64,000 bases of DNA, taken from contig JABYQU010000021.1 in NCBI GenBank assembly GCA_022264855.1, positions 62,001-126,000 of the forward strand, given 5' to 3'. The notes beneath the pieces are model-generated. The model was not told the DNA's origin. It worked only from the letters and a program-made list of their open reading frames with translations, and did not search any database. The DNA comes from Lenzites betulinus (taxonomy: Eukaryota > Basidiomycota > Agaricomycetes > Polyporales > Polyporaceae). Position 1 is the first letter of the stretch. Every line of letters starts with the position of its first letter. A program made the translations under genes and the position numbers. Below are positions 1-64,000 of this stretch, piece after piece.

Positions 1-1532
1 ACGCGCTGAACAGTCTTATGGACGAGGCTCGGTGGACAGATGACGCTCCAGGACCATGGGGCCTGGCCCGCATGTGGACGCGCGCGTACGAGCCGACGTC
101 GCCCTTGCGCCCATCTCCCATCTCCCATCACTGTGCACAAGTATTATTGCAAGACCGGCCTCGACGTTCGCGCCAATAGTCAATATTGTGCATCAAGTGG
201 ACGCAGATGCGTTCTCCGGACCAGACGAATTAACGCGTGACGGGAAAGGTCAAGTTAGGCACCCCTGGTCAGTGATCCCCGTTTCCGTTCCCGCGCGCGG
301 TGAGTATGCAGCAGTCTCGACCCTCGGACCCGCGACAATGGTAAGTAGGGGAGCCTGGATCAGGAGTGTCTGGGCATTTTCGACGACTCGAAAAAGTCGA
401 CATTAATTCGAGGTCAAAGATAGGTCAAAGAGCGCGGTTCTTAGTGCCCACATTCAAAATGGGCCAATTTAAAATTCCAGCCCGTTCACCAGATCCACCC
501 GCCCTCGAATCCGACGCACCGGAACCCCCGCAAAGCGCAATCTCGCCGTATGTCTCAGATCTCACTCTAGCCTCCAGCTGCCCTCAGTCGAGTCTCGACT
601 CACTACATGTTAGCGGGGCCATTTAGAAAACCCGCCTAGTCCTACCCACTTTAGACGGCCGTATAGGCACTACTCGTAGTGTAGCAGCAGTAGCTAATAC
701 ATTACAATCAGAACAAAACAAAAAAAGAGTCTCGACTCACTCACCCCGGACCACCCGCACGAGCGCAAGCCGAAACCTCAAACCTCAAACTTGTTTGGCG
801 AGCGAGCGTGCCTGAGTCCGCGCGACGTCATGCACGCCAAGCGTATGAAGCTTTAAGCTTCGGAGACACTATGCACGACCGCGGGCCCTGTGCATGTGCA
901 CGCGCCGAGACCGGCGTAATTGCGTCGCTGAGTCGCTGAGGTTCGAGCGCCACAGGGCATGGGCGTCGTCACCAGGGTACTGAATACTGAGTCACTTCCT
1001 TCAGCTTCAAACACAGTTGTGAACTCGAACCTCGTCTGACAAGTGAACCCTCGAACCCCCGAATCCCGAACCGATCCAGGAGAAAGCGCACGCTTCATTA
1101 ATCAGGCTGCCGCAGCCCGTGCCGAATGTAAGATGGCTACTTCTGGTAGCGCCTCTAGCTAGCTAGCTACTATGCTACTGGTACGTAGCGGCGTGCATCT
1201 GCACCGAGAGCCCCCCGCAGGCTCCACAGGATGAGGAGTGCGGGGGGAGAGGAGAGGAGAGGGGAGAGGGCAAGGGGGACAGGACGAGCCTTATCGTATG
1301 ATACACTAGGAGCGTCCAGGCTTCATGTTGTCGGGCGGAGCGGGACCGTACTGCAAGATGTGCATGTAAGCGAAGGAGATATGAGCGGGAGACGATCCGC
1401 TAGAGCGAGAGAGCCGACGAGGGAGTGTGAACGGGTGGATGGGAACGAGTGTGCTGCTTCGGGCGCGCCTGCTCGGAGGCGCCAGCCCGTCATATACATA
1501 CGCGCACCACCACCGCACGCACACGCACACGC
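1..1532. other. intergenic, no gene seen
   Basis: Open frames here are short, overlap on both strands and match nothing I recognise. The stretch holds a GCTAGCTAGCTA-like run near 1157 and a purine-rich G/A tract near 1238-1272. It contains the 3' flank of the P450 gene that ends at 1533. Confidence 0.5.
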
Positions 1533-3946
1533 TCACTGCGCGAGGGTGACATGCAGCGGGAGGAGCCCGCCACGGCCGTCCACGACCGGCTGCAGCGTCG
1601 GCGAGATCTTCTCCTGCACAACCGCCGTCGTCTCGTGGAACTCCAGACTCCTCACGAGCGTCGCGAGGATGACCTTGAACTCGAAGACCGCGAGCCGGTA
1701 CCCGATGCAGTTGCGCGGGCCGTCGCAGAACGTGACGAGCCCGCTCCAGCCGTGCGGGAGCTCCGCGGGGGGCGGGACGCGCCCGGGCGTGAGCCACCGC
1801 GCGGGGTCGAAGCGCGCGGCGTCGGGGCCCCAGACGGCCGGGTTCACGTGCATCGTCGTGAACGGGATGTGGAAGACCTGCCCGGCGGAGATGTTCACGG
1901 CGGTGAGCGTCTCGCCCGCGGCGGTGCGGATCGGCTTGCTCAGCGGGATAACGTCGTCGTGCAGCGCGACGCGCTCGGTCTGCGGCGAGGCGGGGTGCAG
2001 GCGGAGGCTGTATTGTATGCGCGGTCAGCGAGGCGTGTATGCGGGAGCTGACGAGACGCGCGTACCCTTCCTTCACGACGGCGTCGAGGTACTCGAGGCG
2101 CTGGATGTCGTCGTAGCTGAGGTCGCGGCCCGAGCGGCGGATTTCATCGCGGAGTTTTTCCTGGACTGCCGGGTTGCGCGCGAGCTCGAGGAGCGTGAAG
2201 CTGAGCGAGCCCGCGGTGGTCTCGTGCCCGACCATGATGAAGGTGTTCACGTTGTCGACGATCTGCTGGGGCGTCAGGCCCTTGCCCTTTGATCCCCGGT
2301 CGCGCTCGGCCTTGACGAGGATGCTCATGATGTCGCGGCCCTTTTCACTGACGGTCCCGCTCTCCAGCAGACGCATGGATAGCTTGGTGGTGATCTCGCG
2401 GATGCGGCCGCCCGCCTTGATGGCTTCGACCGGGAGCTTCGTCAGCAGAAGGGTGATGAAGGGCACGGCGCGCATGACGAGCATGGCGACGAAGCCGCTG
2501 AAGCCGAGCCCGGTGTTGACATGGCCCTCCCAGGACGCGTGGATCTCCTTGGCTTCGGTGCTCTCGCCTGCCTTGAAGTCGTGGCCAAACGCGACGCGAC
2601 CAATGATATCGAGCCTGGACGATCCCTCATCAGCACCTGTTCGTGCCATCTGGTCGAGCGGCGATATACATACGTGCAAGTGGAGGTAAATTCTGTGATG
2701 TTGACGGTCGCTGCCCCGCCGGCGGAGAGCACATGGTTCGTGAGTCTGCTCTCGAGCTGCGCGCGGAGGCAACAGACAGGGAGATCAGAGATCGGGAGCG
2801 GTGCGGGGGAAAGGTGGGCGGATCGGGCGATCAGCGATGGGACCAATATACCGCATGAGGCAGGTCACTTGCCTTTTCTGAACACTCTGAAATGTCGTCT
2901 GCCATGCCCTTGATGGCTTCCGACCTGCGCCGGAGAGAAGTCAGCAAACCCTCTTCTCTGTACAGTCAAATTTCGCCCTTCGCACGCCAGGGCCATCGCT
3001 CGCCGGCGCCCCCCAGAGGACACGCCCATGGAAACGGCGGACTATATGCGCGGACGCGAAGTGCGATGGGCGCGGGCGGAAGGTGGTTGAGGATACTCAC
3101 GAGAACGCAGGGGCAATGATGCGGCGCTGATTCTGGTGGTCTTCGCCTTCAGCCCATACGAGGCCTTTGCCCAGCACGTTGGCGACCGGGGGTCGGAATG
3201 CCGGAGACTTCACTGTAGGACGGGACTCGTCAGCATTCGTCCGCTATGCGTCTGGGGAGTAGCAAGAGTCGAAAGCGAACTAGGGAGGTGGTGTATGCTT
3301 GCCGACGGCCCAGAGGGGACCCCCGTGCTCATATCCCCACCTCCATACGTACCCGCCATCCATGTACCCATTGCGAGTGCACAGATGGGGTGTATGCGGC
3401 ATCGAAGCCGGCGTCAGCCGATGCCGTTCCCTACAGTACGTCATTCGACGCAATGGATGCCGGGCCAAGGCACAGATCCCGCCCCGGAAGGTCTCCCTTA
3501 TGCAACGGCGGAGGGAAGGTCAGCTCACCATAGTCTTCTGACTTCTGAAAGATGTGCTGGACAGCAGCATGGTCTGCGGCGACGATCTACGCGGAGACAA
3601 GCGTAATGTCAGCGGAACGGAGGTGCTGGAGGTTAACAGGCACGGGTACTCACGATGTCGGGGTGGAAGAGGGCGCCCTTGACGCGGAAGAGGGGTCCGC
3701 AGAGTGCGGCCCATTTGGTGTACGTCTCGGTTGCCTGTCCTTGGAAGGTCGCGAGTTCGTGCCCCCAGAGCCAATGGGAGGAGGAGCGGGGCTGCAGCGA
3801 ACGCGTCAGAGTGCGGTCCGCTGGGGCAGGAATGTCGTAAGGCTTACGGCGATAGGAATGCGCTCGATGTCCTGGCGCTTGTCGGAGGAGAGCCATTTGA
3901 GGATGTAGAGGAGGGCGGCAACGGAGAGGAGGAAGGTGACTGCCAT
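1533..3946 (-). CDS. cytochrome P450 monooxygenase
   Basis: Haem-thiolate monooxygenase, expected to be anchored in the ER membrane and fed by cytochrome P450 reductase. The start at 3946 opens MAVTFLLSVAALLYILKW, a typical N-terminal membrane anchor; exon 1 runs to about 3848. Later exons give a region ending in ALFHPDI (about 3791-3654), QRRIIAPAFS (about 3100-3210), LDIIGRVAFGHDF (about 2610-2575), the I-helix VGHETTAG (about 2240), the K-helix EGLR formed across an intron, and the haem loop FCDGPRNCIG (about 1720-1740). The frame closes on TGA at 1533-1535. One intron near 2875 appears to use a GC donor (AAG|GCAAGT). All core motifs are present, so the gene looks intact with roughly nine exons. 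The CYP family and substrate cannot be told from sequence alone. It lies well outside the peptide region. Confidence 0.88.
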
Positions 3947-5187
3947 GTTGGGCGGATGCGAGGAGGACGGCAAGCGGGGCGAGGAGGACGGGGGAAGCGA
4001 AGGAGGGAAACGAGCGTGGGGGACAACCCGGGCGGGTGTGGACTTTACTTGTGGGCGGGGGCGGAGATGCTGATGGTATGAGGGAGAGAGTGGACGAAGC
4101 GGGAGGTGCAGTTATGCCCAAGCAAGTTAGCCAGCCGAATCCTCATTTCCCCGGGGCTTACGGCGCGTCGGCGGACAAAGAAGTCCGCCTGGACGTCTGC
4201 CTGCTTACGCGCGAATGCTTCTCTTCGTAGTGCCCGCGCACGCGGCGCACGAGTCGCGGCGAGCCTGTCGACCCTGCCGTACACGCCCGCGTGTCCGCTG
4301 CCCATTCGCGCTGCCCTGCCGCCGCAGATCTGGCGAGGCGGGGCGGGAAGATGAGCCGGGAGTGCAGCGGTGGCTAGCGGGGACACGCGTGAAGGGAGCA
4401 CAGCGCTCGCATAACCAGCCGACGCGTCGCTCAATTAACGTCTTTATTAATTGCAAACCCTAAATCTATCTCCCCAGAACGGCAGGAGCGGACCCCCGGG
4501 TGCGGACGCGGCGTTCGCCGGGAGCACAAACACTCGCCCAAATGCGGGTAGAAGGTTGCCGGCATCTGTCTCTTGCACTTTTACCCTCAGTCCTCCAGCG
4601 CGCCCTCGTGTGCCAGCGTAGGTTTCGCCTTCACTTTGGGCTTGAGTGCGCATGCGTGCAGCTGACCGCTCTCGGGGAGCTCCCCGCTGGCCAGTGCCAT
4701 CAGAGCGGGGCCGCCCGGTAGTCGGCGTAGTCGACGGCGGGCTAGATTGGCGTGCACCCGCTGTGCGTGCGGACAGCGTCTGTGTGCCTATGTCTGTCCG
4801 TGAGAGCGTGATGGCAGCCTTGCAAAGCGAGAGCCAAGAGGGGAAAGGACAGGCCAGCAACGAATTCAGTCCGCGTGAGGGTTCTGCCCGCAGAGGAGCC
4901 CGCGGGCGCTGGGTGCTGACGCGCAAGGTTCGCTGCCTCTGGGCCGCCGCCGCACCCTCCTCGGTTTTCCAATTTGCGCGTGGGACGCCTTTGATATCTT
5001 CTGATCCTTCGCGAACCCTTCCTGTACTTCGCAGCATTCTGCCTCGGCTCCTGTACACTCACACTCTCCGCATGTAAATATCCGCCGTCCGCCCGCCCTC
5101 TCCGTCCAGAGCCCCTCCTCCTCCGGGTCGCGCCTCACTTCCTCTCCCTTCTTACCCCTCTCCTTCCTCCCCAACACCGCCGTCACC
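3947..5187. other. divergent intergenic region between P450 and membrane-protein gene
   Basis: These 1.2 kb separate a minus-strand P450 start (3946) from a plus-strand start (5188) and so must hold both promoters. The proximal part before 5188 is pyrimidine-rich, common in basidiomycete promoters. The long open frames on both strands are GC-rich shadows without recognisable motifs. Confidence 0.45.
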
Positions 5188-6940
5188 ATGGTCGACTGGT
5201 CTTCACAGCAGGAGCTCATCACCGACTCCAGTACGCCGCCGCTTCCTGCCTTCGGTGCTAGCACGTCGCCTTCATGCCGCTGATCGCTTTCCGCGTTCCA
5301 CAGCCGTCTTCCTGAAGTTCATGCACTCCCTCGCGGGGCTGTACTTGTGAGCATCTCCGACGTCCATCTGGACGCGATCTGACGCGTCTTGGCCCAGCTG
5401 GGAGGTCGTGACCTCGCTCGACTTCGAATGGGGATTCCTCACCGGCAAGAAGCGCTTCCACTACCCCGCCGTACGTCTTCGGATCGCTCTGCTGTCCGCC
5501 ACACCCATCTCACAATATGACCTTAGGTGTTCTACTTCCTGAACAGATATTGTCTGCTGTTCACGATGGTCGGCATGTAAGTCGCGGCCCGCGCTTCCGT
5601 CCTCCAACTCTAACAACTCGCCCGCAGTTTGATCGCGCTCGACACTACGAGGTAAGGGCGAATCCCTTCGCGTACTTTGGTGACATTTCTAATGATCCCG
5701 ACCATGCAGCGAAATCAACTGCCAGGCGCTGTACACTTTCAACCAGATTATGGGCCAAGCAGCCTCCGGGCTCGCGAGCATCAACCTGTCGATCCGCACG
5801 TAAATCCCTTCTCCCGCTCCCTGCGCGCCAAACACTCATACTGACCGACCCTCGATCCGCGCACGCAGGATGGCGCTCTGGTCGCACAACAAGTACATCG
5901 TCATCCCGATCATCGTCATCATCCTCGGCCACTGGTCGCTCATCCTCCAGGGCGTGACCGTGAAGGCGTCGTGGGTCGACGGCACGGGCTGCCTCGTGAC
6001 GGGCTCGAACAACACCGTGCTCGCGGCGACGTTCATCTACTCGATGTGCTTCGACCTCATCATCCTGCTCCTCAGCATGTACAAGCTCGTCATTGGCGTC
6101 AAGGGCGGCCGCTCGCAGCTCATGACCCTCCTCTTCAAGGACGGCCTCGCATACTTCATCATCGCGTGCGTATCACCACCCTTTTTTGCGTCTGCGCCTG
6201 TTTTTGGCACGCGCGCTCACGGGCCTGATGTGCATGCAGCTTCCTGTCGAACCTGCTCGCGACGGTGTTCATCATGCTGAACCTCAACGCGATCATGAGC
6301 GTCATCTTCAACGTCCCCGCGGCCATCTTCTCCACCGTAAGCGCGCGCGCATCCCGTCCCGCCCCTGCGTGCGCATCGCTGACCTCTTCCCTGTTCCCTG
6401 TTCTTTCTTTTCCGCAGATCGTGGCGTGCCGCGCCGTGCGCCGCCTGACCAACTTCTCGACCAAGGGCCCCGAGGTCTTGTGCGTTGCCATCCCATCGCG
6501 CGCGCCGCATGCAGAGACTGACGCGCGTGCCCATTTTTACTTTTACTTGTACTTTTACTCGCAGCTCGAGCGGCACCGGCCACAGCTTCCGCGTCGGGCA
6601 CCCCGCAGCGACCGCCGCGTCCATCGGGATCAACCCGCAAGGGCGCGGCACGGTCCGGCAGCACAAGTCCGAGCTCAGCAACGGCGTGCACGTCCAGGTC
6701 AGCCGCTTCCCCCTCCCATCCCCCATCCCCTCCTCCCCTCCCCTCCCTCTCCCCCCCCGCTGGAGATACGTGATCACTGACCTGTGTTTGTGTGTAATGC
6801 AGATGCAGACGTTCACGGTCGCGGACGAGGACCACATGTCGGACTACAACTCGGAGGGCGACACGACGAAGACGAAGATCGCGGATCCCGAGATGGGCGA
6901 CGCCGAGATCAGCGCGGAGTTCAAGCGTCCGCCGTACTGA
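5188..6940 (+). CDS. seven-helix integral membrane protein, basidiomycete type
   Basis: Spliced from about nine exons. ATG 5188 gives MVDWSSQQELITDS, then short introns (5231-5303; 5347-5397) lead into FWEVVTSLDFEW and GKKRFHYPA. Hydrophobic helices follow, for example YCLLFTMVGILIALD, YIVIPIIVIILGHWSLIL, FIYSMCFDLIILLLSMYKL and LLATVFIMLNLNAIMSVIF. The soluble C-terminal tail is acidic (MSDYNSEGDTTKTKIADPEMG) and ends FKRPPY at TGA 6938-6940. The arrangement of seven helices plus a cytosolic tail is common in Agaricomycete proteins of unknown role; a receptor-like function is possible but not shown. No catalytic motif was seen. Confidence 0.8.
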
Positions 6941-9900
6941 GCTCTTCCATGCGCCCCCGCCGCCGTCGTGCGCTGCCCCGCGACGGGCGGAATCTAGAAG
7001 TTGCGGGCGCTGCGCCCCCGCCCCCGAGTATCCTGCACCACTCTTCACTCTTTTCTCACCCCGCTCGTTCTAGGAGGACGGGGACGCGCCCTGCTGCCGC
7101 TGTCTTGCTTGCCTGCTTGCTATCCATACCGCCCCGCATCTTGCATCTACTACTACCCTACCCTACCCCTCCCCTTGCATTACCCCCGTCCACCGCACAC
7201 ATTGCACACCCTCAGCTGCAGCCCGCATATTGCACATACCACGCCCCGCCCGCCCGGAGAACCAAAAGGAGAACCTGAACATACTGCCGTCCGTCCGTCC
7301 GTCCATTCGTCGCTCTGTACATTCGCTGTGTATAAAAAGTGCGCTTGATCCCGTCTTCTCGTCCGCTCCTGTGGGGGGCACGTGTGTGCGGTGTGCTGAG
7401 ATGATGTGTTCCCACTCTCAGTTCCAAACGCCCTTCCCCGGTCTGGTGCATTTGCATTCGCGGAGGCTCCCCGGTGACTTCGAACTTCAAATGGCGTCCC
7501 TTGTCCGCACGACGCACGACGCACGTGAATCCGTGAATCCGAAAATGCCCCCGCGCGCGCACTGCAACGGCACCGCACCCGGTCGTCATCGCGTCACCCG
7601 CGCCCACCTCCATCGTCCACCGTCCACACGCCCCCGCCTTCGCGCCTTCGCCGCACCCTCGCATCCGCGCATCTCCCCGTCACGCCCGTGCGCCCTTCCG
7701 ACTTCGCAATTCAGATCTCAGAAGCAACACCACTGCGGGCCCCGTACCCTGAGGCTCCACGCTGCGGGCGCGCGCGTGCGCCCGATTTGGCTTCCCCTTG
7801 TGCTGCATATGGGCAGTGGTTTCGCGCTGTGATTGGGATGCGCTATACAGTCCGAGTGTGGATCCCCCGTCCCCCGTACCCCCGCGCGCTGGTGTTTGGT
7901 CCCGAGTCCCGAGTCCCCGCGATCAATCCACGATGGAGCAAACCTTCGCGGACGCGCGCGCGTGCTTGGTCTCGACTCTCCATTGGCCCCCGTGGTGGGT
8001 GGACGGACACTGGTTGGCATCGCGATCTCGCGCCTGTCTCTCGTGCCTTGCCCGGCGTTTTACCCTCTTCAGACTTCCTGTGCCCCGTTTGCTGCCCATC
8101 ACCCACGCTCGTTGCTCCGACTCGTATATGCTGTCGCTCGTTGCTCGTTGATTTTTGGTTAGATAGTCCTATTCTGCTTTGGACACTCCTTGATTGGGTA
8201 CTCGCTAGGATACTAGTACAGTTACAGTTACAGTAAGAAGGATCTAAGGAAGCAGTATGGTATACCCCGTGTAATACGAGTTTAGTTGACTCTGAAATCT
8301 GACTAGTGCTATGCATGGTGCGCAACAACTCCGGAAGCTGACATAGCATCGCTGGTCCCCTCCACGCCGTCTGATGCTCGATCATCAATGCTCAACGTTC
8401 ACTATGAAATTCGGACCAATTGAATGTAAAGATCTGCGTCCTCCCAAGTTGAACGCGGTCAGTGCGGCCCCCAGCGCGCGCTCCCTAGCTGACCTTCTGT
8501 TCTGTTGGCAAGTACACCCACACTCGGACGCTCGGATCCTAGAGCTGCCGGAGGACGCTCGCCCACGCTCGCCCACCCGCCCCATCGCCGCCTGATGATG
8601 GTGCGTCCTTTCTTCTTATGCTAGAACACCGGGCCACCCAGAGCGCGCGCCCACACCACCGCCAGCGATGGCAAACATAGCAACAGAAACCCCCAGCGGC
8701 CGCGCATCAGGTACGTCCGTCCATATGCATCCCTCCAGCGCGCGGCGCGAATTTGGGGTGTCCAGTATAGATGGCGGGCTCTTCTTGGGCCCCCGCGCGC
8801 GCCCGCGCGACGTACGGCAGTGGGTGGTGATGTTACGGCAAGCAACGTGGTGTCTGCATCTGTCAGCGTTGCGTCCTCGTCGGTGCCCGCTAAGAGTTTT
8901 CGAAGCGTGCATCATCACCCGGTCGGGGAGCCGGGGACGGAAGGGTGGGGCCAGGCGGCGTCCGCTGCTGGCCACGCCTCGTCGAGCCTGAGCCCCGCCG
9001 TGCAAAATTGCACGCAGCACAGTGATGAGAGAAGACGGCCGGGGGGCGACGGTGACGTCGGCTAGGCAGCCATGATAGCGTACGCGCGCGCCTTGCAGCG
9101 GGCCCAGTACGGTCCCGACTCCCGAGGGCCGCAGTGTCGCCGAGCCCCGTTCATTTCCGCCTCTCAGAGGCTGAGAGCTGAGATCTGAGAGGCCGAGTGG
9201 GAGTGGTGCTAGCCCGGATACGGCACCTGGGTTGTGTACGCTCGGAGGCGGGGCTGCGATCACGTCGAGCTTGAAGTCGTCGCGGGGCGCGCTGCCATGC
9301 CGAGAGCCTGGAGGTGAAGCTGCATTAGGATCGGATCAGCTCGCGTACACGACATGTCCGACGGAGGAATCGCTGGGTGATTTTGCGTGCTGACAGCGCG
9401 TGCTACGTAGGCCCATGCACCCCCGGCCGGAAGATCTCAGGCTGCACATCACGATGTGGGAAACCAAGGGCATCCGGCTTGAGCGACATCGGAAGTGTTC
9501 AGGCTGGGTCGCGCGGGTGCGCATTGAGTTGTGTATCCTGCGCGGGGAAGAGGATGCCCACGAGTCGCTACGCGCGGTGATGGCATTGCCCCCGCCACGC
9601 CGTTCGCGACGTCCGATGGCTGGCAGATATTGACACTGGTGAGAGAGAAGGCTGGGGATCTTGTGCCGGCAGACGAAGTTCTGCCGCGAGTTACTCGCGC
9701 CTGTGGCTTGATTTATGGGACGCCGTTGGACATCGCGTGCGGGTTGGCAGGCGTCGGGTGTGTTGACAAGCAGTGGTTTAGTTTACTACTAGTAACTGGA
9801 ATCGATTTCTTCATCTTGACCGTAAGCTTCTTCACACTGGGTGGGAGCGGACGCACCGTATTTGTTTGGAATGCCCCCAGCTTCCGTGAAGCGTGCCAGG

Positions 9901-10049
9901 GTGATACCGCGCGCGTGGCGCGTGGTTGTCAGTGAGAAAATAGGCCGGCAAGTACGTGAGTTGTTGGCTGGTAACGCTTCAGGTACCGCGTAGCAGCGAC
10001 AGCGTGGACCCCTTCGTCGCCTGCACGACTACACCGTCAAAAGCAATGA
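6941..10049. other. long intergenic region, no convincing gene
   Basis: Three kilobases with only overlapping GC-rich open frames. Visible items are a GTCC microsatellite near 7290 and a TATA-like TGTATAAAAAG near 7329. On the plus strand, 9838-10000 reads open for about 50 codons but has no start, no splice context and no family I recognise. Confidence 0.4.
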
Positions 10050-10430
10050 CAAACTCACCATCCAATGATAGGTATGGGCGTGATGCTTCGGCACGACAAA
10101 CTGCTCTCAAGGCTTCGCAAGCTCGGCCAGTGATTGTCCCATAAGGAAATTATTGTCGTAATTGTGGACACCGGGAGTGCCAGTGATAAAGTAATGCCAG
10201 ACGAACACCGGCGATCCGGATCGCCAACGACCACCAGGACGCGTTCGATCCTGATATGACCTATGAGATCTGATCGTTCATTCCGATACAATTACCAGTG
10301 CAACGAACGAACTCAAACAAGTCACTCACCGGAAGGACGCGACGGCACCCGCTTCCTCCGCAACGCATACGCGCGGAGGTTGTTGAAGAAGTTCTCCGTC
10401 TGGAGGTATACGTGGAGTGCTGATCGCTGA
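10050..10430 (-). pseudogene. possible gene remnant, unrecognised
   Basis: On the minus strand two short stretches read like protein. One contains YLQTENFFNNLRAYALRKR (about 10410-10340); the other contains VFVWHYFITGTPGVHNYDNN (about 10225-10165) and then hits a stop after LAELAKP. They lie in separate frames with an intron-like gap and no start or coherent C-terminus. I do not recognise the family. It may be a decayed gene or chance. Confidence 0.25.
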
Positions 10431-10816
10431 GGTAAGTGAGAAGCCGATAGTATGGCGCACGTAGCATCACATATGCATCCTATGCTGTAACCTCAACTTG
10501 ACCGCACTTTATCTGGGCCTGCCACACAATTCACCGTGGGGGTCCGACGTCCTGCATAGAGGGTGACGAGCCGTCCTGTAATCTTTCCAGCCACCGTCGA
10601 GTCGTTGTCGCTATTGACCCTTCTTGTCCCGCGGGAATGCGTAGCATTCCAGTGGTTGAAGCATTTACACTTTATTGACTGTCACCCGAAACTATAATCC
10701 GACACCCGTACATCTATCCGTCCACCTGTCCGCATTAGTATGGCTAACACGAGACTCAGTAGATTCTGACATACCTGTTGTAACAATAAGACCCGGCCTG
10801 AGAAATGGAACGTCTA

Positions 10817-12836
10817 TCACTGTATATCCACACGAGGGCGCGGCACGAAGGCCCAAATGACCAACAAAAGACCCATCATAGCAATCAAACTGCACGCCGT
10901 GCACGTCAGCGACCAATGTTCAACAACGACACGGACGGAAACATCGCTTACAGAGGCTGGAGGCTCGAAATGCTCGTTTGCGCCGCGATTGCGCCAGTGA
11001 TGAATGGGAACACCGCCGCACCCGCCGACCCGAAGCTCGCAACCCAGCTGATTCCCCCAGAGATGAGCTCGGGCGGAAGCACAGCGCCGGCGTGATTCAT
11101 GACGATCGGGTAGACGGGCCCGAGGAAGAACCCGACGAAGGATACACAGACCGCGCCCGAGAATAGGTTGGGAACGAGCCAGACCACGAGCTCGAGACTG
11201 TCCGTCGACTAGTTAGCTACCAGCTAGTAAGTCGAAAACAAGAGACGACAGACCCTAGGCATATCGAAATGTACAGGAAGATTACGCGCCATTCACCGAT
11301 CTGTACAGGTATCATAAGAATCCGTTTGCGATGCGGCCACGATATTGCACGTACCCTCTTATTCAACCATAAGAGTGCGACGCGTCCGACAGTGAGACCT
11401 GCAAGCAAAAGTCCAGTGAAGTTGACACATTCACCTCAGCGCGAATACGTACCACCGAAGAATCCAGACGAGAAGGACCTCCATGGCGGTCGTTGATGAC
11501 GTAGGTAACGATCCAACCTGTGGCGTGCCAAGAGGTCATATAGATACCGTGATTCATATAAACCATGAAACGTACTGCCTATAGTGACTTCGACTCCAAC
11601 GTACGTGAAAACGAAGCACGCCATGAGGTGAACAGCACGAAGTCGGAAGATCTGCTTGTACTTGTTCACGCCAGCCTCGGAGTCCCTCGTCTTCTCAGGC
11701 GGAGGTTGCCCAGTCTCCTGCAGACAATCTACAAAGGCGAGTCATGTTATCGTAAGCAGTACACCAAGTGAACGAGCATACACGGCTAAAAACGCACCGT
11801 CTTGACTCTTGAAACGGAACACAATGGTCTCCAGTACAACGTTCATACACGTAAGTCCGATATGGGCCAGATACACGAAGGACCATCGATGAATATGCGC
11901 AAACTGCGTGGATACCAGCGGAGAGCACATGGCCCCGACGCCGTAAAGAGAGTGCATGATGCCCATCTTGGTGGAAGTGTCGCCTGCGAGGCTTGCGAGG
12001 AACGCATTCGACCCACCGCTCTACACAGGGTATTGATCCCCTTATGATACACTATGCGATGTGGAGGAGACTCACCAGGAACGACATGCCAAAGCCGCTG
12101 AAAAAATAGCCAACGACCTACACAGGGAATGGTGGAGCCGACGCCTCCAGCGAGAAGCCGACTATCGCCACCATGGATGCTATCCTCCGAGTCAGCACAG
12201 GCAGGGGAAAGAATGATAGCTCTGACCGCACCGAAGACGACCATCTGTCGCCAGCGATCGAACGTGAGCAGATGTCAGTGCTGGTAGCAATATCGGACTT
12301 CACGCGTACCTTCCCAAATCCAAAGCGATCTGTTAGATTCATATATGTGGTTGCGCCGGTGAGGAAGCCCTACGTCCATCATGGGGTCGCTTTCTGTCAA
12401 AATACAGATTCTCGCAAGCGAGGTAGAATACGTACCAGACAGTTCACAACGAAGATCAAAGAGACGACGGCGTATCCAACCTTTCCATCGTAGATAAGTC
12501 ATCGATGAGAGTAGTAGATGTGAAAGTGCTCCATACGTGATAAACCTCCTGCAAACGCGGCAAGAGGGGTCCCAGAGTACCGTCATTCCATCCTGCGACA
12601 TAGATGGACCAGCAAAGAGTCGCAAACTGTATCCAGGCCTTGCGACGCATGGAGGGCGTCACGGCCCCACTAGGCAGCTCGCTCAGGTACACTGGCGACG
12701 AGAGTGCATCTCCGCTAAGGGACTCCTTGGATTCCTCGAGACTGCGACGGTTCATTACGATGGGTGAGACGGCATCTTCGTGGGATGGGGTCTCAGCGGG
12801 TAGCGCTGCAGGCACACACTTGGAGGGGGGATCCAT
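10817..12836 (-). pseudogene. MFS transporter, copy 1, likely pseudogene
   Basis: Major-facilitator transporter whose exons match the downstream copy at 14030-16050 one for one. The start MDPPSKCV at 12836 leads to WIQFATLCWSIYVAGWNDG and GPLLPRLQEVYH, then GFLTGATTYMNLTDRFGFGK, GIMHSLYGVGAM, and the last helices FPFITGAIAAQTS and LIAMMGLLLVIWAFVPRPR. Two lesions are visible. At 12118-12120 a TAG stands where copy 2 has TAT, just after APPFPV. Near 11472 a 13-nt deletion relative to copy 2 (after the RHGGP codons) shifts the frame before SSGFFGG. Both remove essential helices unless splicing bypasses them. The overall type resembles fungal sugar/FHS- or BSC6-like permeases; the substrate is unknown. 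Confidence 0.72.
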
Positions 12837-14029
12837 GGAGGCTCGCAGTTGCCAGTGGAATCACCCAAGTCGCGGGCTTATAAAGAGGGGCATTTATGGT
12901 GGGTCGGAACGCAAGCCCGCTCGACAGACTGCCGAACCACACGCCGGGCAGGTACAGCTAGTCAAGCCGTAAAAAATGCTGAGTATGAGCCGTCGAACTC
13001 TACAGGGCGCGTGGTCAGCGTGACCCCACATGATGAAAAAAAGGAGCTAGAATGCTACCCACGTAATACACTCCCCGCGTAATGGTTACGAAGAGTTCCT
13101 AGCATCTTAACTTGCGAAGTGACACTCGTTGAGGTGTATCCGCTTGAAAAGCGGATGGATACCACACGTTTTATGTCAGACACAGCAGAGAAAACGACCC
13201 AGCGCAGAAACGGCGTAGAGGGCGGAAAATGAGGACCGGAATGAGCTGGGTGGTCACATTGCTGGCGGAATGTGAGATGCGGGAAAACGTCGGGAAAACA
13301 GTTGCACGGCGGGCGCCTATAACCGAGTCGAGACTCTGCGAGGTAATTCGAGAGTAATCCGGCAAAAGTACTCCTATTCTGTTTCCACACTTTCACTCTC
13401 CCCATCTCAGCAGAGTAAGGTAGGTTGGCATCGAGTATTGGACTGCGTACGTGTTGAGTACATCCAGCATGGCCGCTACAGAAGTTGACGATTTAATGTC
13501 GGTCATTTGGCCTGAGGAACGGATCGGGACTTGCCACTTGGACGTCGTTGAGTAGTATTCGCCTTCATATCGATGCTGAGAAAGGACCGTGAACGCGATG
13601 TTTCGTATGGCCTGTGATGAAGGTCGGCCGCGGGGTCGTCCTTGCGTGCATATCAATGCATGTCGCGAGCGGGCGTCGGTCACGGTGCTGCTGGATTTTG
13701 TCAATGTACATCCCCGTGCGTCAACACCGGAGCTCGCTTTACTTGATCCTACCACATCATAAACAGGCGATGGCGTCTTACATCTTGCATGGAGGGCGAC
13801 TCACTCTTCACCTAACCCTTAGGTACTCTTTACTGCCACCGGCGCTACGTATATCGCAGGAACACGTAGGATTCAATGTTCGAACCACAGAAATACATTG
13901 TCTTATATCACCGGACACCCGTACATTTCTGTTCGCCCATCCGTCCACGTCAGCATGATGAGTGGGTGGATATGACTGGACCCCGACCTACCTCTTGTTA
14001 CAATACAACAGTCAAATTTAAAACAACCT
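12837..14029. other. spacer of the MFS tandem duplication
   Basis: The 5' flank of copy 1 (about 12985-13035, gaactctacagggcgcg then agcgtgaccccaca) has a clear counterpart at about 16186-16230 upstream of copy 2. Likewise the 3' flank near 10695-10790 resembles 13910-14010. The duplicated unit is thus about 3.2 kb and includes the promoter. No independent gene was seen here. Confidence 0.6.
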
Positions 14030-16050
14030 TTACTTCATGTCTGCGCGGGTGCGCGGGACGAATGCCCAGATCACCAACAGAAGGCCCATCATAGCTATCA
14101 AACTAAATATTTGGTGCGTCAGTGACCACTGTACGACGGCACGAATGCAAAATATACGCACAGAGGTTGGAGGCTCGCAATGCTTGTCTTCGAAGCGATT
14201 GCGCCAGTGATGAATGGAAATACGGCCGCACCTGCGGCGCCAAAGCTCGAGATCCAGCCAATTCCCCCAGAGATGAGTTCGGGCGGAAGCACAGCGCCTG
14301 CGTGGTTCATGACGATGGGGAAAATGGGCCCGAGGAAGAATCCGACGAGGGACACGCAGACCGCGCCTGAGAATAGGTTCGGGACGAGCCAGACCACGAG
14401 CTCGAGGCTGTCCGTGAATTGGTTAGCTACTGACAGTGCGGGTCATCAGAGACAGCTGGGACACACCCGAGACATATGGTGATGTACAGGAAAATCACAC
14501 GCCATTCGCCGATCTGAACAAGAGCTGTTAGCGAAGCGTGGAAGAGATCACAACATATGATAGGTACCTTCTTGTTTAACCACAGCAGCGCGATGCGTCC
14601 AAGAGTGAGACCTAGTAGTAGAAGTCGGCGTTTAGCAATGATGCCAACACAAGCTCAGCATGGATAGGTACCGCCAAAGAATCCGGATGAGATATACCCA
14701 GAGTTGGGGCCTCCATGGCGTTCATTGATGACGTAGGTCACGATCCAGCCTGAGCGGACAGGGTGTTATGAGGAATACAGGGGACGATAGCACGTTGAGA
14801 GACATACCGCCGATTGTGAACTCGACTCCAACATATGTGAAGATGAAGAACGCCATGAGGTGCACAGCACGAAGCCGGACGATCTGTTTGTACTTGTTCA
14901 CGCCTGCCTCAGAGTCCCTCGTCTTCTCCGGCGGTGCTTGCCCAATCTCCTGGAGGCAATCTGCGAAGGGAAGTAATGATATCGTAAGGAAACTCTAAAA
15001 GAGCGAAAATGGCTGATGGCGCACCCTCTTGGCTCTTGAATCGGAACACCAAAATCTCCAGCAAAGCGTTGATGAGCGTCAACCCGATATGCACAAGGTA
15101 CACGAAGGACCATCGATGGAGACGCGAAAATTGCGTGGAAACAAGGGGTGCGGACATGGCCCCGAGCCCGTAGAGGGCATGCATGATTCCCATCTTTGTT
15201 GAGGTATCTCCGGAGAGGCTCGCGACGAATGAATTCGACCCAGCATCCTACAAGAGGTAAGAACACGGTGAGATAGGATCGTGCGTGTGACGGAAGTACA
15301 CTGACCATGATCGACATGCCAAACCCGCTAAAATAGTACCCGACAACATAGGCAGGGAACGGAGGAGCTGCCGCCTCCAACGAGAAGCCGACGATTGACA
15401 CTGCAGATGCTACAGCCTCTGTCAACAAAAGCACCGAGGATAGAAGAAAGTAACATGCCAAATACGACAACCTATTACATCCGCATAAGCCACGCTTTAA
15501 GACTGCATCCGGTTCTTTACGTACCTTCCCGAGGCCAAAGCGATCCGTAAGATACAGATACGTCGAAGCACCGGTGAGAAAACCCTGTGTTTCATCAAAA
15601 CGTGTTCAGCTTCTACAGATACTGTGAGCAACGACATTTGAAATAGATACCATGCAGCTGACGACAAAGATCATCGAAACGACGGCATATCCGACCTGGT
15701 GCCCATTGCCTGCTGTATCAGCGGTGCATAGCAAGGGTCGACGTACTACCTACGTGGTACACCTCCTGCAGACGAGGTAAGAGCGGTCCAAGAGTACCGT
15801 CGTTCCACCCAGCGACAAAGATAGACCAGCAGAGAGCGGCGAACTGTATCCAACCCTTGCGACGCAAGGCGAGAGCACTAGGCGGGTCCGAGTCAGTGCA
15901 CACTGTCACCGCGAACCCAGCCTTGTCGCTGCTCTTGGATTCTTGCGATTGCTCTCGACTCAGATCGTCTAAGCTGGGCGGGGCAGCATCTTGACGAATC
16001 TGAGCCTGGGCAGGGTGCATGGTGGTGACGTGACTCGTAGGGGCATCCAT
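14030..16050 (-). CDS. MFS transporter, copy 2, intact
   Basis: Plasma-membrane or organelle transporter of the major facilitator superfamily. I place the start at 16050 (MDAPTSHVTTMHPAQ) because it aligns with the start of copy 1; an upstream in-frame ATG at 16131 exists. A hydrophilic N-terminus of about 75 residues precedes helix 1 (WIQFAALCWSIFVAGWNDG). About ten exons follow: GYAVVSMIFVVSCM, GFLTGASTYLYLTDRFGLGK, VSIVGFSLEAAAPPFPAYVV, GIMHALYGLGAMSAPLVSTQ, GWIVTYVINERHGGPNSGY, and VWLVPNLFSGAVCVSLVGFF. The last exon, after an intron near 14160-14108, gives LIAMMGLLLVIWAFVPRTR and TAA at 14030. No stop or frameshift was found with these splice sites. The substrate cannot be inferred; export of a metabolite is possible given the neighbouring accessory region. 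Confidence 0.82.
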
Positions 16051-17193
16051 GAGGGCTAGTGAGGGGGAACACACACACTCGGTCCGTATGTTGGGGGATT
16101 TTATGGTCTGTTGGAATTCATATGCGCTCAAACGAACCGCCGAATCACACAGCGCAGATGCAGTGAGCTATGATATCAATAGGTGTGAACTCTATAGAAG
16201 GGCGCATAGTTAGCGTGATCCCACACAGTGATGCAAGAAGTGGTTGCGATTCTTCTGTGAGGAATATCTACCTCGCGCTGATGTACTACCTTGAGGGACC
16301 GTGTCGCAGCTTGTGCATCTTGAGATACGATACCTATGTCCTCGGAGACACAACGCCTCATTAGCCACAGCGAAAGAAAGAGAGAGGTACCGGTGTCTTG
16401 ACTTTCGTCGACGATAGTGGCTTGATGATAGCGGAGACATAAAATACAACGCGTTCGCGTCAAGCGCGGAAAAAGGATAGACATCAGGCGGCAGAATCAG
16501 ATCTCAGAGGATGCTAGGGCCCCGGACAAGAGCAGCAGATCTAAGCGGTGGTCAAACCACCTTGAAGGTCAATCAGACTCACACTGGCATCACGGTCGAG
16601 CTGTGGGATCTTGCGATCCGCCGGAAAACGGCGTACGCCCAGCACGCCCACGTGTCAGGCACGCGGCGCGCCGCCTGGGATTAGAGGTACCAGCGGACAT
16701 ACTGATGGTGATTATGTCTGATTATATCACGTCTAGGTTACGTGTGTGCCTCCCGCGGCCAGAAGCCGAACACGAATTTGAAGAAACATGCGCTCGGTTT
16801 TTACATAGTACGTCCTCAGGCATTTCCGACGAGTCAGCAAGACGCCTACTGAACGACGTGAATATGACTCCCGATTGCGCCCCCCACAAACGTGGACACG
16901 ATGGGGTACAGCCTTAGTATCGTGCGACGTGCAGGCGGCAGCGACATGGGACGCAATTACGTGTATTAAATGAACGGAGAGGAAGCACACAGATAGATCT
17001 AGAGGTACCCAGGGGTAAAACGATGGAGGCATAGGTAGTAGGATAGGCATATACTGTCGAGAGGGGGATAGGCGAGCAGACGAGAAACGTACAAGGCATG
17101 AGGAATGAGCAGATTGACGTTCAAGACAGTCAGACGGGAAATCACCGACGAAGGAGACGGCGAGGGGGAGAGGCGTACACAACGAATGGATGC
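16051..17193. other. intergenic, no gene seen
   Basis: Contains the duplicated promoter segment of the transporter (about 16186-16230). The remaining open frames are short and unsupported. Confidence 0.45.
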
Positions 17194-18461
17194 TTATGCG
17201 TCCTCGTCCTGGAAGGTGAACCAAGCCTTCGCGTTGTCGCCCTCGAAAGAGTATTCCGCGTTATCTTGGTCCTCCCAGTCGCCCTGCGCGTCATCCAACT
17301 CATCGTAAGCAGCGTCTGCGTCCTCCCCCCGCTTGACCGCCGTCGTAGATGGACCAGCGGCGCCGACGCTCTCCCCAGGCAGCGGGCCATAGAGAAGATC
17401 CATCATCGACGTCGACTCATCCGCAGGCTCAACCTTCCACGCTGGGAGGTCGTCCGTCATGAGCGAGTCCGCACTTGAAGGCGTGGAAGAGGCGAGGGAA
17501 GAGGGAGTGTCGTAGCGTTGGACGGCGGAGCGGTTGGCCGGAGCAATCGTAGTGAAGTCGTAGAACCCTGCGTTGAGCGGCGCCTCCCATCCGGGGTCCT
17601 CGACCCGGTTCTTCTTGAGCAAGGGAGACATTTCCACCGTATTGGGCGCCCGAACGAGCGCGTTGTGTGCGGCGGTGTTGTGGAAGGAGGGGGCAGAGGT
17701 GCTTGCCGCGGAGGGGGGCGACAGTTGGGCCCGAGAGAGCATCGGCTGCTGGGCCCGGAGCTGCACTACGCGGTCGTGTGCGGCGAACCCAGCCGTCGGA
17801 AGCTGGGGCAGCGCGATGGCCTTAGGGTGAGCCATTGTGTTCTGGATCGTGCCCATGCTGTTGCGGAGCATCTGACGGCGAGCGGCAAGTACGTGGATCA
17901 TCCGGGCGTACTGGAGCTGCTGGAAAGCTAGCACCGCGTCCTATGAAGCGAAGTGTACATGAGAAATAGCACGGATGAGCGACGGAGGGGGCGACATACC
18001 TGCTGAAGAGCCATGGCCAGTGCATGGGGGAGGCTGGCGGTCTGTGCCACCAACGGGGTGCCAGAGGGAGAAGCGGAGCTGGAGGGCGCCGACGGGAGGA
18101 ACGGCAAGTTAAACAGCACCGACGGCACCTGCGACGGCGGCTGTGGCCCGTTGGTGGCCTCTGCGTGGGGTACGGTGGCCCTGCTCCTCTTCTTGCCATC
18201 CCCTCGACGATTCGGGGTGAACTTATAGTTAGGGTATCTTCTCTTGTGCTCGGCCGCGGTCGCTGCCGCCCGCGCCTTGTACAGTTTCTTGACCTCCTCG
18301 GGCTCTGCTTTCCACTTTTTTCCGATTTGCTTCGAGATGTCGGACTCGCGTCCGGGGGCATCGGCGTTCTGCTTCATGATCCTGTGCTGATCCGTTCTGT
18401 AAAGCATAAACGCGTTCGAGGGGCGAGCCGGTTGTTCATCGGTGGACGGCGTCAACGACAT
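17194..18461 (-). CDS. HMG-box (MATA_HMG-type) DNA-binding protein
   Basis: Predicted nuclear transcription regulator. Exon 1 (18461-18000) begins MSLTPSTDEQPARPSNAFMLY and carries an HMG box at about residues 12-85: NAFMLYR, then SDISKQIGKKWKAEPEE, Y-K-A-R-A, and H-K-R-R-Y-P-N-Y-K-F. A basic KKRSR stretch follows, a likely nuclear signal. A 59-nt intron (17999-17941, GTATGT...CATAG) joins exon 2 (17940-17194), which is long, low in structure and acidic at the end (EDQDNAEYSFEGDNAKAWF). The total is about 402 residues. The box is of the MATA/STE11/ROX1 class found in fungal mating and development regulators. I cannot say whether it is a mating-type gene; no homeodomain or pheromone genes were found nearby. 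Confidence 0.86.
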
Positions 18462-19544
18462 AGTGGGCTATATATCGGAGACGTGGACGACTGAAAGATG
18501 AAGGGCGGAAGAGGGAGTAAGGGGGGCAGGTTTTGGGCAAGAGCGTCGAATAGCGGGGGGCCGGACGCGTTGGCTGCCGAAGGGATACATAGACATGGTT
18601 CTTTGGACGGCTTATATGGGGGGATGTAGCCACTTGGACCGACAGAGGCAAAGCGAAGGGCACGCTGCGGGAGGGCAAAGCGGAAAGGGGCGCCTGACCA
18701 CGGTGTCGGGGCCTTGCCTGACCTGTCAGCCCGCTTCGTCGGTACGCGCATTGTCCACAAATTCCAGCCTAGTCGATACGTCGCGAGATGATTCCCCTGT
18801 CTCCACTACTGACCATTGAACGTTGAAATTTTTGACGTTCTAGTAATGATGAGCATGTTGCTCGTCGGATGGAGTGAAAAGACCGACGCACCGCTGGTAA
18901 GGACAACGCCATGGCTAGGTAGGGTGATCGGTGGGGTGAGAGAGTCTGTGCGATGGAATCGGACGTTGCACAGGTATATCGTTGAGTGGCGTGGGCTCGG
19001 ACGCTTTGACTGCCCACCGCCCTTTGTGCAGCACTGATCCTGTTACACGGGCTGCGAGCGCACCTCCGAGCTGCCGTCGGGGCCGTCTTCTGTAGACTCG
19101 AGGTCTCTCCTACACCGATTATACTCAGCTAATGAATGTTGCTGTGAGGGACTTGTCGGAATGCTAGAGGACAAGTTGGGTTGCGCTTTGACCCGCCGAT
19201 GGACCCGTGGCATGCCGCGTCAACTCGGTGCCGGCGCACACGCATTCGAAGGTCTTACCGTTTCGCCAGTGCTGGGTATTCCTCCTGCAACACATTCGGC
19301 GCCGTCATTGTGGATGCGGCTCTATAGGTCGCTCCCAACCGGCGATGTGACCCAGACGGGTAGCAATGCAACACAAGGTGTGTTGTTCTATGGAGACTTG
19401 CAGAGTCTACAAAGCCTGCACCTGAGTTCGTGTCCACCAAAATTCTACAGAAACACATCAGTATTTTCATGAAAGCAATATTGTGCGAGTAGAATCGCTC
19501 ACGCACGTACGATACGTCACAGTAACTAGTATTTCCGTCGTGCG
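18462..19544. other. intergenic, no gene seen
   Basis: Upstream region of the HMG-box gene followed by sequence without supported coding potential, up to the left edge of the inverted repeat arm. Confidence 0.45.
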
Positions 19545-21520
19545 GGTGTCCGCCTGGTGATTACTATCGAGCTTCGATGTGTCCCCACTCCATAGCGTAG
19601 TGGTCTATGCCTTCATGACATTAGTGCTTTGGCGAAAACCTCATGCATATCCTAGAACTAGAAGAGCATGGAAGTCAGAAGCCGTCCGCGTTTCCCGGAG
19701 TTGGAGGGTTTCCCGAAAAGGGCGCCTCTACGAACCTGCCCTAAACTCACCGCCGTATAAAATTGCGCTCCCGACATCGCTGTTTCCTCAGAACATACTC
19801 AGCTAGGATCTATTTTATAGGTACTAACTCGAGTCTCGCATGTTTACACATGCCACATCCTTCTTATCCAGCCGATGACTTCAGCGTCCGCTCGTATAAC
19901 CGAGAACATGGCTGCCTTCGGGCGGTCTCGAGGACGTTTGGATCGTGTCTGCTTGCCCTTTTCGGAGTGGCTTGGAGCGCGAACCAGCGAGCCGGACGTA
20001 TGTCTGATGGATTCCTTTGTATTGTTATTCGTTGTATACATATGCGCCTGCGAATACATTCTCTGCTCTCGTATCATCCTCCATTGCTTCACCTGGGAAC
20101 TGCCCTTTCACGGCCTTTGAAATTCTGCGGGAAGGGTTACCGATGTGTGGACGACGCAGGTATGTCTTTCCGCGGTAATGTGTTGAACAATAACCTAACT
20201 GCATGTAGACAACGCTATGTCATAGTCCGTTTGTTAAGGCATGCTCGTATCAACGAGACTCCTACATAATCATGATCATAGCTGTCGCGACTACATATTC
20301 GAAAGGTATACTCCACATGGCATATACAATGTTACTAATGCACAAGCCTCCAAAAACCGTTCCGTGAAACCACCGTTGTTATCTGCCTTGTGAACGTTGA
20401 CAGGACCACCAACGAATCCTGTGATTGATGAACAGGTGAGTAAACCGCTCCGCTCCTAGCCCGCGCATGGAGTTTAGACGTACGAGGTGCCATGCGCCTC
20501 AAACGTTCACTCTAATGATCAAATCGCCGGGTCAGTCAAACATAAACTTCAAGGCAATCACGAAAGTGTTTACTAGTGGTATCGGGGATCTCGATGTGCC
20601 CACTGTCGTTCCACAACGACGCGTCGACGACGGGGACGACGGCAGCGCTCGCAGCTGCAGGTAGTGCCGCCGCGGGGCTGCCACAGAGAGCGGCGACGAG
20701 GACCAGGAGGATAGGTGCGGCGGTGAAGTGCATGTCGGTAAGTGCTGATAATGAGCTGGATGTGCGACCCAGGCAAAGCTCGCGGCCCTCATATACTCAA
20801 CTCTCCCCCAGGTCGTTCGCACGGAACGGCGTCGGCATCAACAGTACACATCCCCGACGTACTTCTTAGGTGCAGTCGCCCTGTCTACTTTGACACTCTT
20901 CCACAACTAACGCACTCATAGGATTCTCTCCGTGGTCATATTGACTCCGCAGCGGTTGCAATATGCTCTCCGAGGTCTGCGGACGTACATCACATCGTAC
21001 GTCCCGCCTGGACAGCGTGCTCGAAGGAGTTCGATTACAGCCTCGCAAACAGCCATTTTCTGGACATCCTATCGCGGCGGGGGAGCCAATCCATCTCGTT
21101 CTTCGATGTCAGATCCAACAGTGGGCGGCCTACTCGAGGACGACTCGTGGACAGATCAGGCACCTCATCCTCGAGGCAGCGAATCACGTTTATCCACTTC
21201 TCTACAAGATCCTCCGCTGGTGCTGCGCATACAACACGCATCGCTATCAGGGTTATGTCCGTGTGGCTGCAGCTCAGGGCACCGATGTCGAACCTCGTCA
21301 TGGTGCCCGTCCCCTGGATGAGGCGGGGCATTCATTGCGGCGAATGTCCATCGGTCTCGACGTAACGCTAGTTACCCCTGCCCCCTGGCTCTCGTGGCGT
21401 CGAATATTTTGTGCAAGACTGATTCCGCTCCAGGGCCGCACCGAGGACGGTACGTACGATCTGACCGGGCGTTCATCCCAGGCTGTCAATCCCCGGTCTA
21501 CCTACGACCACTTCTGGGGA
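19545..21520 (+). repeat. left arm of ~1.9 kb inverted repeat
   Basis: Sequence here recurs in reverse orientation at about 30270-32380. Examples are catgacattagtgcttt near 19615 against its complement near 32310, and atgtttacacatgccacatc near 19840 against 32080. Shared blocks extend through the peptide gene at 20.5-20.7 kb and into the 21.0-21.5 kb segment (rtEDGTY and SSQAVN frames). Identity is high but broken by indels. The arm carries one secreted-peptide gene in each copy. Confidence 0.78.
20507..20733 (-). CDS. small secreted peptide A (W-x-[GD]-x-x-H family)
   Basis: Predicted secreted peptide of 54 residues. ATG at 20733 opens MHFTAAPILLVLVAALCGSP, a signal peptide likely cut near AAA|LP. 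The short mature part ends with LWNDSGHIEIPDTT. The phase-1 intron is 20573-20512 (GTAAAC...CATTAG), leaving only AG+TGA, so the last codon is AAG (Lys). Exon 1 is 160 nt. The motif W-x-D-x-x-H-x-x-I is shared with the five other genes of this window. A TATATG element lies at about 20790-20795 on this strand. No dibasic Kex2 site is present. The function is unknown; the pairing with UstYa-type genes suggests a precursor peptide, but this is inference. Confidence 0.68.
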
Positions 21521-21540
21521 ACGCCGCTTGCGTGAGCGAA
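20930..21540. other. duplicated segment, possible degenerate gene
   Basis: This block matches about 30520-31010 in reverse orientation. Several frames stay open in both copies (for example MTRFDIGALS on the minus strand here against MTGFGIDALS on the plus strand there), but a 5-nt indel and further differences break every frame in one copy. No domain is recognisable. It may be a decayed gene or a transcribed non-coding part of the repeat. Confidence 0.4.
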
Positions 21541-21865
21541 TGGAACTTTCCGCAAGCATTATTTTATCAAATGCAGATGCATGTGTTGCAAGACGCTGTC
21601 GGTATGTGTCCCTGGTGTAATTTTGTAATGATATGTTGACCTTATGCAAACGATAGCAGAGATGAGTAGTGTGCGCAAGCATCTTTAACAACGCTAGAAC
21701 GTTTGCAAGCCATCTATCATGGTACAGCGGCACTGACGACACGGCAGATACATGTTCATCCAGCTTCAAGTCCAATCCGCACAAACGTTGTGCACCGCAT
21801 GCATCAACATACAACCGAGTCTACATCATACTACGCACACCTGTAAGCTTTCGAACTCGCGCCCC

Positions 21866-22213
21866 TCACTTCCCTCCTACAGCGCGCTTCGCCTCCAGAA
21901 ACCCGAGCAGCCCGTCGAGTGGGTCAGGCCGCGGCAGCGCACGCGTCTCGATCCTCTGTTCCGCCAACGCCTCGTCGAACACGCTGGCGACGTAGCGCAG
22001 CCGCCGCGCCGCGAAGCCCCACACCAGCAGGTTCACGATGACCAGGACGATCACCCCGGTCTTCATGCTGAAGATGCGGCTCGCCGCCGAGTTCGCCCGC
22101 GTGGTAGTGGGCTCGCCCCCAGCGAGCGGTAGGTGGAGGACGGAGTCGCCCTTGGTGTGGTCGGCTTCGTCTTGCCCGTCGTAGTCAGACCTCAAGCGGG
22201 CGTATTCGGACAT
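21866..22213 (-). CDS. 115-residue single-pass membrane protein, left copy
   Basis: An uninterrupted frame from MSEYARL to LEAKRAVGGK. The N-terminus is acidic and hydrophilic (DYDGQDEADHTKGDS). One transmembrane helix follows at about residues 52-70 (GVIVLVIVNLLVWGF), then AARRLRYVASVFDEAL, AEQRIETRALPRPDP and LDGLLGFLEA. It is about 88% identical to the plus-strand copy at 34948-35295, and most changes sit in the linker between residues 30 and 45, so selection on the protein is likely. I do not recognise the family. It lies between the peptide gene and the seven-helix gene, a neighbourhood repeated in rearranged form around 35 kb. Confidence 0.72.
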   Translation of the reverse strand: MSEYARLRSDYDGQDEADHTKGDSVLHLPLAGGEPTTTRANSAASRIFSMKTGVIVLVIVNLLVWGFAARRLRYVASVFDEALAEQRIETRALPRPDPLDGLLGFLEAKRAVGGK

Positions 22214-22654
22214 GGCGAAGGCTCAGATAAGTGCTAGGAGAAGCTGCTCGTCAGCGCAGTGTCGCAGTGTCCCAGGCGAAAAACTCATACAGGGTTTCGG
22301 AGGATCCTTGGGGATGAAGAAGCAGGCCGACGCGGACGCCACCATTATCACCCACGCCCGAGGGAAGGTTTGCTCGACGCGATAATGCGACGTCCGTGAG
22401 TAGAGCATCTGTTAGAAGCATGTCTGAAAGAAAGTTGGAACACCGCAGCCCAGGACAGCGGTTTCGATACCGGGCGTTGCGGATCAAGTCAAGAGGTGCT
22501 GTTCCTGTGAGTAAACTACTTTCTACTGTCGGGCTGCTCGGAGTCATTGCCTGACAAGTACCGCAAAGAAGATGCTCAAACTTCGTAACGGTGTCTGCGG
22601 CCAAAACTAGCAATCAATTGTCCTATGTACATTGACGAATATAGTAAGCACATA

Positions 22655-24009
22655 TCAAGACGAAGTTCCCGAAAGGCTCTGCCTTTCCGGGTCCTTCAAC
22701 GCCCCCTCATCACCACTGGAATCGACAGCCAGAGTAGGCGCTTTCTCGCTCGTATCCGCCGATTCCCCAACCTCGCCCTCCGTTCCAGACTCCCTCACGC
22801 TCGCCACGCTGCCCACCGTCTCCACGTCCGCGGGCGAATTCGCCGCCCACTCGAGCTGCGACACGTACTCGCTCCTTCGCCCCGCCCCCGTGCTGTCCGT
22901 CGAGATCCCAAGCGCAACACGGATGACGATGAGCGTCGGCGCGATGCCCTGCCAAACGCGAACGCGCACGCGCGATTAGTCGCGCCGTACTAAGACTCTC
23001 AAAACCGAGCGCGGGAAGCACTTACATATAGCTGCACCGCGATTGCCGCGACGATACCCTCCGCATTGTTCGACGACGAGACGAGCACAACGAGCACGAT
23101 CTGCACCGCGAGGTAGATCAGCCCGCTCTCGACGATGACCGCGATCGCGCGCCGCGCCAGTCGCACCGTGCTCCGCAGCGCCGGGTGGTCCTCTGCGGAA
23201 ACGGCGGCGGTGGCGGGCGCCCCGACGGGCGCGGCGAGCGGCGTGCGCGTCATCCACCAGATCCGTCCGACGAGCAGTCCACTGGCGATGACGTTCGTGC
23301 AGAGCGAGAGCGCGTAGCCTGCGGTAAGCAGCGGGATCGCTGCGGGCGGGAGCACGGATATGCCGTGTGGGCGGTCCGCGAAGATAAGGTATGCGACCAC
23401 GACGAGGCAGCCTGGTGTGCGCGCGCGAGGCCATCAGCCTGCGAGCCTAGGGCGCGCCATCCGTGAGTGCGTTACGTACCGTCGCCAGCCAGAGCGGTGA
23501 GGAAGGGAAGGGCGGCGACCCAGTATTTGCCCTTGTACATGTACCAGCAGCGGTACAAGAGCATGATGTCACCGAGGAAATTGCTGAGCGAGATGAGCGC
23601 GTCCGCGCCGATCAGCTGTCCTTTGTCGTCGGTCCCATAGCCCTGTATGCCTGTGATGTGCTGGATCCACGTGAGTGGGTGGTCTGTAGCTTCTTGTACG
23701 GTACTCACAACGGCCTCGTAGAAGCGGTGGAACTCTATGAAATAGTGCACGGTGCACGTGGCATACAGTAAACAGTGGACGGCGCGGATGAGCGGGCTCA
23801 ACGTCTTCATCTTGTTGCTCCGCCGGAGCAGCCATAGCGATCGTATGAAGATCCCGCTGTATACCACTGGCGCGAGGTAAAGAAAGTTCAGTCGGTCATC
23901 CAGACGCGCGAGACAGGACGAGGGACGCACCCCATAGCACAGATTCGGATCCGAACTTCCCGACTAGGTTGGGGAGAGCGTAAGAGGGAGGGTCGAGGGA
24001 CGATGCCAT
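22655..24009 (-). CDS. seven-helix membrane protein, left copy
   Basis: Spliced gene starting MASSLDPPSYALPNLVGKF at 24009. Helix-bearing exons follow: SVLWG then VYSGIFIRSLWLLRRS, AVHCLLYATCTVHYFIEFH, LIGADALISLSNFLGDIMLL, GKYWVAALPFLTALAG, PLLTAGYALSLCTNVIASGL, AVIVESGLIYLAVQIVLVVL, and GIAPTLIVIRVALGIST. The soluble tail is Ser/Glu-rich and ends SLSGTSS (stop at 22655). About seven helices are visible. A diverged paralogue on the same strand lies at 28836-30058. Proteins of this build are frequent in Agaricomycetes with no assigned role; receptor-like or transport functions are both possible. Confidence 0.78.
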
Positions 24010-24552
24010 TATCGCGTTCGCCTGGAACGACGGGAAGGTACCTGTAGCAGTGAAGCGAGCAAGGCGCAGGGGCTCGGCTAGCAGGATATATGCTCGACGT
24101 GCTGATTCTGCCGTCTGGCTGTTCGACCGCTGGCAGATACGTCAGGACGCTACTGAATGCGCGCGAAGCCCGAGGCGAGCTGCGCGTGGGTGTGCTGAAA
24201 TCTCTATGGCGATCTGGGAAGATCCTCGGGCTGGAATCAGGCGTATTTGCGCGTCGAATGGCTCCGAAGTAGTTCAGATGTTCGAACCTGTGCAGTGCGG
24301 TATAGGAGCAGAAGTTTGGTCGAGTCGCTCTATCATGATCTATGGAGCAGGCTGAGACAATTCGTGGTGAGAATTGCCTTGCGGCCGATCAGTTGATACA
24401 TTGCGCTCAAAGCCGTCCCACGGTTCGTGCTTCGAGACCCACAAAGAGCGCAGTGTTCCCTGGCTAAGACCGCTAACCCCGGACATACATGTAATACGAC
24501 TGAAGCACATCAGTACGAGTTTCCCTATGGTTTGAAGACGGACAACGTTACC

Positions 24553-25652
24553 TTAGTATCTTCGATATGCCGGGGGGAGCGTTGCAGGCGTGATATTCCC
24601 AAGCTCGTCTACAGTGTCGCTGAAGGTCTCATCGGGCGGATCGCCAGCCAGACGTATACCTCCATCTTCTTCGTGCGCTGGAATCGCACTTCCGAGACTA
24701 TGGCTCTTGGCAGTTCTGACATTAAAAAGGTCTGTAAGAGGTGCACCTGCCACGGCGCTGCCCGCACTCAATCCGCGCGCCCCGCCCGCTGTAGCGCCAG
24801 CAGCGAGGTTGTCAACTTTCGAAGACGGTCCCCGCTCATTTGCGTTCCGCCTTGGAGCTGATTGTGGCTTGGATCTCCTGCTGCGCCGTGGCGGGCCGTC
24901 GAACGCTGGCAGTCCAATGTCACTTGCGGGGAGGGAGACGATCACTGCCGCGGCGTCCGAGAGTGCTTCTTGTGGTGGGTTGTCGGTAACCGGAGATGGG
25001 AGCGGAGAGGGCTTCGGCGGTGACATGAATGGCTCTTGGACTGCGATGTATCATTTAGCCAACTACCGGTTACTAAGCGTCGTGAAGTTGACAACTCACT
25101 CTCGAAGAATAGAGGCTGCTTCCGTCTGCGCCTACGCCGGACAAAGATGAGCGCTATTAGGACGCTGGTCACTATTATGCAAGCCCCAACGGCGATGCCG
25201 GCCAGGTCCCCCACGTTCAGTCGAGATGGCGAAGGGGTTGGTGTAATCGGAGCAGGAGAGCGAGAGTGAGATGCGTTTGAGGAAGTAGGTGACGCGAGAG
25301 AGCTGGTGGTACCAGTGGACGCGGAAGAGCGAGAAACCAAGAGGAGAGAAGAACTGGAGGTCTGCTTAGACAAACAATCGTTGGAACCGTCGATGGCAGC
25401 GATGGCCAGGCTCGTGCGCGATGCACCCTTACTATCCAGGATGGATACATAAAAAGCGCACCCAGAAGGTACGGACACGTTCCAGTATAACGAGGTGTCT
25501 TGGAGATGAGGGAAAGTTATGCTTTCGTTTATCGGTACGTTTGTCGTGCAGGGGTTTGTCAAGATTGTGAGGCTGTATTTCGGTACTCCGCCTGACCACA
25601 AGATCGGCAGCAACGTGCATTGGCTGACCATTGTCAGAAAATCCATATTCAT
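24553..25652 (-). CDS. Ser/Thr-rich single-pass surface protein, left copy
   Basis: An extracellular domain with GGV.....L, Y-W-N-V-S-V-P-S-G and L-D-S-K-G-A-S-R is followed by a Ser/Thr/Pro-rich stalk (SSSSLLLVSRSSASTGTTSS). One transmembrane helix follows (VGACIIVTSVLIALIFV) with an RRRRRRK stop-transfer. A phase-1 intron near 25099-25040 joins the cytosolic tail, which contains RRSRRSKPQSAPRRNANERG and ends LPPAYRRY at 24553. The layout resembles fungal wall-sensor or mucin-like proteins. The N-terminal exon and the signal peptide are not certain; the 25652 ATG is the first in frame. The paralogue at about 32972-34148 lies in the opposite orientation and shares the intron position. Confidence 0.7.
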
Positions 25653-27701
25653 CTCGAGCTGATCCCTAGATCTGGTGGTGATGAAGTAAGGTGATCATGT
25701 CCAGAAAAAGGGATGAAGCGCAACGGACCCGATATCTCGCTTGCTCCTGTCGGAGCCAACAGGATACTTTTGCGTAGTCTCATTCTTCGTCTGCAATTGG
25801 CGTGGATCGAGGCTACACTCCGACTCGGAGGGTGTCGCTGAATCTATGAATAATCTAGTTGAATTCGAGCCTATGCAGCATTACGAATCGCGAACCTGCA
25901 AGGTTCAGCAGATGTGCCACTTCCGACATGGATGACCCTATTTCCCGCGCAGTCGCTGATGATTTGTCGGGTTGGTCGCCTGTCAGTGTGGTTCAAAAGA
26001 GAGGTGCAAGTATGCGGAAGATTGTGAAGGAGAATGTGTAGCGGCGAGGGGAAACTTGAGAGCAAGTCGAGGACTGATCACGGGCACAAATATCTGAGAA
26101 ACCAAATACATCAGCTGCGAGGGACGTGGAATATTGAGACGACACTCTATGGCGCGCAACCTGAGATCGCAGTATGGTGATTGGATATACTATTCCTTAC
26201 AGTTTGTTGGTTGGACTGCGATTATTGAGGGCCCCAAGGCCTCAAGTCTGAAATCTGAAGACTTCAAACTTGTAGTGATAGCAACGACTGCCACACTGCA
26301 CGATTCGTCTGACGACTAGTGGCCATTTCGACTATACTATTGTAGCCCTTCTTCTGTAGGACGTGCCTAGTGATCCACATCTCATAGGTTCACTAAATTT
26401 CGAACATACGTAAGCGTTTCAGCCAGACTCGGAGTCATTGAACGTGCATGCTATCACTGGCACTCACCGACGTTGGATTGCCTCCTCGTCGGCGTGAATC
26501 ACCCCGGGCTCACATAAACAAATGCTCCGGGCGACCACCTCAAAGTGAATTGAGTCCATACAGTCTGGAACCTGACCAGGTGTAGGAGGAGGAGCTGAGC
26601 CAGCTTTTGCTAACAGTTTCTTTGTCCTTATTTACAAACATAGTATCGGGGCGCTTAGTAACCGTGAGTTTCGAGCTGCCACCATGATCAATCGATCAAG
26701 TCCCGACTCACTATCCCAGCGCTGCGCTCACAATTGCCACTGATATGTCAGGTAAATCCTGTATCTGTCGTATCTTGGACTTGGACAACAGATGACGCGG
26801 AATGTTATCACGGCGCGCGTCACTCACTCTTCTGGCCTCTGGTTGGCAGATGCGCCGGCAACGCCAGGATGCTATTTGCCTTGTCGCTGTATACGGCATA
26901 CATCCAGTATACATTGCTCAACAGGGCTATACTGATGGGTGGTACCACGTGCGGGCTCACATCGTCAAAACTCGCGGGGATTTATATATTTATAGCTGAG
27001 CTCAGTAGTATCACGGTGAGTACGCACTTTATTGCTACGGCAGCAACCATACATGATCATGATATATATGTTGGACATAGCTGCATGGCGAGGAGCATCA
27101 AATCCTCCCCGAAGTTGAAGGCGCCCGCGTGGCGAACTGTGGTCCTCCCTGGGTAACCTTCTCACCAGGGCTGTCCTGGCTTACCCCCGGGAGGCCATCA
27201 GGGCACTCCGGTATAACACGGACCCTCTCCAGCCTACCGCGTGTACGTAGCTACGAACACTGCAGTTGACTTCCTGTGTTCGACATCCTGTATTCGACAT
27301 CATGTCCCTCGCGTCCGTCTGGTTCCGCCCCAACTGGCAGCACTGCGAACCGTTCGGTGAGCTTCCCTGTTTCTTGGCGCACTTTCCTCCCACGAATTGT
27401 AGGGTAATCCAGATTGGTAGGCCCCTGGGCGAAAGAGTCTTCGGGCCGATGCCCAAGATGCCCGCCTCCGGGCCTCAATCTACGAAGCGCATTGCTAGGC
27501 TCCGCGCACGCCGGGCATCCAGTCCGCTGGGTATGGTTCACGGCCTGGACTGAGGGATCTGCCATGTGGCTGGTATCCCATGGCGTGCGCAAGAGGCCCC
27601 TTGCTCGCGAGCGTTCCTGATAAACATGAGGACCTCACGAATGTCGTCGAGTACGAGAAGCCCAGTCATTTGCTTCCTCTACACTGCGTACACACTCGTT
27701 C
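25653..27701. other. intergenic, no gene seen
   Basis: Two kilobases with only short unsupported frames. GGCACTCACCGACG near 26459 resembles the CTCACCG element of the peptide promoters, but no signal-peptide frame follows it. This stretch must contain the promoter of the UstYa-type gene at 27702. Confidence 0.4.
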
Positions 27702-28384
27702 ATGGATAACCGCTCCGCACTCTCGTGGAAGGGCCCCTTCTACACCCTCCTCGCCTTCACGGTTCTGAATATCGCTTTCGTCGCCCGCATCTCTCGCATT
27801 TTCCAAGATGTCATGCCTCGGGAGGTCGCATACAGTGAGCGCACCCATCCAGTGCACATACCCTGCCTCGACCACTGACGACTGTCACCTCCCCAGCCTG
27901 GATCGGCGACGACTACCCCACCGAGCTCCCACTCAAGCTCCCGCCCGTCGCGCTCGAGTTCGACGGCGCCGCCCCCGCGCACTTCGCGCTGCTCGCCAAC
28001 GACGACTGGGCGGCGGCCTTCACGCCCGACTTCGGGTTCACGACCGTCGGGCCCGCGCACCTGAACCGCACCTTCCAGCTCGCGATGCAGCACCAGATGC
28101 ACTGCCTCGACGCGCTGCGCGTCGCGCTCGCGATGGGCGGGCCCGCGGACCAGCTGCCGCACAGCGAGCACTGCCTGCGCTACCTCCGCCAGAGCGTGCT
28201 CTGCTACGCGGACACGACGCTCGAGGAGAGCGCGGTCGCGGTGCATAATGGGAGGCTCCGGCATTTGTCGCAGCAGGGGTATGGGGTCGTGCATCGGTGC
28301 AGGGACTGGACGGCGCTCAGGCGCTATCAGGAGGAGCACCCGCCTGTCGACCTGGGGGACGCGCCTGAAGGTGCGGAGGGCTAG
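27702..28384 (+). CDS. UstYa-family (DUF3328) oxidase homologue 1
   Basis: Type II membrane protein of about 206 residues. Exon 1 (27702-27834) gives a short N-terminus and one helix (FYTLLAFTVLNIAFVARI). A 62-nt intron (27835-27896) leads to TWIGDDYPTELP. The two family motifs are present: HQMHCLDALR and HSEHCLRYLR, the second followed by CYADTTLE. It ends near WTALRRYQEEHPPVD. In ascomycetes such HxxHC proteins (UstYa/UstYb) carry out oxidative cyclisation or cross-linking of secreted ribosomal peptides in ustiloxin and cyclochlorotine pathways, probably with copper. Here the gene sits between two copies of the membrane-protein set and 3-7 kb from secreted-peptide genes. Coding sequence is strongly GC-rich. 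The biochemical role is inferred from the family only. Confidence 0.85.
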
Positions 28385-28835
28385 TTCGGCGCAGGTGCCT
28401 CGTTCCGCTGGGGAGGAGTAATTGTGCGGTGTAGGGTGGCGTTTCTTCACAGATGCAATACGATGGGAATGATGACGTCTCCGTTCGAGTCGCCATACGG
28501 CCACACTCCCGAGTCCGTAGCGTTACTTTCGGGAGAACTTTAAAGAGCCGGAACATCTTTCCCGGTGGATTTTAAAGAACACACTTTCAAACGACCTGTG
28601 CTCGGACAGCGTACGTATTACGAGAAATGTCGTAAATTCGCATGCATCATTTACAGAAGCTAAGTGTAGTTACATACAACCCCGGTATAGAAGAGCACCG
28701 ACTCCAAGAGACTTTTCGAGACTAACAGAAGACCAAGGCACAGAAGCCGATACATAGTCCGCCCTCTTCCAACTCCCACCACCCATACCCGAAGCACCGC
28801 CCGCCGTCCGCCGTCAAGCACGCACATTACAGTGA

Positions 28836-30058
28836 TTACACAGGCCCGACCGCGAAGCTCGGGGTCGACTCGCCCGTCTTCATCTCCGCAGAGTACTCGG
28901 ACGTGCTGCGCTCGAGCACCCGCGTCGTGCTCTCGCCCGGCACACGCCGACCAACGTTGCGCACGCCCGGCGCCCACGAGATCTTCGACACGCACTCCAT
29001 ACCGTTTGTCGTGTACGTGCTGCCGGTAGATATACCCAGCGCGACGCGGATGACCATGAGCGTCGGCGCGATCCCCTGCCGCGAAGCGCAGTTAGCCAAT
29101 AGCGCTTTGACCTCGGAGAGATTTACCGGGCAGACTCACGTAGATCTGCACGGCCAAAACACCCGCGATGCCCTCCGCGGGGTTCTCGAGCGAGACGAGC
29201 ACGACGAGCACGAGCTGCACGGCGAGGTAGATCAGCCCACTCTCCACGATGACCGCCATCGCGTTGTTCGCGAGGCGCGCGGTGCTCCGGAGCGTGTTCG
29301 AGGACTGCGTGTGGCGCGTCATCCACCAGATCTTGAACACGAGTAGCCCGCTCGCCATCACGTTCGTGCACAGCGGGAGCGAGTACCCCGCGACGGTCAG
29401 GGGCACGATCGCGGCCGGGGGTGCCGGCGCAGAGGGGGACAGCGTGACGACGAAGTGCGCGACTTGCATCATGCAGCCTGTTGCGATTGTGTGGTGTGTT
29501 AGTACGGGTGATAGGAGGAGGGGAGGGTTGGGCCCGTACCGAAACCGGCGACCGCTGAGAGGACGGGGAGCACGAGGACCCAGTAGTTGCCGCGCCACAT
29601 CGCCCAGCAGCGGTAGATGAGCATGGCGTCACCGAGGAGATCACATATGGAGATGAGGATGTCCGCGCCGACAAGCTGCTTGGTCTCGTCGGCATAGCCG
29701 TTCACACCGACCGCTTGCTAAACGGAGGCGAACTGTTAGGAGCGAAGCCCCGGGAGATTTCGCACAATAAAACTTACAAGAGTGGTGTAGAAGTGGTTGA
29801 ACTCGATTCCGTAGTGCGTCGTGCACGCAGCAAACAGCAGACAATGGATCGCGAACACCGTCGGGTTGAGCTCTCCCTTGCGGCCCCGCCGCAGGAGCAG
29901 CCCGATTGAGATTACGAAGAGAACACTGTACACGCCTAAAAACCGAGTAAAAATATGCATCTTTCAAAGCGGAGGCTGTTCGCATATATAGAAGACATAC
30001 CCCATAACACGGATTCGATAGCGAACCCGACCAACGCGGCGGTGTCGTTCGATATCAT
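28836..30058 (-). CDS. seven-helix membrane protein, right copy
   Basis: Paralogue of the gene at 22655-24009, on the same strand. It starts MISNDTAALVGFAIESVLWG at 30058 and continues through VYSVLFVISIGLLLRR, FAIHCLLFAACTTHYGIEFN, LVGADILISICDLLGDAM, GNYWVLVLPVLSAVAG, VPLTVAGYSLPLCTNVMASG, AVIVESGLIYLAVQLVLVVL, and GIAPTLMVIRVALGIST. The C-terminal tail ends STPSFAVGPV (TAA at 28836-28838). Helical segments are well conserved between the two copies; tails diverge completely. Exon borders fall at the same places, so this is an old duplication. The role is unknown. Confidence 0.78.
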
Positions 30059-30269
30059 CGTAGGCTCGAGCAAGAGGGACGTGAGACCGGTCCTGGCGTT
30101 CCCGGAGGTTCTTATAACGTTGTCAGTGCGTTATAAGTGTATGGTGGGGCCTTGGAGATGCCAGTGGCGAGCTAGGCGACAGATGGGTCAAAAGGCGGAC
30201 ATCGCAAGACAGGCGAGCTACGTACCCCGGCAAGATGGACACAGGCCAAGGGGATAAGGCACGACTCTT

Positions 30270-32380
30270 TCAGCGTTTCACTTCATCAGGTGTGCGCGGA
30301 CGATGAGCATACGCATAACCTCTTCGAGCTCCTAGGAACATGGCCCGCCCCAGACTGCGGAAGTCGGTCGTGTCATCCTCCGTGTACGCCGCGCCACCCA
30401 CGCGTCGTCCAGGATTTACCATGAGCTCGCCACTCGAGGCAGCTTCTCGCGGAGATTCCTCGTCGTGTGGCCCCGTGATTGAGAATCTCGTCTTCATCGC
30501 CTTCTGGGCAATTGTTGAACGTAGGTTGCCGTAGGTAGACCGAACATTGACAGCCTGGGATGAACCTCCGGTCAGATTGTACGTACCGTCCTCGGTGCGG
30601 CCCCAAAGCGGAATCCGTTTTGCACAGAATGGACGCCAAGAGAGCCGGGAGGCGGAGTAATCAGTGTTACGTCGAGACCGATGGACATTCGCCGCAATGA
30701 ATGCCCTATCCAGAGGACGGGCACCATGACGGGGTTCGGCATCGATGCCCTGAGCTTGGATCGTAAGGACGTAACTTTGATAACGATGCGTGTTGCACGC
30801 GCAGCGGCAGCGCAACACCCGCGTTGAGTAGTTCAACGACGAGATGCGGCGTACTGCACAGATAACGGATGGACGTCATCCGCTGCCTCGAGCATGTGCC
30901 TAATCCAGTGTCTACGAGGGGTCCTCGAGCAGACCGCCCACTGTAGAATCTGACATCGAAGACTGGGATGGGCGTATGTCCCCCCGCTGCGATAGGGTGT
31001 CTTGAAAGTGGTTATTTCTTGGCTGTATTCGAACTCCTCCGAGCACGCTATCCATGCGGGACATACGAAATAAGTCGGGGTATGCGTACTCTTGACGCCG
31101 TTACGTGCGAGCGATCTGGGGGAAAAATTGAGTATATGTAGGCCGCGAGATTTGCCTGAGTCGTACATCCACAGTACTTGTCATCGACGTGAACTTCTTC
31201 GCACACCCAACACATTCTCAGCACTTACCGACATGCACTTCATCGCCGCACCTATCCTCCTGGTCCTCATCGCCGCTCTCTGTGGCAGTCCCGCGGCGGC
31301 ACTGCCCGCAGCTGCGAACGCGGCCGGCATAGAGTCCGGCCCCGTCGTCGACCTGAAGTTGTGGAGCGACAAAGGGCACGTCGAGATCCCCTCTGGTAAG
31401 GACTGTCATGATTCTTTGAAGATTGTATAGGCTTGACTGACCCCGGTAACTTAATCATCAGAGTAATCGTCCGAGGCGCATAGCACCTTGTACGTCTGTG
31501 TATGTCAATGCGCTGGGAGTGGAACGGCCTGCTCACTTACTCTTCAATAGCAGGATTCGACATACATATGGCCATGGCCCTAGGCCTAAGAACGGTTTTT
31601 TGAGGCTTGGGGAATCAGTAACATGAATGACATGTGGAATACCTTTCGAATATGCAGTGGTGACAACTATGATTATGCTCTTGTCATATCCTCATTGTTA
31701 CGAGCATTCTTTGACATCCGGCCTTGCGTTGTACATCTACATGAAGTCAAGATACTGTTACGCACATTATTATGGAAGGGCTTACCGACGACACCCTGTG
31801 GGTGTATGTTGAAAGCGCTCCAGGAACGATATCGCAATCCGCCATGATGACACGAGAAGCATAGAATGTATTCGCGGGCGCATAGGTACAAGACAAAGAT
31901 GTATACAAAAAGGGATCCATCAGACATACGTCCGGCTCGCTGGTTCGCGCTCCAAGCCACTCCGAAGAGGGCAAGCAGACACGATCCAAACGTCCTCGAG
32001 ACCACCCGAAGGCAGCCATGTTCTCGGTTATACGAGCGGACGCTGAAGTCATCGGCTGGATAAGAAGGATGTGGCATGTGTAAACATGCGAGACTCGAGT
32101 TAGTACCTATAAAATAGATCCTAGCTGAGTATGTTCTGAGGAAACAGCGATGTCGGGAGCGCATTTTTATACGGCGGTGAGTTTAGGGCAGGTTCGTATA
32201 GGCGCCCTTTTGGGAAACCATTCAACTCCGGGAAACGCGGACGGCTTCTGACTTCACAGTAATCTTCAAGTTGTGGGATATGCATGAGGTTTTCGTCAAA
32301 GCACTAATGTCATGAAGGCATAGACCATTAGGCTATGGAATAAGGACACATCGCAGCTCGACACTAATCAGCGAACGAAC
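30270..32380 (-). repeat. right arm of ~1.9 kb inverted repeat
   Basis: Reverse-orientation counterpart of 19545-21520 (see that entry). It contains secreted-peptide gene B and, at 30520-31010, the counterpart of the possible degenerate gene. The far part, 31680-32330, aligns with 19610-20250 and seems non-coding in both copies despite a long open frame (MRSRHRCFLRTYSARIYF on the minus strand here, plus strand in the left arm). The arms enclose about 9 kb. Confidence 0.76.
31233..31466 (+). CDS. small secreted peptide B (W-x-[GD]-x-x-H family)
   Basis: Predicted 55-residue secreted peptide. ATG 31233 opens MHFIAAPILLVLIAALCGSP. The mature part ends LKLWSDKGHVEIPS. The phase-1 intron is 31396-31461 (GTAAGG...CATCAG); the second exon is only AG+TAA, giving a final Glu. 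The gene is the inverted-repeat partner of peptide A: the signal peptide is nearly identical, while the middle differs (AAGIESGPVVD against AAVVPVVD). This is the pattern of a conserved leader with a changing core. AGTATATGTA at 31131-31140 is a plausible TATA box about 100 nt upstream of the ATG. Confidence 0.7.
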
Positions 32381-32971
32381 ACCCGTTAAGATAGGAGCAA
32401 GGCAGTGGCTGAGGCGGCAATCCGGCGGCGGTAATCGATTGTATCTAGGTGCATAGGAGTCTGAACGATGTCCTAGACACAGGTGACATCCGGCGACCCT
32501 ATGAGATGTGGGTAACCACTCGTTTCCTTTGAGTGAGCAATCGTCGTCCACATCTTTCGCAGCTCATGTTTGTCGCTTTTCAGATATTTGTGGCGCTCTG
32601 TGGATGGCTTTCCATATATCCTCGATCCACCACTCGCCACCACACCGTGCACCTCCACGCTCGTAGTTCTCCGCATAGGAACTCTTCTGTCTATACTACA
32701 CTGGCAGTCAATGTGCCGGAACACAAACAGCAACCATAGCACGCATGCAGAACCGTATAGGTTCGTAAACCGACGTGTTGCTTGTACTCCAATCCGTCTA
32801 ACTTGTTTACAGCACACACAGAACTACTACATCCAACCACGTCCTCGGAGTCTCGCAGGCGCAGCCACAGTCCACGCGTATGGCGGGCGAGGATGGCACC
32901 AAGCCAAGGGTATCTAGTTCTCACCGGCTGGCCCGCGACGGACTTGATGTCGGGTTGGTCGCTCTTCTTCC

Positions 32972-34148
32972 ATGTTCGCCTATGCCTTTTGCTCAACATG
33001 CGAAATCCGTTACTCCAGCAGTACGTTGAAGTTTTCCACGCTCTTCCCGATAAGCGTCACCCAGTGCGAGTCGATACCAATCGATTGGACTGGCGGAGTA
33101 CCGCCATACAACCTCACAGCCATTGGCGAAGTCTTATTCACCAGCCCAAGCATACATTTCACGTATCTGCAGGACACATCATACCAGTGGAACGTGTCAG
33201 TACCTTCTGGGCACAGTTTTTACTTGAGGGTAGCAGATAGTGTGGGCGGGGTGAACGGAACAGACGCAAGCCCAATCATCAACGTCCTCGATGGTGCCGA
33301 CTTCTGTCTGTCTGCGCAGGCCTCCATTTCTGCTCTTCCCTCATCGTCCCCCTCTGCCGCGTTCATTGGTACTCCCAGCACTCTCGCACTACCTCACTAC
33401 TCTGTTCCGACTGCAGCAATACCCTCCTCATCTGTATCTTCATCAGCTTCTGGAGGGCCCCCACTTAGCGCGGGGGAACGTGTCGGCATAGCAGCTGGGA
33501 CATGCTCAACGGTCGTCTCTGTTCTAATCGTCGTCAACTTGATCTGTCGCAGGCGTAGTAGCCGCAAGCAGTCTCTGTTTGAGGGTGAGTTGCCAGTGCC
33601 ACCTTTGCGGCGCCCGACTAGCTAAACAACGCTTCACAGTCAAGGAGCCCTTCACGTCTCAAAGGAGCCGGCCTATACCAACCCCAACTACCGGTATCGA
33701 AGCACACTCCGATGCAGCGGCAACAATCGGGTCCCGTCCCGCGAGTAGCTTTGTGTTGCCAACACCAGACGCTTCGCCACGGCGCAGTGCGCCGCCAAAG
33801 CAACAGTCGCCCCCGAGACGGAACGCACGCCAGCGGGGGCGGTCCGCGAAGCTCAACAATGCCGCTGGCGGTGCGCCGAACGGAGCGCGGGATGTTGGGG
33901 TCCTGGCGACTGTGCGCAGTGCTTTAACTTTAGGCCGAGCGGCGGCAGGTGCTCCCCCACTGGAAGGCCTCGTGGATGCCAGAATCGAGAACGCCAGTCT
34001 CGTTGCCGTGTGCAATACCCATGAGGAAGACGGAGGGGTGCGACTGGCTGGCGGGCCGCCCGACGAGGCCTCTAGCAATGCAAGGGAAGAACTCGTCGAC
34101 ACCGCGTCTGCGACTCGGACCCTACCCCCGCCATATCGTAGATACTGA
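32972..34148 (+). CDS. Ser/Thr-rich single-pass surface protein, right copy
   Basis: Paralogue of 24553-25652 in the opposite orientation. The extracellular part carries IDWTGGVPPYNLTAIGE, TYLQDTSYQWNVSVPSG and a Ser/Thr/Pro-rich stalk. The helix is VGIAAGTCSTVVSVLIVVNL followed by CRRR. The intron 33585-33639 (GTGAGT...CACAG) falls at the same codon as in the left copy; the tail begins VKEPFTS and ends LPPPYRRY. It shares HEEDGG[IV]RLAG and PPDE with the left copy. The start is uncertain: 32972 is the first ATG of this frame, but the signal peptide may lie in an unresolved upstream exon near 32947. A cell-wall sensor or surface role is a guess from layout. Confidence 0.7.
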
Positions 34149-34947
34149 GGTAACGTCGTTTGTCTCCGTGCTATGGGAGAACTGGTCCTAATGAACCTCA
34201 GCCGTATTACCTATGTCCGGGGTCAACGCACCTGGCTAGGGAACGCAGTGCGTTCTCTGGTTGTCGAAGCATCTGTCATGAACGGTGGGACGGCTTCAAA
34301 TGTAATATATCAACTGATCAGCCATACATACGCCAACCCTCAACGTTCAACACGAGATGTCTCAGCCTGCTCCTTGGATGCTGATTGAGCGACTCGACCA
34401 GACTTCTGCTCCTATAATGCAGTGTACAGGTACGAGCATCGGAACTATCCGGGGGCCATATGTCCGCTTTCGAAGCCCAAGTGCTCCTGATACCAGCCTC
34501 GAGGATGAGCCACTTTGGGCATTTTCCTTGCAATACTCGTCAAAAAGCAGCGACGCCGATAAGCCCGACGCGGTAGTAGTACTTCAGTACTTACTTAGTC
34601 GCAGGAACGATACTTCTTAACTCGATTCGCGACGCCCGGTGTCGGAACCGGCGTACTGTACCACCATGTCCAAACTTTCTTTTGGACGTGCTTCCATATG
34701 ATGCGCTACTCATCATGCAACCGCGCCGATGCGTGCGCTGTCCCCTTTCAGAACGCCACAAGGACGTCGCGTTATCGTGTCCTCGAGCAAACCTTCCCTC
34801 GGGCGTTGGGGATATGAACACCCTCCGCGCGGACCCGCTTCTCCGCCCTCAAGGATCCTGCGCGAGCCTATCCCTCGTAAGTCTTCCAGCCGGGAAACAT
34901 GCCGCGCGACTGTGCTGACGAGCGACAACTCCTCAGTCGTCTTCACC

Positions 34948-35295
34948 ATGTCCGAATACGCCCGCTTGAACTCTGATTACGACGGGCAAGACGAGGCCGA
35001 CCACGCCAAGGGCGACTCCGTCCTCCACCTCCCACTCCCCGGGGGCGAGTCCCCCACCAAGCAGACGCCCTCAGCGGCGAACCGCATCTTCAGCATGAAG
35101 ACCGGGGTGATGCTCTTGGTCGTTGTGAACCTGCTGGTGTGGGGCTTCGCGGCGCGGCGCCTGCGCTACGTCGCCAGCGTGTTCGACGATGCGTTGGCGG
35201 AGCAGAGGATCGAGACGCGTGCGCTGCCGCGGCCTGACCCGCTCGACGGGTTGTTGGGATTTTTGGAGGCAAAGCGGGCGACAGGAGGAAAGTGA
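34948..35295 (+). CDS. 115-residue single-pass membrane protein, right copy
   Basis: Single-exon paralogue of 21866-22213. MSEYARLNSDYDGQDEADHA opens it at 34948, the helix is GVMLLVVVNLLVWGF, and the C-terminus is LLGFLEAKRATGGK. The helix and the segment AARRLRYVASVFD-[ED]-ALAEQR are almost unchanged between copies, while the linker (GGESPTKQTPSAAN against GGEPTTTRANSAAS) varies. The family is unrecognised. It may assist the neighbouring membrane oxidases, but no evidence exists beyond position. Confidence 0.72.
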   Translation: MSEYARLNSDYDGQDEADHAKGDSVLHLPLPGGESPTKQTPSAANRIFSMKTGVMLLVVVNLLVWGFAARRLRYVASVFDDALAEQRIETRALPRPDPLDGLLGFLEAKRATGGK

Positions 35296-35540
35296 AGGAT
35301 GTGGGTTGGAAAGCTTACAAGTCTGTGTGGTAGGGTGTGGACACGGTCATATGTTCTTCCCTGAGGTATATACTTTTCGGGAGGCTTGATGAACCTGTCT
35401 CAACCATGTTGTCGTTTCTGGTGTACCGACTGTACATACATTGTACAGCGCGAGAAGCACGTACAAGCTGGACAGACAACAGGCTACAAAATCGATACGG
35501 AGACCTATGTCCTCCGCTATCAGGACCAAAGCTCCATGAT

Positions 35541-38038
35541 TCACGCAAAGTCGGCCTCCGTGACCAGCCGGATGTCCAGCGGGACCTGCGTAGTCTTCCC
35601 GTCCCCGTGCGGCTCGCGCACTACGGGGACCTGCAGGCCGTCCATGCGCCAGTAGATCTCCTTGCGCACGCCGTGCTCGTCCACGGCGGAAGGGAGGGAG
35701 AAGTGTATGTTCGTTACGAGGGTAGACAGGATCTGCTCTGGAAAGCGCAGGACACGGGTCAGGATGTGTAATTTGGAAGCACGAAGGAGAACTTACTGAT
35801 CTCCATCTCGGCGAACTTGAACCCGCTATGAGGAGACGGTCATATATTAGCAAGGCTGAGCGTGCATGATATAGAGAACACTTGGACTCACATGCACGCG
35901 CGGTTCCCGCCCAAGAACGTCATCCTGCAAGAATCATCTCAGTCAGCATCCAACCAACTTCAGACACGTCAGTGCACGCTCACATCCCACCATACACCCC
36001 CGGGTACTTCACCACACCCGCCTTGGCCCCTGCCCCCGCCCCGTCTCCCGACAACGCAACCGACTCGTCGCCGAACTCCATATCCGCGTTCTTCCCCGCG
36101 CCGACACGTTCCCCGGTCGCGGTGAGCCACCGCGCAGGGCGCCACTCGTCCGCGTCCTCGCCCCACACGCGCGGGTTGCGGTTCGAGCCGAGGATGGAGA
36201 TGATGACGTTCGTGCCCTTCGGCACGGGCACGGACGTCGCCTCCTCGCCCGACACGGAGCGCACGGGGTGCTGCAGCGGGAGGACGGTGTCCCTCGTTGC
36301 GCTACCGGCACGATGTGAGCCCGGGTACGACGTGTGCGTAAGGTCAACGTCAGAGAGGCTCACACTCGGTTCATCATGTTCGTGGGCGGGTGCAGACGCA
36401 GCGTCTCGCGCACGACTGCGTCCAGGAACGGCAGGTTGACGAGGATGTCGTACGGCAGGCTCACGCGCTTCCAGTCGTCCGCCGTTTCTGCGCCCGTGCC
36501 GAGTTGCGCTAGTTTGGTACGCCGGACCTCGCTGCGTAGCCGCGATTGAGCGCCGGTTTCACGCGCGAGGATGTGGAGCATCCGCGAGAGCGCAGACGTC
36601 GTCGTCTCTTGGCCCCCTAGTAGGAACGTACTGTGCGCAAGGCAGCGTTAATAACGACGGTGCATATGGAACACAAGGGGTTTTACTTGATCTGCCCGAT
36701 GAGTTCCTCATCTGTGAGACGTGCCTTCTCTTGTGATGACAAGTTAGCCCGCACTAGCATATGTTGTCAGCTTGGAAACGCTCTGACATAACCCTGCCCC
36801 ACATACGCATGATGCTCATTAGGTCGCCCGCGGAGTCCCCAGTGTCACCGAGTCGCTCGACTTCCGCCTTCTTCGAGGCAAATATGTCCATCGCCGAGCC
36901 ATGCATGATGCCCGCCATGCCACGCAGCTCGCGCAGAGCGGGGAACGGAAGCCAGTCGACCAGCTTGTTCCGCCAGTGTTGCGAGAACGTGCGCACCGCC
37001 CACGGCACGAAAGGACGAATGTACAACACCTTCATTCCGACGTGTCTGCAGTGCGTCAAGACGCGTGAGACACAGAGGATGGGCTGTACACTGGCACTTA
37101 CTGGACGGTTTGGAGGGTGTCGGTGTATGCGCTCGCTTTCGCGGCTTCTAGACAATCAAGCTGTGCCCCTAGGATTCCGCGCCCCACGTACTCTATGGTG
37201 CCTTTCGCGAGCCATGGATGAACATTGACCTCAGACGTTTCTGAATGGTACTAAGGTGAGAAAGTGTATATAGTGATAATATAGCGTCTTACTTCCGTCC
37301 GCGGGGAGACCTTGCTGGAGTCGTGCGACTAGCTCGTCAGCTATGGGCTGAATCTGGGGGAGAACCGAGCGGAGGTTGGCAAGCGAGAATACGGGGTTGA
37401 GCATTTTCCGCTGCTTCTTGTGCTGGTCGCCTGGAAATTCCCAATGTCAGTCAACACTACTCGGACGTACACGGCCCCAGATTGATACATACCGAGCGTC
37501 GAGATCAGCCCCTGACCGAAAAGAAGTTTATTTGTCCTAGCAATAAAAAGTCAGACACGGTTGGGCGTCTCTAAAAATGATGATACTGTGAACGAGGTGC
37601 TCACTCTATGAACATGTCTGTTTCCTCGAAGGAGTCTTGGTCCTTGACCAAAACATGGTGAAGCGCTAGAGGATCATACACCAGCAACTGTTCCGCCTGC
37701 ACATTCGAGTCAACATGCATAGTGGAAAAGGTCATATCGGAACTCACGCCAAGCATCCCATACACTTTGATAGCGCCGCCATATCGCTTGAATAGATCGA
37801 GGTTGTATTGCAGCCCATCCTTGAAAAGCCTATGGAAGTTTCCTGAAGAGATACTAAGTAACTTTAACGAATACAAGGCCACGCTGCAGGCACACTCACC
37901 TGTCAACCAGTGTTCCTTTATGGGACCAGCTACTGCAGCTAATGCAAGCGAACTTGGCGTGGGCTTCTTACGACCAATAGTCAACCTCCACACAGCAAAA
38001 ACACCCAAAACCGTGTAGAGGAGTGTAGAGAGAGACAT
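35541..38038 (-). CDS. cytochrome P450 monooxygenase in the peptide region
   Basis: Start 38038, MSLSTLLYTVLGVFAVWRLT (membrane anchor), about a dozen exons. Recognisable pieces in order are LFKRYGGAIKVYGMLG, LLVYDPLALHHVLVKDQDSF, TNKLLFGQGLISTLGDQHKK, NPVFSLANLRSV, GILGAQLDCLEAA, the I-helix LLGGQETTTSAL, the K-helix ETLRLHPP, the region WGEDADEWRPARW, and the haem loop FLGGNRACIGF. An intron (about 35892-35830) cuts the haem loop between the Cys and the Ile-Gly. TGA at 35541-35543 follows RLVTEADFA. All P450 landmarks are present. It sits between the right copy of the membrane-protein set and the second UstYa-type gene, fitting a tailoring oxidase role, though this is inferred from position. 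CYP family not assigned. Confidence 0.87.
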
Positions 38039-39117
38039 AGCGCAGCGCAGACAATCGGAGAGTCTGCTGGCGAGTTCTCAAAACTGAAGGCCAGGTAAGA
38101 CAACTGCACGCTATGATGATGGGAGGCGGTGGCCGCCTTGTGGTCGGCGCCCTGGACCCTGGATGAAGACCAATGCCGCTCACGGGTCACCGAATTTAAT
38201 GAGAAGGCACCTCTTGGGGATGTGAAATAACCCGAACGGTGCCAAACAATCTCGGCGGTAGAGGGGGTTAGATGCACGGTCAGATTAGCAGTGCATTTGC
38301 CATTGCAAGCTCGGGACGTCGACCACGCGCTCCGAATTGAAACCTAGATGATAGTTCCGCCGCCACCGTATCATGACATCCCGGATTCGCTCGGAAGTAC
38401 AGATTGAGAAGACTGCCGTTAAGAGAAACATCAACGACTGAGGTTCGTCTTATTGACACCGCCGGTGATACTGACAAGAAGGTAAGCTGAGTGTCGTCTC
38501 TGCAAGGAAGTACTACTTACGTAGTGACGGTATGCCAGAAAGTCACTTTGGCAGACAGACGCCCAAAAGTTGCTTCAAAGTTTGAACCTGTTTGGTAAGT
38601 AGAGGTAAGTTACCGCCGCCGGCAATAAGCGAACGTTGTATACTCGCTTCTTCAACAGAACACTCGAACCCCCGTATCAACTACCATGGCCACCAATATT
38701 TGCATCAGCTAAGCCTCCCCCTGTCCCTGAGCTAGAAATGAAGTAGGTTTTCAGGCCTCTAATAATTCGACACAGCGTTCAGTGAATATTAATCTGCTCA
38801 CCATCGGCGACACCTACCTGCGTGTACTGCGATAGCTCGCTGGTTCTTTTTGAGGTTGCTCGGTCTGCTCATGATGGTAAACTAGTTGATATGACCGAGA
38901 GCAACATTGTGAAGCGACGGGGATTCATCCCGAGTCCTTCCCCGTGCCCGTAGGACACATCGTTTCCCTATAGTACTGGATTCGCTATTGACTTCTTCGT
39001 GGGATCCATTCGCCGCCGCTCATATAGGACGTGCAAACTACATCGTAACAGCTCAACCGATTCTTTACGCTCATCGAGTTTACATCAAACCAGCTTCCTG
39101 TGTGCAACGATACAATC
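38039..39117. other. intergenic between divergent P450 and UstYa-type genes
   Basis: About 1.1 kb that must carry promoters for the minus-strand P450 (start 38038) and the plus-strand UstYa-type gene (start 39118). Such a shared control region would suit co-expression. No gene was seen. Confidence 0.45.
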
Positions 39118-39758
39118 ATGGGGTCGCAGTGGACGTTCGCCTGCTACTGGCTCACAGGCTTCACCGTCCTCAACATACTCTTCATCACCCACATATTCCT
39201 CACGCTGGAAGGGATACCCCCCGTGCCCGTCGTCTACTGTGCGTATGCCTGCCTAGACAGCTGCTACCAGCTCGTATGCTCACATAGCTCCTAGCATACG
39301 TCGGCGATGACTTCCCCACCGAGCTTCCTGGGGTGCGCCTCCCCGCCGTCGGACTCACCCTCGCGCCCCTCACGGAGTACTTCGCGACCGAAGCCGACGA
39401 CGAGTGGGCCACTGTGTTCCCCCCGCACGATGGTTTCACCGACCTCGGGCCCCATAACCGCACGTTCACGATCTCAATGACGCACCAAATGCATTGCCTC
39501 GACGTCTTCCGCGTCGCGTTCGCCACCGGGTCCCAGGAGTACGCGTACCACGTCGGGCATTGTTTGAGCTACATGCGCCAGAAGATCCTTTGCATTGCGG
39601 ACACGACGCTCGAGGCGGCCATTGTGGGCCTGGACGAGAGCGGGCAGCTGGGGTATGGGTCGACGGGGTATGGGTCAGTGCATCGGTGTAAGGATTGGAC
39701 GGAGCTCCGGCGATACCTTGCGGACCGCCCCCCTCTTCCCCCTAACGAGAAGCTGTAA
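39118..39758 (+). CDS. UstYa-family (DUF3328) oxidase homologue 2
   Basis: About 194 residues. Exon 1 (39118-39238) gives MGSQWTFACYWLTGFTVLNI and the membrane helix. A 56-nt intron (39239-39294) leads into SYVGDDFPTELPGVRL. Motifs: HQMHCLDVFR and HVGHCLSYMR, followed by CIADTTLE. The C-terminus is GYGSVHRCKDWTELRRYLAD. The intron phase and the position match homologue 1 exactly, so both descend from one gene, but they are clearly diverged (about half identical). The expected activity is oxidative modification of a secreted peptide in the secretory lumen. The peptide tandem array starts only 0.8 kb downstream on the same strand. Confidence 0.86.
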
Positions 39759-40464
39759 ATGTTACTATTCCTGCTTAGCCGAGACTCTTCATATTGTATC
39801 AGCAGTACGAATCTGCGAACTTACGATGTTCATACTTTCTACTTCAGATGGGCACCAGGGCAAGTTAGGCCCCTGGGACTCAAGAATACGCCGAATTGAA
39901 TGGCTTGCATGGGTACGACTGAGTTATACGTGGGTGGCCGCGTGAGCAGCTTCGCACTGGCATGAGCAACACAGATAGAAATGACATACCGAGATGGGCG
40001 TTGGCTGAGATTGGGAATCGAGGGCCGAGGCCAGTAGAGCGGCTCAAAGGAGCACTGCCGCCGCGTAGCTGCTTTTCCGTAGTTGAGCATACTGGAAGCA
40101 TAGACGAGGTCACCAGGCCAGACACCTGTCATTGGAGGTGTTCAAGATTGCACTCTGTTGCACGCAAGGACCGGCCCACATCCGCTTTACGGCTACATGC
40201 AATCTTCGGGTGGTGTAGTACGCCTTCGGGGACTTGTTCTAGGCCCAGGAGTTGTGCATCAGGGTATAGGACCAGCGAAAGCCGATCTAGCGCCGTTGGG
40301 ACCGTGGATGTCGGCTCCACGATGCAGCGGGCTGTATGACATAACGTCGGTGGGCTTTCAGATAGCAGGGGGCATGACCATTCTACTCAAGTTCGAAGGT
40401 ATCATGAAGCAGCGTCGATGTCTGTCACGATAAGGAGATAATGCCTGGACCGGAGGTAGATAGT
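39759..40464. other. spacer before the peptide array, no gene seen
   Basis: Short unsupported frames only. It contains the 3' flank of the UstYa-type gene and the promoter of peptide C. Confidence 0.4.
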
Positions 40465-40491
40465 GTATATTCAGTGTATGTATACTCACCG
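40465..40491 (+). promoter_or_regulatory. TATA box and CTCACCG element, peptide C
   Basis: GTATATT at 40465-40471 and CTCACCG at 40485-40491, about 55-80 nt before the ATG. The same pair precedes peptides D, E and F at similar spacing. Confidence 0.5.
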
Positions 40492-40545
40492 GAGTCTACT
40501 CAGGCTCTGACTCGACGCCCGTTTCTCAAAGTCTTCAAAGTCAGG

Positions 40546-40745
40546 ATGCCGCTCAGCATCTCCTTCGTCGTGCAGCTCTTCGTCGCATTTTTGGCTGTTG
40601 TCGACGCCGTCCCATCTCTCCCTGACACTCCTGGATCGGACTCTAAATTCTGGAAGGGGTATGCACATGAGACGATCGAAGGTGTGTCTGTTTGCTACGT
40701 GTCGAGCCGCATACGAGCATCAGCTAACATGGCATGGAAGAATGA
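40546..40745 (+). CDS. small secreted peptide C
   Basis: Shortest member, 46 residues. MPLSISFVVQLFVAFLAVVD is the signal peptide, with cleavage likely before VPSLP; an upstream in-frame ATG at 40441 lies before the TATA box and is disfavoured. The mature part of about 25 residues ends KFWKGYAHETIE. The intron 40682-40740 (GTGTGT...TGGAAG) leaves AA+TGA, so the last residue is Glu. The motif W-x-G-x-x-H-x-x-I is intact. The stretch F-W-K-G-Y is the most aromatic core of the six. No Cys and no Kex2 site are present. Confidence 0.65.
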
Positions 40746-41564
40746 TTGGACAGTGACACGCACCATGATCTTCGCATAGTACGTCGAACTAGGTCTAGCC
40801 CTTTGTGCGCTTCGTAACGCTTGAGTCTGATATTGTCGCAAGAGCAGGGAGGGGAACCAATAGGCTCATCATATCTGTATGATTGTACCAGACTCTGCCA
40901 GGAATCATCAGACCGGGTTGTTCACTTACGACGCGTGATAGTATATAACGCGGCTACATCCTGCAAAAAACTTCAGTGGAAATCAACGTAAGATCGCAAC
41001 GCCTGTGTATACATGGGTTGGTGATCTAGGTTCAGAAGGCGGACTCACCTGGGCGCCGAGGCTGCGTTTGACTCTTGAGATGCAATGCCAACTTCATCGA
41101 TGCGGGCCGCACTCAGGAGGGAAGCATGCCATAGAGTCTCGCGCAGAGCTACCTTGGCAATGAAGTGCGCAAGATGAGCGAATCGGCTTCGTCCGCAACT
41201 CGTCTGTTTGCACTGAGTTCGATATGAGCTACACGTAATCGAAGCAAAATGGGAGGCAGTGGGTTCCCCCACCCTGGACCGTGTTGTGATGTATATTCGA
41301 AACAAGGACGTCCGGCGACTTCGGGAGCATCTACGGGCTTTGAAACGGTGACACCCCCCTAGAAGCACTCACCTCTCGTCAGACGTTTGTCGGCTTTGAG
41401 CGCACCAATTATGCCTGTCGGCCTTTTCAGGGTATAGCTCAGCTTGTAGATAAGCTTCCTTTAATGAGGCAAGACGTGGCCGGTCACCCGAAGACCCTCT
41501 ACGTGTGGCATCGATGTCTGCCATAATGAGGGGATAGTTCTGACATTAGCCTGTCAGTAGTGCT
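40746..41564. other. spacer between peptide genes C and D
   Basis: No gene seen. A minus-strand open frame (41045-41368) lacks any motif. The sequence just after the stop of C resembles the 3' flank of the other array members (cgcac..t..atggt pattern). Confidence 0.4.
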
Positions 41565-41588
41565 GTATATATGCATCCATGCTCACCG
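41565..41588 (+). promoter_or_regulatory. TATA box and CTCACCG element, peptide D
   Basis: GTATATATG at 41565-41573 and CTCACCG at 41582-41588. The transcript probably starts near the CTCACCG, so the ATG at 41627 is preferred over the in-frame ATG at 41579. Confidence 0.5.
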
Positions 41589-41626
41589 GCCGACTCAACT
41601 CCGTTTCGCTGGTTTTGCCAAACAAG

Positions 41627-41835
41627 ATGCTGCTCAACATCTCCTCCATCACGCTTCTGTTCCTCACATTCTATACTGTGGTTCAAACTGCCCCACCATC
41701 GACCGCCACGTTTCATGTGGACGTACCGTCCAGCAGCGGTGGGATCTGGGAAGGACATTTACACGCAAAGATTAACCGTGCGTGTGGCTACAAGTGGCCC
41801 TGTATATGGCTGTCAGCTAACATATCACAGAATGA
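41627..41835 (+). CDS. small secreted peptide D
   Basis: 51 residues. The signal peptide MLLNISSITLLFLTFYTVVQ is followed by TAPP. The mature region is distinct from the others (TATFHVDVPSSSGG) up to the shared end GIWEGHLHAKIN. The intron 41778-41830 (GTGCGT...TCACAG) is phase 1 and leaves AA+TGA, making the last codon CAA (Gln). The motif W-x-G-x-x-H-x-x-I is intact. It lies 0.8 kb downstream of peptide C, same strand, with its own promoter. Confidence 0.65.
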
Positions 41836-42717
41836 ACGATAAAGAATTACGCGCACACTTGCATGGTTCGTCGGCCAGCATCCTCTGTTCACTCCACGAG
41901 ATCCGAGGCTGATCCATTGCACAGCAAGCAACGGAGAAGCGGTGGCGATTCCTGTTCACCAAGTAGGCGGCTTTCCCTGAGCAAAGCGGAGGCATTAGTA
42001 TATCGAGCTTGATGTATGCGAGAGCGGATGCGCTGCTAGCCTAAACCAATACTCCGGGTTGTCTGAATGCACTACAACCTTCGGATGGAGGTCAACATTA
42101 TGTGAGTGCTTTGAAAGCAGCCTGTGTACGGGGAAGGACGCCCTGAGTTCTCGTACACCAACCTTCGTATCCGATTGATAGGTGTCCGTTCACTGGAAGG
42201 AAGTCAAAGGCTGTGAGATAAGGCCTGTAAAAGGGTTTGCAACTGAGACGGCTGAAACAGCTTCGACTCACAGGATGTACGACTGCTGCGATGGTCGGCG
42301 GAAGATATTGGCTGCGAAAAGGAAGTACGGCGACGTCGGAATCAGAGCATATTATGTTCTGTCGTGCCTGTGATGCTTGCCGCTTTATAAGTATAATGCA
42401 CTGCTCAGCAAGGTAAGTGGGCCCTGTCGCAGAGTTGACATCTGGTATCACATGGGTACGTCTGCTAATGCGAGCAGATGTTTACTACTTCTCCGGCGAT
42501 AGGGACGGTCTTGAGCTGTACCTTGTGCCTCTGTCCGCAGAGCTATACTGCGGAGTGTTTTGGCCAAATCCAGATATCATGGACTAGACGATGGCAAATG
42601 CACGCAGCCCGCCACTCGAGGAGGTACGCCACTCCGAGTTCGCCGCTTCGAGAAGAGCTCTCTGGTCATGGTTCTACGTCTTCCCTGATATTAGCAGAAC
42701 GCAGGGGTGAACCTGCC
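41836..42717. other. spacer between peptide genes D and E
   Basis: No gene seen. Near 42690-42710 the words agaacgcaggggtga and cctgc match the region upstream of gene F (about 43570-43590), so the E and F units are duplicated together with their promoters. Confidence 0.45.
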
Positions 42718-42741
42718 GTATATATGAACCTATGCTCACCG
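42718..42741 (+). promoter_or_regulatory. TATA box and CTCACCG element, peptide E
   Basis: GTATATATG starting at 42718 and CTCACCG at 42735-42741, about 76 nt and 55 nt before the ATG. Confidence 0.52.
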
Positions 42742-42793
42742 AGGGGCAACTGAACATTGGACTCGTTCACCTCCTAAGTTCATAGAGGACACA

Positions 42794-43011
42794 ATGCCGC
42801 GCATTAACGTATCCTTCGTTGTCTTGCTCGTCATCGCATTCATGGTGGCTGTCAACGCCGTCCCTCCTCCATCGCCCGCAGTCAAATCGGACAAACCGGA
42901 CACAGGATCCAAGCTACGGCCGCTCTGGAGGGGGTTTGCACACGTGAAAATCAAAGGTGCGTGTGCGACGAGTCGCCGTATACAGCTTTCGGTTAACACG
43001 TCATAGAGTGA
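42794..43011 (+). CDS. small secreted peptide E
   Basis: 55 residues. The signal peptide MPRINVSFVVLLVIAFMVAV is followed by NAVPPPS. The mature part has a charged middle (AVKSDKPDTGSKLR) and the shared end PLWRGFAHVKIK. The intron 42957-43006 (GTGCGT...CATAG) is phase 1 and leaves AG+TGA, so the last codon is GAG (Glu). Motif intact. Confidence 0.67.
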
Positions 43012-43593
43012 GAGATAGGCAATACGCGCACCTCTGTATGGTATGTCGACCAACGCTCTCTATGCATCCAACAACTCTGTGGCTGAGGTGACCATGCGGC
43101 TAGTGGGAGGCCATACATAGTGTCAGGCCAATATATCTCTAGTGATGGTAGTTTGATTAGTTCGATGTAAAGCGTGTCACAGTAAATGCATACCGCTTAT
43201 GCCGCCCCTCGTAGCCCCTCGTAGCCCTCGCGAGACCCAAATCTGACATCACGCTCTAGGTTCTCGTAGATAATTAATCTGCATATGTATGCAATAGATG
43301 TCCGCCTATGAGGCCAAACAGGCGGCATCATTGCTGCCAGAGTCGGCCGACGATATTGACTATGATCAAGGTATTTCACTGCCCAGCCTGGTTGGTCGGC
43401 CCAAGTCAGAGGCAGCTTCGGGAGTGTGTATTGCATCCTGGTTTTCCAGACTCCGCAATACGCAGTGTTGTGAGCGCATTCAGATGGGCCACCGTACGAT
43501 AGCAGTGAAACGTAGCCGGTTCAGTCGAGAATATCCTTGCGCATGACTCAATGTGTCTTCTGGTAATAGAAGAACGCAGGTGTGAGCCTGCGG
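43012..43593. other. spacer between peptide genes E and F
   Basis: No gene seen. The segment just after the E stop (43020-43065) resembles the one after the F stop (43890-43930), so 3' flanks are also duplicated. Confidence 0.42.
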
Positions 43594-43616
43594 TATATAA
43601 GCCTCCACACTCACCG
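43594..43616 (+). promoter_or_regulatory. TATA box and CTCACCG element, peptide F
   Basis: TATATAA at 43594-43600 and CTCACCG at 43610-43616, spaced as in units C-E. Confidence 0.55.
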
Positions 43617-43665
43617 AAAGGCCACAAACCAACTCTTCAAATCTCCCATGTCCATCCGAGCCAGG

Positions 43666-43876
43666 ATGTCGCTTATCGCCTCTTTCATCGTGTTGCTGGT
43701 TCTCGCACCCTGGGTCGCTGTCAACGCCGCCCCAGGTTCCTTAGCGTCTCTTGAGTTGGACGAACAGTCCACTCCACCAAAGTTCAGCCCTCTTTGGAAG
43801 GGGGATACGCACATGAAAATTGAAGGTGGGTGTGCTACGAGCATATGTGGATATGGTTTAACATTTCGCAGAGTGA
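43666..43876 (+). CDS. small secreted peptide F
   Basis: 54 residues from ATG 43666 (MSLIASFIVLLVLAPWVAVN); an in-frame ATG at 43648 would add six residues and spoil the signal peptide start. The mature part after NAAP reads GSLASLELDEQSTPP, then the shared end SPLWKGDTHMKIE. The intron 43826-43871 (GTGGGT...CGCAG, 46 nt) leaves AG+TGA for a final Glu. Motif intact. It is the last member of the array. Confidence 0.67.
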
Positions 43877-44308
43877 AAGATGGGCAAAGAACGCACCTTC
43901 GAATGGTATGTCAACCATCGTTCACATACGTAGCAGAGCTCCAAGTTGAGAACATCATACAGCTCGCGGGGGAAGTCAGATAGCTCCCTAGTGACTCCGA
44001 TGAGCAAGTGGATAGATAGCGGAACGCTGTTGGAAGCCAATGATCCGTTTTATAACACGTTCCAGTAGAGTATACCGAAGTCCTCTTAGTTATTGACTGT
44101 GCATGCAGTACTGCTGGACCGCGCGTACGGTGTCAGTAAAATGATCGGCATAGACGGAGACACCGAACAATCATCATCGTTGGTGCAAAGTGTACTGCAC
44201 GCCCTGGTGTCTTGGGATTTCGGAGGGGAAAGGCCGCAGGCGAATAGTGCATTAGTGAAGATAGTACTGTGTATCGTGAAAGCGGCTAGCCACTCTACCG
44301 ATGGCTGG

Positions 44309-45280
44309 TCACGAATGCAGGGGAACAATCCGCCGGCCCCGGTCCCGTTCAATATCCATGACCGACCGCATCTCTCTACCCTTCTCCATCGTCCGACCCT
44401 GCCCGCCGATACCGTCGCCCATGAGCGCCGGCATATGTCCAGGGAGGAGCATGCGCACGACCGCCTTCATGACGTGATACGGGTTCCTGCTCCCCCACAC
44501 CTTCGCGCTCGCGTCCTTGATGCCCGCGACCTTGAAGACCTCGTGGATGATCGGGTTCGTCGCCAGCCCGAAACCAACGGGGCGCGGGCGGAGGACGATG
44601 CGCGTCGAGCCGAACTTGTTGTCCATCTCCGTCCAGATGGTGCGGTCCTCGAACCGTTCGATGTAGTCCATGTTGCGGACTGCCTGCGGGAACGCCTTGT
44701 TGACCGCGCTCATGTAGTCGAGACCCTTGCCCTCTCCCAGGCCGATGAGACCCTTCCCGTTGCCGACGACGATGAGGATGGAGTAGCGCTCGATCTTGCC
44801 CTTGCCCGTCTGCTGCTTGACCCACCGCACGTACTGCGCGCGGTAGAGCCTCTGAAGCTGGTTCGAGGGGATGGGAAGGAACTTGATGGGCTTCATGGCG
44901 TCCGCCGAGCTCTCGACCTCGTCCACGATGAACTTCTCGCCGCTCAGCTTGTCCTCCTTCTCCTGCATCTCGCGCGCAAGACGGAATATGGAGGGGTTGT
45001 TCCGGACGACGACGGTGTTGGCGAAGGGGGAGTGCTTATTGGGAGGGAACGTCTTGCTGTCGTGCGTGTCGAGCAAGGGATCATGCTGCATGAAGTCGGG
45101 GAGGTACCGGCTGTGGTGCATGGCCTGTGCGAATTCCTTCTGCAGGTCCGCAGGCACGTCTTTCTTGGATGGTCCTGCAGGCGTAGAGTACTGACGGAAC
45201 GAACGACTGGCAGGGGCGAATCGGTGACATGATTGACGCGAGCTGGTCGTCAGTGTGGCGCGTGCCACACTCGTGCTCAT
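44309..45280 (-). CDS. MRPS5: mitochondrial small-subunit ribosomal protein uS5m
   Basis: 323 residues in one exon. The N-terminus MSTSVARATLTTSSRQSCHR and the RSFRQYST region look like a mitochondrial presequence. The S5 dsRNA-binding-like domain and C-terminal domain are seen in IERYSILIVVGNGKGLIGLG, GKGLDYMSAVNKAF, RIVLRPRPVGFGLATNP, DASAKVWGSRNPYHVMKAV. The protein belongs to the mitoribosomal 30S-like subunit and contributes to decoding accuracy. The gene is divergent from the PITH-domain gene (start 45640), with about 360 nt between, and marks the return to conserved housekeeping sequence after the peptide array. Confidence 0.95.
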   Translation of the reverse strand: MSTSVARATLTTSSRQSCHRFAPASRSFRQYSTPAGPSKKDVPADLQKEFAQAMHHSRYLPDFMQHDPLLDTHDSKTFPPNKHSPFANTVVVRNNPSIFRLAREMQEKEDKLSGEKFIVDEVESSADAMKPIKFLPIPSNQLQRLYRAQYVRWVKQQTGKGKIERYSILIVVGNGKGLIGLGEGKGLDYMSAVNKAFPQAVRNMDYIERFEDRTIWTEMDNKFGSTRIVLRPRPVGFGLATNPIIHEVFKVAGIKDASAKVWGSRNPYHVMKAVVRMLLPGHMPALMGDGIGGQGRTMEKGREMRSVMDIERDRGRRIVPLHS

Positions 45281-45639
45281 CGTGTAGAGCGTTTTGTCGC
45301 CGAGCAGAACGGCGGGAGAGGGTGCGAGAGGAAGAACAGAGCGAACACGCCGCCAGCTCTCGACGTTTTCATTAAGCGCCCATCACATTGCGCGCGTCTT
45401 CCAAATATTGATGTCTCCTTCAACTTGTTCAAGCTGTTCTAACCTTGATATGCGTAGACTAGTGCCACAAAGAAGCCGTACTAGTGATTACGTGTACTAG
45501 TAGGTATAAGTACTGTAGTAAGTACTGTCCATAACAGTACAGGGTCGACGCGTACCCCCCGCGGCACTGTTCGTAATCTATCTCAAGGTTCTTGCCCTCT
45601 TACCACAACTAGCTCCGGACGAGCATCTCACCGAAGGGG

Positions 45640-46488
45640 ATGGCTTCTAGTCACGATGAAGATGCGAACTCCGTGGCCGTCCAGCTTGCTGGGCTGGACC
45701 TCACCAATTTGTACGGCTCGATAGACAAACACAAGTGAGCGTGTGTATGTGCGTGTAGTCCTGACCGGGAATGTGACGAGCCAAGCGTGCACGGTTTGAA
45801 CCTGACCGTCCCAGAAGATGCGCAGAACATCATCAAGCCGTGGGATGAGCGCGAGGACACCTCCAAGTTCGCCGAGTCGGGCGTCGACGATCAAGTACTT
45901 CACCGTGCCCGCATCGTAGTGCCGCCATCTATTCTGACACCCTGGATATCCGGATAGGTCATCATACACGTTCCGTTCACGCAGAACGTCCGTCTGCGTT
46001 CCGTCCTGCTGAAATTAGGTGCGTCCATCGCTCATGCGTGCGTGTCCCACCGCTGATCCCACCCAACAGGGAGGGGCGAGATGACGCCCCGGAGGCTGCG
46101 GATATACGCGAACCGCACAACCATCGTCGATTTCTCCGAGGCAGAGGACATCACGCCGCAGCTCAATATCAGCTTGCTCCAGGGCGAGGTCGCCGTGCAC
46201 GAATACCCGCTGCGCGCGGCGTCATTCGCGAATGTCCACTCCCTTTCGCTCTTCTTCGTAAGTCCACCCACCCCGTCCCAGTAGAGATACGTCTGACCGT
46301 CATCCCAGAGCGAATCGGTAGGCGGCGATATGCTGCGCTTATATTACATCGGCTTCCGGGGTGACAGTCGCTCACAGCGCAAGGATGGAACTGAGAAGCT
46401 GGAGGTCCCTGCAGCTAATGCCGCTGACACACAGTTGATAGATCGTCTTCAGGAGAAGTCTGGAGGCCAGCAAACGACCGCAAGGTAG
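45640..46488 (+). CDS. PITH-domain protein
   Basis: About 206 residues from five exons. ATG 45640 (MASSHDEDANSVAVQLAGLD), introns 45735-45785, 45895-45957, 46019-46069 and 46258-46308. The PITH/DUF1000 domain reads LNLTVPEDAQNIIKPWDERE, VIIHVPFTQNVRLRSVLLKL, MTPRRLRIYANRTTIVDFSE and LRLYYIGFRGD. PITH domains mediate binding to the 26S proteasome in thioredoxin-like protein 1, and stand-alone PITH proteins such as PITHD1 are widespread. No thioredoxin domain is present here. It ends QQTTAR, TAG 46486-46488. Confidence 0.92.
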
Positions 46489-47151
46489 ACGAGGCCGAAT
46501 AGAGAACGATATGTACTATCACATACAACTGTAACTCGTGTGCGATATGAGGAGTTTGCTTGTTCACAATGCCTAGTATGGAACCGTCTTCTACCCCAAA
46601 ACAGCACGGAGCACAACTACACAAGCACTGCGGCGAAGCTCATATATCACGCAGCACACGCAAGATATGGAGTGAGCATAAGCGCATATGGCATATTGAA
46701 AGACAAGAAGACGCATACAGCGTGCCCGCTAAGGGGGTCGTCGTAAAACTACAAATGAGGCGGACGTGCGTCGCAGTCCGCTGCGGAAGATACACGGTTC
46801 TACCGAGATAAAGATAGAAAAACAGTCGTGGGTGCGTACGTGGCGTTGTGTCGTTGGCGTGCGGGGATATGAAGGAAACGTGGAGCGGTGGTGGTACACA
46901 GTACAATGCGTGAAGCCGAGAAGAATGCCAGTGAGATGAAAATGCGGATGCAGAAATGCGGGATGGGATGATGATGTGGATGCCAGCGTGAATGTGAATG
47001 TGTATGAAGGATGCGACAGTACTATGACAGATGGTGGTCGAAGAAAATGTGCCAATGCGGATGCGAGAATGCGATAGTACAACAAACAAAATGCGGGTAG
47101 GATAACTTACTCAGGGGGAGCGGTGCGCGTCAGCCCAGCCAGGAGCGAGAG
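46489..47151. other. convergent intergenic region
   Basis: Lies between the 3' ends of the PITH gene (+) and the kinase gene (-). The 46850-47100 part is a GATG/GAATG-like purine-rich low-complexity stretch. No gene was seen. Confidence 0.45.
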
Positions 47152-49656
47152 TCACGATGAAGGTAGCACGGCCGCAAACAACTTTCCGGGGGAGAACCAG
47201 TCGCGCGCGGACCGGAGGCGCTTGCGCCTCGGCTGCGCGTCCTCGGTGAGCGTGGTGTGCGTCGGGTGGAGACCCTCCTTCTCCACGCGCGCGGGCCCTG
47301 CCAGGTGCGGCGTCGTGGGCGGCAGGCACATGTACGGCTGCGGCTCGGGCGACGCGGACGTCGACGCGGAGAGCACCCAGTTTGCCGTGGGGGGAGGCTT
47401 CGGGGGAGACTGGGCCGGGCTGAGACGTGCCTTGCCGCGTCCGGGCGAGCGCGAGTACGAGCGACGGCGGGCGGGAGACGAGGAGCGGCGAGGGAACGCG
47501 AGGCGGATGGGGTTCAAGAAGCTCGACGTGCGCGTCTTGCGGTCAGCACGCGAGTGCGTCGCGATCGTCGTGCGCAGCGGGAGCGGCGGCGGCCCCGCGA
47601 CGATCTTCGGCGAGAGCTTCTCCGGCATCGAGCGCGGCGACGACGACGTCCCCGACGAGCCGAAGGAGAACGCGGGCCAGGGCACGGACTCGGGCTGCGA
47701 GGACGACTGGGCAGTCGTCGCGGTGACGGTGAAGAACGAGAACGCGGGCGTGTGCGTCGTGGACGCACCAGCCTGTGGCGAGGGGTTGAGCCACGAGCAC
47801 AGCCGTTGCCAGCTGACGTCCGAGTCTTGCGATTGCGCGGGGGCCGCGCCTCTTCTGTCTCGCCGAGGTCGAGCCCAAGAACCGGGGACTCTGGGCGCGG
47901 AGAGGAGGGTCCTCGTCGTACGGGGTGTGGATGTCCGGGTACTCGTCCATGTCGTGGTCCTCGGTCGCGGGGGTGATCATCATACCCATGTCCTCGCGCG
48001 AGTCGCCGTACGGCGACACCTTCGCGGTCGGGATCGAGCTCGGTGCGAGCGGCGAGTACACGTAGCCGTCCCAGTTGGGTGAGAGCGCGGACTCCAACGC
48101 CGTGTGCATCGACGATGCGGTCGCAGACAGCATCGTGACGCTGTTGTCGTAGTACTCGGGCCGGAAGCCGTCGGTGTTGACGGTGAGCACGAGCTTCGGG
48201 CGCACTTGCTGCAGATGACCCCAGTCGCTGTTCGCGTGCGGGGTTACCGGCGGGGACGGGATTGAGGGCGAGGAAGACAGAACAGAGTACGCTGACGCGG
48301 GGCTGTGTCCGGGGGTCTGGAGGGCCTCGAAGAGCTTCGTTGTAGTGTATACGGCCGAGTCTGGGCCGGGGGACATGGAGCGCGATAGACTGGGGGACCC
48401 GGAATGCGAGCGGGAGACGGAGCGGGAGCGTGAGTACGCGGAGGCGGAGGCAGCGGAGGCCGCGCGGTCGTGCGCACGGAAGGAGAACGAGTTGGACCAC
48501 GAGGAGTCCTTGGCGGTCGAGCGCTCGCGGGCGAAGACCATCTGGGAGTCTGAGCCGTTGCTCCAAGCGGAAGTGAACTCCTCCTGGGGTTCCTGCTCTG
48601 GAAGCTCCTGCGGCTCGAGGTCGGCCTCCGCAGATGAGTCGCTGTCTGGATCCGCGCGAAGTCCTGCCTCCCAGGGGCACCGCGCCATACTGTCCTCGAA
48701 GATGACGTCGGGAGAGTAGAAGTTGTCGATCGCCTTGAGCGCGTGGCGCATCTCCCGAAGGGTGATACGGTGCCTCCAGTCGACCTCGAGGGTGCGCGTG
48801 ATGAGAACGTTGACCTCCTTGGAGATCGGAAGCACGGTCGGGAGGAAGTGCGTGGGGTCCTTCAGGTACGCCTGGAAGGTGCAGTCGTCGGCGGACGCGG
48901 ACTTCCACGGGTTGCGGCCGGTGATCAGGTTGAGGAGGATGATGCCTAGCGACCAGACGTCATTGAACAAAGGCGAATAGCTTCGCGTGGGCGCGAAGAC
49001 GCCACCCTGACATTCTGATACATGGGTAAGCGAAAATGCAAACGTAAAATGGCAGAAGGTAGCTTACCCGGACTCATGTGGTACACGCTGCCCGTGCGGA
49101 ACTCGGTGCTCATGCGCTCCGTAGTCGCAAGGCCAAAGTCGGTTATGGCGAGCCGCAGGCCGCCTTCGAAGCATAGGATATTCTCGGGCTTCAAGTCGCG
49201 ATGATAGATATTGAGGGAGTGGCAGTATTCGACTGCGTCGAGCAGCTGAAGAAAGACCTCCTTGATAAGTGCGTTATTGCCAAGATAACGTCGCTGGTGC
49301 AGAATCTGAGTGAAAAGGTCGCCGTCGGAGCAGTACTCCATCACGATGTAGGTGTATTGATAGTCCTCGACCACGCGGTGGAGGGTGACAACGTTCGGGT
49401 GGCCAGAGGCGAGCTGGTGAAGCGCGATCTCGCGCATATGTAGCTGGCGTTGGCGGGTGGCGCTGCGCTTGTTGGAGTGGGGAAGGCACTTGACGGCGTA
49501 CGACGTCGGATTTGACGAGAAAGTGTCGATCGCACGGTAGACGATACCGTACCCGCCGTACCCAAGAATCTCGACCAGCTGAAGTGCGCCATTGTCGATG
49601 ATGGTCCCGAGCGCCGGGGGAACGGGCGAGGTTGGGGATTGTGATGAGGTGACCAT
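47152..49656 (-). CDS. Ser/Thr protein kinase, Ran1/Pat1-like
   Basis: Start 49656 (MVTSSQSPTSPVPPALG). The kinase domain covers about residues 20-300: glycine loop LGYGGYGIVYRA, lysine in YAVKCLP, catalytic loop HRDLKPENIL, DFGLA, then after an intron near 49062-49018 the segment FNDVWSLGIILLNLITGRNP. A long Ser/Pro-rich C-terminal region follows. A probable intron near 47930-47862 (GTACGA...GACAG) restores the frame into AQSQDSDVSWQRLCSW and on to the end LFAAVLPSS (stop 47152). Without it two overlapping frames give Arg-rich nonsense. The total is about 790 residues. The kinase domain layout resembles fungal Ran1/Pat1 kinases that restrain mating and meiosis; the assignment is by general resemblance. 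Confidence 0.85.
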
Positions 49657-51880
49657 GGCGGCGGGAGAGGGCGGCGAGGGGGAGAGGGAAGAGTGGTGAG
49701 CGAAGAGCTCGTAGCTTGATGCTCGCAGAGCGGTGAGGAGGACCCGGGGCAGAGCGGAGGAGGGTCGAGCGGGTCCTTATAGAGTGCCACAATAACGTGA
49801 CTGGGGGGCCGGCACGGGCGTGTTTACCATGAGGCACTGATCGTTCAGGCTACACGGAGGCAAACAAGCGCTGTCGGATGGTGCTGAGAAATAGACCCGG
49901 CCTCAAGTCAGAACGTTCGAAGATACGGCTGTTGATCCTGCCCGTCTGCGTGTCCCCGCCGCACAATGCAGCAGTGCCGCGTTTTATGAACGGCTAGCGC
50001 GAGCGTGCGATCGATATGAGTCGACGGTCTGAGGAGCGGTGGCGCGCGCTCCCGCCGAGCCCGAGTTTCAGCCCTCATTCCGAGGAATATCAGACTGTGC
50101 TATGGATGAATTAGCAGGTCCGGCACAAGAGATGGAGTTCGTAGAATTGACGGAGGACGACGGGGAGAGCCAAAAGGAGACACTCACAGCTGATTGTACG
50201 CCGAGATCACATCGGCGCCCCATATCTAGATCGGTAAGATCTGTGCACCCGCTCGTCTCTGATTCGCCCCGAGCGCGCTCTGCTCAAGCAGCCTGGACGC
50301 ATCTTCTCAGGAGCTCGGGGCGGAGGTGTGGGACCCACAGTGCCCAGAGCACGCCCAGATATGCACCTTCAATGTCGCAGATGAGATGGGGTGCAAAGTA
50401 GCGCCACGTTTTATGACAACCCGGTCCGTCTCGCTATCTCTGGAGAGTGGCTGCTTACCTTCGGAGATTTCACGACTGCGGCTTGTGCTGGTGCCTTTCC
50501 TCTGTGCCGTGCGGAGGAAGTCCGATAAATGACCCCTCTCAGCTCACCAGATTTACTTAAGGGGTAAGCTGGGCTGTGATACACCTGCAATGGCCGTTGT
50601 CAGAGGGACCATTGCACATATGAGAGTGGAAGAGCAGTGCTTACCCGTACTTCCGATCATACTGGTGACAACTTTCACCCATTCACTTTCACGTCATAGA
50701 CGATGTTTGTTTACCGTAGTCATACCCTGCTACCTTTCGACGTAAGAATACGCGGTCTACATGGCGGAGCTCTGTCGTCCAAGCACAACCTACTATGCGC
50801 GCAGGAACGATCTGCGCCCACGCACTCTGTCAGTCCACCCTGACCTGAGAACTGTGTCGGCGAAAGAAGGAATCCCGAAAGGGTCAAGGTAATGTCCGCC
50901 AAGCGCCTGATGTGCGCGTTTGGGGCCCACAGACTAATGGCCTAGGTTTTGCACTGCCCATAACACGCAGTCGAATATAGAACATTCTTGAAGTGCCGAT
51001 AGCAGCAGCGGGTGGATCCTCTGTATCCGGATCATGGCCAACGAGGCAGGTCCCCGGGAGCCTGTGCACGAACGATAAGCCCCCGAGACAACATGTGTAC
51101 ATCTGCGCTTGTATTGAACTCACCGTGATCAGTCCCGCAGGCCCACGGCATGTCATTTCCGGGCATCGCCCGGAGTTCGTTCCCGAACGGCCGCGCAGGC
51201 CTGACAGAACCATAGTCACTGGGACTGGGGGCTCTCAGAAGTCCGGTCAGTAGGGCCAAGGCACCGATTGAGGGTGCGAGCAGAGAATGGGAAGGCGGAG
51301 AAGACGTCGCGTGTGATAGGCCCACAAGACTGCACGGGACGGTCTGCTGGTGTGCTCTCTAACATGCACAATCAACGCACGCAACAGAGCGTACCGATAT
51401 CCGATGCCTGAAGCCTGGAAGGTGCACGTTAGCATGTTATCGCAGACGTATGCTGTGAAGCAGTATCACTCACCGAAAGCTGCATGCATGCGTGATGCAC
51501 AATCCGCGTGCACTGTGCAGTGTACTGTATCCGCTACCGAGTCTCGCGACCGGCATGCATGAGCATGCACAAAAGGCGTTGTGGTATTCAACCCATACCA
51601 GGATAAATCATTCGGGTCCTTCCTGAGGTACAGCCAATGGTGAGGTGGGTATCAGGCATGGCGGATGCGTGCGATGGAAGAGCTCGCGAGGTGGTTGAAG
51701 AGCAAAACGCGCGTGTCCGGGTTCCGCGCAGGGGACGCGCAGGGCGCTTATAGTCGATCGCGTTGTTCTCACGCGCACGTGTCATTAGGCGCCCATTCAC
51801 GAATTTCGGCTGCAAACGAAAGTCTTGCTGTTCTGCTTCCCGTGCGCACACACTACCTGACTGCTCATTCATATTCTTGT
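49657..51880. other. long intergenic region, no convincing gene
   Basis: 2.2 kb. The kinase promoter occupies the first few hundred bases. A plus-strand stretch near 50020-50110 reads RWRALPPSPSFSPHSEEYQT, but no continuation by splicing was found. The 51000-51325 open frames on both strands look like shadows. Confidence 0.35.
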
Positions 51881-53105
51881 ATGCGTCCATTCGCCCAATC
51901 TGCTCTAAAGCAATGGAGGCTGTTGGGGAGTCATCATTCTGTGCGCTTTGGCCCAAGGGAACGCCGATTCATCTCCAGCACACCGCAACGGCGCGCTGAG
52001 CCCAATCCCACCTCGGAAACGCCCCCTTCTACATCCACGGAGCCTAAGGGAAAGGAAAAGGCCCAGGATGTTGAACCAACCAAGCCACCGCCGAATGACG
52101 CGACTTTGCCTCTGTTGCAGCGACCTCTGGGTCTGCGGGACCGGCCGAAGGCCAAGAGTAAGTCATGGGAGGAGACCAAGGAGAAGTACATTGACCAGGA
52201 CAAGCGCATGGAGGAGCGAACGCATCTGTACGTGTCTCAGCGTGTTAGCTCTACTTCTGAATGCTCACACGAGTGCCTTACGCTGTAGTGCACGAGAAGC
52301 AGTGAGAGGACACTTCACGGACCTCAATAACACGCGGAGACACGGAGGGAAGACGTGGATTGCGCCGAAAGTTATGATCAGGGAAGATGTGAGTAGACCT
52401 AGGGCCTCCACCTGAAACCTGGCTCGTGTTATGTTATTCCACGATGCTAAGCTGGTTTGACCAGAAAGCTCTCTACTTTCCGGATATCTTCGGTACTCCG
52501 CTATCCGGTGGGGAGAAGGTACACACCACCGATCTCCTTGCGGGAAAGGTGTCCGTCGTCACTCTCTTGACGACTAGAATGTCTGAGGTGAGTCGTCCCC
52601 ACGTTCAACACACTCGTGTATGCACTAACCCCGGTCTCCTGAAGATCCAAACGGCGCAGTTTATCGAACCGACTCAAACGAGTTTTGGTGACCACCCGTT
52701 ATACCAACATGTGCAGATAAACCTGCAGGACAACCTCATCAAGTCGTTCCTGGTGTCTATCTTCGCCTCCAGCATTCGGAAGAGCGTTCCTCAGCCTCTA
52801 TGGCCGACATACCTCATTTCCAGTCAAAACATGGAGTACGCTCACTTTTGACTGCAACATCACGTCATACTGATGCGCATTCGCTTAGGTACTTGCGGGA
52901 GCCTCTCGGCCTTGCAAACCGACACGTCGGATACGTGTACCTCGTCGACCCGAAGTTGAAGATACGTTGGGCAGCCTGTGCAGACCCCAAAGCTGAAGAA
53001 ATTGCGGCGTTGAGGACATGTACCAGTGTTCTGCTCGGCAGATCGACGAAACCATCAGCTTCTACCGACGGTGATGTCCAGGAGTCGGCCCCGAAGTCAG
53101 CATGA
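51881..53105 (+). CDS. ATP10: mitochondrial ATP synthase assembly factor Atp10
   Basis: Start 51881 (MRPFAQSALKQWRLLGSHHS), an Arg-rich presequence, and the motif RRFISSTP. Exons follow: LQRPLGLRDRPKAKSKSWEE, REAVRGHFTDLNNTRRHGGK, ALYFPDIFGTPLSG, VSVVTLLTTRMSE, FGDHPLYQHVQINLQDNLIK, and YLREPLGLANRHVGYVYLVD. The C-terminus is KIRWAACADPKAEEIAAL, then a tail to TGA 53103-53105. This is the Atp10 family with the usual W-A-A-C/G-x-A ending. Its role is assembly of the Fo sector (Atp6 with the subunit-c ring) on the inner mitochondrial membrane. Confidence 0.93.
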
Positions 53106-53965
53106 ACGGCGTATCTTGCCCGTCGCGTTGCCAGCTGTCCTCCAGCGTCGAAGTGCTGGGCGCAACATGTGCGCGTCACCGCGACAATCCTACCGTTACA
53201 ATGTACACATATCCCTAACTACTGTTCTACCATTAAGTGTACCTTGTCTACACGTCATCTACGCGGTAATCTGGATCTGGACGATTGCTTTGAATGATGA
53301 AGATGCACTGCTCTCGGGCAATGCATCTTCTATTGTAAAGAGCATCGGTCTCCTTTTTAGGAAGTTGCCTGTTTTAGTAACAGTATCCTATCTCGCACCG
53401 CGCATCGAGTTTCCTCAACGCTACGAGTTCTGGGGAAGCATTTCCATTACAGGTGCGTACTCAGGGAACATGTGCCTGTATCTCCATTGGTATCACTAGA
53501 TAGATCATGCATACTCCATTCAATGTGCTCAGCCAACTGCGATGCCACGGGCGCTTATTGTAGCGGCCCCTCGCGGACGCTCTTCTATATATTGTGTTGG
53601 TCTTCATTTATCTGTGAGTGATCCAGAGTAAGTACAAGGGGTGTCTTGGGCTCTGTATCTCTGCATGTGAGCGCATTCCGGTGGCCCGTGGTGCGAGCAG
53701 GGTGAAACAGGCGCCCATAGTTGATGCGCCTGTACGGCGGTTTAACCGCGCCACCGACGCGTCGCGGCGTCGCGGTCGCGTTCGCTGCGTCGCTCACGCT
53801 CGGCGTCGGCGATCTCAACGGTAAAATCGGTAAAATGAGATCAATGTTTCTAGGACTTACGGCGGCACCGACGGATCGGCCGCCGCCCCCGCCACCCCCG
53901 CCGCAATTGCGAGCAATCGGCAGCCTGCTCACCCAGTCCGCCTGCCGCCCTCTGTCTCTCCTCAG
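53106..53965. other. intergenic, probable left flank of the Helitron
   Basis: GC-rich with a (CCGCC)n-like run near 53880-53905 and local palindromic words (gcgtcgcggcgtcgcgg). No gene. The 5' Helitron terminus (TC) should be in or near this interval, but I could not fix it. Confidence 0.35.
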
Positions 53966-56900
53966 ATGGTTGCAACCTCAATGACATTAGGAACACCTTC
54001 CGTCTGTGCGGAGAGTGCCAGGCATGCTGAACAGCATCGTAATTCAGTCCGCCAGAGGTCGCGATGCTTACGGGAGGAAGAACAAGACCTTCCCCGGCGC
54101 AGTCCAGTGGGACTCGGAGCTGCAGGGGAAAATCTCCCGCCCTCCCCTCCTGCAACACCCAGTGAGCTGCGCACTGTGCCGTCCTCAGTGTACCTTCCGC
54201 CACAATACAACCCAGCTGAGAATGGGGCAGTAGGGGTTTCTCGCGCACCCTTCCGCAACCGTCAACCTCGGGCCCCTCGCAATGGACAAATCCGGTTTGT
54301 GCCATACGTTACTGTAGGACATTCAAATCCTTCAGCCAGTATACAGGAGACTGGAACAAATGGTAAGTCTTTATTCCAAGTTACTGTCGTCACAGTGTGG
54401 TAAAGATTACTATAATTGCTGGCAGAGCACCGTAGTTTGCAATCCCAGCAAGCCCAGTCGGATTTACAACAGCAGAGGACCTTTCTCCTCTACTCAGGAC
54501 TAGAAGGTCGATTCGAGCGTCAGCATGACATACGGCATACAGGTGCAGTTGTAGTGTAATTTATCACGGGCTGGCTCAGTTCACTGACAATGCTGTAGAT
54601 CTCCGTGCCCCTCTCCCTACGCCACCTTCCACCAATCCTGGGGTCTCTGTACGCCATGCCCGTACTGGATCTCAGGATGAAGATACTGAACACGCTCGCA
54701 TGCCTGTTGGGAATCGTGTCACCATCAGTCCACCTCCTGCGGACAGGCCTGCCACTGCACCCGGTGTTGCTCCTGCCGCTGTGTTGGCAAATCAGAATCC
54801 TAACGGTATGTTCTGCATTTTAATTCACGATGCGAATGTTTGCTAACAGTCCAACAGCACAGAATATTGCACCAGCATGTAGTGCACATGCACTTCCCCC
54901 CCTTGCACGCAGGCCATACCGTGAACACGATATCACACGCCATGATCTAGGGCACATGGATATAGAGTGCCCATTCTGCCATGCGCTCCACTGGGCAGCA
55001 GAGCGACTTACGAGCAGCTCAGCTACGCATCCGCGCTTTGGTCTGTGCTGCGATAGTGGTCAAGTGAATCTTCCGCCATGCCCTGATCCTCCGCTCGCCC
55101 TCCGCAACCTTTACACAGGTGACTCCCCACAAGCACGAGAATTCAGAGACAACATACGGCAGTATAATGCGGCATTTGCCTTCACATCGCTCGGTGTCGA
55201 AATTGACGAGGCAATCAATCAGCACAGTGGCCGTGCACCGTATGTGTTTCGCATTCATGGAGAACTCTGTCATCTATCTGGTGCTCTCCTGCCTGCTGAA
55301 GGGCGCTCTCCTGTCTTTTCACAGCTTTACATCTTTGACCCACGTATGGCGCTACAAGAACGCACTCGACGGAACAGCAACCTACGTGAGGATACACTAC
55401 GGCGCCTCCAGCAAATGCTCCTCGCATCGCACCGCTATGCTCAAGTGTACAAGCATGCATATGAGGTCCTCTCTCTGCATGATGACTCCGCTGATGTGTC
55501 TGTGCGCTTAGTGGCCAATACTGAACACGACCGTCGCCGATACAACCTCCCAACTGCCGATGATGTGGCAGTGGTACTTCCTGGAATGGGAGAGCCGCCA
55601 GCTGGATCTACCGGCCGGGACATCATTCTTCGTCGGCGTGCAGGTCCACTGCAGCGCATCAGTGAGACGCACCCTGCCTACTCCCCTCTTCAGTACACGC
55701 TCCTTTTCCCCTTTGGCACGCACGGGTGGCACTGGGATCTGCGACTTGAGGATGGCCGCCGCCGCTTATCACAAACAAGGTTTTATGCCTACCAGATACA
55801 AGTATGGCCTTCATCAGCTACTGCGTTATTTGACAAGGGTAATTCTAATGGTACAATTCTGTCCAGGTACGCCACGACGAGTTTTCCACAGTACTGCGAG
55901 GTGGACGCCTGTTTCAGCAATATATTGTCGACATGTGGGCCTCAGCCGAGCAGAGCAGGCTTCGATACCTACGTGACCACCAATCCCAGCTTCGGGCTGC
56001 AGTTTACAGTGGCCTCGAAGACGCTCTACGCGGCGGTCAGGATGTAAGCCTTAGTGATCTTGGACAACTTATCGTACTCCCGTCCTCCTTCACGGCGAGC
56101 CCTCGATACATGCAACAGCTGTTTCAGGACGGCATGGCGATTGCACGCTATTTTCACAGCATCGACCTCTTCCTCACGATGACAGCCAATCCACGCTGGC
56201 CCGAGATTGAGCGAGAGCTTTTTCCAGGACAGGATCCCAGTGACCGACCTGACCTCATCGCTCGGGTGTTCAACCTCAAGAAGAACGCCCTCATCCGGGA
56301 GATCATTCGTGACGGGATCTTTGGCCACGCGGTTGCACATATCTACACCATTGAGTTTCAGAAACGCGGTCTTCCTCACATGCACCTCCTCATCTTTCTT
56401 GACCGCCGTGACAAACTCCTGGATCCTGCTGCTGTGGACTCTGCTATCCGAGCGACATGGCCTGACCCAGACCAGGAACCCCTCCTATTCGAGACAGTCA
56501 AGGCTCGCATGGTTCATGGCCCTTGCGGGGTGTTCAATCCGTCAGCTCCCTGCATGCAGGATGGGAGGTGTACGAAGCACTACCCCAGGTCGTTCCAGGA
56601 ACACACTTCGCTGAACCAGGATGGATACCCCCTCTATCGGCGCCCTGACGATGGTCGGGCGTATATGGTCAATCGGCATATGGTTGACAACCGTTGGATT
56701 GTGCCGTATAACCCCTATCTTCTGGTGCGCTACAACTGCCATATTAACGTTGAATGCTCAGTCACCTTCGCCTCGGTGAAGTACGTCACCAAGTACATCC
56801 ACAAGGGCCACGACCGTGGTACACTCGAGGTGCACCGACGCGATGAGATCAAGTCATACATCGACGCACGGTATGTCTCCGCACCAGAGGCTGTCTGGCG

Positions 56901-59198
56901 AACATTGCACTTTGATCTCCATGAGCAAAGCCCAGCCGTTGTCCGTCTCCAGATACATCTCCCAGGACAACATCTTGCTTTATACAACCCTGCGGAGGAC
57001 CCAGCTGTAGTTCTTGCCCGCGCCGCAAATGAACGCACCATGCTCACAGCGTTCTTCGAAGTGTGCGCAAGCGATGACCTCGGCCCAATCGCACGCCAGT
57101 ATACCTATCAAGAATTCCCACAATTCTTCGTTTGGCAGCAGCGTAACAAACGCTGGGTGCTGAGACAGCGTGGGTTTGCTCTGGGGAGGCTATACTTTGT
57201 CTCGCCGAATGCAGGCGAGCGCTTCTACCTCCGCCTCCTGCTCACTGTCGTGCGTGGCCCCACCTCCTTTGAAGCTTTGCGGACAGTCAACGGTGAAGTC
57301 TACCCCTCCTTTTATGCTGCCTGCTTGGCCCGTGGACTCCTTCAAGACGATGGTGAATGGCGTGAGTGTCTGCAAGAGGCCGCAGAGATGCAAACTGGCA
57401 CCAGGCTCCGCTATCTCTTCGCAACACTCCTCCAATTTTGCCAACCCGCACAACCAGATGTTCTTTGGCACGACTTCCGCCACCACATCTGTGATGACCT
57501 CCGCCATCGTCTGTCTACCCTTGGCCGGCCTAATGCATCTGAAGACGAGGTCTACGACTACGGGCTCTTCCTCCTCGACCGAGTGCTCCGTGAGCATGGC
57601 TCCTCCCTCTTGCAGTATCCCAGCATGCCCATTCCCGTGCGCAATTGGGGCGCAGAAGTGGAGAATGCATACATCGCTGAGCAGCTCGACTACGACCCGC
57701 AACAGCAGCAAGAACGAGCTCGGGAGCAGGAGGCATGCCTCAACGTAGGTCAGCGGGCTGCGTTCGAAAAGATAGTAAATGCAGTCACCAATGAGGAGCA
57801 TAAGATCTTCTTCATCCACGGCCCCGGCGGCACAGGGAAGACATTTCTCTATAGCACGTTATGTCATAAGGTATGGAAGTACCTTCTCCAGACTCCGGTG
57901 CAGTAATCTTATCGTGACACATCTTGGCAGATCCGGGGGGAGGGCTTAATTGTCCTGTGTGTTGCGTCTTCCGGCATTGCTGCGCTTCTTCTGGAAGGAG
58001 GCCGTACGGCCCACTCGATGTTCAAGATCCCCGTCGAAAGCCTGAGCTCGGAGTCAACATGTGCCATCCCTAAGGACAGCCCATATGCCGCCATGCTCCG
58101 ACGGGTGCGTCTCATCATATGGGATGAAGCTGCCAATCAACACCGCTGGGCACCGGAAGCTGTTGACCGAACTCTCCGTGATCTACTGAACAACGACCGC
58201 CCTTTTGGGGGATCACTGTTGTTTTTGGCGGTGATTTCCAGCAGATTCTTCCCGTCGTTGTGAAGGGATCTCGGGAGGACATTGTTGAGGCATCACTGCG
58301 ACGGTCTCATCTTTGGCAATACATCGAAGTTATCCACCTCCGCCAGAACATGAGGCTTGACCGCCATGAAGATAACAGTCACTTTGCTCAGTGGCTCCTA
58401 GACATCGGTCATGGACGCATCCACGAGCCTGACAACATGTCTGAAGTCCGTCTTCCTGATCACATGCTCCGCTGTTCTAATATAGACTCACTCATCGAGT
58501 CAGTCTATGACGGCGTTGCCTCAGACCCTCCTCCCCCACCTGACTACTTCCTCAACCGCACCATACTCTCTGCACGGAATGAAGATGTCGACGACCTCAA
58601 TCAGCGAGTGCTTGACTGTCTTGCAGGAGAGGAACAGGTATTCTACTCCGTTGACTCTGTCATCCTCGAATCAGGCGCAGATCAAGAACCAAACCTCGAC
58701 TACCCTGCAGAGTACCTGCGCTCCCTCAAGGCTTCCGGAATACCACTCGGAGAGCTGCATCTGAAGATCGGTTGCCCGGTCATCCTCCTTCGCAACCTGG
58801 CACCCTCACGTGGTCTCTGCAATGGGACTCGCATGATCATTCGTCGTATGTCAAGTCGAGTACTCGAGGTTGAGCTGATCGGCGGATCTCATCATGGAGA
58901 AATAGCTCTGTTACCTCGGATTGTTCTCAATCCTGCCTCGAACACTACCAGCTTTCCCTTCAAGCTCTCCCGACGTCAATTTCCCATCCGCCTTGCATTC
59001 GCAATGTCCATTAACAAGGCGCAGGGACAGTCGGTAAAGCATGTAGGGCTCGACCTCCGGATCCCTGTATTTTCTCATGGACAGTTATATGTTGCCCTGT
59101 CGCGTGCAAGCTCCCCTAGAAACATACAAGCTCTTTTACCTTACGATAATCTGGGTACTACGACAAATATTGTATATCCGGAAGTTCTGTTAGATTAG
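53966..59198 (+). pseudogene. Helitron Rep/helicase, frameshifted
   Basis: Rolling-circle transposase with several introns. The N-terminal part is disordered, then a zinc-binding region (DIECPFCHALHWAAER ... GLCCDSG) at 54950-55060. The Helitron N-terminal domain ends YSPLQYTLLFPFGTHG. Intron 55839-55891 joins LFDK to VLRGGRLFQQYIVDMWA. The HUH motif is GLPHMHLLIFL (CAC ATG CAC at 56377-56385), with the paired-Tyr region YVTKYIHKG near 56780. PIF1-like helicase: Walker A GPGGTGKT near 57822, intron 57871-57930, IIWDEAANQHRW, then INKAQGQSV and VALSRASS to LLD (stop by 59198). At 58205-58212 the frame breaks: PFGG and ITVVFGGDFQQILPVV are separated by a one-base shift in a run of five G. So the element is probably not autonomous now, unless this is a homopolymer error. 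Confidence 0.85.
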
Positions 59199-59478
59199 TT
59201 AATACCTATAGCACCGGATTAATATAGCGCACTCGGAGCCAATATCTGGGCTTGAAGCTGATGTACGTAGCTACTATGCTTCGAATTCACGGATGTTAAT
59301 TGTGAGCAGGCTACGACATTGGACATAGGCCAAGCTCAACATTATGCATCATGGCTGCTGCTCGCCTCCTCTCGCCGTCCATGCCAAGATAGGCACGCAA
59401 CCGCCACCATGACATCATTGCTAAGCGCTAAGCTCGCGCGCAATGTCTCGAAGCTTCGCTGAGCCTCGCACTGCTTGA

Positions 59479-59486
59479 TATATAAG
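59479..59486 (+). promoter_or_regulatory. TATA box of the Helitron accessory gene
   Basis: TATATAAG about 80 nt before ATG 59567, in a GC-rich setting. Confidence 0.45.
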
Positions 59487-59566
59487 GGCCCGGGGCAGCC
59501 ACAACGACAGACAAGGTCCCCACTGCCCGCTGCTCTACTAGCCTTTGATCTCTTTCTACTACCACT

Positions 59567-60775
59567 ATGGCTCGCAAGACCGTCTTCTCGCCATCCATCT
59601 CTTCCTCTCAGTCTGCAGTCAAGACTGCTCTAAGCCCTGCCAGATCTGCCGGTCCCTCGGCCCAACACCCACCAGGCTCGGCCTGTATCTTTGGGATGGC
59701 AGTTCTCGAGAATCCGCGACTAGCCGACCCATCCAAGGTGCGCTCCATTACCTTTGACGCGAGCTTCTGGATGGGTGAGGAGTCAATGCCTTTGACGGCC
59801 TGTTTCCGGTATTTTGAGCCGCTCAGATCACTCCTACCATGCATTTTACTGAAAATCATTCGTCCCTGCAGCTATTTCAATAAGGACAACATGGAGATTC
59901 CGGAAAACGGCACATTTGCAATCATGGCTACAGTATGTCCCATTCTACTACGCCGTGGCTAACAAATATAATAACTTCGTTCTGCAGGTCGCCCAACCAA
60001 ATGAAGCAGCAGACCTGTGCACCATGGCCCCATACACAGACTATGACCTCATCGGCGACATTCTCTGGGTGAGCTAGCTCTTATGCAGCACGCTAATATA
60101 TCACTGATCACATGCACATGTATACAGATGGTTCATACTCCGGGAGCTGATGCCCACCAGCAGCCTATGCTGATCGCCAACGGCCCCTCTCGCAACATTC
60201 AGCGCGAGCAGGCCACATTTGAGATGCAGGCGACACAATTCGTCCAGCAGCTCAGGGAGGCCAACCCGGGGTCTGTCGCCATCCACGTTGAGATCCCAGA
60301 CACCGGGCGTTTTAAGAACGGCAAGAAACCGCTCCCAAGTACTGACGGATCGAACGCTGCGGTAATAGGTCGTCTTACCAGTATTGAACGTGCACCTCGG
60401 GTAATGGCAGCAGAGGTGTTCTGCATCACGCTCGAGAATGTTGCATACCTTCCTCGCTCTCACATCTCACTTCCTGTACACAGTGAGCAACTTTTGTGCA
60501 TTTCCGACCCACTATTGACGACCTGCTATTGACATGGTACTATAGATCCCACCACGCCACCTGCAGGCACAAGACGCAAGTTCAATTTCCAAGATGTTCC
60601 CGATACACCCCCTCCCCCTGCCAAGAAGCGTGCACTCATTGGGAATGACGGCAGGCCATCTGCATCAGCGAGCAATTGCTCATCCAGTACAGCATCCAGT
60701 ACTGATGAGGGCCTGCATTCCGACAGTGGAGGCATGGCGGGGAGCAGTAGCACGGGCTCACTCATAGCATTGTAA
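59567..60775 (+). CDS. Helitron-linked accessory protein, possible OB-fold
   Basis: Start MARKTVFSPSISSSQSAVKT. About five exons: SITFDASFWMGEESMPLTAC-FR joined by an intron (GTATTTTGAG...CTGCAG) to YFNKDNMEIPENGTFAIMAT, then VAQPNEAADLCTMAPYTDYD and MVHTPGADAHQQPM. The last exons give FNFQDVPDTPPPPAKKRA and a Ser-rich end (GSLIAL, TAA 60773-60775). PENGTFAIMATV has the alternating pattern of an OB-fold strand; RPA-like OB-fold genes are known passengers of Helitrons, so a single-stranded-DNA-binding role is possible but unproven. KKRALIG may be a nuclear signal. Its own TATA box and complete reading frame suggest it was functional recently. Confidence 0.6.
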
Positions 60776-60978
60776 CACAGCGAACACATACAATAATACA
60801 GCCATTTAATTCTAACAGGTTTGGTTTATATTCAAATAGCATTACCACCAGACCCGGCCCCCTGCAAGGGCGAAGCCGGTGTTTGGATGGCGGGCTGTAA
60901 GTGAGCAGACCCATGATGCCCATCAGTGCATCGGAGGTGTGTTTGTGGGCCAATATCCCGAAGGCAAAGAAGAGGGGG

Positions 60979-61330
60979 TGGGGCGAGTGAACGAACCCAC
61001 GACGCGCTGATGCGCGTCGGAGTCGCGTTCGTGGGCTGATATCCTGCTCGCGAAGGGGGGTGGGGCGAGTGAACGAACCCACGACGCGCTGATGCGCGTC
61101 GGAGTCGCGTTCGCGGACTGACGTCCTGCTCGCAAAGAAGGGGGGGTGGGGCGAGTGAACGAACCCACGACGCGCTGATGCGCGTCGGAGTCGCGTTCGC
61201 GGACTGACGTCCTGCTCGCGAAGGGGGGTGGGGCGAGTGAACGAACCCACGACGCGCATCAGCGCGTCGGAGTCGCGTTCGCGGACTGACGTCCTGCTCG
61301 CAAAGAAGGGGGAGGGGGAAAGGAGACGGT
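60979..61330. repeat. minisatellite, four units of 81-86 bp
   Basis: Units begin gtggggcgagtgaacgaacc at about 60979, 61060, 61146 and 61229. Each contains a 7-bp-stem hairpin GACGCGC-TGAT-GCGCGTC, followed by GGAGTCGCGTTCG. In the last unit the hairpin loop is ATCA, the reverse complement of TGAT. The minus-strand open frame across it (SVRERDSDA repeats) is a by-product of unit lengths, not a gene. Confidence 0.85.
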
Positions 61331-62241
61331 ATATTGCACTTACCATTTATTAGGCCCAGTAAAAGCAGCGCAAAATGGCCGTCGAGGTGAAGAAGGCGGG
61401 GAAGGGGAGGTCGAGAAGGAAGGGTACCCATCGTAGGGCCGTGGTGCGGCCCATCGCGGATACCCGTGGTGGTGGAGATGGGGTGAGGATGCCAGCGAGC
61501 AGGCGAGCGTTGAACGAGCCTTTGAACCGTGCATGGCGTGGGAATCAGAGTCACAACGGGCGCGCATTACCGGTTACCGCCGGCGAGTTTGGGGAACCGG
61601 ATTGAGGCCTTTGTTGGAGTTTTTTGACACTAATTGTATTTTATGACCACCCTTGGCGGTATATAAGCCCATATACATCACCTTTTAATCGCTAAGGGCT
61701 GCAGGACGCGCCCGATTATTCAACGTGACAACCCTTAGTGACATGTAAGTCACGTACTGGGCAGCGCCTATAGCCTTGTGGGTGTCACACACGAGCGATC
61801 CAATAACACATGGCCCGTCCGATTTAGCCCGGTACCTGCCTCCTCCACTGCATAATACCGTCGAAAAATTCGTGGCGTAGGCACGGGTATCTGCTAGTTA
61901 ACTTTAAGTGGTACCGATAGACGCTCAACCTGGCTCTGCTGAGTACTACCACGACCCTCCTTCACTGGAGCGACGCTGTCTGAATACGGCGCACCCTTTT
62001 CAATCCCTGACCGACACCACCGCCATCAAGACTGCTGAGCAAAGCTTGTCTAGACGGTCTTAATACGCCCACACTCGCTCACCAAAAGTCTTCGCATTAC
62101 GTCGTGTCTCACGTTCTATCACCACGCTGCACAAGCACCACCGTTGCCTCTCTCGGACAGCCTCTTGAACCTTCCCTAGAGCTCACTTGCCTGGAACAAC
62201 GCGCCTTCACGAGCAGAGTGCCGGCCTGACTGCGACCGGGA
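61331..62241. other. intergenic, right flank of Helitron and GT61 promoter
   Basis: Holds a TATA-like GGTATATAAG at about 61658 and a small inverted repeat GTGAC-ATGTAA-GTCAC at about 61737. CCGGTT...AACCGG near 61570-61600 could be a terminal hairpin of the Helitron, but no clear CTRR end was fixed. No gene. Confidence 0.35.
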
Positions 62242-64000
62242 ATGCCTCACGCGCGAAGCTGGACCGCCCCGCCAACGCGGCGGGAGATCACCTTGCTGCT
62301 GTTCTCGCTGACGATCTTCGTGCTGTCATATAACCTCGAGGTGTCGCTCGGGATTGTCGGCGTCCACCCACAAAAACTTACGGCCTCGTATCTGTCGAGT
62401 TTAGGTGCGTTCGTCTGCCACTGCGGCTCGGGGCGGGACGCTTGATGTGGTCCATCAAGCGTCTGCAGTCCAAGACTGGCAGTCTGGTTGCATGGTAGAG
62501 CTCCAACAACACGGGCCACACTTTCTGACGCGTTTTGATAGGTCTCGGCTCGAAGGACCCCGGGTTTGATGCAGATGGCCGACGGCCAAAGGAATGGCGG
62601 GACGAGCTCGAGAACATCATCGCAGGGGACTGGGAATGGCGCGAGGGCGAAGTGTCAGGCGTAGCCCGGGGCTCCTCATCGAGCTCTGGGTCAGGGCGTA
62701 CGGGGATGACCTACAACTTTGGCGGACTCAAGCGGGCCTCGCGGAGCTCGCAGCTGGAGGATAGGGGGGTCAGCCTGGACGTAGGTGTGACGGTGAAAGA
62801 CCAATTTGTCAAATGGGGAAAGGACGTGCCCGAGACGAGCGTTGTCGCGCATGCACCAGGTGGGTTGTTGTTTCGCACTGTGGCCCCCGGCGCAGGCAAA
62901 GTGACTGAACATACTCCGGCACAGGGTACACTGTCCTGGACAACGTCATTGCGGTGAACGGCACGCTATTCGTGGTGGCGAATGATTGGACACAGGTGCC
63001 CAAGCTAGGCGACATTGCGTCGTCCTCGCTTGACCCTACCAGGCCTCCACGAGTGCAGGACTGGCACATCCTCACCACGAATGACGCGGCCGAGATGTTC
63101 GGGCCCTATGCCGCAAAGTAGGTGTCTTCACGCTATGTGCCCGATCGCCGAGCCTACGCTGATGCGCATATGCTTGCGTCTTGCTAGGATCCACGGCACG
63201 TCGTGGCTCGCGCTCGGCAAGGCCGAGGCACAAGACCCGTACACTCTCCTGTCGCTATTCCGCACACACGCCTCGCTCTCCTCGAGCGCCCCATCCGCAT
63301 CATTCACCTCCACCTCAGGACTCCACATCATCGCTCCTTCCTCTGGCTCCTCCCCCGCCCCCTCCTCGTCCACGCCGGCCCCCCTACGGCTCATCTACCC
63401 GTTCATCCCCACATTCTCCTCGCCAAGCATCCTCCCCGGCCCCGGCGAAGACCCAAAGGCACACCCCCCACCGCGCGAACGCGCATACACCGGCACGCAC
63501 CCCCTCCTCTCCAAAGCCGTCTTCCCGACGCTCGGCGCATGGTACGAAGAGGACTGGAAGGACCTCGCGGACATGCACGTCCCCTTCCTCTTCGAGCGCG
63601 TCGTCATCGCCGACCGCGGCGCAGCGGAGCGCGGGCGCACGCACTGGATGTCAGAGGCCGACGCCGCCCGCGTGGATGAGCTGAAGAAGCGCGCCCCGCC
63701 GACCGCGGCGACCGCGCCCGTGTGGGCCGCGCCGTTCGTCGGGCTCAACGCGCCCGAGGGCTGGTGGACGCCCGCGCGCGCCGCGCTCCTGCGGTACCTG
63801 CACATCGTGAACGGCGTGGCAGGCACTGGCGCGGGCGAGAGCAGCAGGTCGCTCTGGGGCCTTTCGAAGAAGCAGGTGCCGCACAAGCCGGTGGTGGCGT
63901 ACGTATCGATGCAGGACGCGCCGGTGGGCGCGGGTGCGCGGCTGGCGGACGCAGACCACGAGAAGCTCGTGCACGGGCTGCAGGCGTTGGTGAAGGACGG
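62242..64000 (+). CDS. GT61-like glycosyltransferase, 3' end cut by window
   Basis: Type II membrane protein, expected in Golgi or ER lumen. ATG 62242 gives MPHARSWTAPPTRREITLLL and a helix (LFSLTIFVLSYNL). Introns are at 62405-62541, 62860-62924 and 63118-63187. Stem and domain segments: SLDVGVTVKDQF, YTVLDNVIAVNGTLFVVAND, KIHGTSWLALGK, YEEDWKDLADMHVPFLFERV, and VVAYVSMQDAP near 63900, a typical strand before the catalytic region of GT61/EOGT-type transferases. The open frame runs off the window at 64000, so the catalytic C-terminus is not visible. The family call rests on general resemblance and could be another DUF563-type transferase. Confidence 0.7.

Follow-up and report, generated by a model that had tools for sequence, protein, structure and literature searches.

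The closest described systems are the dikaritins (ustiloxin, phomopsin and asperipin-2a), UstYa/DUF3328 RiPPs of Ascomycota in which a signal-peptide precursor is encoded beside UstYa-family oxidases. Among basidiomycetes, comparison can be made with the MSDIN precursors of Amanita, a short family with fixed and variable parts that has no signal peptide and is cleaved by prolyl oligopeptidase (POPB), and with the lipopeptide mating pheromones, small peptides in multi-copy arrays that end in CaaX and have 7TM genes nearby. DUF3328 proteins are described as copper-dependent via an HxxHC motif and as predicted to face the organelle lumen, with peptide cyclases among them (PMC12435403), and ustiloxin-type UstYs are reported to link an aromatic side chain to that of Ile (PMC9233826). 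The KEPs (Kex2-processed repeat proteins) are secreted precursors often found near DUF3328 genes in Ascomycota; one survey places no more than 103 of 1680 basidiomycete KEPs near such genes, finds few repeat-type precursors accompanying basidiomycete UstYa, and suggests either a differing cyclisation motif or hardly any cyclisation there (PMC7329392). Lichen UstY clusters without a repeat precursor have also been described, with a single-core precursor raised as one possibility (PMC12048977), and in the plant burpitides copper enzymes are reported to cross-link peptide substrates at aromatic residues, the enzyme family and organism being unrelated to those considered here (PMC12186524). UstYa genes are widespread in mushroom-forming fungi, with 16 reported in Pleurotus ostreatus, six of them developmentally expressed (PMC8893723), and our literature search found no report of the substrates of UstYa in this group.

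The window, the whole 64,000-nucleotide stretch of Lenzites betulinus (Polyporales) DNA that was analysed, contains six spliced genes (g1 to g6) between positions 20507 and 43876, each coding for a secreted-type peptide with a signal peptide (assessed by hydrophobicity), then [AVL]-P, a spacer of 12-20 variable residues and the tail W-x-[GD]-x-x-H-x-x-I. The first, g1 (54 aa), lies on the minus strand at 20507..20733 (exon 1 20574-20733, intron 20512-20573, last 5 nt 20507-20511) and has the tail WNDSGHIEI-PDTTK. The others are on the plus strand: g2 (55 aa, 31233..31466, exon 1 31233-31395, intron 31396-31461, tail WSDKGHVEI-PSE), g3 (46 aa, 40546..40745, intron 40682-40740, tail WKGYAHETI-EE), g4 (51 aa, 41627..41835, intron 41778-41830, tail WEGHLHAKI-NQ), g5 (55 aa, 42794..43011, intron 42957-43006, tail WRGFAHVKI-KE) and g6 (54 aa, 43666..43876, intron 43826-43871, tail WKGDTHMKI-EE). 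The second is an inverted duplicate of the first, and g3-g6 form a tandem array. When the six peptides are aligned, Trp, His and Ile are the only residues beyond Met1 that never vary, and position W+2 is Gly in four peptides and Asp in two. The splicing as drawn is predicted from the DNA: each gene has a single phase 1 GT-AG intron of 46-66 nt that splits the last codon, exon 2 being the final two bases of that codon and the stop. A branch site CTNA[CT] is present in four of the six introns, with TTAAC in g5 and g6, and TATAT or TATATA lies 61-100 nt upstream of every ATG. The first-pass annotation had placed six genes here, encoding peptides of 46-55 residues with a variable middle and a fixed tail of Trp, Gly/Asp, His and Ile at constant spacing; the coordinates hold to the base, splice sites included, the spliced lengths span the same range, and both the tail and the middle, now counted at 12-20 residues, are seen in the alignment.

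Unlike the dikaritin precursors, these peptides are short and unrepeated, they have neither Kex2 sites nor the Y-x-I-x core (Tyr occurs in two of the six and is never conserved), and they are multi-gene rather than multi-core and of basidiomycete origin. They differ from the KEPs in having neither repeats nor dibasic sites, the latter being absent from all six, from the MSDINs in their leaders, which carry a hydrophobic signal, and from the lipopeptide pheromones in having a signal peptide and no CaaX box, the C-terminal residue being E, K or Q. A literature search that covered few preprints and subscription papers found no prior description of the family. None of the six matched anything, themselves included, in a database of 5.8 billion proteins, and because even self-matches were lacking the genes are apparently unannotated. 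The genome was searched with four of the six: g5 found g6, g3 and g4 (E up to 0.033), its next match, on C35 at E 0.48, being taken as noise, and g2 (as DNA), g6 and g4 matched only inside the window cluster, so that search gave no credible copy elsewhere. No known RNA gene was found in the window by Rfam at the gathering score.

A scan for a signal-like N-terminus followed by the W-x-[GD]-x-x-H-x-x-I motif returned only g1-g6 (seven ATGs) in 114 kb of the window's contig, and nothing in 110 kb around other UstYa loci, in 40 kb of control DNA (four stretches) or in 896 kb of sequence simulated with a second-order Markov model. For 14 of the 15 pairs of peptide genes the overall dN is lower than dS, the latter being saturated in many. 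The exception is g1/g2 (dN 0.15 and dS 0.14; for the tail alone, dN 0.24 and dS 0), for which diversifying selection is neither demonstrated nor ruled out. Of the constant ends around a diversifying middle that were first put forward, the variability of the middle holds, but diversifying selection is not demonstrated by these values.

Two UstYa/DUF3328 genes, both on the plus strand, lie among the peptide genes. The first (27702..28384, two exons, 206 aa, public model C2E23DRAFT_190625; PF11807 4.1e-20) has an N-terminal TM helix and the motif pair HQMHC...HSEHC, and the second (39118..39758, two exons, ends approximate; PF11807 2.9e-17), 0.8 kb upstream of g3, has HQMHC...HVGHC. Both thus retain an intact double HxxHC copper motif, and in an alignment of 29 of 51 database hits H110, H113, C114, H133 and C137 are invariant and H136 is nearly so. 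The AlphaFold model of the first enzyme is poor (pLDDT 58, pTM 0.34) and shows nothing readable beyond the TM helix at the N-terminus and the two HxxHC-bearing helices; sequence and profile searches matched no solved structure. The genome of 37.4 Mb has at least 10 PF11807 exons, and DNA within 12 kb of any UstYa exon makes up about 0.16 Mb of it (0.43%); each of g1-g6 is 0.8-7.3 kb from a window UstYa exon. Named relatives of the window's UstYa are mostly from mushroom-forming fungi, and in Trametes gibbosa a single contig (804,812 bases) carries relatives of three of the cluster's UstYa genes. The first-pass annotation had not mentioned these neighbours.

Around them lie a small single-TM protein of 115 aa (21866..22213, minus strand) that is 87% identical to a second 115-aa copy (34948..35295, plus strand), these being the only two copies found by a genome search; two 7TM-like genes (22655..24009 and 28800..30057, both minus strand; approximate models, TM count by eye); a multi-exon cytochrome P450 gene (35540..38040, minus strand; ends approximate, N-terminus by eye); and two MFS transporter exons (10978..11196 and 14194..14421, both minus strand; PF07690, under the curated cut-off). 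Among 40 window ORFs scanned with Pfam, which cover part of the window's exons, there was no peptidase, tyrosinase or methyltransferase. A repeat-type precursor elsewhere in the cluster was considered and rejected, since a search of individual open frames across 224 kb gave none (two frames flagged by the script were both Arg-rich and judged noise), and neither did a tandem repeat check of 8-47 kb.

We consider it likely that g1-g6 supply the precursors for a UstY-type (copper oxidase) RiPP, whichever part of the peptide serves as core, and a ribosomally made natural product is probably built from them; the best reading of the precursors is that they are short and single-core, not Kex2 repeats like those of the dikaritins. 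The narrower proposal that the conserved C-terminal tail is the modified core has, in our view, somewhat less than an even chance. Under this proposal each precursor would enter the ER via its signal peptide, removal of which would leave a peptide beginning with [AVL]-P. The tail would then be oxidised by either or both of the membrane-anchored UstYa proteins, whose catalytic side is predicted to face the lumen; a cross-link or a hydroxylation involving Trp, His or Ile would be the most probable outcome. The products freed by trimming would be small modified peptides distinguished by their x residues, and they may be altered again by the P450 and exported by the MFS proteins. The pairing of enzyme and substrate is predicted from the gene structures, intact copper motifs and co-localisation seen in the DNA, and the trimming step is unexplained because all six peptides lack a dibasic site.

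Of the roles first suggested for the peptides (RiPP precursors, effectors or signalling peptides), the adjoining UstYa, P450 and MFS exons favour the first, and the 7TM-like genes keep a signalling role open. The UstY-type reading is supported by the closeness of all six peptide genes to UstYa exons (within 7.3 kb) when such exons are few, by the copper motif kept in both enzymes, by the lack of a repeat-type precursor in 224 kb, and by a second multi-copy peptide family that clusters near another UstYa cluster (C31). In that family the end H-x-[ED]-x-x-W-L occurs in eight of 12 copies read, and two of the eight aligned spliced predictions match public gene models letter for letter. A copy with a variant tail (C31:271776) was omitted before alignment, and in two of the eight rows (C31:273109 and C31:301855) the splice sites were chosen by eye, unlisted by our scripts. 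Several points count against the UstY-type reading: the 40 window ORFs scanned include no recognisable peptidase; the two families share no recognition motif, and the tail rule of the second held in none of three new copies used as an out-of-sample test; no homologue appeared among 5.8 billion proteins although T. gibbosa has UstYa relatives; and the second family was first spotted while UstYa surroundings were being inspected, its concentration on C31 was tested genome-wide afterwards with two members only, and three copies are 10-28 kb from the closest UstYa exon. Peptides near UstYa on C61, C31:373.7 and C23:131 each rest on one model that lacks support, with some of the splicing done by eye, and they are excluded from these counts.

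The tail is favoured as core because Trp, His and Ile are the sole invariants and ustiloxin-type UstYs are reported to join an aromatic residue to Ile (PMC9233826). The roles may be reversed, with UstYa recognising the fixed tail and the core lying in the variable middle, as the pairing of a fixed tail with a variable spacer in six paralogues might suggest, and a plant copper cyclase is described as requiring a recognition sequence beside its core; that sequence, however, is N-terminal to the core (PMC12186524), and here no aromatic residue is conserved in the middle, which varies in length and contains indels between g1 and g2, and we consider this arrangement unlikely. Less likely again are linear, pheromone-like signals sensed by the 7TM-like neighbours, with UstYa as bystanders or acting elsewhere. 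The fixed C-terminus might be a receptor ligand, and the nearest relatives of a third 7TM-like gene at C23:137 kb are the two window genes (≤1.8e-18; next 9.4e-8), its exon scoring 13.1 of the 30.5 bits required for Pfam 7tm_1 (E 0.067), a sub-threshold match; however, no 7TM-like exon reaches the cut-off of any Pfam family, remoter relatives are dispersed across other contigs, and g1-g6 lack the CaaX end of known basidiomycete pheromones. A CaaX pheromone proper is rejected, all six ending in E, K or Q. We regard as improbable, a little further down the scale, small secreted effector or antimicrobial peptides expanded by local tandem duplication and unrelated to the UstYa genes: the tandem array and the inverted duplicate fit such a history, and orphan families of this kind are numerous in fungal secretomes, but the one Cys at most, located in the signal peptide, precludes a disulfide fold, and co-localisation with the few UstYa genes recurs in the second family. 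A Cys-rich effector or hydrophobin is rejected, with 0 or 1 Cys per peptide against several or eight. That g1-g6 are chance open frames or decayed copies is highly improbable, for although no database protein matched them and g1/g2 lacks coding constraint, six common signal-motif-intron structures with TATA boxes stand against none in the simulated sequence, and dN is below dS in all the other pairs.

The build of g1-g6, unlike that of known repeat-type precursors of UstYa enzymes, offers a concrete precursor shape for searches, as well as a candidate enzyme-substrate pair for tests in a laboratory host. More speculatively, and with considerable doubt, we suggest that basidiomycete UstYa have as substrates short, intron-split precursors with a single core, a class that stays hidden from annotation and from repeat-based mining, with several unrelated tail families per genome (W..H..I at C23, H.E..WL at C31) cross-linked via Trp and His, and that the window product may be sensed by the 7TM proteins of the cluster, forming a modified-peptide signalling system. 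A cassette common to the window and C31 is not claimed, since a search with the small TM protein of the window missed the TM gene of C31; the latter recurs beside UstYa at C31:289 and C31:371 and resembles a general partner.

The six small peptide genes that the first-pass annotation had placed at 20507..20733 (g1, minus strand), at 31233..31466 (g2), and in a tandem array at 40546..43876 (g3 to g6, plus strand) are all borne out at those positions when read in the DNA, introns included. After splicing, the products comprise 54, 55, 46, 51, 55, and 54 residues (g1 to g6), and the invariant columns of their alignment are Met1 and the Trp, His, and Ile of the tail W-x-[GD]-x-x-H-x-x-I; the second residue past the Trp is Gly in four peptides and Asp in two, and the spacer from [AVL]-P to the Trp, counted on the spliced peptides, is 12–20 residues. 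Each gene has one phase-1 intron of 46–66 nt, predicted from the DNA sequence rather than from transcripts, that interrupts the final codon, with exon 2 opening on just two bases of that codon and the stop, and a TATA box lies 61–100 nt 5' of the ATG in all six. When sequence was scanned for the tail motif downstream of a hydrophobic N-terminus, seven ATGs matched in 114 kb of the cluster's contig (C23), which are the six genes, one with two starts; there were zero matches in 110 kb surrounding the other UstYa loci, in 40 kb of control sequence taken from four contigs, or in 896 kb of simulated DNA. The peptide set exceeds chance expectation. Values of dN and dS are rough, being based on 42–53 codons: in 14 of 15 gene pairs the overall dN is the smaller of the two, with many pairs saturated. 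In g5/g6 the overall values are 0.37 vs 1.04 (tail 0.26 vs 0.82), and for g3/g6 the tail dN is 0.26 with dS saturated. For the young g1/g2 pair dN is 0.15 and dS 0.14 (tail alone, 0.24 and 0), so no constraint is seen in it. These two genes are carried by a diverged inverted duplication comprising parts of 19543–35388, in which one arm pair of 309 nt is 98% alike and ten others 76–92%.

Lenzites betulinus is a polypore that causes wood decay, and polypore proteins are present in the database searched; the translation of a UstYa exon in the window is 100% identical, across 89% of its length, to a public L. betulinus protein. Searched against 5.8 billion proteins, the six peptides gave zero matches with an E-value of 1 or below, a null that says little on peptide relatives and that includes the self-matches, so the genes seem to be unannotated. 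In whole-genome protein searches, g5 recovered g6 (7e-8), g3 (0.006), and g4 (0.03), the next match, on contig C35 (0.48), being taken as noise, and queries with g4 and g6 (protein) and g2 (DNA) returned family members of this cluster only, although such searches are non-exhaustive, as the g6 query missed g3 and g4. Our literature searches found no prior report of the family.

Two genes of the UstYa/DUF3328 copper oxidase family lie among the peptide genes at 27702..28384 and, with approximate ends, 39118..39758 (both plus), with PF11807 matches in 27839–28384 (4.1e-20) and 39288–39758 (2.9e-17). The genome holds at least ten PF11807 exons, in five places on three contigs, a lower bound that omits a probable UstYa first exon at C23:132.7 kb, and both HxxHC motifs are intact in six of the ten, including both in the window. 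The distances from g1 to g6 to the nearest such exon are 7.3, 2.9, 0.8, 1.9, 3.1, and 3.9 kb, and the stretches no more than 12 kb from a UstYa exon add up, by arithmetic from the exon search, to about 0.43% of the genome. The DUF3328 enzyme CctR has been shown to be a copper-dependent, membrane-associated dimer in which each monomer binds two coppers at its HxxHC pair; its domain is predicted to reside in the lumen of an organelle, and the same source names halogenation and macrocyclisation among other members (PMC12435403). For a window UstYa protein, a weak model (pLDDT 58) predicts a TM helix at the N-terminus, with each HxxHC motif on a helix of its own. The bond of ustiloxins and phomopsins links Tyr with Ile (PMC9233826). 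Peptides with invariant Trp, His, and Ile beside UstYa enzymes fit the role of candidate substrate, and we propose that UstYa would form a bond in the secreted peptide, after which trimming would follow; dibasic sites occur in none of the six peptides. The cluster shares its enzyme with the UstY RiPPs, whereas its peptides lack the repeats, Kex2 sites, and Y-x-I-x of dikaritin/KEP precursors, which leads us to call the cluster UstY-like in its inferred working, variant in build, and distinct from dikaritins. A survey of repeat proteins describes few basidiomycete KEPs near DUF3328 genes and leaves the cause open (PMC7329392), and a single-core precursor is one option named in a lichen study (PMC12048977). 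Should an enzyme test succeed, the g1 to g6 peptides would settle the precursor question for one polypore. Close relatives of three UstYa genes, in the cluster or just beyond the window end, occur in Trametes gibbosa at 82, 76, and 87% identity, each on an 804,812-base contig taken as a single one, which suggests that the enzyme part of the cluster, as distinct from the peptides, unseen in T. gibbosa, probably predates L. betulinus as a species.

The 7TM-like proteins encoded at 22655–24009 and 28800–30057 (both minus) might have a receptor role for the peptides, either by itself or in addition to their maturation by UstY enzymes. We keep this reading open because the pair and a third gene at C23:137 kb are mutual nearest relatives in the genome search, and the third has a Pfam 7tm_1 match (E 0.067, below the cut-off); it likewise adjoins UstYa genes. 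The window pair could possibly serve as receptors or in self-protection. The same region encodes a P450, two MFS exons (matches below the curated cut-off), and a small single-TM protein in two copies, with an HMG-box exon at 18.2–18.4 kb. Two single-TM, extracellular-looking proteins, similar by eye, are encoded at 25101–25691 (minus) and 33086–33625 (plus), with zero Pfam matches, and a Helitron-type element with Helitron_like_N and PIF1 helicase domains lies at 54824–59198 (plus).

The proposal that non-repeat precursors are encoded beside UstYa genes is supported by a second family, of distinct short secreted peptides, around the UstYa genes of contig C31. Eight of the nine members first read end in H-x-[ED]-x-x-W-L, the exception at C31:271776 ending HTHSARAWY, and the alignment comprises the eight tail-bearing members, two with splice sites picked by eye. 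A database search with these eight found three public models, two of them (P0052 and P0053) identical to our spliced predictions and the third (P0054) retaining the predicted intron as coding with an unchanged end. A genome-wide search with one member gave eight copies at E < 1e-4, all in C31:271–326 kb, and with another only itself; copies lie up to 28 kb off the nearest UstYa exon. None of three further copies outside the tail-defining set has the tail, two ending DDATC with a stop replacing the relatives' Trp and one having an unrelated end, so a universal tail is not supported; with the tail in 8 of 12 members read, the leader is common and the last exon more variable than first assumed. 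The DDATC ends belong to near-identical copies at C31:308285 and C31:323275, each with its stop at the relatives' tail-Trp position.

Near the UstYa genes of contig C61 lie three copies of an alpha/beta hydrolase, at 101.3 kb (L021:5307–5747 in the fetched stretch), 92.2 kb, and 107.4 kb, one with Abhydrolase_1 and Hydrolase_4 Pfam matches and the others recognized by eye; by eye they resemble proline iminopeptidases, and the enzyme is a possible trimming peptidase. A gene with a TM segment and no assigned identity adjoins UstYa at C31:289063–289452 and C31:371461–371784, the sole matches in the genome search, and a motif resembling VQFR-x-x-DFGMEDC lies in its second exon; a similar exon was recognized by eye at C61:104.9 kb. 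A perfect inverted repeat with 655-nt arms and a 157-nt spacer lies at C31:282–284 kb (L025:6161–7627).
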